Source: Thiomicrorhabdus immobilis (GTDB lineage Bacteria; Pseudomonadota; Gammaproteobacteria; Thiomicrospirales; Thiomicrospiraceae). Taken from it: a stretch of 64,000 bases of DNA. Positions 1 through 64,000 of this stretch are shown here, one piece after another. A program made the translations under genes and the position numbers. The first letter of the stretch is position 1; each line of letters starts with the position of its first letter. The stretch spans positions 992,001 through 1,056,000 of the forward strand of contig NZ_AP024202.1 of the NCBI RefSeq assembly GCF_021654855.1. Direction: 5' to 3'. The notes under the pieces were generated by a model. It worked only from the letters and a program-made list of their open reading frames with translations. It searched no databases and was not told the DNA's origin.

Positions 1-70
1 GGTTGTTTGCTACGGTTTGCTCAATTTTCGGTAATAGTCCCTGAACGGGCAGGCCTGGTGCTTGGGTCAT
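1..70 (-). CDS. N-terminal fragment, probable ATP-dependent RNA helicase HrpB
   Basis: An open frame starts at an ATG whose complement is at 68-70 and runs off the left edge without a stop. The 23 visible residues include LPVQGLLPKIEQTV, which resembles the start of HrpB-type DEAH helicases (LPV..LLPEL followed by the Walker A region). No catalytic motif lies inside the window, so the name rests on a short N-terminal resemblance only. There is no clear Shine-Dalgarno. Codons 4-8 (APGLP) are read through a near-copy of the ACCAGGCCTGGT palindrome at 48-59. Confidence 0.4.
   Translation of the reverse strand, partial: MTQAPGLPVQGLLPKIEQTVANN
48..59. repeat. Degenerate copy of the 12-bp palindrome (two mismatches)
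   Basis: GGCAGGCCTGGT matches ACCAGGCCTGGT at 10 of 12 positions. It lies within the first codons of the edge gene. Confidence 0.45.
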
Positions 71-140
71 AAGATATTGATATACAATGAGTTGAAACGG
101 GATTGGTGATAATTGCTTCTATTATAGAGTAGGTTTCTTC

Positions 141-172
141 ATAACGTCTTATTCAAATAACGTCTTATTCAA
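141..172. repeat. Perfect 16-bp tandem duplication upstream of gdhA
   Basis: ATAACGTCTTATTCAA occurs twice head to tail (141-156 and 157-172) in the gap between two divergent genes. It may be a recent slippage duplication or paired binding sites in the gdhA promoter region. Confidence 0.8.
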
Positions 173-295
173 ATCTATTAAGTTTACGGTCATGCTTTGC
201 AGGGTTGCTAAACCGTTGCATTTGTCGCCTAATCCCTCTAGGCTATACGGATAATTCTCAAAGAACGATAGCAAAACAATAGCAAAGGCGCGATT

Positions 296-1570
296 ATGTT
301 TGAGTTAGCAAAACAACGGTTGGCATCGGTGTTTAAATACATTGATGTTGATGAAGAGGTGATTGAACGTCTATCGGTGGCCAAACGTTCCATTATCGCC
401 AGTATTCCGGTACGAATGGATAACGGTGAACTGAAAATCTTCACTGGTTATCGTGTGCAATACGATGATACTCGGGGGCCAACAAAAGGTGGAATTCGTT
501 ATCATCCTAGGGTCAATCTGGATGAGGTGACTTCATTAAGTTTTTGGATGACGGTGAAGTGTGCGGTGGCGGGCTTGCCGTTCGGCGGTGCTAAAGGCGG
601 TGTGATGGTTAACCCTAAAGAACTTTCGCGTTTGGAGTTGGAGCGTCTTTCACGTGGTTATATCCGCGCCTTTGCAGACATCATAGGTGAAACCCGTGAT
701 ATTCCCGCACCGGATGTTTATACCAATAGTACTATCATGGGTTGGATGGCGGATGAATACAGTGTTATTTCACGTCGCCAAGTCCCTTCGGTCATTACCG
801 GTAAACCGGTTCATTTAGGTGGCTCGGAAGGACGTGAATCCGCTACCGGTCAAGGCGCTTTACATGCTTTGAATGAGTACGCTCGCCGTCAAGGTTGCCA
901 AAAGTCAGATACCACCATTGCTGTGCAAGGTTTCGGTAATGTCGGTTATCACTTTGCACGTTTAGCAAAAAAAGAGGGATATCGAATTGTTGCCTTGTCC
1001 GATTCCCAGGGGGCAATCTATAGCTCAAGTGGCTTGAATGTTGAAGATGTTTACACCTATAAACAACAGGAAAGTAAGTTGGCATCGGTATATTGCGATG
1101 GCACGGTTTGCAATATGTTGGACTATGAGACGATCACTAATGAAGAGTTGCTGACTTTAGATGTGGATGTGTTGGTTCTAGGCGCTTTAGAAAATCAGGT
1201 GAGCCAGCTTAATGCCCATCAAATCAAAGCCAAAACCATCTTGGAAATCGCCAATGGTCCAGTTACACCGCAAGCAGATGAAGTGCTTGAAGCGAATGGC
1301 GTTAATGTCATTCCTGATGTCTTGGCCAATTCAGGTGGCGTGATTGTGAGTTATTTTGAGTGGGTGCAAAACCGTTCTGGACTTTATTGGGAAAAAGCGG
1401 AGGTTAAGGCCAAACTGCAAAAAGTGATGCAGAAAGAGTCCAATATCATCTATGACTTGGCATTACGTCATCAATGTTCATTGAGAACGGCGGCTTATAT
1501 TCATGGAATTGAGCGATTAGCCGGCGCGATTGATGAACGAGGCAATCGTAAATACTTCAAAAAACAATAG
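296..1570 (+). CDS. gdhA: Glu/Leu/Phe/Val dehydrogenase family, probable glutamate dehydrogenase
   Basis: The 424-residue length is typical of the hexameric GluDH class. It catalyses reversible oxidative deamination of glutamate to 2-oxoglutarate and ammonia in the cytoplasm. The N-terminal half carries the dimerisation/substrate domain with GPTKGGIRYHP (about 60-70), the lysine-containing loop PFGGAKGG (about 98-105) and PAPDVYTN (about 138). The C-terminal half holds the dinucleotide fold with GFGNVG (about 218). It is monocistronic, divergent from the edge gene, and followed by a copy of the 12-bp palindrome. The symbol is by family; coenzyme preference cannot be read, and a GudB/RocG-type catabolic role is possible. 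Confidence 0.9.
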   Translation: MFELAKQRLASVFKYIDVDEEVIERLSVAKRSIIASIPVRMDNGELKIFTGYRVQYDDTRGPTKGGIRYHPRVNLDEVTSLSFWMTVKCAVAGLPFGGAKGGVMVNPKELSRLELERLSRGYIRAFADIIGETRDIPAPDVYTNSTIMGWMADEYSVISRRQVPSVITGKPVHLGGSEGRESATGQGALHALNEYARRQGCQKSDTTIAVQGFGNVGYHFARLAKKEGYRIVALSDSQGAIYSSSGLNVEDVYTYKQQESKLASVYCDGTVCNMLDYETITNEELLTLDVDVLVLGALENQVSQLNAHQIKAKTILEIANGPVTPQADEVLEANGVNVIPDVLANSGGVIVSYFEWVQNRSGLYWEKAEVKAKLQKVMQKESNIIYDLALRHQCSLRTAAYIHGIERLAGAIDERGNRKYFKKQ

Positions 1571-1590
1571 CATGCCGATTTGACCAAGCT

Positions 1591-1602
1591 ACCAGGCCTG
1601 GT
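1591..1602. repeat. 12-bp palindrome copy 1
   Basis: Exact ACCAGGCCTGGT, intergenic, 21 bases after the gdhA stop codon. There is no T-run, so it does not look like a terminator here. Confidence 0.95.
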
Positions 1603-1956
1603 AAGTTTGTTTCATATTTTTAAAAAGCGGATATGTTCAAATAATCTGTGGCCACATCTTTAAGTTTATTTAAACGAATATGGCATAGCCAAGCGGTGAG
1701 ATACCATACTGGCTCGATCATTTAGGGGTTGAAATCTAAGTTTTAGAATAGAGGTGTTATGAAAAAATTACATGCACTAATGCGCAATGTTTTTAAAGTT
1801 GGAAGTCTTGTTTTTATGTTTGGATTTTTTAGTACCGTATCAGCTAATGATTTGAAACAGGGTGATATAGCTCCAGGTTTTAGTCTTTTAAATCAATCTG
1901 AAAAAACCGTATCTTTGAAAGATTTTGAAGTGACCCCAAAAAGTTGGACATTTTAG

Positions 1957-2811
1957 TTAAACGGCACTTAAGGCCTGATTTCGATATTCTATCGGAGTCA
2001 GGCCTTTTAGTTTCACCTTGATTCGTTTTGTATTGTAATACTCAATATAGTCTTTAATTTCTTCCATTAGATGCTCAGCGCTATTGAACTTCTTACGATG
2101 ATACATCTCGGTTTTTAGGATTCCAAAAAAGTTCTCAGCAACCGCATTATCTAAACAGTTCCCTTTTCTTGACATGCTCTGAGTTAATCCATTCTCTTTC
2201 AGTAGCTTCTGTACATCACTATGCTGATACTGCCAACCTTGATCACTGTGGAATATGGGTTTGACTTTACCTGTTAACTTATTGACTGCTTCTTTTAACA
2301 TGTCGGTCACCAGTGGTAGCCGTGCACTCTTAGCCACTCGATAACTAATCACTTCTTGGTTAAACAGATCAATCACGGGGGATAGGTAAACACGCTGTTC
2401 TCCGACTTTAAACTCCGTGACATCGGTGACCCATTTTTTATCCGGTGCATCAACATGGAAGTTTCTTTGAAGCACATTCTCGGCAATTCGGCCTACTTGA
2501 CCTCTATAGGATCGGTAACGCTTTGGCCTGACGAATGACTTCAAGTTCAGTTCTTGCATTAAACGTTGAACGGCCTTCTTGTTTAAAAAGTGACCTAAGC
2601 GTCTTAACGCATAGGTCATGCGTCGATACCCATAACGACCTTTATGTTCATTAAAGAGTTGTTGAATCGCTCTTTTAACGTCCGCATAACGATCAGGCAG
2701 CGCACTGCGCGCCTGATGGTAATAAAACACACTTCGTGCAAGCCCTGCGGCCTTGAGAAGATGTTTAAGTGGATAGAACTTTCTAAGCTTATCTATGAGC
2801 CCTGCTTTTTC
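1957..2811 (-). CDS. IS150-type transposase OrfB (made as an OrfAB fusion)
   Basis: This is the rve integrase-fold catalytic subunit. The DDE triad is visible in VTDVTEF, FHSDQGWQY and NAVAENFFGILKTE. The frame is -1 relative to OrfA and is open well upstream of its first ATG (2730), passing through KAGLIDKLRKFYPLKHLL. Production is therefore most likely by -1 slippage on lysine codons AAA AAG near 2805-2810, the usual IS3-family strategy. The heptamer here is G AAA AAG rather than the ideal A AAA AAG. The frame from 2811 encodes 284 residues, the usual OrfB length. Confidence 0.9.
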   Translation of the reverse strand, partial: EKAGLIDKLRKFYPLKHLLKAAGLARSVFYYHQARSALPDRYADVKRAIQQLFNEHKGRYGYRRMTYALRRLGHFLNKKAVQRLMQELNLKSFVRPKRYRSYRGQVGRIAENVLQRNFHVDAPDKKWVTDVTEFKVGEQRVYLSPVIDLFNQEVISYRVAKSARLPLVTDMLKEAVNKLTGKVKPIFHSDQGWQYQHSDVQKLLKENGLTQSMSRKGNCLDNAVAENFFGILKTEMYHRKKFNSAEHLMEEIKDYIEYYNTKRIKVKLKGLTPIEYRNQALSAV

Positions 2812-3305
2812 TTGCTTTGGCGTTCTTTTTCCTGAAGCAGGGCATCGAGCTTTTTTAAATAGGCATTCTCCGCTCGACGGTATTCGAGTTCTTCTCGTAA
2901 CTCTTCTAGGCTCATTTGTTCGGTTGGTTTAATGGTTTCTTGCTTTTGGTTTTTTTTCATTTTTCTACCCTGCTTTTTAGGTTGTAAGCCTGAAAGGCCG
3001 AACCGTTCGAATTGAGTGAGCCAAGTAGAAATCGTACCCGCAGAACTCATGTTATAGACAATACTGGTATAACTAATAGACCAGTGATTTTCACGCATGT
3101 GTTTTAGGATACGATATTTGTCTTCAAAAGAGTATGGTGTGTTACGTTTGATAAACGCATTTTGACCATGGAAACGATAGACTTGTGTCCAGTAACGGAT
3201 ATAGCGATCTGGAATACCGAGTCGCTTGGAAATGGACAGACTGGATTCATGAGAAAGGCATTGCTTAGCAATCGCCAGTTTAAATTCTCGATTGTATTTG
3301 GACAT
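2793..3305 (-). CDS. IS150-type OrfA, DNA-binding subunit
   Basis: 170 residues, the usual size for IS150-group OrfA. Two helix-turn-helix segments are recognisable (about 8-40, SISKRLGIPDRYIRYW, and about 65-105, around MSSAGTISTWLTQF). A leucine-rich coiled coil follows (about 130-160, LEELREELEYRRAENAYLKKL), which normally supports OrfA/OrfAB contacts. It starts 20 bp inside the right terminal repeat and overlaps OrfB in another frame. Confidence 0.9.
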   Translation of the reverse strand: MSKYNREFKLAIAKQCLSHESSLSISKRLGIPDRYIRYWTQVYRFHGQNAFIKRNTPYSFEDKYRILKHMRENHWSISYTSIVYNMSSAGTISTWLTQFERFGLSGLQPKKQGRKMKKNQKQETIKPTEQMSLEELREELEYRRAENAYLKKLDALLQEKERQSKKKQGS

Positions 3306-3869
3306 GAAAAACCCCCAAAGTTGGTGTCCAACATTTGGGGGTCACTTCATTTCCGAGGTAAGTGGGTGGTTTTATACTTTTATCCAAAAGACGATACGCC
3401 AGGTTGTACTACCGAAGCGTGTAGTTTTAGGGATAATATTAATCGTTTGATCGCTCAAGACGCAGTGGTTCTGGGTGTCTCTTTGGATAGTCAGAAAAGT
3501 CATGCTGAATTTGCCGAAAACCATAAATTGCCCTTTGATTTGCTTGCGGATGAAAGCGGTAAAGTGGCAAAAAGTTACGGCGCTTTATTGGATCTCAAGG
3601 TATTCAAATACGCCAAACGTCACAGTTTTATCATCAATCCGCAAGGTCATATCGCTAAAATTTACCGAGACGTAAACCCGAAACAACATGTAAGAGAAGT
3701 ATTGCAAGACTTACATTCGTTGCAAACCCAGTAAATCCACTTGATTTGGCGCAATTTTATGGCATTGATTAATAAGATTAATTACCCGCAATTAATAATG
3801 CTTTTATAATTCAAGGAATCGCACTGAATCATATATCGCATTGTCATATATTTTAATGGAGTAATCGGT

Positions 3870-5012
3870 TTGGAAATAGAGTCACTAGAATTAAAAAACA
3901 ACGTCTTTCAAATTCTTCAACCTCATCAATCAGAAAACTTTTCCCCTCAAATAGTCTTTTTATTTGGTGATACCGATTTCTTTAAAAAGCCCGAATATTA
4001 TCAAAAGATAAGAGAATGTTATCCGGATGCGGATATTATCGGCAGTTCTTCCTCTGGAAATGTAATGGGCGTTGAGGTCAGCCAATCCCCTATTATCGCT
4101 TTGGCGGTTCAATTTAAAAAAGCACGTGTCAAATTGGTAAGCATTGATTTCCAAAACAATTATGATTTAAACGTTTTGGAAGAGCAGGTAACTCAAGCGA
4201 TTGCTGAATTAGATCAACCTGACCTTAAACAACTGTTTGTGCTTTCCGATGGCTTGACAATGAACGGTTCAGATTTGGTTGGATGCATTAACAAGGTGAC
4301 TGACGTTCCGGTAACAGGGGGGTTAGCTGGCGATGGTGCTCGTTTTCAAGAAACCTGGGTGATGGCTAACGATGTGCCCAAACAGAATCGAGTTGCTATC
4401 TTAGGATTTTATGGCGATTCTTTAAAAACCAGTTATGGTTGTTACGCAGGATGGAGTGAGTTCGGTGCAGAGCGTTACATCACGAAATCTGACCGCAACG
4501 TTGTTTATGAAATTGATAATCAACCCGCATTGGACTTATATAAAAAGTATCTAGGTGATTATGCGGCCGATTTGCCTAATAGCGGTTTACGTTTTCCTCT
4601 CAGTATCAAGAAAGAGGGCGATGACAGTGAAATTATTAGAACCTTACTTGCCATTAATGAAGAAGATAAATCCATTACATTTGCAGGCAATGTACCGGAA
4701 GGTTATCGTGCGCGTTTAATGAAACCCGACTTGGACGTATTGATTGATGGAGCCGGTATTGCCGCACAGAATGTTGAACAAGCGAATAACTCACAAGCTC
4801 TTGGCCTAGTGGTAAGTTGTGTTGGCCGTAAAATCATTATGGGTCAAATGGTCGAAGAGGAGCTTGAAGCCGTTGAAGAGATTCTGGGTAATAATGTCCA
4901 GTTATGCGGTTTTTACTCTTATGGCGAAATTTCACCGATGAATATTGATGGAAGTGCCTGTTCTTTACATAACCAGACAATGACCTTAACGACTATTTAC
5001 GAAGATATTTAA
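3870..5012 (+). CDS. FIST-domain sensor protein
   Basis: 380 residues with FIST_N (about 25-210) followed by FIST_C (about 215-360). Recognisable pieces are ADIIGSSSSGNV near the N-terminus, PVTGGLAGDGARF in the middle and CGFYSYGEISP near the end. FIST domains are predicted small-ligand sensors, possibly for amino acids, found next to signalling outputs. The start is TTG, preceded by GGAG nine bases upstream. The stop overlaps the ATG of the GGDEF-EAL gene by one base, so the pair is translationally coupled and probably forms a sensor-effector unit. No signal peptide is seen; the protein should be cytoplasmic. Confidence 0.9.
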   Translation: MEIESLELKNNVFQILQPHQSENFSPQIVFLFGDTDFFKKPEYYQKIRECYPDADIIGSSSSGNVMGVEVSQSPIIALAVQFKKARVKLVSIDFQNNYDLNVLEEQVTQAIAELDQPDLKQLFVLSDGLTMNGSDLVGCINKVTDVPVTGGLAGDGARFQETWVMANDVPKQNRVAILGFYGDSLKTSYGCYAGWSEFGAERYITKSDRNVVYEIDNQPALDLYKKYLGDYAADLPNSGLRFPLSIKKEGDDSEIIRTLLAINEEDKSITFAGNVPEGYRARLMKPDLDVLIDGAGIAAQNVEQANNSQALGLVVSCVGRKIIMGQMVEEELEAVEEILGNNVQLCGFYSYGEISPMNIDGSACSLHNQTMTLTTIYEDI

Positions 5013-6907
5013 TGCACAGACTTCTAACAAGGCAGTTAAAGAAGGCTTTTGGGGCCCAAACTAATAAAGATGATTTTTCTGCCGATATGCACAAACTGAT
5101 GGGCTTAGTGTCTGATGCATATGACGAATACTCCAATGAAAGAAAATTCCTTGAGCATACGCTTGAACAAAATTCGCAAGAATTGACGGCCGCGAACCGA
5201 CTCATCACCGAAAAAAATAGAGAATTAAACGAACAGGTAAAAGTGGTTACCCACTCCAAGTCTTTCCTGAACCGTCTAATTGATAGTATTCCGATGTTCA
5301 TCCTTACGCTAGATCGCCATTTAAAAGTGATTTCAGCCAATAAAAAATTCATTGAGAGCACCAATTCCGATTACAGTGATTATTTACAAATTTTGTCGGA
5401 AGCATCTGATAGAGAACGGTTTATAAGGGAAAGTGATCAGTTATTCGCCAATGATATCGATATCCTCCACAATGAAACCGATTTACTGGATGGATTTAAC
5501 AATACACTCCATATCGCCTGGAGTCATACGTTGGTTGAAGATGAAGAAGGTAATGATATTATCCTATCCATTGGTGCTGACTTAACCGAACGAAAACATG
5601 CTGAAAACTCAATGCATTGGTTGGCTCATAACGATAGTCTGACAGGAATAGGAAACCGTCGTGATTTCCAAAAAAATCTGGAACATGCACTGAATTCAAA
5701 ATCGAATGGTGCTCTAGCGTTTATCGATGTAAATCATTTCAAACAAATCAATGACTTGCATGGTCATGGAGTCGGTGACCGGGTGTTGGTTAAAATTGCC
5801 AATACCTTAAAAACAATCACCCGTAGTAACGATTACATTAGTCGTTTAGCGGGTGATGAATTTACCATCATTTTTTGTAGAGTGACTGAAGACATTATCG
5901 GCGGGGTTTTAGATAAACTTCTCAAAGCGCTTAACAGTTATGTCGTCTTGGACGATGGCTCACAACTTCCCTATACGGTGAGTGCCGGGGTAGCGATGTT
6001 TCCGCAGCATGCCAGCGATGAAGAAAGTCTGATTGTTAAAGCGGATTTGGCCATGTATCAAGCTAAGAAAAAAGGTTTAGGTTACTGGCACTTGTTTAAT
6101 CCGCAAGAGGACGATTTTTCTAGCTTACATGAAGATAGTCGATTAATTTACTGTCTTAAAAAAGCGATTGAAGATAGTCGTATGCAACTCTATTACCAAC
6201 CCATCATTAAACTCAGTGATAAAACGATTTCGCATTATGAAGTTTTGGTCAGAATGATTGATGAAAACGGTGACTTGGTGTTCCCTGGAACGTTTATTCC
6301 CGCTGCCGAAAGAATGGGGTTGATTCGAGATGTCGACAAGTGGGTTCTAGGGCATGCTTTACAACAGCTGGCTTTACATTTAAACAGTATTCCAGATTTA
6401 AGGTTTACGGTAAATATTTCTGCGCCATCACTGCAGGCAAGTGACTTCCCGGAAGTTTTAAAACAGGCGTTAATCGATAGTGGTGTACCTGCAACTCATC
6501 TGCTGATTGAACTTACCGAAACTTCTTATATTGATAACTTCGAACAAGTGCTCAAAAACTTGGAAAAGGTTGACGAGCTGGGCGTCGCCATAGCATTGGA
6601 CGATTTTGGTATTGGTTTTTCATCTTTCAGTTATTTGAAGAAAATGCCGCTAAGCTTTGTAAAACTGGATGGTTCTTATGTAAAAGACCTTCTAAATGTA
6701 CCAGAAGACCAGGTCTTTGTAGAAAGTGTCTCCAAAATGGTGAATGCATTTGGAATGCAAACCATCGCAGAATTTGTGGGTGATGAGTTGAGTTGTCAAA
6801 AACTGCTTGAGCTTGGCGTGGAGTACGCACAAGGTTTTTACATAGGTCAGCCACAACCATACCTGACTTCGATAGATGAAATAAAACGTAACCTTCAAAA
6901 TGGTTAA
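5012..6907 (+). CDS. PAS-GGDEF-EAL cyclic-di-GMP turnover protein
   Basis: 631 residues. The order is a coiled coil (about 30-80), a PAS-like sensor (about 85-190), GGDEF (about 200-350) and EAL (about 370-620). The cyclase signature is RLAGDEF, an A-for-G variant that can remain active. The phosphodiesterase signature is EVL instead of EAL, but the metal and catalytic positions are kept: NIS, ELTET, LDDFGIGFSS, VKLDGSYV and the late IAEFV glutamate. It is therefore likely at least a phosphodiesterase and may be bifunctional. There are no transmembrane segments, so input probably comes from the coupled FIST protein and the PAS domain. Confidence 0.92.
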   Translation: MHRLLTRQLKKAFGAQTNKDDFSADMHKLMGLVSDAYDEYSNERKFLEHTLEQNSQELTAANRLITEKNRELNEQVKVVTHSKSFLNRLIDSIPMFILTLDRHLKVISANKKFIESTNSDYSDYLQILSEASDRERFIRESDQLFANDIDILHNETDLLDGFNNTLHIAWSHTLVEDEEGNDIILSIGADLTERKHAENSMHWLAHNDSLTGIGNRRDFQKNLEHALNSKSNGALAFIDVNHFKQINDLHGHGVGDRVLVKIANTLKTITRSNDYISRLAGDEFTIIFCRVTEDIIGGVLDKLLKALNSYVVLDDGSQLPYTVSAGVAMFPQHASDEESLIVKADLAMYQAKKKGLGYWHLFNPQEDDFSSLHEDSRLIYCLKKAIEDSRMQLYYQPIIKLSDKTISHYEVLVRMIDENGDLVFPGTFIPAAERMGLIRDVDKWVLGHALQQLALHLNSIPDLRFTVNISAPSLQASDFPEVLKQALIDSGVPATHLLIELTETSYIDNFEQVLKNLEKVDELGVAIALDDFGIGFSSFSYLKKMPLSFVKLDGSYVKDLLNVPEDQVFVESVSKMVNAFGMQTIAEFVGDELSCQKLLELGVEYAQGFYIGQPQPYLTSIDEIKRNLQNG

Positions 6908-7337
6908 AACCTATATGTTAGCGTTTTAATTGTTATTGGTGAAACGGCTTGATTTGGATATTGTTGTTAATTTGTTTGAAAATTAATAACGATTTTTCTT
7001 TCTTAAATTCCCCTAACCACTCCCAATATCGGTTTTTACAAAGTAAAACTAATCTAATTTTTCGATTTTAACCTTGTGTTGAGACACCCAAAGAAACACC
7101 CAAAAACTATTGGTTCGTACCGCTTTAAATCCAAGAGACCTGTTTAGTTTTTCGAAATAATGTGAATAGCAAAAGTGATCGGAAATAACGTAAAGCCGAA
7201 GCGTTACTAGATTAGACATTGAGTGAATAAAGAGATTTATCAATTGATTTGGCTAATTGTTTATATAAAGACTTTTACTTCTTTATAATGCCCCAAATTC
7301 AATTTATATTTCAATAAATCTCATATATTAAAATCGC
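6908..7337 (+). other. 430-bp gap, AT-rich, no convincing gene
   Basis: This stretch separates the GGDEF-EAL gene from the polyene cluster. A 64-codon minus-strand frame (7049-7243) has no Shine-Dalgarno and no recognisable family, so I do not call it. The right end holds a likely promoter for the next gene. Confidence 0.5.
7262..7290 (+). promoter_or_regulatory. Probable sigma-70 promoter of the polyene operon
   Basis: A perfect TATAAT lies at 7285-7290 with a poor -35 (TTATAT, 7262-7267) 17 bp upstream. The first gene starts 48 bp after the -10. Confidence 0.5.
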
Positions 7338-8042
7338 ATGTTACTGGCTATAAGATCATTACTTTTTTATTTGGGGCATTATTCGATTATCGTTGTATTT
7401 TCGATAGTCGGTTTAATGCTTCAGGTGTTACCTTTGAAAAGACGTTTACAGTTTATGCGTCTAGGTGTGCGCTTAAGCCTGTTTTGGCTAAAAATAACCT
7501 GTAATATTAAGCATATTGTTCATTATGAGGGTGATCTTGTCGATGAGCAGGCAAGTATTATTTTGTCTAGGCATGAATCGACTTGGGAGGCCTTGGCATT
7601 TCATTCAATTTTTCCCTTTCAAGTTAATGTTGTTAAAAAAGAGCTGAGAAGAATCCCTTTTTTTGGTTTGATTTTGGTGATTATTGAGTCAATATTGATT
7701 GATCGAAATAAGACGTTAGAAGCGATTAAAAAAGTAAAAAAAGAGGGGCATAAAGCATTAATTAATGATTTTTGGGTTGTGATATTTCCTGGTGGTACTC
7801 GTATTAAACCTAGAGAGCTGAGTGAAATTAATTCAGGTGGTGCAATTTTAGCAAAACAAGAGAAGGTACCTGTTTATTTAGTGGCGCATAATGCAGGGGA
7901 GTTTTGGCCAAAAGGGACATTTATTAAAAAGCCTGGTATTGTAGAGGTTTATGTTAAACAACTACAAAATGTAACGGATAAAGATATTAAAACCATTAAC
8001 TTAGAATCCAAAGATTGGTTTCAAAAACCCTATCAAAAATAA
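7338..8042 (+). CDS. 1-acyl-glycerol-3-phosphate acyltransferase family (PlsC-like)
   Basis: 234 residues with an N-terminal membrane segment (about 5-35) and a PlsC-type domain. The catalytic motif is RHESTWE, an HX4E form in place of HX4D as also seen in some betaproteobacterial PlsC-like enzymes. The acyl-acceptor motif reads FPGGTRI, lacking the usual glutamate of PEGTR. It opens the plus-strand aryl-polyene operon. It could make phosphatidate or attach an acyl chain to the polyene lipid; the motif changes and the context favour a cluster-specific substrate. Confidence 0.8.
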   Translation: MLLAIRSLLFYLGHYSIIVVFSIVGLMLQVLPLKRRLQFMRLGVRLSLFWLKITCNIKHIVHYEGDLVDEQASIILSRHESTWEALAFHSIFPFQVNVVKKELRRIPFFGLILVIIESILIDRNKTLEAIKKVKKEGHKALINDFWVVIFPGGTRIKPRELSEINSGGAILAKQEKVPVYLVAHNAGEFWPKGTFIKKPGIVEVYVKQLQNVTDKDIKTINLESKDWFQKPYQK

Positions 8043-8105
8043 TTTTGAATCATTCGGTTTTAAATGAAAGATTATGGTTTGTATATATGGGTTTTTTATG
8101 CGTAG

Positions 8106-8127
8106 TTATACTATTTTTTAGTATAAT
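8106..8127 (+). promoter_or_regulatory. Inverted repeat overlapping a -10 box before the ACP gene
   Basis: TTATACTA, five T, TAGTATAA forms a perfect 8-bp inverted repeat (8106-8126), and TATAAT (8122-8127) lies in its right arm. This is the layout of an operator over a promoter, giving the ACP gene and downstream genes a second start. No good -35 is visible. Confidence 0.45.
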
Positions 8128-8177
8128 GCGCACCTTTGAAAATATTGAAATATATAAAATATATTAGGAATAAAATT

Positions 8178-8447
8178 ATGTCAGCTTTAACACCAGAACA
8201 ACTAGAAATTGCAGAACTTATTATTGAGGCCGTGAATCTAGAGGATATTGAGGCTGAAGAAATTAATCCAGATGATCCAATTTTTACCAATGGATTAGGG
8301 TTAGACTCAATTGATGCGCTTGAAATTTCTTTGGAATTGAGTAAAAAGTATGGCGTTAAAATCGGTGCTGGAGATGAAAATGTTAATGAGATTTTTTCAT
8401 CGGTTGCTTCATTAACGGATTACGTTCAAAAAAATAAAAAGAGCTGA
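8178..8447 (+). CDS. Acyl carrier protein of the aryl-polyene cluster
   Basis: 89 residues from the ATG at 8178, chosen because TAGGAA lies eight bases upstream and the protein then begins MSALTPEQLEIAELII like other ACPs; a longer frame from 8136 adds a basic non-ACP extension. The phosphopantetheine serine is in GLDSIDALEI (about residue 42). It carries the growing polyene on a 4'-phosphopantetheine arm. Related clusters usually have two ACPs in tandem; only this one is present here. Confidence 0.88.
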   Translation: MSALTPEQLEIAELIIEAVNLEDIEAEEINPDDPIFTNGLGLDSIDALEISLELSKKYGVKIGAGDENVNEIFSSVASLTDYVQKNKKS

Positions 8448-8459
8448 TTATTTTCAATA

Positions 8460-9845
8460 ATGCTCTTACCTTATCTATCAAGTCAATGTCAGACTGGTCT
8501 TTACCAGGCCTGGTTGTCAGAACCATTTATACTTCATGAAAATGCAGAGAATGGTTTAACTCGAAAAGAAGTGTTTTTAGCTGCGGAGCAATTCCGCAAA
8601 CTTCTTTTCGATAAAAGTCATAATTCAAACTTTTCTTTATTGTTGCTATATCAGCAACGACACCATTTTCTTATCGCACTATTAGCCATTGCAATGCAAA
8701 AAGGCCGGGTTGTTTTACCGCCTAATTTGGCGGACAAAACCTTATCTAATCTAAAAGTCGATATGCCCGATCTTATCGTTCTCAGTAATGATTTACCCGA
8801 TTCTTTAGAAGGTCAGAATCAAATTCAGTCGATTGAGATTGATAAAATTATTCAGGGTGTGAAACATTCAAATATCGAGATTAATGACCAGTGGTTAAGC
8901 GATACGTTGGAGAGCATACAAGATTCAGAGATTTGGCTCTATACTTCTGGTTCGACAGGCCTGCCCAAAAAAGTCATTAAAACTTGGCGTAATATGATGG
9001 GTTCTGCTGAGTTAGCGATAGAACGATTCACTCTTATGAAACCTTGTTATATGGTGACAACGGTTCCTTCACAACATATGTTTGGCCTTGAAACTTCAAT
9101 ATTTTGGCCACTGTTCTCAAGAGCGTCTATTTGGTTTAACAAACCGATGTTTCCAGAAGAGGTTGTTCACGCTTTAAATGCCAATAACGAGCAACCAAGT
9201 TTTCTTGTATCAACGCCATTACATATAAAAAACCTCGTCTCTTCTTCAGCAGAGTGGCCGAATAATCTGACCCGACTACTGTCAGCAACTGCTCCCTTAA
9301 CCAAAGAGTTAGCGGTACAAACTGAATGTGTAATGAATGTCAGTGTTTTTGAGGTATATGGGAGTACAGAAACCGCATCGATAGCCTCAAGACAAACTAC
9401 TCAAACAGACGTTTGGCAGAGTTATTCAGGCGTGGAGTTTACCAAAACCCAAGATGGGGATGTTTTGGTAAAAACAAAAGGCTTGGATAGTTTTCAAGCG
9501 TTAAATGATCAAATAGAACATTTGGATGAAATTAGATTTAGACTCGGAAAGCGCAGTACAGATCTGGTTAAGGTAGCTGGTAAAAGAGCTTCCCTTTCGG
9601 AAATCAATGCTCATTTACAAGCGATTTCTGGTATTGTTGAAGGGGTCTTTATTCAGTGTAAAACTTCTGAGCGATTGGCGGTTTTTGTTGTATCCAAATT
9701 ACCCAAATCGGCTATTCTGGCTGAGCTTAGAAAAAGTATTGATCCCACTTTTTTACCCAGGTCGATTTTTTATATACCGCGCCTTCCTAGAAATGAGTTA
9801 GGTAAGGTTTTATATAGTGATTTGTTTGAAATGTTACCTCGCTAG
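8460..9845 (+). CDS. AMP-dependent synthetase/ligase, aryl starter activation (ApeH-like)
   Basis: 461 residues of the acyl-adenylate-forming superfamily. The AMP-binding loop LYTSGSTGLPKK (about 160-171) and FEVYGSTETASIA (about 298-310) are clear. In aryl-polyene clusters this enzyme adenylates an aromatic acid and loads it on the ACP. It follows the ACP gene by 12 bp without a strong Shine-Dalgarno, suggesting coupling. It is shorter than most CoA ligases, as expected for this subgroup. Codons 16-18 (QAW) are written by a copy of the 12-bp palindrome. Confidence 0.85.
   Translation: MLLPYLSSQCQTGLYQAWLSEPFILHENAENGLTRKEVFLAAEQFRKLLFDKSHNSNFSLLLLYQQRHHFLIALLAIAMQKGRVVLPPNLADKTLSNLKVDMPDLIVLSNDLPDSLEGQNQIQSIEIDKIIQGVKHSNIEINDQWLSDTLESIQDSEIWLYTSGSTGLPKKVIKTWRNMMGSAELAIERFTLMKPCYMVTTVPSQHMFGLETSIFWPLFSRASIWFNKPMFPEEVVHALNANNEQPSFLVSTPLHIKNLVSSSAEWPNNLTRLLSATAPLTKELAVQTECVMNVSVFEVYGSTETASIASRQTTQTDVWQSYSGVEFTKTQDGDVLVKTKGLDSFQALNDQIEHLDEIRFRLGKRSTDLVKVAGKRASLSEINAHLQAISGIVEGVFIQCKTSERLAVFVVSKLPKSAILAELRKSIDPTFLPRSIFYIPRLPRNELGKVLYSDLFEMLPR
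8503..8514. repeat. 12-bp palindrome copy 2 (in CDS)
   Basis: Exact ACCAGGCCTGGT inside the AMP-ligase gene, read as YQAWL. Confidence 0.95.
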
Positions 9846-9883
9846 TTTTTTGGCATGTTAATGAGTTGTGTTAATGAGTGGTT

Positions 9884-10207
9884 ATGAAAAAAGTTGATTC
9901 ATTTAAAATTTCTGCAAATCATCCCAGTCTGCCGGGACATTTTCCAGGTAATTCAATCGTACCCGGAGTCGTTTTGCTGGAACAGCTTGAGTCTATGCTT
10001 GGTAAACACCTGGCTGGCTGGGAAGTCATTGAGTTAATTCAAGTAAAATTTTTATCTCCGACACTTCCAGAACAGGTGATTGAGGTTGAAATAGACCTAA
10101 ACCGATTATATGAGCATAAAACGCTATCTTTTAATTTATTTGATGTTGCTTCTGGCCAAAAAAAAGTCACTGGCAAAATCAAATGTGCAGAGCATAAAGA
10201 TGGATAA
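9884..10207 (+). CDS. 3-hydroxyacyl-ACP dehydratase, hotdog fold (ApeI-like)
   Basis: About 107 residues from the ATG at 9884; a GTG at 9878 is possible. The FabZ-like active-site loop reads LPGHFPGNSIVPGVVLLE. It should dehydrate the 3-hydroxyacyl-ACP intermediate after ketoreduction, leaving the conjugated double bonds of the polyene. It sits 38 bp after the ligase and overlaps the next gene by eight bases. A second dehydratase lies in the opposing operon. Confidence 0.85.
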   Translation: MKKVDSFKISANHPSLPGHFPGNSIVPGVVLLEQLESMLGKHLAGWEVIELIQVKFLSPTLPEQVIEVEIDLNRLYEHKTLSFNLFDVASGQKKVTGKIKCAEHKDG

Positions 10208-11090
10208 GCAGAACTCAAATTGGCAGCAAGAGAAAGAGATGTCCAATGGTTTTTGGCTTGGATTAATTATTAATCTAGCGATTAAACTGCCACGTTGGAG
10301 CATACGTTTGTTGCTTTATCCTATTGTGTTGTTTTATGTATTGATTGCTCCAAAAAAACGCCAAGTTTCAAGACATTATTTATCTCAGGTTTTGCCAGTA
10401 AAACCGAGCATTTTTCATGTTTATAAACATTTTTTTTGGTTCGCTGCGGTTTTGTTGGATAGGGTTTATTTTTTAACGGGTAAATATGATTTATTCTCCA
10501 TTAGCTACCATCATCGACAAGAGGTCATTGATTCATTTGTTAAAAATCCCGGACAGTTTTTTTTAAGTGGTCACTTTGGCAGTGTGGATGCTCTTAAAAC
10601 TCAAGCGATGGATAAACATTATGAAATAAAGCCCGTTATTAAGCTTGATCATAATCAAACCGTTGTTAATTTGATGAAACAACTGAATCCTGAATTTTAT
10701 GAAAATGTCATTCCATATAAGGGGTTGGAAACGACGTTTGAAATTTACGAAAATTTGAAGTCGGGTATTTCCATTGCATTACTTGCAGATAGGCCGATAG
10801 CGGATAGCAAGACGTTGTTGGTTGATTTTTTAGGTGATAAGATTTCGCTACCAGCGGGTATTTTCGAGATGGTAAAGCGTTATCCTTTTCCCGCTAATTT
10901 TTTCTTTTCTCGGTACGAGGGGGGGAACCGTTATTATGTTGAATACATAAAAATGAAACCAAATCATGATGATACGGTACAAATGATTGCACAAACTTTT
11001 GCCGATGCATTGGCTTTACAGTGTAAAAAATCCCCCTATAACTGGTTTAACTTTTACCCTTATTGGATTGAAGCTAGTGATGAAGCTTAA
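10200..11090 (+). CDS. LpxL/HtrB-family acyltransferase
   Basis: 296 residues from the ATG at 10200, overlapping the dehydratase stop; a downstream ATG at 10239 with GAGAAAGAG before it is the alternative. A hydrophobic N-terminal segment (about 20-45) anchors it in the inner membrane. SGHFGSVDAL contains the HX4D catalytic pair. Aryl-polyene clusters carry such an enzyme, thought to join the polyene to a lipid carrier. The protein has LPRWSIRLLLYPIV-like features shared with the family. Confidence 0.85.
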   Translation: MDKQNSNWQQEKEMSNGFWLGLIINLAIKLPRWSIRLLLYPIVLFYVLIAPKKRQVSRHYLSQVLPVKPSIFHVYKHFFWFAAVLLDRVYFLTGKYDLFSISYHHRQEVIDSFVKNPGQFFLSGHFGSVDALKTQAMDKHYEIKPVIKLDHNQTVVNLMKQLNPEFYENVIPYKGLETTFEIYENLKSGISIALLADRPIADSKTLLVDFLGDKISLPAGIFEMVKRYPFPANFFFSRYEGGNRYYVEYIKMKPNHDDTVQMIAQTFADALALQCKKSPYNWFNFYPYWIEASDEA

Positions 11091-11679
11091 CCTGCTCGTT
11101 GTTAACACCATCGTTCTACTTAGCCTGTGTTTTCCAGTGTTAGCCTTTTCTAGTCAGATGGATGTATCTTCTTTATTCAAGGCTTGGAGTCAGGTTGAAA
11201 GGGCAGAAAAAGGTTTTACTGAAGAGCAGTTTGACCCTCTGCTTGAGATTTCACAGCATAAATCGGGTGTGATGCGTTATCGTGCACCCGATTTTCTTGA
11301 ACAGCATTATAAGATGCCGTTTGATGGCAAAATAACGTTTTCTGAAAATATAGTTAAGATTGATTTTCCCAATCGTAAATTAGAGTTGTCTGTTGAGAAT
11401 TCTCCTGAGATTACTCTATTCTCAAGGACTTTTCTGAATATTCTTAATGGTAAGCTTGCTCTGATAAAAAAAGACTTTAAACTCGTATTTTTGGCTCAAG
11501 AAAATAGTCATTGGAAACTCCGATTGATTCCAATTAATCAGATAAAAAGCCAGATCCAAGAAGTATTGTTAATGGGCGACAAGACCGAAATACAATCGAT
11601 TCTGTTTACCCAGGTTTCTGGCGATTGGCGTAAGCTTTCATTACAAGCTCTGCCAACCAATCCTACGTTACTAAAATGA
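11080..11679 (+). CDS. LolA-like outer-membrane lipoprotein carrier protein
   Basis: 199 residues from the ATG at 11080, chosen because it gives a classical signal peptide (MKLNLLVVNTIVLLSLCF, cleavage near FSSQ); the longer frame begins inside the previous gene. The mature part, with KSGVMRYRAPDFLEQHY and KITFSENIVKID, resembles LolA-type half-barrels. It probably shuttles the hydrophobic product through the periplasm with the MMPL exporter encoded next. It overlaps the acyltransferase by 11 bp. Confidence 0.8.
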   Translation: MKLNLLVVNTIVLLSLCFPVLAFSSQMDVSSLFKAWSQVERAEKGFTEEQFDPLLEISQHKSGVMRYRAPDFLEQHYKMPFDGKITFSENIVKIDFPNRKLELSVENSPEITLFSRTFLNILNGKLALIKKDFKLVFLAQENSHWKLRLIPINQIKSQIQEVLLMGDKTEIQSILFTQVSGDWRKLSLQALPTNPTLLK

Positions 11680-11689
11680 CAAATCTAAA

Positions 11690-14014
11690 ATGATAAATCG
11701 CCTTACCCATATTCAGCCATTAATCTGGGTTTTTATTGTCATATTTCTGTGGGCAGGATGGACGTTTTATTTTAATAAATCCCCGTTTCAAAACAATATC
11801 AGTCAATTTTTTCCAAACCAACAGAGTATTGAGTCACAGTACCTAAAAAACCGATTGGCCGAAACTCAGGAGACGAGTTGGTTAATGCTCGCCATTAACC
11901 CAGAGACTTCTCAACAAAAGTTAAATGAGCTGAGCCAGGCTGTTAAATCTCAATTATTAATTTTGCCAGGTGTAAAACAAGTTTTAAATGGCTCTGAAAC
12001 TTTTCAGAGCCCACTACAAGATAAATCAACCCCTAAACTTTATCCTTATCGTTATTTACTCACCCAGTTTGAATCTTCAGAGCTGAAACCTAATATCAAA
12101 AAAAGATGGCAAGAGTACCAATTAGGCTTTGTGTTGGATAAACACTGGTTGTTAGATGATCCTACTTTTCAGTGGGGAATCTATCAAAACCAGTTAAAAC
12201 CCACTTCGCAGCTAGCTAAAGAAAACGGTGTATGGGTCAATGCTGAAAATAACCGTGCATTATTATTGATTAATAGCGAAAAAGACCCGCAAGCCCTCAC
12301 TGATATTGATGAAAAACTGGTCTCTATTTTAGGTAAAGATAATTTTCAGCTGTCTGGCTCTGACTGGGTCGCTTTGCAAGCCGAACAGCAAATTAAACAG
12401 GCAGTTAACTGGATAACGAGTTTAGCGGTTGTTATGGTGTTTTTAGCTCTTTTTGTGGCCTTTCGCTCAACTCAACTTATTTTTTATAGTAGCTTACCTT
12501 TGGTGGTTGCGTTTTTAGTGGGCGTCTTAAGCACAATTAGCTTTTTTGGTCATATGCAGATGATTACCTTGGCTCTCGGTGCTATTTTATTAGGTGTCGC
12601 AATTGATTACCCTATTCACACCATCTCCGCATATCAATCGAGAAAAATTACCGTGGTATTAAGATTATGGCCAACCATTCGTTTGGGGGCATTAACCAGT
12701 GCGTTTGGATTCTTAATGTTATGGTGGACAGATATTGAAGGTTTGCAGCAAATTGCGATATTTGCTTCAAGCGGACTGTTATCCGCGTTATTAGTGACTT
12801 ATGTTCTTAGGCCGTATTTGGCTGAGTTTTATAAGTTTGAAGAGCAGAAAAAGCTTGATGACTCAATTAACCTAAAAACAACCGCTAATGACACAATCCG
12901 TAGCCACCCTAATGTTATTTTTTATTTGTTACCAGGCCTGGTCATTATGGCAGCCATTTTTTATCTCAAACCAATTCAATGGCAGGATGATATTGCCAGT
13001 TTAAGCCCAGTGTCTAAAGAATTAATTTCTACAGATAAGCAATTAAGAGCACTATTTAACTACCAGGAAGTCGGAAAAAAACTGCTTTTACCCGCCGCTA
13101 ATATTGAGTCACTTTTACAAAAAGAAGAAAGCTTATTGGCTGAGTTAAATACGTTAAAAAAATCAGGTGCAATAACACAGTTTCAAATGCTTTCTCAGAT
13201 TCTTCCTAGCCAAGTTGAGCAAGCTCACCGCCAACAAAATGTACCTGAATCAAAGTCGCTTATAACGGACTTAAGCCAAGCTGTTGAAGGGACTGGGTTT
13301 AAAAGTAAACATTTTCAAGTCTTTGTAAATAGCGTAGAGCAGAGCAAAAACTTGCCTTTGTTGACGTATGATCAGTTTATCGATTCGGCAGGGACTTCGG
13401 CACAGTTAGCCAAACAGTTAGCATTGCCTATATCTAATCAAATGATTGGTGTGATTAATCTTTCTGGAGTGTCATCTGACCAAGCTATCCAGGATTTTGT
13501 GACACAACAGAGTAATTTTGGCCTGATTTATTTCAATCAACGAAGCTTGGTGGCCCAGCAAATTTCAGAGATTCGCACCAGGCTATTTCAAATACTCATT
13601 TTTATTATTGCCGTGATTGTCTTGAGTCTTTGGTTGAAATACCGAAATATCAGACCAATATTAACGGTTTTAGCGCCAGTTTTAATGGCCATTGGTTTTA
13701 CATTTGCGACATTTGCATTACTGAATATATCACTGAGTATCTTCCATTTAATGAGCCTAATGCTGGTTGCGGCGATTGGAATTGATTATGCTTTACTGTT
13801 TTTTGAAGGAGCTGTGCAGAAAGAAGATGGTAATGAATGGAGTCGTTCAGTGCTCGTTGCGTTTTTTACTACGGTAGGTTCGTTTAGTATATTAAGTTTA
13901 AGCCAATTAGCGTTACTTCACGCGATTGGCTTAACGGTGCTTATTGGCGTTTTTTGGGTTTACAGTTTGTCGTTTTTTATGTCTAAAAGATTGGCTGTAA
14001 AAAACGATTTTTGA
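11690..14014 (+). CDS. MMPL/RND-family exporter of the polyene cluster
   Basis: 774 residues arranged as a tandem repeat. Each half has one N-terminal transmembrane helix (about 10-28 and 410-428), a periplasmic domain, then a bundle of five helices (about 235-370 and 635-765). GVAIDYPIHTISAY and AAIGIDYALLFFEG are the equivalent proton-relay helices of the halves. It likely moves the lipid-linked polyene to the LolA-like carrier. The PGLV at the start of the second half is written by a palindrome copy. Confidence 0.88.
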   Translation: MINRLTHIQPLIWVFIVIFLWAGWTFYFNKSPFQNNISQFFPNQQSIESQYLKNRLAETQETSWLMLAINPETSQQKLNELSQAVKSQLLILPGVKQVLNGSETFQSPLQDKSTPKLYPYRYLLTQFESSELKPNIKKRWQEYQLGFVLDKHWLLDDPTFQWGIYQNQLKPTSQLAKENGVWVNAENNRALLLINSEKDPQALTDIDEKLVSILGKDNFQLSGSDWVALQAEQQIKQAVNWITSLAVVMVFLALFVAFRSTQLIFYSSLPLVVAFLVGVLSTISFFGHMQMITLALGAILLGVAIDYPIHTISAYQSRKITVVLRLWPTIRLGALTSAFGFLMLWWTDIEGLQQIAIFASSGLLSALLVTYVLRPYLAEFYKFEEQKKLDDSINLKTTANDTIRSHPNVIFYLLPGLVIMAAIFYLKPIQWQDDIASLSPVSKELISTDKQLRALFNYQEVGKKLLLPAANIESLLQKEESLLAELNTLKKSGAITQFQMLSQILPSQVEQAHRQQNVPESKSLITDLSQAVEGTGFKSKHFQVFVNSVEQSKNLPLLTYDQFIDSAGTSAQLAKQLALPISNQMIGVINLSGVSSDQAIQDFVTQQSNFGLIYFNQRSLVAQQISEIRTRLFQILIFIIAVIVLSLWLKYRNIRPILTVLAPVLMAIGFTFATFALLNISLSIFHLMSLMLVAAIGIDYALLFFEGAVQKEDGNEWSRSVLVAFFTTVGSFSILSLSQLALLHAIGLTVLIGVFWVYSLSFFMSKRLAVKNDF
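12931..12942. repeat. 12-bp palindrome copy 3 (in CDS)
   Basis: Exact ACCAGGCCTGGT in the MMPL gene, read as LPGLV at the start of a membrane helix. Confidence 0.95.
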
Positions 14015-14034
14015 GATACATTGAGATAGTAACG

Positions 14035-14787
14035 CTAATCTTGAATGATATTAGGTGATTGGGTTAATGATCTAACCAGGCCTGGTAAGTTCATGCCTTT
14101 TTTTAATAATTTTTTTGCGACCATTAAGGTGATTTGAGTGATATCAAACCCCGCTCTAAAGTGGCTTGCTCTTCGATTCTCGGCATAGATGGTATCGATA
14201 GGAATAAAGGCAAAACCGTAACCTAAGTGAGCCGAGTCAATCAACACTTCACTCTCAAAGACAAAGCCTGATTTATTCTCATAAGGCCGTTTTAGTAATT
14301 TGAGCAGGCTGGAAGGATAGAGGCGAAAACCAGACTGACTATCCGCAATGGGTTTACCCGCCGCCCAGCTAACCCAAAAGTCAGCAATACTATTTGCAAT
14401 ACGTCTTGATCGTGGCGCATTTTGTCGATCTTTTAATCTCGATGCCACACATAAATCGTTTGGATTTTTGGCAAAATAAGCGAGCAGTTTTGGAATATCT
14501 GCAGGATTATGTTGTGCATCTCCATCCAGCGTTATAACCGCTTCAACCCCAAATGATAACGCTTTCTCAAACCCGGCTTGTAGTGCTTTTGCTTTACCAC
14601 CATTAACAGGTAAATCCACTAAAATAGCATCGGTTTTTTTCACCAATTCAGCGGTATCATCCTGCGATGCATCATTTACCACAATCACAATTTTTGACTG
14701 TTTTAATGCTTCGGTGATGACCTGGGTGATGGTTAAGGTTTCATTGTAAGCGGGGATTACTATTGCAAATTGATTTCTATCATTCAT
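14035..14787 (-). CDS. Family 2 glycosyltransferase (DPM/DPG synthase-like)
   Basis: 250 residues with a GT-A fold. FAIVIPAYNE opens the nucleotide-sugar site, VVNDASQDDT and TLDGDAQHNP supply the metal-binding aspartates, and SGFRLY and FESEVL follow. There is no C-terminal membrane domain. It is the last gene of the minus-strand polyene operon, converging on the MMPL gene 20 bp away. It could glycosylate the polyene head or a polyprenyl carrier. A palindrome copy near its C-terminus encodes LPGLV. Confidence 0.85.
   Translation of the reverse strand: MNDRNQFAIVIPAYNETLTITQVITEALKQSKIVIVVNDASQDDTAELVKKTDAILVDLPVNGGKAKALQAGFEKALSFGVEAVITLDGDAQHNPADIPKLLAYFAKNPNDLCVASRLKDRQNAPRSRRIANSIADFWVSWAAGKPIADSQSGFRLYPSSLLKLLKRPYENKSGFVFESEVLIDSAHLGYGFAFIPIDTIYAENRRASHFRAGFDITQITLMVAKKLLKKGMNLPGLVRSLTQSPNIIQD
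14075..14086. repeat. 12-bp palindrome copy 4 (in CDS)
   Basis: Exact ACCAGGCCTGGT near the 3' end of the glycosyltransferase gene, read as LPGLV. Confidence 0.95.
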
Positions 14788-14826
14788 CTAAATTGGGCAT
14801 CCTTTGCAGGTGTTTATTCGTTAGGC

Positions 14827-15531
14827 TTATAAAACTTTATTGAGCATTCTTTGGTTATTTAGAATTTTGCTGATAAATAAACCAGTATGGTACCAGTTTA
14901 AAAATAAGGCTTCTAAAGATAATTTATATAACTGACTGAGGTTAAGCTGATAAGTTGTTTCTGCAGGTAAAAAAGTGCTTGTGAACCCTAGGTTTTTGGC
15001 GATGATTGAACAGCGTAACAAGTGGTAACGGTTTGATATAACGACCACCTCTAATGGTACTTGTTGTTCAAGTAACAGTTTTCGAGTCTGTTTTAAGTTT
15101 TCTAAAGTGTTTCTCGACTTGTCTTCTACTAGGATATTAACGTTTTTCTTTTGGCAGAGACGGGCTTCTGTGAATAGTGAATTGAAGTATTTTAAGCCTG
15201 CTTGTGCTTCACTGACTGTATTTGTATGTGTGAATCCTCCCTGAAAGATTAAGGTCTTAGGGTGGAGGTTTTCTAAAGCTTGGTAGGCAGCAATTATCCG
15301 CTGTTTATATTCTAAATCTATTTGATTCTGTTGAAGTTTTTTTCCGAATATAATCCAGGTGCCAATGGTTTCTTTAGGAATGACTGTTTTAGAGGCGACT
15401 TTGTAGGCTTGATAAAACTGCCATATTAAAGGCAAACCTAGCAATATTGCAGCCCAGATAAAAGAAAGGGATAGCATTAATATGCCATCCCAATTAATTC
15501 CTGATTTCTGATTGCTCGAAGTTAGGTACAC
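14827..15531 (-). CDS. YdcF/ElyC-like DUF218 membrane protein
   Basis: 234 residues with one N-terminal transmembrane helix (about 18-40) and a DUF218-type domain. Family marks include IFQGG (about 98), SEAQAGLKYF (about 109), VEDKSRNTLENLKQ (about 136) and VVISNRYHLLRC (about 165). DUF218 proteins act in envelope biogenesis with unknown chemistry. The start is GTG with little Shine-Dalgarno, 11 bp after the lipoprotein stop, so coupling is likely. Its presence inside the polyene operon is not a standard cluster component I can name. Confidence 0.7.
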   Translation of the reverse strand: MYLTSSNQKSGINWDGILMLSLSFIWAAILLGLPLIWQFYQAYKVASKTVIPKETIGTWIIFGKKLQQNQIDLEYKQRIIAAYQALENLHPKTLIFQGGFTHTNTVSEAQAGLKYFNSLFTEARLCQKKNVNILVEDKSRNTLENLKQTRKLLLEQQVPLEVVVISNRYHLLRCSIIAKNLGFTSTFLPAETTYQLNLSQLYKLSLEALFLNWYHTGLFISKILNNQRMLNKVL

Positions 15532-15542
15532 TTTATGGGCTT

Positions 15543-16118
15543 TTAACTATCACCATGATAAGAATTGTTGACTGGATTTTCTAACCATTTAACGGCATCT
15601 TCCGCATTAGCTTCAACGGTTCTACCAAGAACTGAACAAGACCCTTTAAAGCCTGCAAACATACCACCTCCAGAAGTACGTCCAAAGATACCTTGAGAAA
15701 CCGGCTTCCCATCTTTAAATAAAATTAACTGCATTTGAGTATATTTTCTATGCCCAATAAATGCATTTCCACCGTTATGTATATGAGTAAATTCTGTTTT
15801 TAGATAATAACCATTAACATTAGAGTTTTCCTCTGAAAGAACCTTAACAGAAATTCCTTTATCTTCAGCTTGTTTTTTAAATAAGACTGAAAACTTGGCT
15901 GGTAAGTTACATTCTGTAACCGCTTTATGATTGATGTCTGGCCCGCTTTTAACGAAAGCAATTTGCGGCAATGAAATGGAAGTGATTTTTTCATTCATTG
16001 GTAGTGCAGATGCAGCTGTATTAGTTGGTTGGACTTGATTCCCCCCGCATGCAACCAAAAAAGAAGTGGATAATAAAATTAAGGTTAATTGATAGTTTTT
16101 CAAGTTGATTTTTAGCAT
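15543..16118 (-). CDS. Lipoprotein of unknown function in the polyene operon
   Basis: 191 residues. A lipobox LVAC at about residues 21-24 follows a hydrophobic signal, so the mature protein is lipid-anchored, and the GG after the cysteine favours the outer membrane. The remainder (TEFTHIHNGGNAFIG, SQGIFGRTSGGGMFAGFKG) matches no family I recognise with confidence. AAGAG precedes the start. It lies between the ketoreductase and the DUF218 gene and may assist delivery of the polyene lipid. Confidence 0.75.
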   Translation of the reverse strand: MLKINLKNYQLTLILLSTSFLVACGGNQVQPTNTAASALPMNEKITSISLPQIAFVKSGPDINHKAVTECNLPAKFSVLFKKQAEDKGISVKVLSEENSNVNGYYLKTEFTHIHNGGNAFIGHRKYTQMQLILFKDGKPVSQGIFGRTSGGGMFAGFKGSCSVLGRTVEANAEDAVKWLENPVNNSYHGDS

Positions 16119-16199
16119 TAAACATACTCTTTGGTTAAGTTCAAAAAAATAAATTTACAAGCAACTTATTATAAGTGATTTTACTGTAAATGTACGTTT

Positions 16200-16934
16200 T
16201 TATATCATTCCTCCATTGATTGAAAAGGTTTGTCCTGTAATATAGCTCGCTTTATCCGAGGCTAAAAAGCTGACTAAATCGGCGACTTCTTGAGGTTTTC
16301 CTGCTCTTTGCATTGGCACGACTTGGTTTAATCTTTCTGGGGGAAAGCTCGAATTTGCCATCTCACCCTCAATGACACCTGGTGCAACTACATTTACCGT
16401 AATTTTACGTGAGGCCAATTCGAGTGCCAGCGACTTACTTGCCCCAATTAATCCCGCTTTTGCTGCGGCATAATTGGTTTGGCCACGATTTCCCATTACG
16501 CCCGCTACCGAAGCGATATTAATCACACGACCCCAGCGAGTTCTAATCATGGGAAGTAATAACGGTTGGGTGACATTGAAAAAACCATCCAGTGAAACCG
16601 CAATGACTTTTTGCCACTGTTGGTGGGTCATTCCTGCCATGACGGCATCATCATGAATGCCAGCATTATTGATTAATATTTGCACAGGCCCTGTAGCTAA
16701 TATTTTTTCAATGCCAGCCTCTACAGCATTAATATCCGTTAAATCGAAGCAAATGGGATGGGCTAATCCACCTTGATTATTGATTTTTTCAGCGAGTAAT
16801 TCGGCTTTATTCAGTTGTGAGTTGGCATGAATCCAAACTTCATAACCATCCATAGCAAGTTGGTTTGCGATGGTTGCGCCTATATCGCCACTGCCTCCAG
16901 TGACGAGTGCCTTTATTCTCGATTTTTCTGTCAT
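16200..16934 (-). CDS. 3-oxoacyl-ACP reductase, SDR family (FabG/ApeQ-like)
   Basis: 244 residues, a classical short-chain dehydrogenase. The cofactor motif is TGGSGDIGA (about 12-20), NNAG is near 90, and the catalytic Ser-Tyr-Lys set appears in NIASVAGVMGNRGQTNYAAAKAG (split reading: IASVAG and YAAAKAG). It reduces the 3-keto group after each ketosynthase cycle with NADPH. It lies 24 bp after the dehydratase in the minus-strand operon. Confidence 0.88.
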   Translation of the reverse strand: MTEKSRIKALVTGGSGDIGATIANQLAMDGYEVWIHANSQLNKAELLAEKINNQGGLAHPICFDLTDINAVEAGIEKILATGPVQILINNAGIHDDAVMAGMTHQQWQKVIAVSLDGFFNVTQPLLLPMIRTRWGRVINIASVAGVMGNRGQTNYAAAKAGLIGASKSLALELASRKITVNVVAPGVIEGEMANSSFPPERLNQVVPMQRAGKPQEVADLVSFLASDKASYITGQTFSINGGMI

Positions 16935-16958
16935 ATTTTGCCTATTGAATCTGAATTT

Positions 16959-17408
16959 TTAATCTGAATTGGGATGTATCACCATGACTCTGGCAGAGCA
17001 AATGTTTCTTAACTGAGCGTCGGTAATAAAAAACTCGTAGAGTTTACTGGTTTCGTCACGCATTACCGAATTTGCTGCAATCTCCAAAAACTCCGTGAGT
17101 GGATCAAACTCGCCCCATTTAACGGCTTTTACCGTGGCAATATACCCTAACTTAGGCTCGTTATTATCTGAATCCCGTTCCAGTAAGCCACCATGTACCG
17201 CTATGGCTTGGGCACCATATTCAATTAAATGCATTTTTGAGAGTTTGCCATCTGTCTTTAACGGATTATCTGCATTGAGGTGCGACTTTGTTCGGCAAAC
17301 AATCGCTTCATCGGAAAAAGAGATAACTTGCTCCAATAAACACATGCCGCCAGCATGAGGAATCATCGCTTCAATATCTGGCTTGGTCAGAATAGCTGTT
17401 GCGGTCAC
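16959..17408 (-). CDS. 3-hydroxyacyl-ACP dehydratase, hotdog fold (ApeP-like)
   Basis: 149 residues of the FabA/FabZ-like hotdog superfamily. IPHAGGMCLLEQV (about 16-28) carries the active-site histidine, and HLIEYGAQAIAVHGG contains the glutamate/aspartate position and central helix. Aryl-polyene systems pair two such small dehydratases, this one and the one at 9884. Its start overlaps the stop of the chain-length factor gene by four bases. Confidence 0.85.
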   Translation of the reverse strand: MTATAILTKPDIEAMIPHAGGMCLLEQVISFSDEAIVCRTKSHLNADNPLKTDGKLSKMHLIEYGAQAIAVHGGLLERDSDNNEPKLGYIATVKAVKWGEFDPLTEFLEIAANSVMRDETSKLYEFFITDAQLRNICSARVMVIHPNSD

Positions 17409-18217
17409 GTTAGAGCAACCTTAATAAAGTTATTTCGATTTAACGGAAAATGGATTTCTGAATTTTCTCCGTTCGACTCAAATAACACCAAGGATTGTAA
17501 AAGCGGATAGGCTTCGGCAGCAGGTAAACCTGAATAGGGGTTATTAGAAGAAGTGGGTCTTGGAGCCTGTTGTGTGAATGAAAGGTTAAGAGCAGGGTAG
17601 TCACTTTCTTGGTTTGAATCACTGGCATCTAAAATCATTGAAAAAGCAAATGGAAGAGCGGCATTTTGTGAAGCATCCGCTGGAATTAAATCATCTAACG
17701 GCAAATCATAAATGACCAATAAAACTGGCTTTGCATACGTTTGAGATTGCAATGTTGCTTCTAATAGACCATTTGCTATTGCAAACTGGCCTACTGAAAT
17801 AGCACTTGCAGGTGATTGGTTTTTTTGACCAATCATCCAGTAACCTGCTGGTGCGTTATGTACCGAATTATGGAATTGTGTTGGCGATATCATCGGCTCT
17901 TCTTCACCAACTTCCTGGCACATTCTGGCGGAGATGAGGGTATCGCCATCTTTACTGACAAATAGAACGGGCAATTTGCTGTCTGCTTGCGGATAACGCT
18001 GTTGAAAATGAGAGAGTGCTTCTTCAGCGGTTTTTAATGCCAGCTTAATGGTGGCGGTAGTGCGACGACGTTCATTGGGTGGCAGAAAGCTTGGACTGTA
18101 CTTTTCTATCGCTTCTGAAGTGTCGGGCGATCGGTTTTGTAACATCATCGATTTAAAGTTTTCAAAACTTACCAGGCCTGGTGCCGTTAGGCCAATACTG
18201 AGTATTTGAGCTTTCAT
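17405..18217 (-). CDS. Ketosynthase-like chain-length factor (Ketoacyl-synt_2 family)
   Basis: 270 residues, shorter than a catalytic ketosynthase. FHNSVHNAPAGYW is a hallmark of the ketoacyl-synt_2 group. At the nucleophile position it reads AISVGQFAIANG without a cysteine, so it cannot catalyse condensation itself. It should pair with the ketosynthase encoded directly upstream (one-base overlap) as a KS-CLF heterodimer that sets polyene length. A palindrome copy near the N-terminus encodes APGLV. Confidence 0.85.
   Translation of the reverse strand: MKAQILSIGLTAPGLVSFENFKSMMLQNRSPDTSEAIEKYSPSFLPPNERRRTTATIKLALKTAEEALSHFQQRYPQADSKLPVLFVSKDGDTLISARMCQEVGEEEPMISPTQFHNSVHNAPAGYWMIGQKNQSPASAISVGQFAIANGLLEATLQSQTYAKPVLLVIYDLPLDDLIPADASQNAALPFAFSMILDASDSNQESDYPALNLSFTQQAPRPTSSNNPYSGLPAAEAYPLLQSLVLFESNGENSEIHFPLNRNNFIKVALT
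18171..18182. repeat. 12-bp palindrome copy 5 (in CDS)
   Basis: Exact ACCAGGCCTGGT near the 5' end of the chain-length factor gene, read as APGLV. Confidence 0.95.
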
Positions 18218-19446
18218 TACACGGACTCCATTTTTAAAATCACTGAGGCGTTATTACCGCCAAATCCAAAGGAGTTGCTCATGACATATTGTAGCTTCTG
18301 ATTAGTTTCTGTAAGTTGCAAGCTGTCAAAGGGGATATTCACCGTGGAGTGTTGTAGCTTTTCAGTTAATTGAGGGTCTAAATGGCTTAAATTCAAGTTT
18401 GCTGGTACAAATTGCTCTTCTAACAGCCATTGGCAAAAAATGATTTCTGTAATCCCGGCCGCACCTAATGTGTGGCCAGTAAAACCTTTGGTAGAGCTTA
18501 CCCACGTTGGAGAGGCTTCTTTCGATAGGTGGGCAACAGCCGATATCTCGGAGAGATCATTGCTGGGTGTCGCCGTGCCGTGCAAATTAATATAATCAAT
18601 ATCTTGCATGCTGATTTTGGCTTGTTGCATGGCGGCCAACATCGCTAATTGTGCTCCTTCTCCTTCTGGGTGAGGGGTTGAAATATGGTAAGCGTCACTA
18701 CTTTCGCCAACCCCCATAATTTTAATCAGAGGGCTTGCTGATTCTTCTAAAGATTGGGTGTTGCTTAACAGCATGAAACCACCAGCTTCACCTATATTAA
18801 TGCCATTTCTCTCTTGATCTAGTGGTTTACAAATCTGTTCACTGACCAAACCTAACGCATTAAAGCCGTGTAGTGTCGTCAAGCATAAAGTATCGACCCC
18901 GCCAACCACAACGGCATCGACAATATCTGCATTTAGCCAACGTTGTGCCACTTCAAAGACTTTGGCGCTTGATGAGCACGCGGTAGATATGGCAAAACTT
19001 GGACCTTCTATCTCTAATGCTTGACTGCAAAATTGAGCAAGCGAGTCCATTTGTTGAGTCGTCTGGTAATCATATTCAGCGGACTCTAATTCATTTCTAA
19101 ACACATGTTCAGTTGCCGCTATGCCAGAGGTACTAGTACCAACCACTAAGCCAATGCGATGACGGCCATGTTTTTTAACCAGTTGATTTACTTGTGATAA
19201 AAAGCCATTCTCTTGCAGGGCTTGCCAAGCTAATTGATTATTTCGACAAGTGTACATTTTCAGAGATTCGGGGAGTTGTATATTTTCAAGATCGTTTACA
19301 ACACCCAAGAAGGTATTGATACCTGGGATTCTTTTATGAAAATCCGTTTGATTTGATAATCCTGTTGTGCCAGCTTTTAATGCTTGGATGTGTGCTTCTT
19401 TATTTTGGCCTAATGACGAAACTAAAGAAGAGCCTAAAATGAACAT
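18217..19446 (-). CDS. Beta-ketoacyl-ACP synthase (FabF/ApeO-like)
   Basis: 409 residues with a complete thiolase fold. The active site Cys-His-His set is present: STACSSSAKVF (about 160), LHGTATPSND (about 296) and TGHTLGAAG (about 334). It performs decarboxylative condensation of malonyl-ACP. It is the first gene of the minus-strand polyene operon, whose promoter must lie in the short space shared with the divergent methyltransferase. Other clusters often encode a second ketosynthase for the starter; none is seen here. Confidence 0.9.
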   Translation of the reverse strand: MFILGSSLVSSLGQNKEAHIQALKAGTTGLSNQTDFHKRIPGINTFLGVVNDLENIQLPESLKMYTCRNNQLAWQALQENGFLSQVNQLVKKHGRHRIGLVVGTSTSGIAATEHVFRNELESAEYDYQTTQQMDSLAQFCSQALEIEGPSFAISTACSSSAKVFEVAQRWLNADIVDAVVVGGVDTLCLTTLHGFNALGLVSEQICKPLDQERNGINIGEAGGFMLLSNTQSLEESASPLIKIMGVGESSDAYHISTPHPEGEGAQLAMLAAMQQAKISMQDIDYINLHGTATPSNDLSEISAVAHLSKEASPTWVSSTKGFTGHTLGAAGITEIIFCQWLLEEQFVPANLNLSHLDPQLTEKLQHSTVNIPFDSLQLTETNQKLQYVMSNSFGFGGNNASVILKMESV

Positions 19447-19519
19447 AAATCGACATTTCCGTGAATATTTTTAATCTATAATGTACGCCAATTTTAGTAC
19501 AAAACAAGATAACATCCCA

Positions 19520-20590
19520 ATGAAGTTTCCATTTAAATTCCCAAAACTAAGCGCACAACAAGCAATGTATGAAGCACAAAAGATAGCGTTTTCGCCTATG
19601 ACGTTTCAGGCTGTCAGAATTGCCTGGAAGAGAGGTTTGTTACAACTTCTTTCGGATACGCCAGAAGGGCTGACACCAAAACAAGTGGCCGAAAAGGTTG
19701 ATATGAGACTCTATGGCGTGCGTGTGGTTTTGGAATCTTGTTTGAGTGTTGGGGTGGTTTCATTTGAGGAAGAGAAATATTTTGTCACCAAAACGGGGCA
19801 GATGTTTTTATACGATGAAATGACGCAAATTAATATGAACTATAACCATGATGTGAATTATTTGGGGATGTTCTATTTAGAAGAGTCGATTGATTCAGCG
19901 ACACCGGTTGGGTTAAATAAAACCTTTGGTGATTGGCCGACGATCTACCCTGCATTAACGGCTTTACCTGAGCCAGCTAAAACCAGTTGGTTTGAGTTCG
20001 ATCACTATTATTCAGATAATGCCTTTCCAATTGCTTTACCTCATGTTTTTAAAAGTTCGCCAAAAAAGCTCATGGATATTGGCGGAAATACCGGTAAGTT
20101 TTCAATGACAGCAGCTAACTATAATGACGATGTGAATATCACGATTGTTGATTTGCCTGAACAGTTAGCCGTTGCCAAAACGCATATTATGCAAGCAGGG
20201 TTGCAAGCGAGAATCGATACCATTCCCACCAATATGCTCGACCATTCTCAGGCTTTACCTTTAGGTTATGATGTTATTTGGATGAGCCAGTTTTTAGATT
20301 GTTTTGGGGATGAGGATATTATTGCCATATTAAAACGTGCCGCCCAAGCGATGTCAGTGGATAGCAGACTCTTTGTACTGGAAACCTATTGGGATAATCA
20401 ACGTTTTGAAGAGGCGGCATTCTGTGTGGTAAATACCTCATTGTATTTCACCGCCTTGGCCAACGGTACCAGTCGTATGTATCGTTTGTCAGATATGCTG
20501 GGCTTTATGGAAGAGGCGGGTTTAACAGTTTGTCATACCGTAGAAAATATTGGCAAGGGCCACACACTTTTAGAAGCTAAATTAAAGTAA
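19520..20590 (+). CDS. SAM-dependent O-methyltransferase family protein
   Basis: 356 residues from the ATG at 19520. An N-terminal winged-helix dimerisation region (about 10-100) is followed by a class I methyltransferase domain with MDIGGNTGKFS (about 185) and IVDLPEQL (about 210), a layout like small-molecule O-methyltransferases. It probably methylates the aryl head group. The alternative ATG at 19481 overlaps a TATAAT (19477-19482), which argues for the later start; neither has a clear Shine-Dalgarno. It is divergent from the ketosynthase operon. Confidence 0.75.
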   Translation: MKFPFKFPKLSAQQAMYEAQKIAFSPMTFQAVRIAWKRGLLQLLSDTPEGLTPKQVAEKVDMRLYGVRVVLESCLSVGVVSFEEEKYFVTKTGQMFLYDEMTQINMNYNHDVNYLGMFYLEESIDSATPVGLNKTFGDWPTIYPALTALPEPAKTSWFEFDHYYSDNAFPIALPHVFKSSPKKLMDIGGNTGKFSMTAANYNDDVNITIVDLPEQLAVAKTHIMQAGLQARIDTIPTNMLDHSQALPLGYDVIWMSQFLDCFGDEDIIAILKRAAQAMSVDSRLFVLETYWDNQRFEEAAFCVVNTSLYFTALANGTSRMYRLSDMLGFMEEAGLTVCHTVENIGKGHTLLEAKLK

Positions 20591-20647
20591 ACCTTAGCTT
20601 AAGTAAGCCTTGGATAACGTAAATCTTAATGGCTTTTTACTTGATGT

Positions 20648-21151
20648 TTATTTGGTGTTTATCTTATCTTGATCGAATTGCCAGATTTGTTTCAGTGGTA
20701 TTGTTGAAAGTCGGTATAAAAACACGAGTAAAGAGCTGCCTCTATGATGAGGTAAGAAGATTTGCCGGATGTAAAATTCGCCAATAAATAAAATCACACT
20801 TCCTAGGTAGAAAAGCACTGCGATATAACTCAACGATATAAACGTTAAATGAAAAAATAACGAGTTTAATTTCAATAACCACAGGCTTAATAAAAAAACT
20901 AGCCAAACCCAGGTCACTATTCTGGTGTACCGGCGTTCTGCAAAGGTATCTTCCGCACCGATTAAAAGCGCATATCTTGTGATTATAGGAGTTTTATCTT
21001 TAAGCAGACTCCAACCAAATAAAGTCAGTAACAGTGTTAACAAGATAAAGGTAAATGACTCTATGAGGAGTTTAATTTCCGCACCGCCCCAATAGAACAA
21101 GGCAAATAACATCGCTGCTATGCCCAGACCCAAAATGAATTTATGCGCCAT
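20648..21151 (-). CDS. COG4648-like integral membrane protein
   Basis: 167 residues with four to five hydrophobic helices. RRYTRIVTWVWLVFLLS and ILFIGEFYIRQIFLPH resemble the COG4648 membrane proteins that accompany aryl-polyene/xanthomonadin-type clusters. Function is unknown. Its start overlaps the stop of the MipA-like gene by one base, so the two are co-translated. Confidence 0.6.
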   Translation of the reverse strand: MAHKFILGLGIAAMLFALFYWGGAEIKLLIESFTFILLTLLLTLFGWSLLKDKTPIITRYALLIGAEDTFAERRYTRIVTWVWLVFLLSLWLLKLNSLFFHLTFISLSYIAVLFYLGSVILFIGEFYIRQIFLPHHRGSSLLVFLYRLSTIPLKQIWQFDQDKINTK

Positions 21152-21984
21152 TATTCATACCCGTAAACCCTGTCTTTAGACTGTAAGAAATTCCAGGTAA
21201 TTGTTAAGCCATAAGTATGGCTAAACTGATTATCAATTAAAGGACTGTCTTTATACACTGCTTGGCTTAGGTCAAAGCCATGCCAAAAAGCCCCAAGCCA
21301 AAAATTGTCAAAGTGATAACTTAAACCAACGGTATAGTTCACACCAGAAAACCCTTCTGTGGATTGATAGAAAGGTCGTTCATTCGATGCATACTGGAGA
21401 GGGACGCCGTAAAGGTAATTATGATATTCAGAAGAAGCATATTGAGCGGATACACCAGCCGTTAATTCAATACGGTCTTTACTGGAATAAGTCTTTTTAT
21501 AAGAATAGCTAACTCCAGGGCTGCTTATCCAACCTTCTGTATGGATGGTTTTGAAGTCAGAGGCAATAACCGCTTCTAATGGCAATTCAAACTTTACGCT
21601 ATTAGCCTCGTTGTTAAACAGGGTGTATTTTAAAACAGGGCCTAGCCCAATCGAACCATCCAAATCATTCATGCCTAACCGTTTGGCATTTTCTTTACTT
21701 GAAACAGGGATATTGCCTGAAGCCGTCAAATCTAATTCAAAATGGTTGTTTTTAAAGAAAGGTTTGATCACTTCATTGTTATTAATAGAGAAATCTTTCC
21801 CGCGATAGACAATATATGGAATAGGTAAAATAAGCGTATTCTGCTCTTTTGAACCTGGGTAATCAGGGTATGAAATCATGGCGGGCCCTAAACCAAACTC
21901 CCATTTAGGTAGGCTAGGTTGAGCATGACTTGCTAGTGGTATTCCACAAGAAAACAAGATTATTATTGAAAGTGACTTTTTCAT
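21151..21984 (-). CDS. MipA/OmpV-family outer membrane protein
   Basis: 277 residues with a signal peptide (MKKSLSIIILFSCGIPLASHA). The mature part begins PKWEFGLGPAMISYPDYPGS and continues with alternating beta strands (GSIGLGPVLKYTL, GLSYHFDNFWLGAFWHG), ending in an aromatic strand near LTITWNFL, as in MipA/OmpV barrels. It may be the outer-membrane partner of the polyene cluster, though MipA proteins are also common elsewhere. Confidence 0.8.
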   Translation of the reverse strand: MKKSLSIIILFSCGIPLASHAQPSLPKWEFGLGPAMISYPDYPGSKEQNTLILPIPYIVYRGKDFSINNNEVIKPFFKNNHFELDLTASGNIPVSSKENAKRLGMNDLDGSIGLGPVLKYTLFNNEANSVKFELPLEAVIASDFKTIHTEGWISSPGVSYSYKKTYSSKDRIELTAGVSAQYASSEYHNYLYGVPLQYASNERPFYQSTEGFSGVNYTVGLSYHFDNFWLGAFWHGFDLSQAVYKDSPLIDNQFSHTYGLTITWNFLQSKDRVYGYE

Positions 21985-22109
21985 TTATTGACGTCTTTAG
22001 GTACTAATGTTTTAAACGGTCGTCTAAATGGTTATTTAGCTCTAATTAAGTACGGATTCATTCTACACTACTTGGCATTTTCTAATCAGCTAAGAGAGAG
22101 TTTGACACG

Positions 22110-22277
22110 GTGATAATCAATAAGGTATTGAAGCAAAACCAAGAAGATGGCTTTTTCTGGTATGTGTATCAGATAGTTCCAAAATCATCAAATGTACTAA
22201 GCGTAATTACTGAAATGAAACGTAGTTCGAGTTTAGTACAACAAAATGCGGAAAAATATGGCAAGTTATGGAAATAA
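22110..22277 (+). CDS. Small hypothetical ORF, 55 residues
   Basis: GTG start with a strong purine-rich AAGAGAGAG about ten bases upstream; stop at 22275-22277. The product contains DGFFWYVYQIVPKSSNVL and VQQNAEKYGKLWK, with balanced amino-acid use unlike random translation. No family recognised. It lies just beyond the 3' end of the tmRNA gene, a frequent integration site, so it may be a remnant of an element. Confidence 0.4.
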   Translation: MIINKVLKQNQEDGFFWYVYQIVPKSSNVLSVITEMKRSSSLVQQNAEKYGKLWK

Positions 22278-22307
22278 AGAAATTGTAATTTGTACTAAGG
22301 ATGATGT

Positions 22308-22342
22308 TAAAAAGTAGCTAATCTATTTAAGATTAACTACTT
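22308..22342 (-). terminator. Rho-independent terminator of ssrA
   Basis: On the minus strand AAGTAGTTAATCT and AGATTAGCTACTT form a 13-bp stem with one mismatch and a 5-base loop, followed by a T-run. It starts 12 bases after the tmRNA CCA end. Confidence 0.85.
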
Positions 22343-22354
22343 GTTAACTTTGTT

Positions 22355-22711
22355 TGGTGGAGCTGGGGGGAGTCGAACCCCCGTCCGCGAAGCCGCCATC
22401 TAAAAATCTACATGTTTATTTGGTTTATTGATTTAACCCAAATGCTACCCAACCAGCAGGGATCACATCAGGCGAGCTTGTAAAGTTTGATGCTAAGCAC
22501 CCAAACACGTACTTAACACGGTTCTATGTAATATGATACAGCGTCAGGGGCCATAGACAACTTGCCTGGGCTGCACTAGCGGGATTAAGCCGCTAGAGCG
22601 TAGTTATCGTCGTTTGCAACTATAACAAATTGAAATAAAGATTTACGTGCATCATTCAGGCACGACATGCATCTTAAACTTTGCACTCCCCGTCGAAACC
22701 AGTACAGCCCC
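22355..22711 (-). ncRNA. ssrA: Transfer-messenger RNA (tmRNA)
   Basis: A one-piece tmRNA of about 357 nt. The 5' end GGGGCTGTACTGGTTTCGAC (complement ending at 22711) and the 3' end with the T-arm GGAGTCGAACCCCCG region and an encoded CCA (22355-22357) pair as the tRNA-like domain. The tag frame (22585-22617) reads ANDDNYALAA then stop; the terminal LAA is the usual protease signal. It rescues stalled ribosomes with SmpB, encoded 278 bp upstream on the same strand. Confidence 0.97.
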
Positions 22712-22932
22712 GAATTTTTTCTGCCTAGCCAGTGTCTAAATTGACTAAGAAGAGGGAATATCTAAGAGTTGCACTATTATTGGGGGTGAATCTAAATAAT
22801 TCAAGTGAAGAGCATGATAAAAACTCAAATAAACTGAAATAGATTGCAATTTAGTACGCAATTTATTGTTGCGAGGGTTTCAAAGAGTTGGCAGAAATTG
22901 TAAAACTTATAGTAAAGAGCGGTTTTATCTCC

Positions 22933-22956
22933 AAGCTTATTTACTGCAATAAGCTT
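22933..22956. repeat. Perfect 9-bp inverted repeat between ssrA and smpB
   Basis: AAGCTTATT, six bases, AATAAGCTT. There is no T-run on either side. It lies 34 bp downstream of the smpB stop and could be an RNA stability hairpin. Apart from this, the 278-bp gap shows no gene. Confidence 0.6.
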
Positions 22957-22989
22957 AAAGATGGGCTAAGAGCGTTTTTTCTTAGTGAA

Positions 22990-23466
22990 TTAATGGGCAT
23001 TTTTAAGGATGCGTTGTTTATCACGATTCCAATCACGCTCTTTCATGGTGGCACGTTTGTCGTGCTGTTTTTTACCTTTGGCAAGCCCGATGGCGAGTTT
23101 GACCTTACCTTCTTTCCAATAGAGTTCAAGCGGCACGACGGTCGAACCTTCGACTTCGACCAAACCACGCAATCGATTGATTTCACGACGGTGTAGTAAC
23201 AGTTGACGAGTGCGCAAAGGGTCGTGAAAACTGTGTGTTGAAGCGGTCATTAGCGGGGTGATCAACGCACCGAATAACCAGGCCTGGTTATCTTTGAACA
23301 TAACATAGCTTTCACCCAGTTGAATTTTGCCTGCACGCAGACTTTTCACTTCCCAGCCCTCTAAACTCAAACCAGCCTCAAGGGTGTCTTCAATAAAGTA
23401 ATCAAACCGAGCTTTCTTGTTTTTAGCGATAGAGTTGGATTTGGTTTGCGGTTTCTTTTTTGCCAT
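22990..23466 (-). CDS. smpB: SsrA-binding protein SmpB
   Basis: 158 residues, normal length. [36 protein letters not shown] and the C-terminal basic tail [15 protein letters not shown] are diagnostic (quoted here in shorter runs: [32 protein letters not shown]). It binds the tRNA-like domain of tmRNA and enters the decoding centre of stalled ribosomes. Gene order smpB-ssrA on one strand is the common bacterial arrangement. NQAWLFG in the middle is written by a palindrome copy. Confidence 0.97.
23277..23288. repeat. 12-bp palindrome copy 6 (in CDS)
   Basis: Exact ACCAGGCCTGGT in smpB, read as NQAWL. Confidence 0.95.
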
Positions 23467-23512
23467 TTGCTCTTTCTTTAATACTTTGAGTGTTAAGTTT
23501 TGAATGAATTAT

Positions 23513-23524
23513 ACCAGGCCTGGT
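23513..23524. repeat. 12-bp palindrome copy 7
   Basis: Exact ACCAGGCCTGGT between smpB and the upstream minus-strand gene; its last base overlaps that gene's stop codon. Confidence 0.95.
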
Positions 23525-24288
23525 CATTTAAGTTTGCGATTGGTGAGGCAAAAATCCATAACTTCTGGTGGTACAAATTCCATCATTCTTTGGGTGTTCC
23601 AGTTAAATTGTCGTTGCCAACCTTGCTTGGTTTTTAAAGTGAATTCAATACTGGTTTTGGTTTTTATCGCTTGATTAATCTGTTTAAAAAAGTCACGTGC
23701 GTCATCTGGCGTTCCACCTGGTCTGAATTCAGGCATCTCCTGAAAGGTGAAAGAGTAGAAAAAAATCATGCCGAGTTCTCCAGGTTGGATTTTATTTTGG
23801 GTTTTAAATAGATTGGTTAGGTGGTTTTTTTGCCCGCCCACAGAGGTTTCGTAAGTTTGATAATCGTCATTTACCGCAACTTTTAAGGTTTGTTTGTCAT
23901 CGTAAATATACCCATGTTTAGCGAATTTTGCCGAGTCGTTTGTGAGTTCACCATCATCCATCAGGTTTTGAGATTTTTCGGTGTATTGCAAACTGAAGTT
24001 GGTAAAGAAGGGTTTGCAACGCAGTTGAATAGCGGCTTGCTCACCATAGTTTGCAGGAATATAAAGCACTTTGGCTTCGGTGATTTTATCGGTAAAGTCA
24101 TTTGCTTGATAATTGACAATCCAGCTATCCTGAATAAAGGCCGAATCTTTGGAAGGGTGTTCAATCAGATGTTCTTCAGTCGCGTAACTCGAACTCGCAA
24201 AAGAGAGCGAAGTTGCGCCAATCAAGCTCAGAAGCATCAGTTTGGTAAAACGAGTTTTTAACAGAGGGCTTGCCTTAGATTCAGTCAC
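23524..24288 (-). CDS. Hypothetical secreted protein
   Basis: 254 residues with an N-terminal signal (LMLLSLIGATSLSFASSSYA, cleavage near ATEEH). The mature region (VNYQANDFTDKITEAKVLYIP, QLRCKPFFTNFSLQY, MEFVPPEVMDFCLTNR) has two cysteines that could form a disulfide and no family I can name. The protein is likely periplasmic. It precedes smpB on the same strand, with a palindrome copy at the junction. Confidence 0.75.
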   Translation of the reverse strand: MTESKASPLLKTRFTKLMLLSLIGATSLSFASSSYATEEHLIEHPSKDSAFIQDSWIVNYQANDFTDKITEAKVLYIPANYGEQAAIQLRCKPFFTNFSLQYTEKSQNLMDDGELTNDSAKFAKHGYIYDDKQTLKVAVNDDYQTYETSVGGQKNHLTNLFKTQNKIQPGELGMIFFYSFTFQEMPEFRPGGTPDDARDFFKQINQAIKTKTSIEFTLKTKQGWQRQFNWNTQRMMEFVPPEVMDFCLTNRKLK

Positions 24289-24435
24289 AAAATTCTCCTT
24301 GAAGCGGAATGTAATTTTTATTGATGTGGATTTATTCTAACATCGGCTTTAATCAAGCGGCTTAATGAATTGGGCTTTGGTATAATGTTGGCCTTAATTT
24401 TATATCTAAAGTTCCCGATTGGTATTGAAAAACCT

Positions 24436-24867
24436 ATGAAGAAAATTGCCCGAACTGCTTTATTGCCTTATTCTGCTGAACAACTTTATGCCATAGTGAA
24501 TGACGTAAAATCGTACCCGGAATTCTTACCGTGGTGTGGTGGCTCAGAGGTGATTTCTGAATCGGATTATGAGATGCAAGCCAGTGTGACGATTGCTAAG
24601 GCGGGTATCAAACAAACCTTTAAAACGCGTAACCATCTTGTGCCAGGACAAAGAATAGAGATGCATTTGTTGGACGGTCCTTTTAAGTTTTTGCGTGGTG
24701 AGTGGGAGTTTAAGGTGTTGGATGTGGATGCTTGCAAAATTCTCTTTGAAGTCGAGTTTGAGGTCAGTAACGGTATTTTAAACGCGGCGATAGGGCCGGT
24801 TTTTGAACATATCGCAAGCACATTGGTCGATTCATTTTGTGAACGAGCTAAACAGATTTACGCCTAA
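24436..24867 (+). CDS. ratA: RatA-like START/coenzyme Q-binding domain protein
   Basis: 143 residues from the ATG at 24436, which gives the standard start MKKIARTALLPYSAEQLYAI; a longer frame from 24370 adds a non-conserved stretch. YPEFLPWCGGSEV and GPFKFLRGEWEF are diagnostic of the Coq10/RatA group. Proposed roles are ribosome association or quinone handling. It is followed 20 bp later by rnfH, the usual ratA-rnfH pair, opposite smpB. Confidence 0.9.
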   Translation: MKKIARTALLPYSAEQLYAIVNDVKSYPEFLPWCGGSEVISESDYEMQASVTIAKAGIKQTFKTRNHLVPGQRIEMHLLDGPFKFLRGEWEFKVLDVDACKILFEVEFEVSNGILNAAIGPVFEHIASTLVDSFCERAKQIYA

Positions 24868-24887
24868 GAACAGAGGTGGCTTAACAG

Positions 24888-25178
24888 ATGGATGAGATGA
24901 TTCAAATAGAAGTAGCTTATGCTTTGGAGGATGTTCAGTACCTGTTTACTGAGAGCGTTAAAGCGGGCACAACCGTTATTGAAGCTTTGAATAATTCTAA
25001 ACTTTTAACGGAACTACCAGGCCTGGTCATTGATAAGGTGGGTATCTTTGGTAAGTTGGTCACGCATGATACGGTGTTGCGTGAAGGGGATAGGATTGAA
25101 GTTTATCGCCCGTTGAAGGTCGATCCGCGTGAGCGCAGAAGGCAGCAAGTTGAAGAAGAGCGTAAAGCCGCTAAGTAA
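24888..25178 (+). CDS. rnfH: RnfH family protein (UPF0125)
   Basis: 96 residues, ubiquitin-like fold. IQIEVAYALEDVQYLF, VGIFGKLVTHDTVLREGDRIEVYRPL (quoted in parts) and the basic tail DPRERRRQQ are typical. It is the companion of ratA. Its biochemical role is unsettled. LPGLVIDK in the middle is written by a palindrome copy, where other RnfH proteins usually have a short variable loop. Confidence 0.92.
   Translation: MDEMIQIEVAYALEDVQYLFTESVKAGTTVIEALNNSKLLTELPGLVIDKVGIFGKLVTHDTVLREGDRIEVYRPLKVDPRERRRQQVEEERKAAK
25016..25027. repeat. 12-bp palindrome copy 8 (in CDS)
   Basis: Exact ACCAGGCCTGGT in rnfH, read as LPGLV. Confidence 0.95.
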
Positions 25179-25206
25179 GGTGCTGAATCTTTAATGAGTT
25201 AAATCA

Positions 25207-25245
25207 AAAAAGGCCTGGATAAATATTCATTATCCAGGCCTTTTT
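25207..25245. terminator. Bidirectional terminator between rnfH and bamE
   Basis: AAAAAGGCCTGGATAA and TTATCCAGGCCTTTTT form a perfect 16-bp stem with a 7-base loop and T-runs on both strands, serving both convergent genes. Both arms contain AGGCCTGG or its complement, the core of the genome palindrome, here split by the loop. Confidence 0.93.
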
Positions 25246-25285
25246 CATTACGGTTAAGTGACTATTAAAGGGTCTTAAAACCAAT

Positions 25286-25696
25286 CTAAAACCAACCTAG
25301 TCCCAACCAAGAATTGTCTTGTTTCAGCTGGACTTTTTCATCGCTACTGGTCCAGCTAGAAAGTAGATTGTCATTATCAAATTTTAACACCAGGTGTTTA
25401 GCTAGGTTTTTGGTTTGTGAATTTGCGGCCGTCGTGTAATAAAGATATTCCCAGTGTTTTGGGTTAAAGGTATCTTGCCCCATTGGAGGCCCTAAAAGCT
25501 CTCTTACTTGTGATTGAGTTAAACCTTCTTGTAGTAAGCTTACTGATTCAGCCGTCATGATATTACCTTGAGTGAGCGGTGCTTTATAAGGGTCAAGATA
25601 AGAACAGCCAGAAAGCAAGCTTAAACTGAATACGCCAGCCAATAAAATTGCATTTAAACGGTGAGATTTTTTTAGAATCGAATTTACTTTAGACAT
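25286..25696 (-). CDS. bamE: Outer membrane assembly lipoprotein BamE (SmpA/OmlA)
   Basis: 136 residues with a signal ending in the lipobox LLSGC (about 27-31). YKAPLTQGNIMT, SQVRELLGPPMGQDTF and HWEYLYY are the family marks. BamE is a lipoprotein of the Bam complex that inserts beta-barrels into the outer membrane. It is divergent from fur, as in many gammaproteobacteria. Confidence 0.95.
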   Translation of the reverse strand: MSKVNSILKKSHRLNAILLAGVFSLSLLSGCSYLDPYKAPLTQGNIMTAESVSLLQEGLTQSQVRELLGPPMGQDTFNPKHWEYLYYTTAANSQTKNLAKHLVLKFDNDNLLSSWTSSDEKVQLKQDNSWLGLGWF

Positions 25697-25937
25697 GCTT
25701 TCCTCAGAATGAACAGTAGGCTGTAAACAGGCTCTGTAAAGCGTTTTTAGTCAACGCATTATTTCTATTTAAATTTTAGTTAAAGATAATTTAAGGTATT
25801 ATACACACTATTCTTGATATGCACCTTTTGACATATCAATTAAATTATTCAAGCGATTCTGACTAAATACTCGTCATGTGCTAGTCATATACAATATGCA
25901 AATAGATATAGTTCAATAGGTTAAATTAGAGGATGTT

Positions 25938-26351
25938 ATGAGCGGAGCAGAACTCAAGAAAGTTGGTTTAAAAGTAACCTTACCAAGACTTAAAATCCTA
26001 GAGATTTTGGAAAGTGCAGGTGATGAACACCATTTGACTGCTGAAGACGTTTATAAAATTTTATTAGAGCAAGGTGAAGAGGTGGGGTTAGCCACGGTTT
26101 ACCGTGTGTTGACCCAGTTTGAACAAGCCGGTATTGTTAGACGTTTAAACTTTGAAAACAATATCTCTATTTTTGAGTTGGATACTGGCGATAACCATGA
26201 CCATTTAGTGTGTTTAAAAAGCGGCAAGGTCAAAGAGTTTGTCGACCCGATCATTGAAAGTCGTATACAAGAGATTGCCAAAGAGAATGGTTATGAACTA
26301 TCTGGTCATAGCTTGGTAATCTATGGGACATTACCGCAAGAATCTCGATAA
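25938..26351 (+). CDS. fur: Ferric uptake regulator Fur
   Basis: 137 residues. The winged helix (about 1-80) includes LKVTLPRLKILEIL and HHLTAEDVYKILL; the dimerisation domain has NHDHLVCLKSGKV. Fur represses iron-uptake genes when loaded with metal. The CxxC of E. coli Fur is reduced to CLKS, and the C-terminal cysteine pair is absent, so the structural zinc site must differ, as in several cysteine-poor Fur proteins. GAGG precedes the ATG. Confidence 0.93.
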   Translation: MSGAELKKVGLKVTLPRLKILEILESAGDEHHLTAEDVYKILLEQGEEVGLATVYRVLTQFEQAGIVRRLNFENNISIFELDTGDNHDHLVCLKSGKVKEFVDPIIESRIQEIAKENGYELSGHSLVIYGTLPQESR

Positions 26352-26387
26352 GGCATTTATTGTCATAATCGCAGGTGATCGAGAATC

Positions 26388-26427
26388 AAAAAGGGCTTAA
26401 TTCCAATAAGAATTAAGCCCTTTTTTT
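26388..26427 (+). terminator. Rho-independent terminator after fur
   Basis: AAAAAGGGCTTAATTC and GAATTAAGCCCTTTTTTT form a 16-bp stem with a 6-base loop and a T-run; A-rich on the other side, so it may also act for recN. Confidence 0.93.
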
Positions 26428-26500
26428 ATGCATTAAACGCTGCAAACGCTGCAAAATCAAGGCAATAAGTCATAATGATAACTCATGACAACTGGCTTTA

Positions 26501-28171
26501 TTAAGCGGTTTTACTTTGCGCGCTTTCTAACATCTCTTTCGCGTGGTTTAACGTTTGCTCGGTTAAGGTCAATCCGCCTAGCATCCTGGCTAACTCTTCT
26601 ACACGCTGTTGCGGTTCAAGCTTATTCACTTGGGTGGTTGTGACTTCATCTTGTGTCTGTTTGGCGATATGTAAATGGTTGTGGCCGTGAGAGGCAACTT
26701 GCGCCAAATGGGTGATAGAGAGTATCTGTTTATCTTTACCTAGTTGTTGCATTTTCTGTCCAACCACCTCGGCAATTCCGCCGCCAATACCTACATCCAC
26801 TTCATCAAAAATCAGAGTCGGTAAACTGGCCACTTCTGAGGTGGCCACTTGAATGGCCAGGCTGATTCGGGAAAGCTCTCCGCCTGAAGCGACTTTGGCT
26901 AGGGCTTGTAATGGTTGGCCTTTGTTGGCGGTTACCAAAAACAGCACTTTATCCGTGCCTAACGCGCTGGCTTGTTCGCTGTCGGTTAACTCAACTGCAA
27001 ACTGGCCATTGGGCATACCCAAGCTTTGCATACCTTCGGTGACAATCGCAGAGAGGGCTTCGGCTGCTTTTTGACGGGATTTTTTCAAAGTATTTGCTTG
27101 ATCCTGATAATTTGCCCAGGCCTGGTCAAGTTCGCTCTTAAGGGTTTCTAAAGAGGCATCCGACTGCTCTAGACGCATTAAGTCATCTTGAATTTGTTGG
27201 TGTTTTTCAACCAGTTGTTCCGGGTCGATATTGTATTTTTTGGCCAAACCAAACAGCATTGACAGACGTTCTTCAACAAAGAGTAATTGTTGGGGGTCTA
27301 AATCAATATGTTCAGCATGATGTTGGATTTCGCTGGCGGCTTCTTGCACTTCAATCAAACTACTGTTCAATTGCGTGATGACGGCCTCTAGGCTTGGACT
27401 AAATGCCACGATGCTTTCCAAAGCGTGTACCGCCTGATTAATCGCGTCTACCGCACCTTGCTCTTCTTCGATTTGGGCATAGGCTTTTTCGCAGGCAAGT
27501 TTGATTTCGCTGGCATGGGAAAGTTGGCTTTGCTCTTCTGACAAACGCTCAAATTCACCTTCTTGAGGATTCACTTCATCAAACTCATTGTTTTGAAAGT
27601 TAAGCAATTCCAGTTTGCTTTGGTAGTCAGCTTGTTCCTCTTGCAGTTTTTGCAGTTGGCGTTTGATGTTTTGCCAATGCTTGAAGTCGGCTTGGGTCTT
27701 ACTGATTAAAGCAGGGTGGTTGGCGTAAGCATCCAACAGTTCGAGTTGTTTATTGGCTGAAAGCAGGGATTGATGTTCATGTTGGCCATGAATGTCTATT
27801 AAAAAACCGCCTAAGGTTTTAAGCTGGTTAGCGGCAACAGGGTAGCCGTTGATGTAGGCTTTGGAACGGCCTTCGGACGTGACGGTTCTTCTTAAATAAC
27901 ATTGGGTTTCGTCATCAAGCTCCTGTTCGGCAAGCCAGTTTTGAACGTGTGGTAGTTGTTCAATATCAAACAGAGCGGTAACGTCCGCCTTGGGTGTGTT
28001 GTGTCTTACCAGGCTACTGTCGGCACGTTCGCCTAAGGCCAAGCCCAATGCGTCCAGTAAAATCGATTTACCTGCACCGGTTTCACCGGTTAAAGTGGTA
28101 AAGCCTGTATTGAATTGAAGTTGTAGTTTTTCAATTAAAGCCAAGTTTTGAATAGCAAGTTCTTGAAGCAT
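26501..28171 (-). CDS. recN: DNA repair protein RecN
   Basis: 556 residues from the ATG at 28171 (MLQELAIQNLALIEKL, the conserved start); 12 further codons upstream are open but not conserved. Walker A GETGAGKSILLDAL, an SMC-like coiled coil with central break (about 150-370), the signature KVASGGELSRISLAI and Walker B TLIFDEVDVGIGG are all present. RecN holds broken ends during double-strand break repair. A one-mismatch palindrome copy in the coiled coil encodes DQAWA. Confidence 0.96.
   Translation of the reverse strand: MLQELAIQNLALIEKLQLQFNTGFTTLTGETGAGKSILLDALGLALGERADSSLVRHNTPKADVTALFDIEQLPHVQNWLAEQELDDETQCYLRRTVTSEGRSKAYINGYPVAANQLKTLGGFLIDIHGQHEHQSLLSANKQLELLDAYANHPALISKTQADFKHWQNIKRQLQKLQEEQADYQSKLELLNFQNNEFDEVNPQEGEFERLSEEQSQLSHASEIKLACEKAYAQIEEEQGAVDAINQAVHALESIVAFSPSLEAVITQLNSSLIEVQEAASEIQHHAEHIDLDPQQLLFVEERLSMLFGLAKKYNIDPEQLVEKHQQIQDDLMRLEQSDASLETLKSELDQAWANYQDQANTLKKSRQKAAEALSAIVTEGMQSLGMPNGQFAVELTDSEQASALGTDKVLFLVTANKGQPLQALAKVASGGELSRISLAIQVATSEVASLPTLIFDEVDVGIGGGIAEVVGQKMQQLGKDKQILSITHLAQVASHGHNHLHIAKQTQDEVTTTQVNKLEPQQRVEELARMLGGLTLTEQTLNHAKEMLESAQSKTA
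27115..27126. repeat. Palindrome variant, one mismatch (in recN)
   Basis: CCCAGGCCTGGT, differing from ACCAGGCCTGGT at the first base; on the coding strand it reads DQAWA. Confidence 0.7.
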
Positions 28172-28228
28172 AAATGTGTCATTTTGATTAAAGTAAATTT
28201 GGTTCAAAAAAGGCCCGGTTTGAAACGC

Positions 28229-28240
28229 ACCAGGCCTGGT
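28229..28240. repeat. 12-bp palindrome copy 9
   Basis: Exact ACCAGGCCTGGT between nadK and recN on the minus strand. Confidence 0.95.
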
Positions 28241-28290
28241 AGATTATTCTATTTTTCACGCTCGTTGCAAGCTACTTTATTCACTAAATG

Positions 28291-29166
28291 CTAGGAGAGC
28301 TTATCACCCCAATGGAGTTTGGCGCGTAGCAATTCAAAATGATCGTGGCCTTTAGGATGCAATAACCTTAAGTAATGTGGATTACGTTTTACAATGGTTT
28401 GGTGCATCGGTGAAATATCATGTGTGATTTGCCCGTCACAAATGATTTGTGCGGTTTTATCACAATATTCATGGGCACGCAGTTCAACTTCACTATCACC
28501 GCTAATCACATAAGGGCGTGTGCTCATCGTATGCGGGTTGATCGAAACCAATGAAATCGCATCAAGATTCGGGTCAAGAATCGGCCCGCCGGCAGATAAG
28601 GCATAGGCCGTAGAACCAGTTGGAGTGGAGATGATCATCCCATCAGAACGCTGGCTATTCAAGAAACGGCCGTCCACAAAGGTTTCAAACTCAATCATAC
28701 GAGGTGAGTCGGTTTTATGGATGACCACGTCGTTAATCGCGCGTTCTTCAAACATCAGTTTGCCATCTTCATACACGCTGACCTTTAATACATTACGACG
28801 CTCTTCTTGGTAAACCCCAGAAAGCACTTCTTCCATGGTGTTTATCATGTCGTCGGGTGATATATCGGTCAAAAACCCTAAACGACCTAAGTTGATGCCT
28901 AGAATGGGAATGTCGTAATCGGCAATATTGCGCGCCACATCTAAAAAAGTACCGTCGCCACCGACCATAATCGCAAGGTCGATTTTTTCGAGTAAGTCAT
29001 CGCGTTCTAAAAGCGGGGCTTGTTCGTGCCTTGGAAATTTTTCACAAGATGGTTTATCTAAATAAACAGTGCGTGATTTAGAGAGTAAGAAATCAGTCAG
29101 CACTTCAATGTTGTCCCAACATTGATTACCTGTGTACTTTCCAAAAATACCAATATTCTGAAACAT
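28291..29166 (-). CDS. nadK: NAD kinase
   Basis: 291 residues, standard length. The GGDGT motif is in MVGGDGTFLDVAR (about 67), GINLGRLGFLTD follows, and TGSTAYALSAGGPI (about 183) is the NAD-binding segment. It phosphorylates NAD to NADP with ATP in the cytoplasm. It sits between recN and hrcA, a neighbourhood conserved in gammaproteobacteria. Confidence 0.97.
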   Translation of the reverse strand: MFQNIGIFGKYTGNQCWDNIEVLTDFLLSKSRTVYLDKPSCEKFPRHEQAPLLERDDLLEKIDLAIMVGGDGTFLDVARNIADYDIPILGINLGRLGFLTDISPDDMINTMEEVLSGVYQEERRNVLKVSVYEDGKLMFEERAINDVVIHKTDSPRMIEFETFVDGRFLNSQRSDGMIISTPTGSTAYALSAGGPILDPNLDAISLVSINPHTMSTRPYVISGDSEVELRAHEYCDKTAQIICDGQITHDISPMHQTIVKRNPHYLRLLHPKGHDHFELLRAKLHWGDKLS

Positions 29167-29241
29167 TTTCTAATCCATCCAAAAAGGCCTATCACAGCAT
29201 GTTTTCTTGTTGAGAGGCTTAAATAAATATTGAACTAAGTC

Positions 29242-29269
29242 TTGAATAACCGTTTTAGGCACCTATAAT
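29242..29269 (+). promoter_or_regulatory. Sigma-70 promoter of hrcA
   Basis: TTGAAT (29242-29247), 16-bp spacer and a perfect TATAAT (29264-29269). The expected start of transcription lies inside the CIRCE element that follows directly. Confidence 0.75.
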
Positions 29270-29296
29270 TTAGCAGTCTAGTATTGAGAGTGCTGA
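29270..29296 (+). promoter_or_regulatory. CIRCE operator (HrcA binding site)
   Basis: TTAGCAGTC, nine bases, GAGTGCTGA, each arm matching the consensus TTAGCACTC-N9-GAGTGCTAA at 8 of 9 positions. It directly abuts the -10 box and ends one base before the hrcA start codon, so HrcA should repress its own gene. Confidence 0.88.
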
Positions 29297-29297
29297 A

Positions 29298-30323
29298 ATG
29301 TTAAACGACCGTTCACAACTATTGTTTAAAAACTTAATGGGATTATACCTTAATGATGGTAAGCCGGTAGGGTCAACTACATTGGCTAAACTGCCCGATA
29401 TTGGATTAAGTTCAGCAACGGTTCGAAATGTGATGGCCGACCTTGAGAAAATGGGGTTGATTCATGCTCCACATACCTCGGCTGGACGCGTTCCAACCGA
29501 AGTCGGTTATCGATTTTTTATCGATTCCATGCTGACCTATCAGCCGTTGTCACGTCAAAAAGAGGCGAGTATTCGCCATGAGCTGGCAGTTGGCTTAAAT
29601 CAGGATGCCTTGATGGAGAGTGCTTCCAAGATTCTATCGGGTATTACCGGTATGACCAGTTTGGTGTTAATGCCAAAAAAAGAGCAAGAAATCTTAAGGC
29701 ATATTGACTTCATCTCGTTGAGCGCTAACCGGGTATTGGTGGTGTTGGTCTTTAATGACCAGGATGTGCAAAACCGTATTATTGAACTAGAGCAACCGAT
29801 TAGTAGTGATGAGCTTCAAAAAACCGCCAATTTTTTAAATGAACAGTGTTTAGGTAAAAATCTGGCCGAAGCCAAACAATTTCTCATGAATAGAATGGAT
29901 AGCATTCGTTCGACCACCAATAGTTTTATGTCATCTATTGTGCAGGCGACCGACCATGTTTTGGAAGAGCAGTTGGTGCAGAAAATGCCGTTTTTGGTTT
30001 CAGGTAAAACCAATCTGCTTAACTACCAAGAACTCGCCAATTCAGAAAAACTTAAGGCGTTGTTCAACGCATTCAATCAACACTCCGAAATGCTCAACTT
30101 GCTGGATAAAAGCATGCAGGCACAGGGTGTACAAGTATTTGTCGGTCAAGAATGCGGCAGTGAAATCTATAGCGGTTGCAGTATCATCACCAAGCCTTAT
30201 GAAGTTGACGGTGAAGTGATGGGAGTGCTTGGGGTGGTTGGTCCAAGCCGCATGGATTATCAAAAAGTCGTGCCGAAGGTGGATATGACAGCAAAAATTT
30301 TAGGTTCGCTCTTGAAAAAGTAG
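29298..30323 (+). CDS. hrcA: Heat-inducible transcription repressor HrcA
   Basis: 341 residues. The winged helix (about 1-75) contains LSSATVRNVMADLEKMG and HTSAGRVPTEVGYRFF. The rest is the GAF-like dimerisation core, ending DMTAKILGSLLKK. HrcA represses heat-shock operons through CIRCE and depends on GroEL for activity. It heads the hrcA-grpE-dnaK-dnaJ block; only hrcA here has a visible CIRCE. Confidence 0.96.
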   Translation: MLNDRSQLLFKNLMGLYLNDGKPVGSTTLAKLPDIGLSSATVRNVMADLEKMGLIHAPHTSAGRVPTEVGYRFFIDSMLTYQPLSRQKEASIRHELAVGLNQDALMESASKILSGITGMTSLVLMPKKEQEILRHIDFISLSANRVLVVLVFNDQDVQNRIIELEQPISSDELQKTANFLNEQCLGKNLAEAKQFLMNRMDSIRSTTNSFMSSIVQATDHVLEEQLVQKMPFLVSGKTNLLNYQELANSEKLKALFNAFNQHSEMLNLLDKSMQAQGVQVFVGQECGSEIYSGCSIITKPYEVDGEVMGVLGVVGPSRMDYQKVVPKVDMTAKILGSLLKK

Positions 30324-30430
30324 GGCTGCAACACCACATAATTTGCACTAATGTAAAAACAGAATTTATAAACCGTTTATTAAAATCGTGACCACTTAAA
30401 TCGTGGTGGAATGTAATAGGAAGTAAGTCA

Positions 30431-31000
30431 ATGACCGATACAAAACAGACACAGCAAACTGAAGAACAAATTCCAACAGCAGAAGAAGCGATTCAGCAAG
30501 CGGATGATGCTTTAGAGGATGCCCAGCAAACCGTTCAAGAAGATATTGCGGCACTGCTGGAAGAAGCGCGTGCTGAAGCTGAAAAGCATAAAGATATGGC
30601 GTTACGTGTGCAGGCCGATATGGAAAACTTGCGTCGTCGTACCCGTTTGGATGTGGAAAGTGCCCATAAGTTCGCATTGGAGAAGTTTGTTAATGCATTG
30701 ATTCCGGCTATGGACTCTATGGAAATGGGTATGGAAGCGGCTGGTAAAGAGGGTGCGACCATCGAAAGCATCAGTGAAGGGGTTGAAATGACCTTTAAGC
30801 AACTGCTTGATGTGTTGCAATCATTCAATGTAGAACGCATTGATCCAACTGGAGAGAAGTTTGACCCGCAATTGCATGAAGCGATGACCATGATTCCGTC
30901 GCCAGATCATGAAACCAATACGGTGGTAGATACCATTCAGAAAGGCTATACCTTGAATGAGCGTTTAGTTCGTGCCGCGCGAGTTATTGTGGCTCAGTAA
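30431..31000 (+). CDS. grpE: Nucleotide exchange factor GrpE
   Basis: 189 residues. An acidic, glutamine-rich N-terminal coiled coil (about 1-65) precedes RVQADMENLRRRTRLD and the beta domain with FDPQLHEAMTM and TVVDTIQKGYTLNERLVRAARVIV (in parts). GrpE drives ADP release from DnaK. It starts 107 bp after hrcA; the gap holds a small ACCAC/GTGGT hairpin and possible TTGCAC / TATAAA boxes. Confidence 0.96.
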   Translation: MTDTKQTQQTEEQIPTAEEAIQQADDALEDAQQTVQEDIAALLEEARAEAEKHKDMALRVQADMENLRRRTRLDVESAHKFALEKFVNALIPAMDSMEMGMEAAGKEGATIESISEGVEMTFKQLLDVLQSFNVERIDPTGEKFDPQLHEAMTMIPSPDHETNTVVDTIQKGYTLNERLVRAARVIVAQ

Positions 31001-31083
31001 GTGAAGTTTCAGGTAAAAAATCAGCGGAATAATACGTTAATAAAACTTTCTGCTGAAAATTACCAAAAAAAAACAATTTTAGA

Positions 31084-31111
31084 CTTGAAAGCAGTTTTTA
31101 CAGCCCTATAT
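31084..31111 (+). promoter_or_regulatory. Sigma-32-like heat-shock promoter upstream of dnaK
   Basis: CTTGAAA (31084-31090), 13-bp spacer and CCCTATAT (31104-31111), close to the sigma-32 consensus CTTGAAA / CCCCATNT. It lies in the 223-bp gap between grpE and dnaK. Confidence 0.6.
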
Positions 31112-31182
31112 ACAAGTCAACAAACAATTTAAACATTATTTTAAGAATTAACTTTTTACCCGCCTTGGTCAAGTTCAAAGCC

Positions 31183-31194
31183 ACCAGGCCTGGT
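31183..31194. repeat. 12-bp palindrome copy 10
   Basis: Exact ACCAGGCCTGGT in the dnaK leader, 30 bp before the start codon. Confidence 0.95.
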
Positions 31195-31223
31195 AACTAA
31201 GTTTGCAATTTGGAGTGAATCAA

Positions 31224-33143
31224 ATGGCTAAAATTATTGGTATCGATTTAGGAACCACCAACTCATGTGTAGCAGTAATGGAAGGGAAAGACGTTAAGGT
31301 TATCCCTAACGCTGAAGGTGCACGTACAACTCCTTCTATCGTTGGTTATACAGCGGATGGTGAAGTTTTAGTTGGTGATTCAGCTAAACGTCAAGCGGTA
31401 ACAAACCCTGAAAACACGTTATTCGCAATCAAGCGTTTAATCGGTCGTCGTGCAGATGATGCGGTTGTCGCAAAAGATAAGGACATGGTTCCTTACAAAA
31501 TCGTTGCGGCAGATAACGGTGATGCATGGGTTGAAGTAGATGGTAAAAAACTTTCTCCACAAGAAGTTTCTGCTAAAACACTGACAAAAATGAAGAAAAC
31601 GGCTGAAGATTATCTAGGTCATGAAGTGACTGAAGCGGTCATCACGGTTCCGGCTTACTTCAACGATGCTCAGCGTCAAGCGACTAAAGATGCCGGTAAG
31701 ATTGCGGGTCTTGATGTTAAACGTATCATCAACGAACCAACGGCTGCGGCACTTGCGTACGGTATGGATAAGGCCAAAGGCGACAGCAAAATCGCCGTTT
31801 ACGATTTAGGTGGGGGTACTTTCGATATCTCTATCATTGAAGTGGCTGACCTTGATGGTGAGAAGCAAGTAGAAGTACTTTCTACAAACGGTGACACTTT
31901 CTTAGGTGGTGAAGACTTTGATAACGTGATTGTTGAGTACATCGCGTCAGAGTTCAAAAAAGACCAGAACGTCGATCTTAAATTAGATAAGTTGGCTCTA
32001 CAGCGTGTTCGTGAAGCGGCAGAGAAAGCGAAAATCGAACTTTCTTCACGTGAGCAGACTGACATCAACCTACCTTACGTAACGGCTGATGCCACTGGGC
32101 CTAAGCACTTAAACATGAAAATCACGCGTGCTAAGTTCGAGTCTTTGATTGAAGATTTGGTTAAACGTTCAATCGAGCCATGTAAAATCGCACTTAAAGA
32201 TGCAGGTCTTTCTGCTTCTGAAATTGACGATGTTATCTTGGTAGGTGGTTCAACACGTGTACCAATGGTTCAAGCGGCGGTTAAAGAGTTCTTCGGTAAA
32301 GAGCCACGTAAAGATGTAAACCCTGATGAAGCGGTAGCAATGGGTGCGGCGATTCAAGGTGGTGTACTTTCTGGTGATGTAAACGATGTACTTCTTTTAG
32401 ACGTGACGCCATTATCCCTAGGTATTGAGACGATGGGTGGTGTTATGACTAAGTTGATTGAGAAGAACACAACTATCCCAACTCGTAAGTCACAAGTATT
32501 CTCGACAGCAGAAGATAACCAATCAGCGGTTACTATTCATGTTGTACAGGGTGAACGTGAAATGGCAGCGGGTAACAAGTCTTTAGGCCAGTTCAACCTA
32601 GACGAGATTCCAGCGGCTCCACGTGGTATGCCTCAAATCGAAGTAACATTTGATATTGACGCTAACGGTATCTTGAATGTCTCTGCAAAAGATAAGAATA
32701 CCGGTAAAGAGCAGCACATCACAATCCAAGCGTCTTCTGGTCTTTCTGAAGAAGAGATTGAAGCGATGGTAAGAGATGCTGAAGCACATGCTGAAGAAGA
32801 TGCAAAAATGAAAGAGCTTGTAGAAGCTCGTAACCAAGCGGATGCAATGGTTCACGCAACGCAAAAAATGGTTAAAGATGCAGGCGATTCAGTAGATTCA
32901 GCTGAGAAAGAAGCTATTGATGCGGCAGTTAAAGCGGTTGAAGATGCGATTAAAGGCGATGACAAAGCGGCGATTGAAGAGTCGGTTGCTAAGTTAGCGG
33001 AAGCTAGCCAGTCAGTGGCTCAAAAAGCGCAAGCTAAACAGCAAGCCGGTGGTGCAGAAGCTCAAGAGCAAGGTTCTACAGATAATGCAGACGATGACAT
33101 CGTAGATGCTGAATTTGAAGAAGTGAATGACGATAAGAAGTAA
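31224..33143 (+). CDS. dnaK: Molecular chaperone DnaK (Hsp70)
   Basis: 639 residues from the ATG at 31224, chosen for TGGAGTG seven bases upstream and the conserved start [16 protein letters not shown]. The nucleotide-binding domain has [13 protein letters not shown] and [13 protein letters not shown]; the substrate domain follows [14 protein letters not shown]; the C-terminus ends in the acidic [12 protein letters not shown]. It works with the neighbouring GrpE and DnaJ in protein folding. Confidence 0.98.
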
Positions 33144-33152
33144 TTCTTAGAG

Positions 33153-33302
33153 CTAACCACAAAGGCACGAAGACACGAAGTTTTGATGGATTTAATTTAA
33201 ATTGATCAAAATGGAAAGGTCTTCGTGCTTTTCTATTTAAATAATTAGTTTGTATCCGAAAACAATCTTAAAAACTTCGTGACTTCGTGTCTTCGTGGTT
33301 AA
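33153..33302. repeat. Long inverted repeat between dnaK and dnaJ
   Basis: A 32-base left arm (33153-33184) and right arm (about 33271-33302) are reverse complements at 28 of 32 positions. Each arm is itself built from short units around CACGAAG (ACGAAG three times per arm). The middle also contains GGTCTTCGTG. It is probably transcribed as an mRNA hairpin, or it is a small dispersed element; CACGAAG-type intergenic repeats occur in many bacteria. Confidence 0.8.
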
Positions 33303-33348
33303 AAAGTTTTTTGATATTAATTAGATTAAAGAATAAAACGAGAAATCG

Positions 33349-34521
33349 ATGAGTAAAACCTGTTACTACGAAATCCTATCCGTTTCTAAAACGGCTTCTG
33401 AAGGTGAAATTAAAAAAGCCTACCGTAAAATGGCGATGAAATATCACCCTGACCGTAATCCGGATGATGCAGAAGCAGAAAACAAATTCAAAGAAGCGGC
33501 TGAAGCCTATGAAATCTTATCAGACCCACAAAAACGAGCGACTTATGACCAGTTCGGTCACGCTGGTTTAGAAGGCGGTCATGGCCATGGTGGTGGCTTC
33601 GGCGGAGGTGGTTTTGGTGATGCCTTTGGGGATATCTTCGGTGATATCTTCGGCGGCGGCTTTGGCGGGCATCGAGGGCCGCAACCAGGTCAAGATTTAC
33701 AGTATGAGCTAGAAGTTTCGCTTGAAGATGCGGTTGCCGGTACAACCGTTGATATTCGTATTCCAACCAAAGACATTTGCGATGCCTGTGATGGTTCCGG
33801 TGCTGAGCCTGGTAGCGATGTTGAAACTTGTCCAACCTGTCATGGTGCTGGCCAGGTGCGTATGCAGCAAGGTTTCTTTGCGGTGAACCGTACTTGTCCT
33901 AGTTGTCATGGTTCTGGTAAGTTGATTAAAACACCGTGTAAAAAATGTCGTGGTGAAGGTTATACCCATGACCATAAAACGCTGTCAGTGAAAATTCCGG
34001 CCGGAGTGGATACGGGTGACCGCATTCGTCTGCAAGGTGAAGGTGAAGCGGGTGAGCCAGGTGCGCCACGCGGTGACCTATATGTGCGTATTCGTGTGAA
34101 AAAACATGCGATTTTTGAACGTGACGGCAACACTCTTTATTGTGAACTGCCAATCGGTTTCGCGACAGCGGCATTGGGTGGCGCGATTGATGTACCTACT
34201 TTGGGCGGCAAAGCCAGCTTGAAGATTCCTGCTGGAACTCAGTCGGGTCAACGTTTTAAACTGGCTGGTAAAGGGGTCAAATCGGTTCGTTCATCCCATA
34301 TCGGTGACATGATTGTATTGGTCAATATCGAAACACCAGTTAAGTTAACGGCTCGTCAAAAAGAGTTGTTGCAAGAGTTTGATGAAAGCTTACAAGGTAA
34401 ACATCATAAGCAGCATAGTCCGCAGGCCCATAGCTTCTTTGATTCGGTTAAATCGTTCTTCACCGGCGATGATGACGATGATAAATCTTCTAAAAAAGAT
34501 AAAAACGAGCCTTGGAATTAG
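33349..34521 (+). CDS. dnaJ: Chaperone protein DnaJ (Hsp40)
   Basis: 390 residues. J domain with HPD in [11 protein letters not shown] (about 31), a Gly/Phe-rich linker (about 75-115), four CxxCxGxG zinc motifs ([32 protein letters not shown]) and the C-terminal substrate domains. The tail is rich in acidic and lysine residues. It stimulates DnaK ATPase and delivers substrates. The second residue is serine followed by KTCYYEIL. Confidence 0.97.
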
Positions 34522-34566
34522 TAGAATATTCGCTCAACCACTGGTAACTATCGCAAAGGATAATAG

Positions 34567-35367
<801 letters not shown>

Positions 35368-35402
35368 CTGTCGATATTGTCCGAAACCGTTTGGTTATCT
35401 TC

Positions 35403-35430
35403 AAAAGGCACTCATTTGAGTGCCTTTTTT
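35403..35430 (+). terminator. Rho-independent terminator after dapB
   Basis: AAAAGGCACTC, ATTT loop, GAGTGCCTTTTTT: an 11-bp stem with T-run, 36 bp after the stop. Confidence 0.93.
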
Positions 35431-35551
35431 GTATCTTTGCAATTTGTTTGATTCGAATTCTATTGGAGTAAAAGTAGCTAGTAATTTACTTTTGAAACCC
35501 TCTGTTGTTAGAATGCACTTTAAGTTAAGTTCTTAAGGTAGATGGATTAAG

Positions 35552-36046
35552 ATGTTCAATCTGTTAAAAGTCAGCGTTGTCAGTGTTTTCATCTTGATGT
35601 TATTCGGCTGCTCATCCACTCCTTCGCAAAAAAGCCAATCCATTAAAATCGCCAAAAAAGTCGATTTATCACAAACCCATCAAGTCAAGAACCTGATTCT
35701 TTCGCAATATGCTTTATGGAAAGGGACTCCCTATGAGTATGGCGGAACGGATTTGAATGGTGTGGATTGCTCAGCATTTGTTCAAAATACCTACCGTACT
35801 AAGCTCGGTTATAACATCCCTAGAACCACTCGCACCCAAATCAAATTGGGTAGTAATGTGTCCAAACAAAAGCTACAAGTAGGGGATATCGTTTTTTTTA
35901 AAACCGGCCGAAACTCGTTACATAACGGTATCTATATTGGCGATTCCAAGTTTATCCATGCTTCTACCAGCAAGGGGGTGACTATCTCCAGTTTAGAGAA
36001 TCGTTATTGGCAACAAACCTATTACACCTCTAAACGCATTCGTTGA
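35552..36046 (+). CDS. NlpC/P60-family lipoprotein, probable murein endopeptidase
   Basis: 164 residues. The lipobox LFGC (about 17-20) follows a hydrophobic signal. The papain-like domain has the catalytic cysteine in NGVDCSAFVQ (about 70), the histidine in SLHNGIYIG (about 128) and FIHAST as the third polar site. This matches Spr/MepS-type DL-endopeptidases that cut peptidoglycan crosslinks from the outer membrane. Monocistronic with its own terminator. Confidence 0.9.
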   Translation: MFNLLKVSVVSVFILMLFGCSSTPSQKSQSIKIAKKVDLSQTHQVKNLILSQYALWKGTPYEYGGTDLNGVDCSAFVQNTYRTKLGYNIPRTTRTQIKLGSNVSKQKLQVGDIVFFKTGRNSLHNGIYIGDSKFIHASTSKGVTISSLENRYWQQTYYTSKRIR

Positions 36047-36061
36047 ATTTTATGCAAACAG

Positions 36062-36098
36062 AAACAGCTACTCACCAGGCCTGGTGAGTGGCTGTTTT
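36062..36098 (+). terminator. Terminator built around a palindrome copy
   Basis: The 12-bp palindrome is the tip of a much longer hairpin: AACAGCTACTCACCAGG pairs with CCTGGTGAGTGGCTGTT with one G-T wobble, followed by TT. It lies just after the NlpC/P60 gene. Confidence 0.85.
36074..36085. repeat. 12-bp palindrome copy 11 (in a terminator)
   Basis: Exact ACCAGGCCTGGT at the centre of the terminator hairpin. Confidence 0.95.
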
Positions 36099-36180
36099 GT
36101 TGTAAATATTTAAATGAGAGTAGTAGCGGCGATTGATTACCTTAAATCCGCTGGGAATCGCAAGAAAAACGCTTCCCTGA

Positions 36181-37269
36181 CTAGCTTAAACGAATCGGCA
36201 GGCGTTTATTTCCCCAATCACCTGGTTGCTCTTGATAAACTCCTGCAACAGGCGTGTTACAGTGTTGGCAGCAGCCGTTATTGAGTTGCCAATCCGTGAT
36301 TTGGTAGTATTGACGCTCAATCACTTTTTCACCACAATTCGGGCAGTAAGTCGCTTGGCCTTCAAAATCGAGTACATTTCCGGTATAGACAAACTTTAAT
36401 CCAGCATCCATCGCAATCTTACGCGCCTTTTCCAAGGTTTCAATTGGTGTTTCAGGATTGTTCATCATGCGGTAATCAGGGTGGTATTTGGTAAAATGCA
36501 GTGGTACTTCGTCGCCACAATGTTCAATAATCCATTCCGCCATTTGCGCAAGCTCTTTCTCCGAGTCGTTTTCACCAGGAATCAACAAGGTGGTCAATTC
36601 CATCCAGGTATCGGTTTCATTGGCGACATATTCGATGGTGTCTAAAACCGGCTGTAATTTGGCTCCCGTGAGTTTTTGATAAAAGCGTTCATTGAAGGCC
36701 TTTAAGTCGATATTGGTGGCGTCCATCGCCTTAAAGAATTCTTCGCGTGGTTGTTCGCTGATATATCCCGCGGTTACCGCGACATTTTTGATCCCTTGTT
36801 CCTTGCATGCTAAAGCCGTATCGATCGCGTATTCATAGAATATGACAGGGTCATTGTAGGTGTAGGCTACCGAAGCGCATTGATAGGTTTTTGCGGCATC
36901 GGCCAACATTTCCGGAGAGGCTTGATCGAGTAGTCGATCCATATCACGCGCTTTTGACATATCCCAGTTTTGACAAAACTTACAAGCCAGGTTGCAACCC
37001 GCTGTTCCAAAGGAGAGGACGGATGACCCTGGTAGGAATTGGTTAAGAGGTTTTTTTTCAATCGGGTCGATGCAAAAACCGCTGGATCGGCCATAGGATG
37101 TTAACCACATTTGGTCGTTTTTTCGGCCTCTAACAAAGCAAAAACCTCGTTGATTCTCGTGCAATTGGCAGTGGCGAGGGCAGAGGTCACATTGAATTAA
37201 GTCGTTGTTGACTTGATGCCAGTGTTCAACCGGAATGATGGAAGCATGGCTTAAATCGATGTCTTTCAT
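36181..37269 (-). CDS. amrS: AmmeMemoRadiSam system radical SAM enzyme
   Basis: 362 residues. An N-terminal cysteine set CDLCPRHCQL precedes the radical SAM cluster CNLACKFCQNWDMSKA (about 92). The C-terminus carries two CxxC pairs (CPNCGEK, CCQHCNTP), probably for zinc or another cluster. It is related to pyruvate-formate-lyase activases. It is divergent from amrB and amrA across a 69-bp gap, forming the complete three-gene system of unknown substrate. Confidence 0.9.
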   Translation of the reverse strand: MKDIDLSHASIIPVEHWHQVNNDLIQCDLCPRHCQLHENQRGFCFVRGRKNDQMWLTSYGRSSGFCIDPIEKKPLNQFLPGSSVLSFGTAGCNLACKFCQNWDMSKARDMDRLLDQASPEMLADAAKTYQCASVAYTYNDPVIFYEYAIDTALACKEQGIKNVAVTAGYISEQPREEFFKAMDATNIDLKAFNERFYQKLTGAKLQPVLDTIEYVANETDTWMELTTLLIPGENDSEKELAQMAEWIIEHCGDEVPLHFTKYHPDYRMMNNPETPIETLEKARKIAMDAGLKFVYTGNVLDFEGQATYCPNCGEKVIERQYYQITDWQLNNGCCQHCNTPVAGVYQEQPGDWGNKRLPIRLS

Positions 37270-37338
37270 GTAATTTACCTTGAAAATATTGAGTATATTC
37301 TTATATATATAGCTAAGTTATTAGTATTCAAGGAAATT

Positions 37339-38151
37339 ATGGTTATGGATGTTCGCTTTCCAGCGGTTACAGGTCTTTTTTATCCTGATTCTGCACAAGA
37401 AATACAGGATTTCATAAAGGGCTGTTATAGCCAAATTACAGTTAGAGATGAGAGCAAAGATAAGGCACCTCGTGCATTGATTGTGCCTCATGCAGGATAT
37501 GTCTATTCAGGATGCAGTGCATTACAAGGCTATCAGTATTGGCAGAACACAGACACAGAAATTAAAACGGTTGTGGTGATTGGCCCTGCACACAGGGTTG
37601 CGTTCAATGGGGTGGCAACAGTCAGTGTCGATGCTTTACAAACCCCTTTGGGGCTGGTTGAGGTCGATTGCCCGCTAAGGGACGAGTTGATAGACCGAGG
37701 TTTAATCGGTTTTTCGGATGAGGCAAATGCCCCAGAGCATAGCCTGGAAGTGCAGTTTCCTTTTATTCAGAGTATCGTACCCGGAGCCAAAATAGTACCT
37801 TTACTAAGCGGTAGGGTTGATTCCGCTAAGTTGAGTCAGATTATGGAGTATCTATGGTCTAAGAAAGGGGTTTATTTTGTCATCAGTAGCGATTTAAGCC
37901 ATTTTCATACTTATGAAGAGGCGCAGCGTATTGATCAGCAAACTGCAGACTTTATCAATAATGTAAAGTGGCAATCGCTTAATGGTGAGCGCGCTTGTGG
38001 TTATATCGGGATTCAAGCTTTGTTGAGATTGCAGTCCAAACTTGGTTTAAACATCGAGCAACTCAATCTAATCAACTCGGGCGATACAGCGGGTGATAAG
38101 CAGCGTGTAGTCGGTTATGGCGCTTGGGCTATTTATGACGGTTTGGCGTAA
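37339..38151 (+). CDS. amrB: AmmeMemoRadiSam system protein B (Memo family)
   Basis: 270 residues. VRFPAVTGLFYP, APRALIVPHAGYVYSG, PEHSLEVQFPFIQ and ISSDLSHFHTY include the metal-site histidines of the Memo/LigB-like dioxygenase fold. It follows AAGGAA. It is the second gene of the triad and is directly followed by amrA. Eukaryotic Memo1 has been linked to metal and redox control, but the bacterial reaction is unknown. Confidence 0.92.
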   Translation: MVMDVRFPAVTGLFYPDSAQEIQDFIKGCYSQITVRDESKDKAPRALIVPHAGYVYSGCSALQGYQYWQNTDTEIKTVVVIGPAHRVAFNGVATVSVDALQTPLGLVEVDCPLRDELIDRGLIGFSDEANAPEHSLEVQFPFIQSIVPGAKIVPLLSGRVDSAKLSQIMEYLWSKKGVYFVISSDLSHFHTYEEAQRIDQQTADFINNVKWQSLNGERACGYIGIQALLRLQSKLGLNIEQLNLINSGDTAGDKQRVVGYGAWAIYDGLA

Positions 38152-38158
38152 GGGGGGG

Positions 38159-38737
38159 ATGATGAATCAGATAGCTGAAAACAGTAAACAGATGTTTAAA
38201 CTCGTGAAGCACTCGATAGAATCGGGTTTAAATCAATCCAATGCAATGATAGATATAGAAAAAATTGCCACCCAAACGCCATTCGATGAAAAGTTAGCTA
38301 CCTTTGTCACTTTGCATTTACATGGGGAGTTACGAGGTTGCATCGGCTCATTGCAAGCTTACCAATCTCTGGCGGAAGATTTATATGCCAATGCCTATTC
38401 AGCTGCATTTAGGGATCCACGGTTTAAACCCTTGGCGGAAAAAGAGTTGCAACATATCGAGGTAGAAATATCGGTATTGACAGCACCAGAACCCATTGAA
38501 GGGTGTTCCTCAAAGGATGCCTTGTTAGAGAAGTTGACCCCTTATAAAGATGGTTTGATTATCTCGGATGGGACTTATAGGGCGACTTTTTTACCTTCTG
38601 TTTGGGAGCAATTGCCTGATAAGGGGATGTTTGTAGAGCAACTGCTGCGTAAGGCAGGGATCCGTGGTTGGTCGAACCGAATCGATTGCCAGCGTTATTT
38701 TGTTGAATCCTATCAATCCAATTGGTTGGACATTTGA
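38159..38737 (+). CDS. amrA: AmmeMemoRadiSam system protein A (AMMECR1 domain)
   Basis: 192 residues from one of two adjacent ATGs (38159 or 38162) after AAGGGGGGG. LHGELRGCIGSL is the AMMECR1 signature, and FRDPRFKPL and EVEISVLTAP follow. A longer frame from 38117 overlaps amrB and is not conserved. Function unknown; the invariant cysteine in RGCIGS may be catalytic. Confidence 0.9.
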   Translation: MMNQIAENSKQMFKLVKHSIESGLNQSNAMIDIEKIATQTPFDEKLATFVTLHLHGELRGCIGSLQAYQSLAEDLYANAYSAAFRDPRFKPLAEKELQHIEVEISVLTAPEPIEGCSSKDALLEKLTPYKDGLIISDGTYRATFLPSVWEQLPDKGMFVEQLLRKAGIRGWSNRIDCQRYFVESYQSNWLDI

Positions 38738-38888
38738 GTCGTTGATGGGCACAAGTGGATTTCTAGGTTGATGTAAATTGTTATTAGGTTTGTATATCGG
38801 CAAATAACTTGAAAAAGGTCAGTATCGTTTAAGTGTTTTTCAGTGTTTTTTTGGTGTTTTTTTAGTATTTATTTGATAAAAAAATGCC

Positions 38889-38900
38889 ACCAGGCCTGGT
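38889..38900. repeat. 12-bp palindrome copy 12
   Basis: Exact ACCAGGCCTGGT in the gap between amrA and carA, about 60 bp upstream of the carA promoter candidate. Confidence 0.95.
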
Positions 38901-38955
38901 CAAAGTTAAATCTTGAAAATGCCAAATAAATGCCGAATTTATGCGGTTATTAATA

Positions 38956-38984
38956 TAGACTTTGCCAAGCTAATGCAGTACAAT
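38956..38984 (+). promoter_or_regulatory. Candidate promoter of carAB
   Basis: TAGACT (38956-38961), 17-bp spacer and TACAAT (38979-38984). The implied leader to carA is about 190 nt and contains a short ORF and a terminator-like hairpin. Confidence 0.5.
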
Positions 38985-39022
38985 CCGCGTTATTAATTTT
39001 TGCGACTGAAATTAAGCAGTTA

Positions 39023-39067
39023 ATGGCAATTTACGGGGTATTTAGCGGGATGATTAAGGTCATTTAG
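39023..39067 (+). CDS. Possible carA leader peptide, 14 residues
   Basis: ATG at 39023 reads MAIYGVFSGMIKVI then TAG at 39065-39067, eight bases before a terminator-like hairpin. The Shine-Dalgarno is weak. Its position suggests a translated leader controlling attenuation rather than a functional peptide. Confidence 0.35.
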   Translation: MAIYGVFSGMIKVI

Positions 39068-39074
39068 CAACATC

Positions 39075-39116
39075 AAAACGGAGTGAGTCTTCTTTGGAGG
39101 CTGGCTCCGTTTTTTT
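39075..39116 (+). terminator. Terminator-like hairpin in the carA leader (possible attenuator)
   Basis: AAAACGGAG (39075-39083) pairs with CTCCGTTTT (39105-39113); inner AGTC/GGCT extends it; a run of seven T follows. It is 340 bp beyond the amrA stop but only 63 bp before carA, so premature termination of carAB is the more natural role. Confidence 0.65.
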
Positions 39117-39178
39117 GTATGTGCCGTAAATTCCATCATAATCAGCTAATTTCAAAATCACTTTGGATGGATGAATCG

Positions 39179-40312
39179 ATGACACAGGCTTTGCTGGCAT
39201 TAGAAGATGGAACCCTTTTTTGGGGAACTTCGCTGGGTGCGGAAGGGGAAACAACGGGTGAAGTGGTGTTTAACACTTCATTGACTGGTTACCAAGAGAT
39301 CCTAACGGATCCTTCTTACTTTAAACAAATTGTTACTTTAACTTACCCACACATCGGGAACGTTGGTGTGAATGCTGAAGATGAAGAGTCTCCAAGCATT
39401 ATGGCGCAAGGCCTAGTGGTAAAGGATTGTCCTCCATTGATGAGCAACTTCCGAGCAGAAAAGACGTTGCCAGAATATCTTAAAGAACAGAATGTCGTTG
39501 CCATCGCCGATATCGATACCCGTAAGTTAACCCGTATTTTGCGTGATAAAGGTGCTCAATCTGGTGTGATTGTGGCCGGTGAAAATATTGATGCTGACGA
39601 CGCAGTTGCCAAAGCCAAAGCGTTCAGCGGCCTAAAAGGTTTGGACTTGGCTAAAGAAGTCACGACTCCAGAAACTTATGTCTGGACAGAAGGTTCTTGG
39701 GAACTTGGTAAAGGTCATGCGGATTGTTCCGCCAATAATGGATTTCACATCGTAGCTTATGATTATGGTGTCAAGCGTAACATCCTGCGCATGATTGCCG
39801 ACCGTGGTTGTAAGTTAACTGTTGTACCAGCAAAAACACCAGCCGAAGACGTGTTAGCCATGAATCCAGATGGTGTTTTCTTATCGAACGGTCCTGGTGA
39901 TCCAGAGCCATGTGATTACGCAATTGAAGCGATTCAGAAAGTGTTAGAAACGGATATTCCAGTATTTGGTATCTGTTTAGGTCACCAATTACTTGCCTTG
40001 GCGAGTGGTGCAAAAACCGTGAAGATGAAGTTTGGTCATCACGGTGCCAACCACCCGGTTCAAGACATGGAAACCAAAAAAGTGATGATTACTTCACAGA
40101 ACCACGGTTTTGCGGTTGATGCGGACTCTTTGCCGGATAATCTTGTCGCGACTCACAAGTCGTTGTTTGATGGTTCTTTACAGGGAATATCCCGTACCGA
40201 TAAGTCTGCATTCAGTTTCCAAGGGCATCCAGAAGCGAGTCCAGGTCCACACGATGTAGCACCTTTGTTTGACCAATTTATTGATAATATTAAAAACGCG
40301 AAAAACGCATAA
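39179..40312 (+). CDS. carA: Carbamoyl-phosphate synthase small subunit
   Basis: 377 residues from the ATG at 39179 ([16 protein letters not shown]), the conserved start; upstream in-frame codons run through the leader hairpin and are not coding. The class I glutamine amidotransferase domain has [13 protein letters not shown] with the catalytic cysteine (about 263) and [12 protein letters not shown] with the histidine. It supplies ammonia to CarB for arginine and pyrimidine synthesis. carB follows 18 bp later. Confidence 0.97.
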
Positions 40313-40330
40313 CGGATAGTAGGAATTAGA

Positions 40331-43300
40331 ATGCCAAAAAGAAGTGATATAAAAAGTATTATGATTATTGGTGCTGGCCCTATTATTATCGGTCAAGCAT
40401 GCGAATTCGATTACTCTGGAGTTCAGGCGTGTAAAGCGCTTAAAGAAGAAGGTTACCGTGTAATCTTGGTGAACTCTAACCCAGCAACCATCATGACAGA
40501 TCCTGAGATGGCGGATGCAACCTATATCGAACCAATCGAATGGAAAACGGTTGAAGCGATTATCGCTAAAGAACGTCCTGATGCAATCCTACCAACTATG
40601 GGTGGACAGACAGCGCTTAACTGTGCATTAGACTTGGATGCCAAAGGGGTTTTGGCCAAGTACGATGTCGAGTTGATTGGTGCGAATGCTGATGCCATCG
40701 ATAAGGCTGAAAACCGTGACCGTTTCCGTCAAGCGATGACAAAAATCGGTTTGGATATGCCTAAGTCTGATGTGGCGCATAACATGGAAGAAGCTTGGGC
40801 TATCCAAGCCACAGTGGGTTTCCCAACGGTTATCCGTCCATCATTCACGTTAGGTGGTTCTGGTGGTGGTATCGCCTACAACAAAGACGAATTTGAACAA
40901 ATCTGTAAATTCGGTTTGGATCTTTCCCCAACAAAAGAACTTTTGATTGAAGAGTCGATTGAAGGTTGGAAAGAGTATGAGATGGAAGTGGTGCGTGATA
41001 AAAACGACAACGCTATCATTGTCTGCTCTATTGAAAACTTAGACCCAATGGGTGTGCATACAGGTGACTCAATTACGGTTGCACCGGCACAAACCTTGAC
41101 TGATAAAGAATATCAAATCATGCGTAACGCCTCTTTAGCGGTATTACGTGAAATCGGTGTGGAAACAGGGGGCTCTAACGTACAGTTCTCAATCCACCCT
41201 GAGACAGGCCGTATGATCATTATCGAGATGAACCCTCGTGTATCTCGTTCATCGGCGTTAGCGTCAAAAGCTACCGGTTTCCCAATCGCTAAGATTGCCG
41301 CTAAGTTAGCGGTAGGTTACACACTTGATGAACTGTCAAACGACATCACTAATGGTGCGACTCCGGCGTCATTTGAACCGACTATCGATTACGTGGTAAC
41401 TAAAGTTCCTCGTTTTACGTTTGAAAAGTTCCCGCAAGCTCAAGATCGTCTATCGACTCAGATGAAGTCGGTAGGTGAGGTTATGGCGATGGGGCGTAAC
41501 TTCCAAGAGTCGATTCAAAAAGCATTACGTGGTTTGGAAACAGATAAGTCTGGTTTTGATGAAATCATGCCGTTAGCGACAATGGCTGAAAAAGACATCA
41601 AAGACAAGTTACGTCAAGAGCTTCGTAATCCAGGTGCACAACGTCTATGGTATGTGGCGGATGCATTCCGTGCAGGTTGGTCTTTGGAAGCGGTTTTTGA
41701 AAGTTCTAAAATCGATCCTTGGTTCCTGTCGCAAATCAAAGAGTTGATTGATATGGAAGACGATATCAAGCAACGTGGTTTAGATGCTCTAGATGAAACC
41801 TATCTTCGTAACCTAAAACGTAAAGGTTTCTCTGACAATAGACTGGCTAAGTTGCTTGATACTGATGCGGCGTTTGTGCGTAAGTTCCGTCATACCTTGA
41901 ATGTTCGTCCGGTCTTTAAACGTGTTGATACCTGTGCGGCAGAGTTTGAAACTTCAACGGCTTACATGTATTCAACCTACGATGAAGAGTGTGAAGCGAA
42001 TCCGACCGATAAAGAAAAAATCATGATTTTAGGTGGTGGTCCAAACCGTATCGGTCAAGGTATCGAATTCGATTACTGCTGTGTTCATGCGGCGATGGCT
42101 ATGCGTGAAGACGGTTATGAAACCATTATGGTCAACTGTAACCCTGAAACGGTTTCGACCGATTACGATACTTCAGACCGTCTGTACTTTGAGCCGTTAA
42201 CGCTTGAAGATGTGCTTGAAATCGTGGAAGTTGAAAAGCCTAAGGGTGTTATCGTTCAGTACGGTGGACAGACTCCGCTTAAATTAGCAGAAGATCTAGA
42301 AGCGGCAGGAGTGCCGATTGTAGGGACTTCACCAGAGTCTATCGACTTGGCGGAAGACCGTGAGCGTTTCCAGAAGATTTTGAATGACAATGACCTGCTT
42401 CAACCACCTAACCGTACAGCGACTAACGCGGACCAAGCGGCGGCATTAGCGAAAGAAATCGGTTATCCATTGGTTGTTCGTCCATCTTATGTATTAGGTG
42501 GTCGTGGTATGGAAATCGTTTATGACGAAGCGAACCTTATGCGTTATATGCAAGCGGCGATTGATGTTTCCAATGAATCACCAGTTTTGCTAGACCGTTT
42601 CTTGGACGATGCGGTTGAGTTGGATGTGGATGCGATTTGTGATGGTGAGCAGGTTGTTATCGGCGGCATCATGGAGCATATCGAGCAAGCGGGTATCCAC
42701 TCTGGTGACTCAGCATGTTCTTTACCGCCTTATAGTATTTCTGAAGAGATTCAAGACCGTATTCGTGTTCAGGTTGAAAAAATGGCACATGCTTTAGGTG
42801 TTGTTGGTCTGATGAACACCCAGTTTGCGGTTAAGGGTGATGACATCTATGTATTAGAAGTTAACCCTCGTGCTTCGCGTACGGTTCCGTTTGTTTCTAA
42901 AGCGATTGGTCATCCTTTAGCTAAAATCGCCGCACGTTGTATGGTGGGTCAAAAGCTGAAAGACCAAGGTTTTACAGCTGAAGTCAAACCAAAACATTAT
43001 TCTGTGAAAGAAGCGGTATTCCCATTCATCAAGTTCTTGGGTGTGGATCCGATTCTTGGGCCTGAAATGAAGTCGACTGGTGAGGTTATGGGTGTGGGCG
43101 AAAACTTTGCCCAAGCCTACTCGAAAGCGTCATTAGCTGCGGGTACCGTTTTACCTCGTACCGGTACGGCGTTCTTGAGTGTGCGTAAAGCGGATCGTGT
43201 GCAGGTGGTCGATTTAGCTAAGTTACTTGTGCAAAAAGGCTTCAATATTGTAGCGACTCGTGGTACTGCTACATCTTTGACAGAAGCCGGTATTGCTTGT

Positions 43301-43546
43301 GAAACGGTTAATAAGGTCACTGAAGGGCGTCCAAATATCGTCGACTCGATTGTTAACGAAGAGATCGCATTGATTGTCAACACTTCGGACGGTTCGGTGA
43401 GTATTCAAGACTCTTCAAGTATCCGTCGTGAAGCTTTAATGCATAAGACTTGTTATACAACAACGATTGCAGGGGCGTTTGCCATGGTTGCGGCGATGGA
43501 ATATTTAGATGATCAACCGGTAACTCGTTTACAAGATATTCACTAA
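40331..43546 (+). CDS. carB: Carbamoyl-phosphate synthase large subunit
   Basis: 1071 residues, standard length. Two homologous ATP-grasp halves: [19 protein letters not shown] and the equivalent [18 protein letters not shown] open each half, with [10 protein letters not shown] and [10 protein letters not shown] as the glycine-rich loops. The C-terminal MGS-like allosteric domain (about 935-1065) contains [11 protein letters not shown]. It makes carbamoyl phosphate from bicarbonate, ammonia and two ATP. Confidence 0.98.
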
Positions 43547-43563
43547 ATTTTACCTGTAAAATT

Positions 43564-43602
43564 AAAGCGCCGAAGCTCAAGATAATTGGGCTTTGGCGTT
43601 TT
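43564..43602 (+). terminator. Hairpin between carB and greA
   Basis: AAAGCGCCGAAGCTCAA and TTGGGCTTTGGCGTTTT form a 17-bp stem using G-T pairs around a GATAA loop, ending in TTTT. It is probably the carAB terminator. Confidence 0.75.
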
Positions 43603-43651
43603 ACGTTTAACAACGTTAAAGATACCCATTAATTTGAAAGGATATGATGTT

Positions 43652-44128
43652 ATGCAAAAGCATCCTATGACAAAAGAAGGTGCAGACGCACTTCAAGCTG
43701 AATTGAATAAGCTCAAAAAGGAAGATCGTCCTCGCATTACCCAGGCGATTGCGGATGCACGTGAACATGGTGATCTGAAAGAGAATGCTGAATACCATGC
43801 GGCGCGTGAACAACAAGGTTTGGTCGAGGCGCGTATCAGTCAGATTGAAGGTCAATTGTCACACGCGCAAATCATCGATGTCACCAAGTTGAACCCGAGT
43901 GGCAAGATTGTGTTTGGTGCGACGGTAACCGTTTTAAATGTTGATACAGACGAAGAGCTGACTTACAAGATTGTAGGAAACGAAGAGTCGGATGTGAAGT
44001 TGAACAAAATTTCAGTCAATTCACCTATTGCCCGTGCCTTAATCGGTAAAGAAGAGGGGGATGAAGTGATTGTTCAAGCGCCTAGTGGCAACATTGATTA
44101 CGAGATTGTAGAAGTTCAATACATATAG
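43652..44128 (+). CDS. greA: Transcription elongation factor GreA
   Basis: 158 residues, the E. coli length, from the ATG at 43652 after AAAGGA. The N-terminal coiled coil has [17 protein letters not shown] and [22 protein letters not shown] (acidic tip, in parts). The C-terminal FKBP-like domain includes [18 protein letters not shown]. It stimulates RNA cleavage by backtracked RNA polymerase. carB-greA adjacency is common. Confidence 0.97.
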
Positions 44129-44189
44129 GTAGTTGATGGTCTAACGTCGTGTAACGATGATATTGTCTTAAAACTATTTAAAACAATCT

Positions 44190-44226
44190 AAAGCCAGGCT
44201 GGATATTACCAGGCCTGGTTTTTTTA
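44190..44226 (+). terminator. Terminator after greA containing a palindrome copy
   Basis: AAAGCCAGGCTGG can pair, with one bulge, with CCAGGCCTGGTTT, followed by seven T. The downstream arm is a copy of the 12-bp palindrome. Confidence 0.7.
44208..44219. repeat. 12-bp palindrome copy 13 (in a terminator)
   Basis: Exact ACCAGGCCTGGT forming the 3' arm of the greA terminator, followed directly by a T-run. Confidence 0.95.
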
Positions 44227-44254
44227 AATCTACCAGTTCATTCGTTGGGACATT

Positions 44255-44740
44255 ATGAGTAAGTTGCGTTTTATAAGATCGATTTCGAGTTATTATTCTA
44301 CGAGTCTTATTATCTACAGTGCACTGATTAGTTTGTTGTTAACAATCGGCTATTTGGTCACGCCTGTGCTGTTTGCGAGTCTGAGTGCCAAGCTGGCTGG
44401 ATTCATTGCCGGGTTGTTGTTCAATATATCGGGTTATTTGCTCTTGCTGTTTTTGTTACTGTTGCTGGCTTGGCGAATGTCAGTAAGACGGGTGGCAATA
44501 TCGATATGGTTTGATGCTATCTCACTCTTTTTAATGACTGGATTGTTATGGGTCGTTTCACCTTGGATGACTGAGATCAAGGCGAAATATCCTCAGGGTA
44601 TAGAAAAAAACGCGGTTGATTGGCCTTTGTTTGCAAGTTTGCATGGTGTTTATCAAGTGGGTTATCTTATTGTTATCATTATGTTAATTGTTGCGATGTT
44701 TAAAACCGTAAAATGCATCAAGAGCACACAGGCTAAGTGA
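44255..44740 (+). CDS. DUF4149 membrane protein
   Basis: 161 residues with four hydrophobic helices (about 15-40, 45-70, 85-100, 130-152). GYLVTPVLFASL in the first helix and SPWMTEIKAKYPQGI before the last match DUF4149/TMEM205-like proteins often encoded after greA or carB. Function unknown. An upstream terminator isolates it from greA. Confidence 0.75.
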   Translation: MSKLRFIRSISSYYSTSLIIYSALISLLLTIGYLVTPVLFASLSAKLAGFIAGLLFNISGYLLLLFLLLLLAWRMSVRRVAISIWFDAISLFLMTGLLWVVSPWMTEIKAKYPQGIEKNAVDWPLFASLHGVYQVGYLIVIIMLIVAMFKTVKCIKSTQAK

Positions 44741-44860
44741 TAAAAAAACTTTATAAGCATTTCATTATTTTCTAATCCAAATAGGCTTGCAATTTAGATT
44801 GAAAACCGTCAAAATTGTCGAGTTACAGCGATAAATTAAAACCTCGGAGTTTATTTAAAA

Positions 44861-45217
44861 ATGAAAAACTTAACACTTAAAGCGTTATTCATTTCTGCAA
44901 TCGCAGCAATGTCTATGAATGCTCAAGCTGCAGATGATGTATATAGCCAATGTATTACTGATGCTGAAAACGTAATTGCTACTGCTGCTAAAGAAGGTGC
45001 TACTGCTGCACGTGCATTAGAGCAAAAAACTGAAGTTGCAGCTTGTATGGCTGAACTAACTAAAATTGAAGCAAAATATGGCGATAAAACTGTAGGTGTT
45101 AACCCTTCTTCAGTTATGACTCCTGAAGACCGTGCAGCATGGTCTAAATTGTTCGACGCGATCGATGCTAAAAAATACAAAGGTGTTCGTTACCTTCAAG
45201 CAACTTACTACCGTTAA
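44861..45217 (+). CDS. Small hypothetical secreted protein
   Basis: 118 residues with a clear signal peptide (MKNLTLKALFISAIAAMSM, cleavage at AQA-ADD). The mature part of about 95 residues has two cysteines (SQCITD, VAACMAE) likely joined, and is helix-prone. No family recognised. Codon use is regular and a strong terminator follows, suggesting a well-expressed single gene. Confidence 0.8.
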   Translation: MKNLTLKALFISAIAAMSMNAQAADDVYSQCITDAENVIATAAKEGATAARALEQKTEVAACMAELTKIEAKYGDKTVGVNPSSVMTPEDRAAWSKLFDAIDAKKYKGVRYLQATYYR

Positions 45218-45240
45218 TTTGGTACTAAGCGTTGTATAAA

Positions 45241-45267
45241 AAAAACCGGCTTATGGCCGGTTTTTTT
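45241..45267 (+). terminator. Rho-independent terminator
   Basis: ACCGGC, TTATG, GCCGGT stem flanked by A-run and T-run, 24 bp after the small secreted protein gene. Confidence 0.9.
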
Positions 45268-45333
45268 GTTTTAAGCCTTTATGTTAAAAGGGCTAAACTT
45301 AATAGACTTTAAAAGTTGTACCAAAATAATCCT

Positions 45334-46146
45334 ATGTCAAACTCCAAGCACAAAAATTTATTCGAATCGGTCTTCCAGTGTTTAATGGAAAAAGACCTGA
45401 ATCGAAAAGTGAGACAGCTTTCTCAACTCCAAGAAGATTGGTCAAACGATCTGTTTGATTTCACTCCTACTGAAACGGTGGTTAGGGTCAAGGATGCCGG
45501 GCGCCCTGAAAAACCGGATCTTGTGCCTCCTAAAGACTTGCCACGACGTCGTTTAGGGTCTAAAGAAGGTCATGCCTCGTTGATGCATTCTATTGCTCAT
45601 ATCGAGTTCAATGCGGTTAACTTAGCGTTAGATGCCATTTATCGCTTTCAGGAGATGCCCTATGAATTTTACCGTGATTGGTTAGGTGTAGCGGGTGAAG
45701 AAGCGTATCACTTTCAAATGGTGCGAGAGCATTTAAATAGTTTGGGTTATGAATATGGTGATATGGCCGCGCATGATGGTTTGTGGATGACAACCTATGA
45801 AACCGACCATGATCCTTTAATCCGAATGGCTTTGGTGCCAAGAACTCTTGAGGCGCGTGGTTTAGATGTGACACCTCCTATGATCAGTAAGTTGCGTTCA
45901 ATCGGTGATAAACGAGGTGTAGAAATCTTAAAGATTTTATTGCGTGATGAGATTGGTCATGTCGAAGTGGGTACTCGATGGTTTAGGTATTTATGTGAAC
46001 AGCGTGCTTTGGATCCGTTTGAGGCATTTCAACAGATTATCCGCGACTATTTTCATGGTGATTTGCGTGGCCCGTTTAATTTTGATGCGCGCCAACAAGC
46101 CGGTTTCTCTGATGAAGAGATCCAGTGGTTGAAAACCATTCAGTAA
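45334..46146 (+). CDS. DUF455 ferritin-like protein
   Basis: 270 residues from the ATG at 45334; a TTG at 45316 is a less likely start. The helical bundle carries repeated carboxylate/histidine positions: IAHIEFNAVNLALDA (about 93), GEEAYHFQMV (about 125) and RDEIGHVEVGTRW (about 209), as in di-iron ferritin-like DUF455 proteins. The substrate is unknown. It is coupled to the methyltransferase gene that follows (4-bp gap). Confidence 0.85.
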   Translation: MSNSKHKNLFESVFQCLMEKDLNRKVRQLSQLQEDWSNDLFDFTPTETVVRVKDAGRPEKPDLVPPKDLPRRRLGSKEGHASLMHSIAHIEFNAVNLALDAIYRFQEMPYEFYRDWLGVAGEEAYHFQMVREHLNSLGYEYGDMAAHDGLWMTTYETDHDPLIRMALVPRTLEARGLDVTPPMISKLRSIGDKRGVEILKILLRDEIGHVEVGTRWFRYLCEQRALDPFEAFQQIIRDYFHGDLRGPFNFDARQQAGFSDEEIQWLKTIQ

Positions 46147-46150
46147 GGTT

Positions 46151-46828
46151 ATGTCGATGAATGTCATAGCCAATAAACTTTCTGATAAACAGCGATTGAG
46201 GATTCAAACACGCCATAAGGTGTCGGTTGAACGTTATGGTTATCAGCCACAAGCGCTGTATTGGAGTAACCGCGAAATTCAAGAGATTCGTTTTCAAAAG
46301 TTGATGGAGATGTTACCTGCTGCAACTGAGTTAAAACAGCAGGCCTGGTCATTATTAGATGTGGGCTGTGGTTTTGCAGACTTGGTGGATTATTTACAAA
46401 AAAACGAATACCTTCCCGATTACACCGGTATCGATATCTCGCCTGAAATGGTGTTAGCCGCCCAATCCTTGCACCCCCAAGCAACCATAAAAAATGGCGA
46501 ATTAGCGGACTTTAATTTTAGCCCTTTGCAGTTCGATTATGTGATGCTTTCCGGAGCGTTGAACGAGGTGGTGGAAACCGAAGTCGAAGGCACGTCACAG
46601 CAGCAAGGTGATTACGCCAAGTCGGTTATACGGGCGATGTATCAAATCAGTAAAAAAGGTGTCGCGTTTAATTTACTGGACGCTCGTCATCAGTGGGTAA
46701 AGAGTCGTTACGATCTACAAAGTTTTTTACCCACGGAAATCATCGACTATTGCCAAAGCTTTGCCAGTCAGGTTGAGTTGCTGGAAGGTTATCTGGAAAA
46801 TGACTTTACGGTTTACCTATATAAATAG
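46151..46828 (+). CDS. Class I SAM-dependent methyltransferase
   Basis: 225 residues. The SAM-binding motif is LLDVGCGFADLVDYL (about 70), with YTGIDISPEMVLAA after it. The substrate cannot be read. TAAGG overlapping the DUF455 stop provides the ribosome binding site, and the ROK kinase gene follows 19 bp later, so the three probably form an operon. Confidence 0.85.
   Translation: MSMNVIANKLSDKQRLRIQTRHKVSVERYGYQPQALYWSNREIQEIRFQKLMEMLPAATELKQQAWSLLDVGCGFADLVDYLQKNEYLPDYTGIDISPEMVLAAQSLHPQATIKNGELADFNFSPLQFDYVMLSGALNEVVETEVEGTSQQQGDYAKSVIRAMYQISKKGVAFNLLDARHQWVKSRYDLQSFLPTEIIDYCQSFASQVELLEGYLENDFTVYLYK
46338..46349. repeat. Palindrome variant, one mismatch (in CDS)
   Basis: AGCAGGCCTGGT in the methyltransferase gene, read as QQAWS. 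Only the second base differs from the consensus. Confidence 0.65.
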
Positions 46829-46847
46829 ATTACGAAGAGTTTAGAGT

Positions 46848-47783
46848 ATGGCGACATTACGTTTTGGCATCGATTTAGGCGGTACTAAAATCGAGATTTT
46901 GGGATTGTTAGTATTGGAGGACGGCACTAATAAGGTTGTCTATCAAAAACGTATCGCTACCCCTAAGGGTGATTATCACGCTACCGTACAAGCCATTGCA
47001 CAATTAGTCTTAGACGCTGAAAATGAACTGAAATCGGATTCTCAGTTGAATCCAATTATCAATTTACCAGGCCTGGTCGGTGTCGGTATCCCCGGAGCGA
47101 TTTCATCCAAAACGGGTAAGGTTAAAAATGCCAATTCCACCTGGTTAATCGGTGAAGATCTGCAAGGCGATTTACAAAACGCCCTAAGCCGGCCTGTGCA
47201 ATTAGCCAATGATGCGAATTGTTTTGCCTTGTCTGAAGCGGTTGATGGTGCGGCTTCGGGTTCTGACATTGTGTTTGGTGTCATCATTGGTACCGGTTGC
47301 GGCGGTGGTGTGGTTGTCAATGGTCAGATTTTAAATGGGGTGAATGCCATTGCCGGCGAGTGGGGGCACAACCCCTTGCCGTGGCAAACGGCAAGCGATG
47401 TAGCATTAGCTTGTTACTGTGGATTAAACGGTTGTAATGAAACCTTTCTTTCGGGAAGCGGTTTTGAACAACATTTTTTACAACGAACAGGCCTGGCTAA
47501 AACCGCAGAACAGATTGTGGCATTAAGTGAACAAGGTGATGTGGATGCCGAACAACTTATGCAAGATTACATGACTTGGTTGGCGAAAGGGTTAGCGAGT
47601 GTCATCAATATCCTTGACCCGGATGTGATTGTGTTGGGTGGTGGCATGTCGAATATTGAACGTATTTATCGTGAGGTGCCCAAACTATGGCATAACTGGG
47701 TGTTTAGCGATGCCGTCGATACCCAGTTAAAGCCACCCAAATTTGGCGACGCCAGTGGGGTGAGGGGAGCGGCCTGGCTATAG
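46848..47783 (+). CDS. ROK-family sugar kinase, probably fructokinase/glucokinase
   Basis: 311 residues. The phosphate-binding motif is FGIDLGGTKIEI, the sugar/catalytic segment LANDANCFALSEA, then GEWGHNPLPW and the ROK zinc motif CYCGLNGCNETFLSG. The Mak/NagK-like length and motifs point to hexose phosphorylation; exact sugar unknown. LPGLVGVGIPG contains a palindrome copy. Confidence 0.88.
   Translation: MATLRFGIDLGGTKIEILGLLVLEDGTNKVVYQKRIATPKGDYHATVQAIAQLVLDAENELKSDSQLNPIINLPGLVGVGIPGAISSKTGKVKNANSTWLIGEDLQGDLQNALSRPVQLANDANCFALSEAVDGAASGSDIVFGVIIGTGCGGGVVVNGQILNGVNAIAGEWGHNPLPWQTASDVALACYCGLNGCNETFLSGSGFEQHFLQRTGLAKTAEQIVALSEQGDVDAEQLMQDYMTWLAKGLASVINILDPDVIVLGGGMSNIERIYREVPKLWHNWVFSDAVDTQLKPPKFGDASGVRGAAWL
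47066..47077. repeat. 12-bp palindrome copy 14 (in CDS)
   Basis: Exact ACCAGGCCTGGT in the ROK kinase gene, read as LPGLV. Confidence 0.95.
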
Positions 47784-47847
47784 GCTGTGCGCCAAGCCAT
47801 ATTCCCCCTCTTTACCTTTTAGCATCTTATAGAACCATATAGAGCCT

Positions 47848-48600
47848 TTAAATACCAAACAGTTCTCTCAAGATATAGCCTGTTAAAAACGCCAAACCAG
47901 CGGCTGTGCCGCCTGTTAATAAGGTGCTAAAGCCAGAGTAGATAATGGGTTTAGCAAACACAAAGCTTTTGAGCATGCCAATAAAAAAGAACATCAGCCC
48001 GGCCAAAACCGTACTGAATAAGAACTGTTGATGAACATCGAAAGAGGGGATTAAGAACGGAATCAATGGAATCGCACCTACCACGAGAAATGCGCTAAAG
48101 GTCGTTAAGGCGGCTTTAACCGCCTCAGGAGGTCGACTTTGAATGCCGTGTTCCTCAATCAGCATGGTTTCTATCCATAAAGCCTTGTTTTGGGTGATGG
48201 TCTGTACGATGTTCTCAAGCGTATCCCCCTCAAAGCCTTTACGTTGAAAAATCTGTCTAATCTCTTCACGTTCACCTTCGGGTACCTGTTTGATATGTTC
48301 GGCTTCGGTTTGACGAATATTGTCGGCAAATTCTTGCTGTGCCTTATTGGCTTCATAATTACTGATCGCCATGCTAAAACCATCGGCAAATAAGTTGGCA
48401 AACCCTAAGATTAAAGCCACCGAGGCAGAAAAACCAGCGCCAATCGCGCCTGAAACAATTGCGAAAGTGGTTACACAACCATCAATCCCACCGAGAATCG
48501 CATCGGATATGTTTTGTCGTTTAGGCAGTTTTGCTAAACGTTTAGCAATCGCCTGAGGTTGATGCTCTTGTTCTAATTTCTGTTGATTAACCGGGTTCAT
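47848..48600 (-). CDS. VIT1/CCC1-family iron/manganese transporter
   Basis: 250 residues. ISDAILGGIDGCVTTFAIV is the family's first helix, AISNYEANKAQQEFADN leads into the cytoplasmic metal-binding helices rich in glutamate (about 90-150), and three helices follow to the C-terminus. Such proteins move ferrous iron or manganese out of the cytosol. It converges on the ROK gene. Confidence 0.88.
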   Translation of the reverse strand: MNPVNQQKLEQEHQPQAIAKRLAKLPKRQNISDAILGGIDGCVTTFAIVSGAIGAGFSASVALILGFANLFADGFSMAISNYEANKAQQEFADNIRQTEAEHIKQVPEGEREEIRQIFQRKGFEGDTLENIVQTITQNKALWIETMLIEEHGIQSRPPEAVKAALTTFSAFLVVGAIPLIPFLIPSFDVHQQFLFSTVLAGLMFFFIGMLKSFVFAKPIIYSGFSTLLTGGTAAGLAFLTGYILRELFGI

Positions 48601-48632
48601 ATCTAGGTGGCCTATGAAAGGCTTATCAAGCC

Positions 48633-49109
48633 TTATGATTGTGCTGTAGGTTGTTTTTTTAGATTACTGGCCTTAGTCAGCCAGCGGTCTAGGTGGTTGG
48701 CAAATGCTTGTCGATCGGCCTGGCTTAAGACACTGGGGCCGCCGACATCGACTCCGCTATTACGCAACCCTTCCATAAAGTCACGCATATTCAAGCGTGA
48801 CCGGATATTCGATTCCGTGTACAACTCCCCTCTGGGGCTTAATACGGTGGCACCTTTTGCAACGGCTTCGGCCGCAAGGGGAATATCGCTGGTGATCAGT
48901 AAATCGTTTGCGGTAATCTGTTGTACGATTTTATTGTCGGCGACATCAAATCCCGATTCGACATGTTGAAAGGTAATATAAGGCGAGGGTGGAATTCTCA
49001 TGCTGTGGTTAGCCACTAAGGTGGTTGCCGTTTTAGTGCGGTCTGCGGCACGGAATAATGTCTCTTTAATGACGACAGGACAAGCATCGGCATCTACCCA
49101 AATGTTCAT
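48633..49109 (-). CDS. YaiI/YqxD family protein (DUF188, UPF0178)
   Basis: 158 residues. [16 protein letters not shown] is the diagnostic start, with [19 protein letters not shown] and the C-terminal [20 protein letters not shown] (in parts). It has a PIN-like fold with acidic residues, so nuclease activity is suspected. Function is unproven. It lies upstream of the VIT1 gene on the same strand with a 32-bp gap. Confidence 0.92.
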
Positions 49110-49226
49110 ATAGGCCTTCTTGGAGTTGATTGATAAAAGTTCAGTTGTGGATAAATTTTAGCACACCCTGGCTTGGTTAAGCTTAATATCAAGTGAAAGG
49201 GGTTTCAAACTGTATATCAATAAGTT

Positions 49227-49238
49227 ACCAGGCCTGGT
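49227..49238. repeat. 12-bp palindrome copy 15
   Basis: Exact ACCAGGCCTGGT in the 283-bp divergent gap between the DUF188 gene and rhlE. Nothing else recognisable is in that gap. Confidence 0.95.
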
Positions 49239-49392
49239 GACAGTATTAAACTCTCGGGCTTAAGCAAGAATAAGTTGTAATCTAAATGGCTTTAATAGCC
49301 GTCTTACTGTAAGCTACACCCTCTATTCAATCCCCCTGGCAAATATCGTAAGTGTGTTTACTTTTCTTTGCCAATCAGCAAAGAGCGATACT

Positions 49393-50700
49393 ATGGATTT
49401 TTCCTCTCTAGGTTTGTCTGAACCTATTTTACAGGCTGTAACTGAACTTGGTTATAGCAAAGCATCACCCATTCAAGAAAAGGCGATACCAGCTGTCATA
49501 GATGGCCGAGATGTGATGGCCGCGGCACAAACCGGTACCGGTAAAACCGCCGCTTTTACTTTGCCCATGTTAGAGCGTTTATTAAAAGGTGAGCGCCCGC
49601 AGAGTAATCAAGCAAGAGCTTTGGTCTTGACTCCAACTCGTGAGTTGGCGGCACAGGTTCAAGAGAGTGTTTATCAATATAGTAAACATACCGCTTTGCG
49701 TTCAGATGTGGTGTTTGGCGGGGTGAAAATCAACCCGCAAATGCAGCGTTTAAGACGAGGTGTCGATGTATTGGTCGCCACTCCTGGACGTCTATTGGAT
49801 TTGCATAGCCAAAATGCCATCAAGTTCAATCAGCTTGAGGTGTTGGTTTTGGATGAAGCCGATAGAATGTTGGACATGGGCTTTATCCATGACTTGAAAC
49901 GTATCATGAAACTTCTGCCAAAGAACCGTCAGACTTTATTGTTTTCAGCAACCTTTTCACCTGAGATTCGTGAGTTGGCTAAAGGCTTTGTGCGCAATCC
50001 GGTTGAAGTCTCGGTTACCCCGCCAAATAGCACGGTCAAGAAAATCGAGCAATGGATTTATGCGGTAGATAAAGGGCATAAATCCAAGCTATTGATTGAT
50101 TTGATTGTGGATAACAACTGGGAACAGGTTTTGGTGTTCAGTAAAACCAAACATGGTGCTAATCGAATTACCAAACAACTTAATGCTATCGGTATCACCG
50201 CCTCTCCGATTCACGGTAATAAAAGCCAGGGTGCTAGAACAAAAGCCTTAGCCGATTTTAAATCCGGTGCGATTCGAGTGTTGGTCGCAACCGATATCGC
50301 GGCTCGTGGTTTGGATATTGACCAGCTTCCTCATGTGGTGAACTATGATTTACCGAATGTGCCAGAAGATTATGTGCATCGTATCGGGCGAACCGGTCGA
50401 GCAGGTGCAACGGGGGAAGCCATCTCTTTAGTGTGTTCTGAAGAAGACAAGCTGTTGTTTGATATCGAGCGTTTAATTGGCGAGGTTCTAGAGCGTAGAA
50501 CCATTGAAGGCTATGTGCCAACACACCCTCTTAAACAGTCACGCTTGGATCCTCGCCCTAAAAAGCCTAAGAAACCTAAAAAACCAAAGGTGAACCACCA
50601 AGACGGTCAACGTTCAGGTGAAAACCGCAGAGGTCATCAAGCCCCCAGCGGCAATAAACCAGGCAGTCGTAATGCGCCTAAAAACCGTAACAACGGCTAA
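49393..50700 (+). CDS. rhlE: DEAD-box RNA helicase, RhlE type
   Basis: 435 residues from the ATG at 49393 ([13 protein letters not shown]). Q motif and Walker [40 protein letters not shown] (DEAD), LLFSATFS (SAT) and [10 protein letters not shown] are complete. The C-terminal tail (about 385-435) is basic and proline-rich ([10 protein letters not shown], then Arg/Gly/Asn), an RNA-binding extension typical of RhlE. Role: ribosome maturation or RNA decay. Confidence 0.93.
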
Positions 50701-50753
50701 CTGAAATTGATATAACAATAGCGTAGAATAATCGCCAAAATATAGCTTATATG

Positions 50754-50765
50754 ACCAGGCCTGCT
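50754..50765. repeat. Palindrome variant, one mismatch
   Basis: ACCAGGCCTGCT between rhlE and the thioredoxin-like gene; one base differs from the consensus. Confidence 0.7.
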
Positions 50766-50799
50766 GACTTTATCCAAGTGGGTTTAGGAGAGAAAATTC

Positions 50800-51132
50800 A
50801 TGCAAAACATTCAAACATTAGAAGAGTTGGATAACCTAAAGCATTCAGAAGATGGGTTATTGATTTTATTTGGTGGAAAGGCGTGCAACGTTTGCCACTC
50901 GATCAAACCGAAATTGATTGAGTTAATCAACGAAAACTACCCTAAAATCAAGATGGTTTACGTCGATTGCCATGTGGTCACGGATATTTGTTCGCAAAAC
51001 GGGGTGTTTACCTTGCCGACATTACAAGTGTTTTTCACTGGCCAGCGTTTTATCGAAGAGGTTCGCAGTTTCAGTTTACAGAAAGTGATGCAAGATATAG
51101 CGCGTCCCTATTCAATGGTTTTTGAAGATTGA
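50800..51132 (+). CDS. Thioredoxin-family protein
   Basis: 110 residues with a thioredoxin fold. The redox pair is in KACNVCHSIKPK (CNVC, about 28), and the cis-proline loop is VFTLPTLQVFF. No signal peptide, so cytoplasmic. The CxxC is not the standard CGPC and the tail is shorter than thioredoxin proper; its partner is unknown. AGGAGAGAA precedes the start. Confidence 0.85.
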   Translation: MQNIQTLEELDNLKHSEDGLLILFGGKACNVCHSIKPKLIELINENYPKIKMVYVDCHVVTDICSQNGVFTLPTLQVFFTGQRFIEEVRSFSLQKVMQDIARPYSMVFED

Positions 51133-51214
51133 TGTTTTCGCCATCTACGGTGGCTTTTGATTAGTCATAACGGCATGAATACACTAAGGAATAATGGGTT
51201 GGTATTTTGAATTT

Positions 51215-51226
51215 ACCAGGCCTGGT
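51215..51226. repeat. 12-bp palindrome copy 16
   Basis: Exact ACCAGGCCTGGT between two convergent genes, followed by AAAA on the plus strand. Confidence 0.95.
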
Positions 51227-51290
51227 AAAAACTACCACTCTAAAAATCCCCGAGCCTTCGTGTCTTACTGGCTAATTTTCATTTTAAAAC

Positions 51291-52175
51291 CTATCGTTTA
51301 CCGTCTCCGCCCGCTTTAACCAATAAAACATCCAGCCAACGATTTGGCAATATGCGTTTCAAATAAGCAAAGACGATGGTCGGAACGGTGACTCGATAAC
51401 GAATCTTGGCTTTGTTATTCTGTAAGGCGTGCACTACACATTTGCTTACCGCTTCAGGCCCCAAAGTGAAAGGGACGCTGGGTCCAACGGTTTCTAAGCG
51501 TTTTACCATCGCTTGATATTTAGCTTGATGAGCACTTTCATCCATTTTTATCCAACGTTTAAATTGCTCGTAGGCATTTTTTCTAAACTCCGACAAAATT
51601 GGCCCCGGTTCAATCAAACTTACCTGGATATTATCCTGTTTTATTTCCAGACGTAATGTATCTGCAAATCCTTCTATGGCAAATTTACTGGCATTGTAGG
51701 CTCCGCGGTATTGCATGGCGGCAAATCCAAGGATGGAACTGTTATAGATGATTTTGCCATGACCTTGTTGGCGCATGATTTTTACCACGGCATTGGTTAA
51801 TTCTTGGGTGCCGAATACATTGGTTTGAAATTGATATTCCATCGCCTCTCGACTTAAGTCCTCAACCGCACCTGGTAAACCGAAAGCCCCGTTGTTAAAC
51901 AAGGCATCGATTTTGCCGTCGGTTGCTAGCAAAACTTTTTTTAAGGCGGATTGAATCGACTGGCTATCGGCTAGATCCAGTTGAAAACAGGTGATGCCTT
52001 CTTCGTTCAATCGTGTGACATCGGCTTGTTGTCGGCAGGTGGCGATAACCTGATAGCCCATTTCATGCAACTGTTTTGCGCAGTGATAACCAATACCAGT
52101 TGAACAGCCTGTCATCAGAATATTGCCTGGAGGGAGAATTTTTGTAATCGGTAACGATTGAATTGCTTGAGTCAT
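51291..52175 (-). CDS. Short-chain dehydrogenase/reductase
   Basis: 294 residues. The cofactor motif is TGCSTGIGYHCAK, NNGAFG is at about 92, and the catalytic YNASKFAIEG is at about 157. The extended C-terminal part and LIEPGPILSEF place it with classical SDRs of unknown substrate (17-beta-HSD-like group). It is a single gene upstream of no obvious partner. Confidence 0.82.
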   Translation of the reverse strand: MTQAIQSLPITKILPPGNILMTGCSTGIGYHCAKQLHEMGYQVIATCRQQADVTRLNEEGITCFQLDLADSQSIQSALKKVLLATDGKIDALFNNGAFGLPGAVEDLSREAMEYQFQTNVFGTQELTNAVVKIMRQQGHGKIIYNSSILGFAAMQYRGAYNASKFAIEGFADTLRLEIKQDNIQVSLIEPGPILSEFRKNAYEQFKRWIKMDESAHQAKYQAMVKRLETVGPSVPFTLGPEAVSKCVVHALQNNKAKIRYRVTVPTIVFAYLKRILPNRWLDVLLVKAGGDGKR

Positions 52176-52320
52176 TGAAGACGCCTAATCATCTTAAAAG
52201 TATGCAATGATTATAGGAGATTTATAATGCTTATAGTGAGAGTTTGATGTTGTCTGAGGAGTGAAATGTGGATACGATTTCTGTTTAAATCGCATCCAAA
52301 AGCAGGGGGATTAGGAAAGA

Positions 52321-52695
52321 TTAACCTTCTTGTTTAGCCTGTGCTTCGGCTAAGTCAGCATGAACCTTGTCCATGTCTAGTTCTAGCAGTTGGCCAATAC
52401 CTTCTTCAAGCGCACTTCCTGGGATTGCACCAGGGTTTGAGAAAACCACAATCTTTTCACGCATAAACACTAGAGTAGGGATAGAACGGACTTGGAACAT
52501 ACCGGCAAGCTCTTGCTCCTCTTCCACGTTTACTTTACAAAAAGCGATATCTGGAAATTTTTCTGAAATCTCTTCAAATACCGGACCGAATTGTTTACAA
52601 GGACCACACCACTCAGCCCAGAAATCGAAAATAACGATATCGTTGTTTGCAATAGTTTCTTCGAATTGTTCAGTTTTTAAATTAATGACGGCCAT
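52321..52695 (-). CDS. Thioredoxin
   Basis: 124 residues with a canonical active site, FWAEWCGPCKQFGPV (about 25-40), and cis-proline loop VRSIPTLVFM. The C-terminal extension (about 108-124, MDKVHADLAEAQAKQEG) is longer than in TrxA. General disulfide reductase in the cytoplasm. It follows AAAAAGGAAGAACC with a good Shine-Dalgarno. Confidence 0.92.
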   Translation of the reverse strand: MAVINLKTEQFEETIANNDIVIFDFWAEWCGPCKQFGPVFEEISEKFPDIAFCKVNVEEEQELAGMFQVRSIPTLVFMREKIVVFSNPGAIPGSALEEGIGQLLELDMDKVHADLAEAQAKQEG

Positions 52696-52761
52696 GGTTC
52701 TTCCTTTTTAATGAAAAATGAGTCTGGACCCCTGTATGGATTTCAAGGGCCCGAAATTGAG

Positions 52762-54165
52762 TTAAATGGATGGGTTTCCACCCTCGGTTAATAAAGCGGG
52801 ATTTAAATACTGTTTTAAAGTGGCTTCATCTAAGTCCGTCATCTCTAAGGCGACATCCAAAACAGGACGGCCAGAACGATAGGCTTCTTTAGCAATCGCC
52901 GCGCCTTTTTCATAGCCGACTACGGTATTTAAAGCTGTGACCAGGATTGGGTTTACATCCAGTGCTTTTTGAATGTTTGCGGTATTGACGGTAAAGCCTT
53001 TAATGGCTAAATCCGCTAATTGAACCGAGCTTGATGCAGCGATTTCCAAACTTTGTAGCAGGTTATAAGCAATCATTGGCAGCATTACATTCAACTGGAA
53101 GTTACCCGATTGTGCGCCGACGGTGATTGCTGTGTGATTCCCCATGATTTGGGCGGCTACCATGCATACCGCTTCTGGAATGACCGGATTCACTTTACCC
53201 GGCATGATTGAACTACCCGGTTGTAACGCGGGTAGTTGAATTTCTCCCAGGCCAGCTAATGGACCCGAATTCATCCAGCGTAAATCATTGGCGATTTTCA
53301 TTAAGCTAGCGGCTAATACATTGAGTTGGCCACTCAATTCTAAAGCCGTGTCTTGTGAGCTTAACCCTATGAATAGGTTTTCCATCGGCTCAAAATGAAT
53401 CGCGGTAATGGTCGCCAAGTTAGCGGCAACCAAACGCCCGAATTCAGGGTCGGCATTCACGCCTGTACCAACTGCAGTACCACCTTGAGGTAGTTTTTGG
53501 ATACGTTTTTGGGTTTCACGTAAGCGTTGAATGTTGTCTTTGATTTGCGCTTTCCAAGCACCTAATTCTTGACTTAATTTAACCGGCATCGCATCCATTA
53601 AGTGAGTACGTCCGGTTTTAACCACATCGGCTAACTCAAGTTCACGGTCTTCAATGACTTCGACCAAGTGCAGTAAAGCAGGCAGTAACTTTTCCTCTAA
53701 TGCAATCGATGCGGCAACATGAATGGCGGTTGGAATGACATCGTTGGAACTTTGGCTCATATTGATGTCATCGTTTGGATGGACATCAATATTGGTTAAT
53801 TGTTTGGTTAATGAAGCAAGCACTTCATTGGCGTTCATATTGGTGCTGGTACCTGAACCGGTTTGAAAGATATCAATTGGAAAATGTTCGGCAAAATCCC
53901 CATGAATCACTTCTTTGGCAGCGGTTTGGATTGCATCGGCTTTTTCTTCACTCAACAAGCCCAGTTCTCGGTTACTGTCTGAACAGGCAAACTTTACATA
54001 ACACAAAGCGTCAATAAAGGCTTTTGGCATTGGGATTCCGCTAATCGGGAAATTGTTGATTGCACGTTGTGTTTGCGCACCATATAGCGCATTTTTTGGG
54101 ACTTCTAAACTACCCATACTGTCTTTTTCAATACGTGTTTCAGTCGATGAGGTTGGTTGTGACAT
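52762..54165 (-). CDS. fumC: Fumarate hydratase class II
   Basis: 467 residues from the ATG at 54165 (MSQPTSSTETRIEKDSMG); the open frame continues 32 codons upstream, but that stretch is lysine-rich and unlike FumC. Signatures GSSIMPGKVNPV, HPNDDINMSQSSND and TGRTHLMDAMP are complete. It converts fumarate to malate in the TCA cycle without an iron-sulfur cluster. It is divergent from the hybrid kinase. Confidence 0.95.
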   Translation of the reverse strand: MSQPTSSTETRIEKDSMGSLEVPKNALYGAQTQRAINNFPISGIPMPKAFIDALCYVKFACSDSNRELGLLSEEKADAIQTAAKEVIHGDFAEHFPIDIFQTGSGTSTNMNANEVLASLTKQLTNIDVHPNDDINMSQSSNDVIPTAIHVAASIALEEKLLPALLHLVEVIEDRELELADVVKTGRTHLMDAMPVKLSQELGAWKAQIKDNIQRLRETQKRIQKLPQGGTAVGTGVNADPEFGRLVAANLATITAIHFEPMENLFIGLSSQDTALELSGQLNVLAASLMKIANDLRWMNSGPLAGLGEIQLPALQPGSSIMPGKVNPVIPEAVCMVAAQIMGNHTAITVGAQSGNFQLNVMLPMIAYNLLQSLEIAASSSVQLADLAIKGFTVNTANIQKALDVNPILVTALNTVVGYEKGAAIAKEAYRSGRPVLDVALEMTDLDEATLKQYLNPALLTEGGNPSI

Positions 54166-54356
54166 AGTTTTCAGGTTCTTCTTGGTTGTAATCAGCTTTT
54201 TATATTCTGAGTTCAGTAAGTAAAAAAACAGAGGATTGGAGTGCTGAAAAAGTTTATTCATGGTTAAATAACTGAGAATAAACTAAGACAAATTAATGCC
54301 AAGTATTTTACGCATTTTTCTAACAAAAATACAGAGTCAGCCCTAAGCGAATCGAA

Positions 54357-56540
54357 ATGAGTCATTCACAATCCATTCCTAGCAATAAACTAGCCCAAAA
54401 AATGTTCGAACAAAACCTATGGTGGACTTACGCCATTAGGGAAGGTAAGGAGTTTTTGGAGTTATCCAAAGGATTGTTAAATATTTTGGGACGGCATGTT
54501 TCCCTGCTGGAAGATATTATGGGGGAATATGAAACCGAACTACTTAGGTTGAAAATTGCGGAGGCATATAAAGCCGAAAATGCGACCAGTGCCGACTTCG
54601 ACATGCGTTTTATCGCCAGTTATGAAACCCTAAAAGGTAAACGCTCCTTTCAGCATCAATTAAGAGTATTAACGGTAGATAACGAAAAAATCATTTGGGT
54701 GACTTGTGTCGATGTCTCTGAAATGGTGGCTTTAGAACGTGAGATGGTCGATGCCCAAGGTCGTCTTAGCCTTAATCATCTGTATGATCGCCAAAAGGCA
54801 TTACAAGAGCGTAACGCTTTCATCACTAGTTCATATAACAAACAGTCACGCTTTTTGGCTTTGCTTAGCCATGAGTTGCGTTCACCTCTGCTTGGAATCA
54901 GTAGTTTAGTTAAGCGTATCCGTTCTGAAATGGAGATTACTTCCGAAGTGAACAGTATGCTAAAAACCATTGCGATGACGGCCGAGCAGTCTACTTACTT
55001 GGTCAACGATATTCTGACGTATTCGCAAACAGAGTATGATGGAATCACACTTCATCCAACCGAAGTTTCCTTGCCTGAACTCCTGGAAAATGTCAAACAA
55101 CTGACCAAATCGATTGCATCGGATAAGGATTTGATACTTTCGCTGGTTTATTTAGGTGAGCATGAGAAGGTTGTCGCAGATGGCGTTCGTTTGACCCAGA
55201 TTTTGATTAACCTGATTGTGAACGCGATTAAATTTACCCAGTATGGTGGTGTGAATATCGAAATCAGTGAAGCACTTAAGGAGCGGTTTGTCTTTAAAAT
55301 CACCGATTCCGGTGAGGGTATAACCCCAGAAAGACAAGCTAAGATTTTTGAACCTTTTGCTCAGTTGGAAGCGGATAGCGGTAAATATACCGCTAATGAC
55401 CGTTATTTAGGCGCCGGTTTAGGTCTGTTTGTGGTCAAACAGCTGGTTGAGTTAATGGGCGGAAAAATTACGGTCACGTCTGATGTTGGGGTTGGCACTA
55501 CCTTTGAATTTGAGTTGAAACTCAAGTGTGTGAAAAATGGCAAAAAACATCCTCCTGCAAACAATGTCACTCGTTTGGTGAGGGTGAATAAGGAGAGTGT
55601 TGATTCAATCGATTCCCAAAGGGATATTCTCCCTAACTCCCAATCCAAAAATAAATCGGTAGTTAATAATGTCGTTGACGCCGTTAAAGTCGCCGAAACG
55701 GCTGTCGGCTGCCATCGGGTTCTGATTGCCGATGACTCGAAAATCAACTGCATGGTTTTAGCCGGCTATTTGGCGGACTTAAACTGTGAAGTCGTGGAAG
55801 CGAAAGATGGTCGACAGGCTTGGGAGTTATTTCAACAGCAGCCGTTTGATTATGTCCTACTAGATATACAAATGCCTTTTATGGATGGTGTTGAAGTCAG
55901 TAAAAGAATTCAAGAGCGCTATGAAAAGGGTCATGCTGAAGAGTTAAAAGGGGTTTTTGCGATTACGGCGGGTGGTGATTTATCTGGCTTTATTGAGGAA
56001 GATGAAAAGCCTGAAAGTGTCGGTTTTGATGCTTGGTTGGTCAAACCGGTTAATAAACAACAGATCATTCGTTTGTTGGAAAAGGATTATCGGCATAAAG
56101 TAGAGCAAAAAGTTGAGGTTGATTCACAAAAAACGGATTTTGAAAGAGACCAACAAGTAAAACGGGAAAGCCTGGCGGTGCTGGAGGACGTTCCTAAACA
56201 GTTTCATCATCTTGTCGAACCTTTTTTGGTTGAAATGAATGACGGCATTAACGAATTACAACAGTGCAATCAATTGAATGATAAAGAGTCGATTAAAAAG
56301 ATGGCGCATTATTTAAAAGGTAACTGCATGTTGTTCCAGTTGTCTGGTCTGGTGAGTTTATTCAGGAATTTAGAAACCATTCAAGAGGTTACGCTGCAAA
56401 ATCATGCGTCGACAGAGCTGGATGAGGTTCAAAAAGAGGCGATCAGATTTGCAGAAACGGAAAAAACCTTACAAAATGTTGTTTTAAATGTGAAAAGTCT
56501 TGAGAACTCAATCTCAATTAGTCATAATAACGATAAGTAA
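54357..56540 (+). CDS. Hybrid sensor histidine kinase with REC and HPt domains
   Basis: 727 residues. Order: PAS-like input (about 10-130), coiled coil, HisKA with LALLSHELRSPL (His about 173), HATPase with NLIVNAIKFT, DSGEGI and GAGLGLFVVKQL, REC (about 453-575; VLIADDSKINC and the phospho-acceptor in VLLDIQMPFMDG), and HPt (about 620-715; MAHYLKGNC). No transmembrane helix is seen, so the signal is intracellular. The response regulator gene follows 54 bp later, giving a complete phosphorelay. Confidence 0.93.
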   Translation: MSHSQSIPSNKLAQKMFEQNLWWTYAIREGKEFLELSKGLLNILGRHVSLLEDIMGEYETELLRLKIAEAYKAENATSADFDMRFIASYETLKGKRSFQHQLRVLTVDNEKIIWVTCVDVSEMVALEREMVDAQGRLSLNHLYDRQKALQERNAFITSSYNKQSRFLALLSHELRSPLLGISSLVKRIRSEMEITSEVNSMLKTIAMTAEQSTYLVNDILTYSQTEYDGITLHPTEVSLPELLENVKQLTKSIASDKDLILSLVYLGEHEKVVADGVRLTQILINLIVNAIKFTQYGGVNIEISEALKERFVFKITDSGEGITPERQAKIFEPFAQLEADSGKYTANDRYLGAGLGLFVVKQLVELMGGKITVTSDVGVGTTFEFELKLKCVKNGKKHPPANNVTRLVRVNKESVDSIDSQRDILPNSQSKNKSVVNNVVDAVKVAETAVGCHRVLIADDSKINCMVLAGYLADLNCEVVEAKDGRQAWELFQQQPFDYVLLDIQMPFMDGVEVSKRIQERYEKGHAEELKGVFAITAGGDLSGFIEEDEKPESVGFDAWLVKPVNKQQIIRLLEKDYRHKVEQKVEVDSQKTDFERDQQVKRESLAVLEDVPKQFHHLVEPFLVEMNDGINELQQCNQLNDKESIKKMAHYLKGNCMLFQLSGLVSLFRNLETIQEVTLQNHASTELDEVQKEAIRFAETEKTLQNVVLNVKSLENSISISHNNDK

Positions 56541-56594
56541 AAATTAAAAATCCTTATATTCTAAGTAAAATTAATAAGTTAGGTAGAGACCGAT

Positions 56595-57242
56595 ATGTCT
56601 GAAAAAATTAGTGTTTTATTAGCCGAAGATCACGCATTGGTAAGAGCCGGGTTCAAATCAATCATTGATGGTGAAGCTGACTTTGAAGTTGTGGCTGAAG
56701 CTGAAGATGGACTTGAGTGTTTAGAGTTGATTCGAGCTAAAACGCCTGATGTTGTTTTACTTGATTTGTCGATGCCTAAGTTGAGCGGTGTTAATGCGAT
56801 TACTCATATCCAGAAACGTTATTCCGATACTAAAATCATTGTACTGACTGCTGCTGAAACGATTAACGTTTGGCGTGAAGTGTTAGATATGGGAATTGAT
56901 GGTATCGCGATGAAATCAATTTCACCTAAAGAGTTGGTTGCCGGTATTCGCCAGGTGATGAACGGCGAAACGTTTATACACTCTGAAATCCAACCGATTT
57001 TAGAAGCTGATGGTGGTTTGACCAACAAACGTTTATCTGTTCGTGAAAAACAAGTTGTCAAGTTGGTTGCTGAAGGGTTTAAAACCAAAGACATCGCGGA
57101 AAAATTAGAAATCAGCGATCGTACCGTTTCTAAACACCGTGAAAACCTTATGACTAAAATGGGCATGACGTCAACTGCGGAATTAACCAATTACGCCAAT
57201 GAGTCAGGTCTAACGAAAGTTGGTCTTGAAGAAATTGAATAA
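56595..57242 (+). CDS. NarL/FixJ-family response regulator
   Basis: 215 residues. REC domain with LLAEDHALVRAGF and VVLLDLSMPKLSG (Asp about 57); LuxR-type HTH (about 150-205) with VREKQVVKLVAEGFKTKDIAEKL (in parts) and DRTVSKHRENLMTKMGM. It is probably the final output of the hybrid kinase encoded just upstream. Target genes cannot be read from the sequence. A terminator follows. Confidence 0.94.
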   Translation: MSEKISVLLAEDHALVRAGFKSIIDGEADFEVVAEAEDGLECLELIRAKTPDVVLLDLSMPKLSGVNAITHIQKRYSDTKIIVLTAAETINVWREVLDMGIDGIAMKSISPKELVAGIRQVMNGETFIHSEIQPILEADGGLTNKRLSVREKQVVKLVAEGFKTKDIAEKLEISDRTVSKHRENLMTKMGMTSTAELTNYANESGLTKVGLEEIE

Positions 57243-57250
57243 ATTTTAAA

Positions 57251-57290
57251 AGATACAAAAAAGGCGCTTAATAGCGCCTTTTTTGTATCT
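57251..57290. terminator. Bidirectional terminator between the regulator and DUF5610 genes
   Basis: AGATACAAAAAAGGCGC and GCGCCTTTTTTGTATCT form a perfect 17-bp stem with a TTAATA loop, with T-runs on both strands. Confidence 0.95.
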
Positions 57291-57315
57291 GGCAGATGCT
57301 CTAGTAACTAGAATT

Positions 57316-58026
57316 TCAATCCTTGTCCGTTTGTGGGTTTTCAGACGTTGTTTCAGTCGGTTCCTCAGGACTATCTGAGATACCTAAAAACTGATTCTTG
57401 AAGTTTTGCATGCCATCCAGTACCAACTGGTAAGTGGTTTCGATATTGTCGGCAATGTCACCTTTTAATACATCCAAATCACCCAATAGGCTTTTGGCTT
57501 CCTCAAAACCTTGGGTCAGGCCGCCGCCAACCACTTCTAAGAACTTATCCATTAAAGCGGCACCTTGTAGTTCGGGGTGTGCATTTTGAAACCCCGCCAG
57601 AAAACCTGTTGCGCCATCGACAATACGTTTAGCGGTGTTTTCCGGTGTCCAGTATTCCATGCCGCCTTGTGATTTTAGGGCTTCCTCACTAATAGGAGCA
57701 GGGGCTGTTTCGCCATTTTCGGCTTGCGGTATCTCTGCCATTAAAACTTCATTGAGTTTTTCGATTGCCGCTTGATAGGTCAGTTTAAGAGATTGGGTTT
57801 CTGCCGACTGACCGTTGCCAAATAGATGTGCCACCAAACTCGCTTGACGTTCGTTACGAATGGTCATTTGCGTGACTTGTTTTGAGGGCTTTTCAGTGGT
57901 TAAACTGTTTTCGTCCGCTGTTGTATTCACTGCATTAGGGTTGTGCATTCTCGCTTGCTCTGTCGGTAGTGAAGCGAGTTTATGATAGGCGTTAATCGAG
58001 CCTAAGTTTTTGGTATCAATAGCCAT
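57316..58026 (-). CDS. DUF5610-like protein
   Basis: 236 residues from the ATG at 58026, chosen because AAAAGGTG lies about seven bases upstream; a frame from 58035 adds three codons. WTPENTAKRIVDGATGFLAGF and GGGLTQGFEEAKSLLG match the DUF5610 group, whose function is unknown. No signal peptide. Asn/Thr/Gln-rich linkers occupy the N-terminal third. It is the only gene in this unit, convergent with the response regulator. Confidence 0.78.
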   Translation of the reverse strand: MAIDTKNLGSINAYHKLASLPTEQARMHNPNAVNTTADENSLTTEKPSKQVTQMTIRNERQASLVAHLFGNGQSAETQSLKLTYQAAIEKLNEVLMAEIPQAENGETAPAPISEEALKSQGGMEYWTPENTAKRIVDGATGFLAGFQNAHPELQGAALMDKFLEVVGGGLTQGFEEAKSLLGDLDVLKGDIADNIETTYQLVLDGMQNFKNQFLGISDSPEEPTETTSENPQTDKD

Positions 58027-58328
58027 AGGATACACCTTTTCTGGTCAAAATCATGAGTTTACTGGCGATATTTCTCACCATTTAATGACGATTGCTATTA
58101 TCTGTTTTATGCTGAATCAGTCATTATGTAAACGAAAATAGAACTTGTATATAAGTTATCGGCAGAACAAGTTTGAACTTGAACAATGAGATAGATTTAA
58201 TTCATTAAATAATGGCTTGAGCTGGTTAGACATAACATTATGATATTTTATGAGAATTAAAGCATAAAAACTCGAATCCTGGTATCATTTACGGCTATTT
58301 TAAAAGTGCAGTATATGGAATTGAACAG

Positions 58329-59424
58329 ATGGAATTAAACCCTATTTATAACCGAATTGAAGATTACCAGGCTCGTAGTGAAGTGCTTAGGGGGTATCTT
58401 TGACTACGATGTGAAATCTGAACGTTTAGAAGAGGTTTCTAAAGAGCTTGAGGACCCAAATGTTTGGAATAATCCGGAGCGAGCTCAGGCTTTAGGTAAA
58501 GAAAAGTCCCAACTGGAAAACATCGTTTCTACCATCGATGATTTGAGTTCGGGTACTGAAGCCGCTAAAGAGTTGCTCGAGATGGCCGAGATGGATTCTG
58601 ATCAAGAGATGGTTGATGAAGTGGTTTCCGAATTGGACCGTTTGGGTGAACGTTTGGATAAACTTGAGTTCCAACGTATGTTCTCAGGTGAGATGGACCC
58701 GAATAACGCCTATTTAGAAATCCAGTCCGGTTCTGGTGGTACTGAAGCGCAAGATTGGGCAAATATGATTCTGCGTATGTATTTACGTTGGTGTGATAGC
58801 CATGGTTTCAAAGCGGAAATCACTGAAATTTCTGCCGGTGATGTTGCTGGAATTAAAGGTGCCACTTTGCATATTCAAGGTGACTATGCTTATGGCTGGT
58901 TAAGAACCGAATTGGGGGTCCACCGTTTAGTACGTAAATCACCATTCGATTCCAATTCAAAACGCCATACTTCATTTGCTTCGGTCTTTGTGTCACCTGA
59001 AATCGATGATAGTTTTGAAATCGATATTAATCCTGCGGATTTGCGTATTGATGTTTACCGTGCCAGTGGTGCGGGTGGTCAGCACGTAAACAGAACGGAG
59101 TCAGCGGTGCGTATTACCCATTTGCCGACCAATACCGTTACCCAATGTCAGAACGGGCGTTCACAGCATCAGAACAAGGCGGAAGCGATGAAGCAGTTGC
59201 GTGCCAAATTGTATGAGTTAGAGATGCTGAGTCGAAGTGCCGAAAAACAGGAGTTGGAAGACTCTAAGTCGGATATCGGTTGGGGAAGTCAAATTCGCTC
59301 TTATGTTTTAGATTCGGGGCGAATTAAAGATTTAAGAACCGGGGTTGAGACGGGTAATACCCAGGCAGTTTTAGATGGCGCCTTGGATCAGTTCATTGTA
59401 GCGAGTTTGAAAGCGGGCGTTTAA
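58329..59424 (+). CDS. prfB: Peptide chain release factor 2 (programmed +1 frameshift)
   Basis: Translation starts at 58329 ([15 protein letters not shown]) and reaches an in-frame TGA at 58401-58403 after 24 codons. A +1 shift at CTT TGA continues as [12 protein letters not shown] to 59424, giving 364 residues, the normal length. The GGQ motif for peptide release is in [14 protein letters not shown] and [13 protein letters not shown] holds the SPF tripeptide that reads UGA. RF2 abundance controls its own synthesis through the shift. Confidence 0.96.
58389..58404 (+). promoter_or_regulatory. prfB programmed frameshift site
   Basis: AGGGGGTATCTTTGAC, the same sequence as in E. coli: an internal Shine-Dalgarno AGGGGG three bases before the CTT slip codon, then TGA C, a weak stop read by RF2. 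Confidence 0.96.
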
Positions 59425-59560
59425 TTGGATATGCCTTAGTTTATAAGGGATAAAAGATTGGAGTTAAATCGGTTATTACACTAGAGTTTATTGGTGTAAA
59501 AGCTTAAAATACTCGCAATTATTTAATCCCAATTTTGGAATTCATCAAGAATTCAATTCT

Positions 59561-59572
59561 ACCAGGCCTGGT
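59561..59572. repeat. 12-bp palindrome copy 17 (tandem pair, left)
   Basis: Exact ACCAGGCCTGGT upstream of lysS, 24 bp centre to centre from the next copy. Confidence 0.95.
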
Positions 59573-59584
59573 TATTTTTAAAAT

Positions 59585-59596
59585 ACCAGGCCTGGT
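59585..59596. repeat. 12-bp palindrome copy 18 (tandem pair, right)
   Basis: Exact ACCAGGCCTGGT, 34 bp before the lysS start; the 12-bp spacer is AT-rich. Confidence 0.95.
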
Positions 59597-59629
59597 CGTT
59601 TGTTTTGAAAATTTTAAGAGAGAAAGTTC

Positions 59630-61141
59630 ATGTCGGAAACACAAAATAATGTGCCTGAAGTAGATGAGAATAAGATTATTGCAGAACGTCGTGCAAAACT
59701 GACTGCATTAAGAGAAGAAGGGCACTCATATCCAAATACATTCCGTCGTGAGAACGAAGCGTCTGAGTTGCAAGCCAAATATGGCGATATGAGCAAGGAA
59801 GAGTTAGAAGCGGCCGAACCTGTTAAGGTTAAGGTTGCGGGTCGTATGATGTTGCGTCGTATTATGGGTAAGGCCAGTTTTGCGACTTTACAAGATCAAA
59901 CAGGGCGTATTCAGATTTACGTAACCCGTGATGAACTGCCTGAAAGTTTCTATAACACCCAGTTCAAAAAATGGGATTTGGGTGATATCGTCGGGGCGGA
60001 AGGTTACCTGTTCAAAACCAATACTGGTGAATTATCGGTGCATGTCGAACATATCGAACTGATCACCAAGTCGATTCGCCCATTGCCTGATAAATTCCAT
60101 GGCCTGCAAGACCAAGAGATGCGCTACCGTCAACGTTATGTTGATTTGATTGTGAACCAAGAGAGTCGTGATACATTTGTATTACGTTCTAAAATCGTTC
60201 AGCATGTACGTAACTTCCTGATTCGTAAGGAGTTCATGGAAGTTGAAACACCGATGATGCATGTCATTCCTGGTGGTGCGACCGCTAAACCATTTAACAC
60301 CCACCACAATGCCTTGGATATGCCGTTGTATCTGCGTATCGCGCCTGAGCTATACCTAAAGCGTTTGGTTGTGGGTGGCTTTGAGCGTGTATTCGAAATT
60401 AACCGTTCATTCCGTAATGAAGGTCTATCAACTCGCCATAACCCTGAATTCACCATGGTTGAGTTCTATGCGGCTTATACGGATTATCATCAGTTGATGG
60501 ATTACACGGAAGAGCTTCTAAAAGAGTTGGCAGAGTTGGCCGTCGGTTCGACTAAAGTGCCATATCAAGGGCAGGAATTTGACTTTGGTAAGCCGTTTGC
60601 GCGTTTAAGCATGAAAGATGCGATTCTTCAGTACAATGCGGGTGTGACGGCGGATCAATTGGAAACCCTGGAAGCGGCAACGGCCTTAGCGGAATCGTTA
60701 AAGATTCGTGTAAAAGAAGGTTATGGCTTAGGTAAGGTCATTACTGAGATCTTTGAAGAAACGGTTGAAGAGAAACTGATGGATCCAACCTTCATTACCG
60801 AATATCCTGCTGAGGTTTCACCTTTGGCGCGTCGAAATGATGAGAATCCGTTTATTACCGATCGTTTTGAATTGTTCATTGGTGGCCGAGAATTGGCTAA
60901 CGGCTTTAACGAGTTAAACGATGCCGAAGATCAGGCGGAGCGTTTTAAAGCACAGGTTGAAGCTAAAGATGCGGGTGATGATGAAGCGATGCACTACGAT
61001 GAAGATTACATCACGGCATTAGAGCATGGTATGCCGCCAACAGCGGGTGAAGGGATTGGTATTGACCGTTTGGTCATGTTGTTCACCGATTCTGCTTCTA
61101 TTCGTGATGTTCTACTTTTCCCGCACATGCGTCAGCTATAA
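59630..61141 (+). CDS. lysS: Lysyl-tRNA synthetase, class II
   Basis: 503 residues. OB-fold anticodon domain (about 55-165, [16 protein letters not shown]), class II motif 2 [16 protein letters not shown] (about 260) and motif 3 [13 protein letters not shown] (about 468). It charges tRNA-Lys. GAGAGAAAG precedes the ATG. prfB-lysS is a common gammaproteobacterial pair; here a 205-bp gap with two palindrome copies separates them. Confidence 0.97.
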
Positions 61142-61167
61142 AACCAGTTGTTACTAGAAGTTACTAC

Positions 61168-61192
61168 AAGCCCCGATTTACGGGGCTTTTTT
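61168..61192 (+). terminator. Rho-independent terminator after lysS
   Basis: AAGCCCCG, ATTTA, CGGGGCTT followed by TTTT; 27 bp after the stop. Confidence 0.92.
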
Positions 61193-61259
61193 GTTTTTGT
61201 TGTGTATAAAATTGTCACTACTGATTACTTTATTCTTTTAAAACGATTTAATCGGCTAT

Positions 61260-61541
61260 CTACATAGCGTGTTGATCAGATACCTCTCGCACTCGAGCGG
61301 ATAATAATTGCTGCGAACTCGCCAATAACTCAGAAAGTGAAATTTGTTCCATATCAAACTTAGCTCTGTTTTGTTTCTTTAATTCAATAAATAAAGTAAT
61401 CAACCGATTTTTAGCAGTACTTTCAGTTTTTTCGGATGACTTTTCATTAATTTTGTATCCCTTTGATTCAAGATAATTAGTAACGATTTCATAGGTTTTC
61501 CATTTGTGATCATTCTTTAAACTACCATAGCTAACTATCAA
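61260..61541 (-). CDS. Hypothetical protein, 93 residues
   Basis: Lysine- and serine-rich, AT-rich gene of 93 residues (WKTYEIVTNYLESKGYK, RLITLFIELKKQNRAKF). No family recognised and no strong Shine-Dalgarno. It lies between lysS and a truncated IS, so it is probably part of an acquired region and may be a remnant. Confidence 0.45.
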   Translation of the reverse strand: MIVSYGSLKNDHKWKTYEIVTNYLESKGYKINEKSSEKTESTAKNRLITLFIELKKQNRAKFDMEQISLSELLASSQQLLSARVREVSDQHAM

Positions 61542-61612
61542 TAAAAGCTCTTATGAGTTTAAATTTCAACAAAATATTGATAGCATCATGTTAGGAATGT
61601 AAAAGTAAGGAA

Positions 61613-62709
<1,097 letters not shown>

Positions 62710-62750
62710 TTAAGCCAGATAATTATTTATTTCATGTCATTCTTTGATAC

Positions 62751-62772
62751 GATTTGAATGTATAATCAAATC
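62751..62772 (+). promoter_or_regulatory. Promoter with overlapping inverted repeat upstream of fic
   Basis: GATTTGA, eight bases, TCAAATC surrounds a perfect TATAAT at 62761-62766. A repressor bound here would block the promoter. No good -35 is seen. Confidence 0.45.
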
Positions 62773-62799
62773 AAATTATGATTCGTTTAAGGTGGGGAA

Positions 62800-63903
62800 A
62801 TGACTCAAAAGTGGGTGTGGGAAAATGAAAACTGGACGGCTTTTGTCGTAAATAAGGATATTTTAATGCCTTATTTAGATGTGGCTGTCCGAGCGGTTGC
62901 ACCATTAATTAAGCTTGCTGGCGAACTGGAGCCGGCTAAACTTGCTGAGTTTGAAGGGCAAGTATTGCTGGAAGAAACATTATCCACCTCGGTAATAGAA
63001 AAGGAATACTTAGATCGAGATTCTGTCAGGTCCAGTATTGCACGTCATCTTGGCCTACCAAATGCAAAAGATGGAGATAGACGTTATGAGTCATTCACAC
63101 AGGTTTTCTTTGAATCTATCAGAACGGCTAATCAGCCATTAACTATCTCTCAATTGAAAAAATGGCATGAAATGCTATTTGTTGAGGTTCCTACATTTAA
63201 AACAGTTACTATTGGTGATTTCCGAGATGATGAGATGAGTGTTGTGTCTGGACATTTTGGTCGTAATGAAATTGTCCATTTCAAGGCCCCCTGTGATAGG
63301 CGTGAGTGCGTTGAGGAATATATGTCAGAATTCATGGGTTGGCTTAATAACCAATCTGGTATTTCTGATTATTTACGTGCTGCATTTGCTAAATTCTGGT
63401 TTGTTACTATCCATCCATTTGATGATGGTAACGGTAGGCTGTCGAGAATTATGGCAGAACGATGTTTGGCAGAGGCAGATAAAACAGATAGGCGTTTATA
63501 TTCACTCTCAACTGAGATTGAAAAAAACAAGTCAGAGTATTATGACATTCTTGAGCGTTGTCAAAAGGGCAGTGGCGATATAACAGAATGGGTAATTTGG
63601 TTTCTGGAGAGGGTTAAAGAGGCTGCAAATAACAGCATGAAACGTCTGGACAAAGTTAGGTTATCAACGCGGTTTTGGGATAAATACCGTGAGGTGGTCT
63701 TCAATGAAAGGCAGAGAAAACTGTTAATCCGCCTTTTTGAAACGGATGACTTTGAAGATGGTATTGCAAAAAGAAAGTACAAAAATCTAGTCTCAACTTC
63801 TGATGCTACCGCTGCCAGAGATTTGACTGAACTGGTTAGTGTCGGAGCTTTAAGAAAAGAAGGTGAAGGTAGAGGGGTCAAATACTATCTAAATTTCAGA
63901 TGA
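62800..63903 (+). CDS. Fic-family AMPylator-type protein with DUF4172 domain
   Basis: 367 residues. The N-terminal DUF4172/Fic_N part (about 1-95) holds TSVIEKEY, matching the class II inhibitory motif S/TxxxE, which lies before the Fic core and keeps it silent. The Fic motif HPFDDGNGRLSR (about 206) is complete. A winged-helix-like region (about 290-365) ends the protein and may bind DNA or the target. It would transfer AMP to a protein hydroxyl. Preceded by GGTGGGG. It sits next to a truncated IS in an accessory patch. Confidence 0.92.
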   Translation: MTQKWVWENENWTAFVVNKDILMPYLDVAVRAVAPLIKLAGELEPAKLAEFEGQVLLEETLSTSVIEKEYLDRDSVRSSIARHLGLPNAKDGDRRYESFTQVFFESIRTANQPLTISQLKKWHEMLFVEVPTFKTVTIGDFRDDEMSVVSGHFGRNEIVHFKAPCDRRECVEEYMSEFMGWLNNQSGISDYLRAAFAKFWFVTIHPFDDGNGRLSRIMAERCLAEADKTDRRLYSLSTEIEKNKSEYYDILERCQKGSGDITEWVIWFLERVKEAANNSMKRLDKVRLSTRFWDKYREVVFNERQRKLLIRLFETDDFEDGIAKRKYKNLVSTSDATAARDLTELVSVGALRKEGEGRGVKYYLNFR

Positions 63904-64000
63904 TTTAAAGCAACTTTAGAAGTGATATTACAGGTTAATTTGCAGTGTGGTTTTTTAGGATAATCTATAAAAAGTATTGATTATCAAAGCCAATGCGAAG
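63904..64000 (+). other. Right edge, no gene seen
   Basis: 97 bases after the fic stop with no ORF, terminator or repeat that I can support. Confidence 0.5.

Follow-up and report, generated by a model that had tools for sequence, protein, structure and literature searches.

A palindrome iterated across the Thiomicrorhabdus immobilis genome as the predicted core of a DNA uptake signal with dialects in related genomes

A perfect 12-bp palindrome that recurs throughout the genome of T. immobilis, a bacterium of the sulfur-oxidizer type, probably forms the central part of a DNA uptake signal sequence that has dialects within Thiomicrorhabdus and its family, which we take to be Thiomicrospiraceae in GTDB; this is a prediction from sequence. 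The 2.54-Mb genome held 446 copies, compared to none of a reversed-pattern control and to 0.08 to 1.9 expected per genome from Markov models of order 1 to 5 with the copies masked, and 812 copies of the inner core CAGGCCTG. The enrichment is therefore genome-wide and reaches beyond the window (the whole stretch of 64,000 nucleotides that was analyzed).

Within the window, a scan placed all 18 exact copies where an earlier note, made from the letters of this stretch, had located them (Table 1). Three of the four near-copies that it listed had a single mismatch, while the one at 48 differed at two positions, with the core intact. Counting copies with one mismatch at most, 21 were found in the window; across 100 dinucleotide shuffles, the average was 0.05 and the highest count 2. 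The proposal that 11 of the 18 exact copies are intergenic also held, taken as copies outside ORFs of at least 80 aa from a simple ORF caller.

Table 1. Copies of the 12-mer in the window, by position from its first letter
Feature	Position	Context
Exact 12-mer	1591..1602	between convergent ORFs, glutamate-dehydrogenase-like and integrase-core transposase-like
Exact 12-mer	8503..8514	within ORF 8460-9845
Exact 12-mer	12931..12942	within ORF 11690-14014
Exact 12-mer	14075..14086	within ORF 14035-14787
Exact 12-mer	18171..18182	within ORF 17405-18217
Exact 12-mer	23277..23288	within SmpB ORF 22990-23466
Exact 12-mer	23513..23524	intergenic except last base, the 3' end of minus-strand ORF 23524-24288
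Exact 12-mer	25016..25027	within small ORF 24888-25178
Exact 12-mer	28229..28240	recN / NAD kinase gene gap
Exact 12-mer	31183..31194	grpE / dnaK gap
Exact 12-mer	36074..36085	convergent gap; palindrome 4 bases longer per side (ACTC..GAGT)
Exact 12-mer	38889..38900	upstream of carA
Exact 12-mer	44208..44219	downstream of greA, then T run; same gap has a copy in four relatives
Exact 12-mer	47066..47077	within ROK-family ORF 46848-47783
Exact 12-mer	49227..49238	divergent gap
Exact 12-mer	51215..51226	convergent gap
Exact 12-mer, first of close pair	59561..59572	release-factor / class II tRNA-synthetase gene gap
Exact 12-mer, second of close pair	59585..59596	24 bp from the 59561 copy
One-mismatch copy	27115..27126	mismatch at outer position 1
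One-mismatch copy	46338..46349	mismatch at outer position 2
One-mismatch copy	50754..50765	mismatch at outer position 11
Two-mismatch copy, GGCAGGCCTGGT	48..59	core CAGGCCTG intact

The motif is sharp. In a 464-kb sample of the source genome (the window together with 20 stretches at even spacing, with stretches L186-L189 left out of the counts), 95 exact copies stood against 44 with one mismatch, and in 40 of these 44 the mismatch fell at outer positions 1, 2, 11 or 12. Over the first 100 of the 446 sites, the widest gap between neighbors measured 34.9 kb and contained rpoB, ribosomal-protein, fusA and secY genes, for which reason coding constraint explains it better than a foreign island, which we rejected. 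Even spacing of the sites was significant only with this gap set aside, a choice made post hoc. Another gap, of 18 kb, is for the most part taken up by a single ORF of 5282 aa, the last 1282 residues of which match Ig, cadherin, and RTX repeats.

Conservation does not stop at the edge of the 12-mer. Among 190 flanks, +2 was a purine in 90% and +4 was A or T in 88%, and +5 and +6, outside the 12-mer, were T in 64% and 52%, respectively. The flanks had been described as unconserved beyond a preference for T/A, and the 12-mer as the unit; neither description survives these counts, and the unit is instead a dyad of about 24 bp with a nearly invariant 8-bp core (CAGGCCTG), an outer AC/GT, and an NRNWTT flank on either side. 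The N-R-N-W-T-T flanks were kept in the 42 of the 95 sampled copies that lie in coding sequence, too. In register with GGT, they resemble the tail of the Pasteurellaceae uptake signal (USS): the extended Haemophilus tail, given as CAATTTT in the accessible part of the source (PMC12616744), and NRNWTT are alike in register after GGT. Aligned at GGT and scored on flank matrices, CAATTTT took rank 6 among the 16,384 heptamers for T. aquaedulcis HaS4 (G018) and rank 33 for the source genome, ranks that amount to no corrected probability, since the GGT register was chosen by the analyst.

With respect to genes, 53 of the 95 sampled copies were intergenic, against 10.6 expected, counts that are approximate because the genes were taken from a simple longest-ORF script with a minimum of 80 aa. 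Convergent gaps held 16 copies in 6.5 kb and divergent gaps 3 in 13.4 kb. A perfect palindromic extension of at least 5 bases was seen in 10 of the 53 intergenic copies (mean run 1.75 versus 0.53 in shuffles); in coding copies, the extension was no greater than in shuffles. The extended palindromes, together with T runs, suggest that some intergenic copies may additionally act as terminator stems. The same features, along with the enrichment in convergent gaps, speak for a repeat family of intrinsic terminators that work in both directions and share one fixed stem, a reading that we nevertheless regard as highly improbable, as terminator function requires a stem and no fixed sequence, and the coding copies, with their R..TT flanks and without extension beyond shuffles, contradict it as the sole explanation. 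Co-option into terminators, reported for USS and Neisseriaceae uptake signal (DUS) copies in the available portion of the literature (PMC1852404), is likely here as well, yet it leaves the copies themselves unexplained.

Across the family, the core was found at 236 to 1173 copies in 32 of 62 genomes. In six further genomes the word had changed, to three different forms of which only one is palindromic: in G023 the motif was replaced by another palindrome, ACCGGCCGGT, and five genomes (G020, G004, G046, G047, and G052) had the non-palindromic words ACCCGGCCTGTT and CCTGGYAGATTT; the dialect forms can be contrasted as ACCAGGCCTGGT versus ACCCCAACCTGGCAGATTTT. The non-palindromic words retained CCTG and NRNTTT on one side and occurred on both strands, and inverted pairs of such a word, 24 to 29 bp apart, were present in G020 (5 pairs among 35 sites) and G047 (2 among 17) and numbered 0 among 16 sites in G046. 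Changed words clustered by clade on a tree of four proteins (61 of the 62 genomes, G072 being left out for its split carB; 2741 columns, branch supports unexamined; dnaK usable in 40 genomes and recN in 26), and the motif was missing from many genomes nested among carriers and from many that are complete or nearly so. In G067, which alone among the g21 genomes had a 100-kb sample, there was no flank conservation, no gap bias, and no intergenic excess (5 versus 4.9 expected). No comparably enriched word appeared in 60 to 80 kb each of G003, G019, G024, G064, and G066; for 19 more genomes in which no word was identified, samples ran to 5.9 to 20 kb, and repeated words were looked for in six of them (G011, G013, G014, G043, G053, and G056).

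Unlike Chi, uptake signals are expected to have no strand or replichore polarity, a trait that the non-palindromic words can display and the palindrome of the source genome cannot. One of these words was used slightly unevenly on the two strands. Forward and reverse counts were 177/133 in G046, 160/129 in G047, and 187/160 in G052, a slight forward excess when pooled (524 versus 422, P 0.001). The G-rich strand carried 7 of 16 sampled sites in G046, 4 of 17 in G047 (P 0.05), and 15 of 35 in G020. Exactly equal counts came out for G020 (242/242) and G004 (138/138) and should be taken with caution; the same pattern in 100 kb of G020 gave 17 and 10. With words on both strands, strong Chi-like polarity was rejected, and a weak strand excess remains.

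Turnover was seen between related genomes. At about window position 34877, inside a gene, five related genomes could be aligned, and the lone core carrier differed from its relatives through single-base substitutions at the site itself (the five-genome alignment has 74 to 83% identity overall and is poor in gaps between genes). The high copy number and perfect identity would suit a copied repeat such as a REP, a MITE or a transposon end, but conservation extends over no more than about 24 bp, and given this and the in-place substitutions we rejected a copied element, to which we give next to no credence.

The palindromic form and the GGCC center also recall HIP1 (GCGATCGC), likewise a highly iterated perfect palindrome with a sharp core and lineage-specific replacement, and a palindrome of this kind could be made or kept by a DNA methyltransferase with methyl-directed repair, as has been proposed for the cyanobacterial case. 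The concentration of mismatches at outer positions is as Elhai reports for HIP1 in the excerpt available, and the swap in G023 is likewise to another palindrome. HIP1 is accompanied by cognate methyltransferases, as far as the accessible text of the sources goes, whereas the source genome gave no hit to either of the two families searched, PF00145 (E <= 1e-10) or PF01555 (E <= 1e-6), and both were missing from 16 of the 32 core-carrying genomes. A C5 or N6/N4 methyltransferase partner was therefore rejected, the methylation- or restriction-linked role once offered for the motif lacks support, and the two CCWGG sites within it are probably incidental. Unlike HIP1, the family here includes non-palindromic replacement words. 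Furthermore, a G018 plasmid with conjugation genes, the only plasmid analyzed, had 5 copies where 28 were expected, about six-fold scarcer, and 7 cores where 44 were expected, which fits poorly with a mechanism that affects every DNA molecule in the cell, barring a recent arrival of the plasmid. We consider a HIP-type origin very unlikely.

SlmA and Noc sites are dyads of 12 to 14 bp scattered over the chromosome, in tens of copies and with a gap at the terminus. A 12-bp dyad with AT flanks, repeated all round the chromosome, would suit a dimeric protein that organizes the chromosome or coordinates division (SlmA-, Noc- or NAP-like), and a nucleoid or segregation role had been among those suggested. 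This we judge unlikely because there was no gap near the skew switch (4, 4, and 5 copies per 20 kb at 1.20, 1.33, and 1.46 Mb), five relatives have asymmetric words, and many nested genomes are without the motif; a terminus-avoiding segregation site was rejected on the lack of depletion near the terminus. The copies also number hundreds rather than tens, with core degeneracy nearly nil, and avoid divergent gaps, yet tolerate genes.

Of the roles put forward in the earlier note, that of a DNA uptake signal agrees best with the data. In its favor are the genome-wide excess, the sharp consensus, the architecture, the family-wide dialects, the placement, the turnover between related genomes, and the low count on the G018 plasmid, mobile or recently acquired DNA being where uptake signals are expected to be scarce. 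A type IV pilus-like uptake machine would bind the tag on free DNA, and DNA of the cell's own kind would thereby be taken up preferentially; copies would arise by point mutation, with no element copying needed, and spread via biased uptake followed by homologous recombination. The motif would be the binding site of an uptake receptor, which may be a minor pilin, and the bias in uptake would maintain the copies. In the source genome, comEC is present as a full-length frame, and there is an operon for pilus-type assembly. ComEC was present in 31 of the 32 core carriers, and it does not discriminate, since 25 of the 30 other genomes have it too. The Pfam profile ComP_DUS exceeded its cut-off in 0 of the 62 genomes, and GspH/FimT in 3, every one of them motif-free. 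In the sampled stretches of the source genome, two prepilin-like genes lie beside T2SSE/T2SSF genes, a locus that appears to be an MSHA-like operon and not evidently the receptor. For these genera, "natural transformation" was absent among the literature matches listed, as were the letters of the 12-mer among those listed for it, in which papers sharing more words ranked first; our literature searches found no uptake signal in Thiomicrospiraceae.

Two families with uptake sequences, Pasteurellaceae and Neisseriaceae, were found in the literature, in the portions accessible. According to these, the Pasteurellaceae USS (Hin AAGTGCGGT, Apl ACAAGCGGT) likewise has a short core in hundreds of copies, perfect copies outnumbering one-mismatch ones, lies in both coding and intergenic sequence, and has an AT-rich segment 3' of the core. 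The cores differ (ACCAGGCCTGGT here versus AAGTGCGGT in Hin), and the motif of the source genome is palindromic, with a tail on both sides and a density of 0.32 cores per kb, below the roughly one per kb in the excerpts on USS and DUS. The Neisseriaceae DUS, as the same partial sources describe it, likewise has family-wide dialects that follow phylogeny around a constant inner part (CTG; here CCTG, except in the G023 word), inverted pairs, and terminator use; unlike the motif here, it is non-palindromic and described without flanking motifs, and its receptor profile is the one that no genome here matched above cut-off. We came across no earlier uptake signal that is palindromic.

A wider reading, which we hold tentatively and with somewhat less than even confidence, would make this a third DNA uptake signal system, independent or anciently shared, that is usually palindromic, so that DNA may be gripped in either orientation, and that has been replaced by other words on at least three occasions, two of these words being one-directional. 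Its GGT-NRN-TTT tail, common to this motif and the Pasteurellaceae USS, would reflect the same DNA-kinking geometry, perhaps with homologous receptors, across distant Gammaproteobacteria.

If the prediction is true, a third family would have an uptake signal, in the chemolithoautotroph genera Thiomicrorhabdus, Hydrogenovibrio and their kin, and an uptake signal may be palindromic. Over 30 genomes, including a number of word changes and losses, would be at hand, and why such signals exist, how specificity changes, and what the receptor is could then be addressed by comparing genomes and by tests in environmental strains. A conspicuous repeat in these genomes would also have a plain explanation.

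All 18 exact copies of the 12-bp palindrome ACCAGGCCTGGT that the earlier note had located in the window were present, together with three copies carrying one mismatch, compared to a mean of 0.05 copies in the shuffled window. Nor was the enrichment confined to this stretch, the outcome the note had named as speaking against it: the T. immobilis genome (G000; a single contig of 2,539,444 bases) holds 446 exact copies, against 0.08 to 1.9 expected per genome from Markov models of order 1 to 5 with copies masked. Without masking, the order-5 model expects 20, because it then contains the motif's own words. The pattern read backwards is absent from the genome, and none of 89 other palindromes of equal composition occurs in a 464-kb sample of it (the window pooled with 20 evenly spaced 20-kb stretches), which has 95 exact copies.

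In this sample, 40 of 44 one-mismatch copies were mismatched at the outer positions 1, 2, 11 or 12, while the inner 8 bp, CAGGCCTG (the core), was nearly invariant; the core alone was found 157 times here and 812 times in the whole genome. The earlier note had taken the 12-mer to be the unit, a view that has to be revised, since a tail is conserved on either side of it: any base, purine (90%), any base, A/T (88%), T (64%), and T (52%). The tail was also kept, somewhat weaker, by the 42 copies within ORFs (purine 85%, T 51% and 48%), and 48 one-sided copies had it on the imperfect side too. We, therefore, propose a recognised unit of about 24 bp with dyad symmetry. In T. aquaedulcis HaS4 (G018), a second, weaker A/T-rich stretch lies beyond the tail at +9 to +12; the uptake signal sequence (USS) of Pasteurellaceae has a second AT segment that it calls to mind.

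Throughout the sampled stretches, the 12-mer occurred at 1 to 6 per 20 kb around the whole chromosome, with no gap at the GC-skew sign switch. In the 464-kb sample, 53 of 95 copies lay outside ORFs compared to 10.6 expected (binomial P 5e-26). Copies numbered 16 in the 6.5 kb of convergent gaps and 3 in the 13.4 kb of divergent ones (P 5e-6); the motif thus avoids promoter gaps. The palindrome was extended by at least 5 bases in 10 of the 53 intergenic copies (mean run 1.75, compared to 0.53 in shuffles), with no such extension in coding copies (0.48 compared to 0.40). Spacing of the first 100 of the 446 sites was not more even than random overall (CV 0.92, P 0.25), and more even than random (CV 0.78, P 0.004) when the longest gap, the ribosomal/RNA-polymerase cluster, was left out.

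The core was nearly absent (1 copy compared to 5.8 expected) from the stretch of a 5282-aa ORF that matches Ig, cadherin, and RTX repeats within its C-terminal 1282 residues. Among the window genes, a transposase-like ORF lies just past the copy at 1591, with a second ORF adjoining and no motif inside, and a lower-GC, perhaps aryl-polyene-like, cluster does contain copies.

Genes noticed in addition to the motif
Feature	Location	Strand	Remarks
Single 5282-aa ORF	sampled stretch L188:677-16525 = G000:C1 about 130.2-146.1 kb		
Transposase-like ORF	window 1957-3305	minus	rve + HTH_21 domains; IS3-type by inference
NosP-like ORF, then GGDEF-EAL cyclic-di-GMP protein	window 3870-6907		NosP match under family cut-off
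AMP-ligase-like, RND-type, glycosyltransferase, ketoacyl-synthase ORFs	window about 8460-20590		GC 37-40%, lower

Among 62 genomes of the family, the 12-mer ranged from 0 to 718 copies; each of 15 genomes from other families of the same class had 0 or 1. The core reached 236 to 1173 copies in 32 of the 62, and 0 to 74 in the remaining 30, six of which had a different word. For G020 and G004, this was ACCSGGCCKGTT (242 and 138, reported equal on each strand), nearly always ACCCGGCCTGTT among the matches listed, with ACCCGGCCTGTTGAGTTTT as the extended word of G020. G046, G047 (probably H. marinus MH-110), and Hydrogenovibrio sp. JE_KL2 (G052) had CCTGGYAGATTT (310, 289, and 347, both strands summed; none of the remaining 59 genomes exceeds 18), extended in G046 and G047 to ACCCCA[GA]CCTGG[CT]AGATTTT, and G023 had ACCGGCCGGT (44 in 100 kb). 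No word was identified in 24 genomes, five of them sampled at 60 to 80 kb. Three core carriers (G067, G068, and G075) had softened outer bases, A[CG]CAGGCCTG[CG]T, and three (G005, G017, and G061) had halves of the AACAGGCCTG type. In G067, both the tail and the bias towards intergenic sites are missing.

The non-palindromic words retain CCTG and the NRNTTT tail, the latter on one side only, and are found on both strands. Inverted pairs 24 to 29 bp apart numbered 5 among 35 sites in G020 and 2 among 17 in G047, with none among 16 in G046. Strand use of CCTGGYAGATTT was slightly uneven across its three genomes (524 compared to 422, P 0.001), with a forward excess in each (G046, 177/133; G047, 160/129; G052, 187/160). 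Sampled G047 sites leaned to the G-poorer strand (13/17, P 0.05), with no clear lean in G046 (9/16) or G020 (20/35).

In a tree of 61 genomes, branch supports left aside, the core is distributed over the genus groups g21 (which we infer to be Thiomicrospira), g18 (Hydrogenovibrio), g22, and g1; genomes in which it was lost or gave way to another word are nested within groups of carriers. The tree neighbours G002 and G003 have 466 cores (only 6 full 12-mers) and 32, respectively; the motif was lost or switched between them. When five related genomes were aligned, most motif positions were not shared, certain gaps (e.g., behind greA) held the motif in several species, and at one well-aligned intragenic site the core arises by in-place substitution.

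The uptake signals of Pasteurellaceae (USS) and Neisseriaceae (DUS) are described in the same terms, and we consider the motif to be probably a DNA uptake signal sequence with dialects. Reported for them are a strong consensus in which perfect copies outnumber those with a single mismatch, frequent occurrence within coding sequence, and, in Pasteurellaceae, an AT-rich segment 3' of the core (PMC1626085), employment in terminator hairpins (PMC1852404), and dialects tracking phylogeny around an inner constant part (PMC3630211). Known uptake systems are put at roughly one copy per kb (PMC1626085), and the motif reaches about one third of this density. The extended Hin-USS is given as AAAGTGCGGTCAATTTT in PMC12616744. 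Scored on flank matrices at GGT, a register of our choice, the Hin tail CAATTTT ranked 6th of 16,384 heptamers and first of 105 permutations for G018 (72 flanks), 33rd and second for G000 (190 flanks), and 203rd and 206th for G046 and G047 (12 flanks each). The tail of the Apl type of USS (CAAATTT) ranked 10th, 222nd, 630th, and 1313th for G018, G000, G046, and G047, respectively. We found no published report of the motif or of an uptake signal in these genera in the open-licence literature searched, though an earlier description may exist; Thiomicrospira is unmentioned in PMC1852404, and PMC6501319, on Hydrogenovibrio, mentions neither competence nor transformation.

A methyltransferase-linked palindrome (HIP) would tie the motif to a cognate enzyme. 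However, matches to PF00145 and PF01555, the two families searched, were missing from G000, and both were missing from 16 of the 32 core carriers, making this explanation very improbable.

Regarding the uptake signal reading, G000 has a full-length ComEC frame (905 to 907 aa) and a pilus-type assembly operon; ComEC does not discriminate, being found in 31 of 32 core carriers and 25 of 30 other genomes. Searches of two known receptor families (ComP_DUS and GspH/FimT) gave no candidate uptake receptor. The missing tail and intergenic bias of G067, the low motif density, and the slightly uneven strand use of CCTGGYAGATTT also count against this reading. Weak GspH/FimT-type pilin matches (E 4e-4 to 6e-4) occurred in only three of 62 genomes (G011, G064, and G019; stretches L183-L185), all without an identified motif.

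The 96,830-base resident plasmid of G018, which has conjugation genes and matches plasmid NZ_AP018723.1 of T. aquaedulcis HaS4 exactly over its first 20 kb, carries 5 copies and 7 cores, compared to 28 and 44 predicted from chromosomal density; being one plasmid, this amounts to little. Other second contigs had 2 cores (G074, 15 kb) and 0 copies of the genome's own word (G046, 3.4 kb). If the motif is an uptake signal, copies would accumulate through transformation of the chromosome, and depletion from plasmids would be expected.
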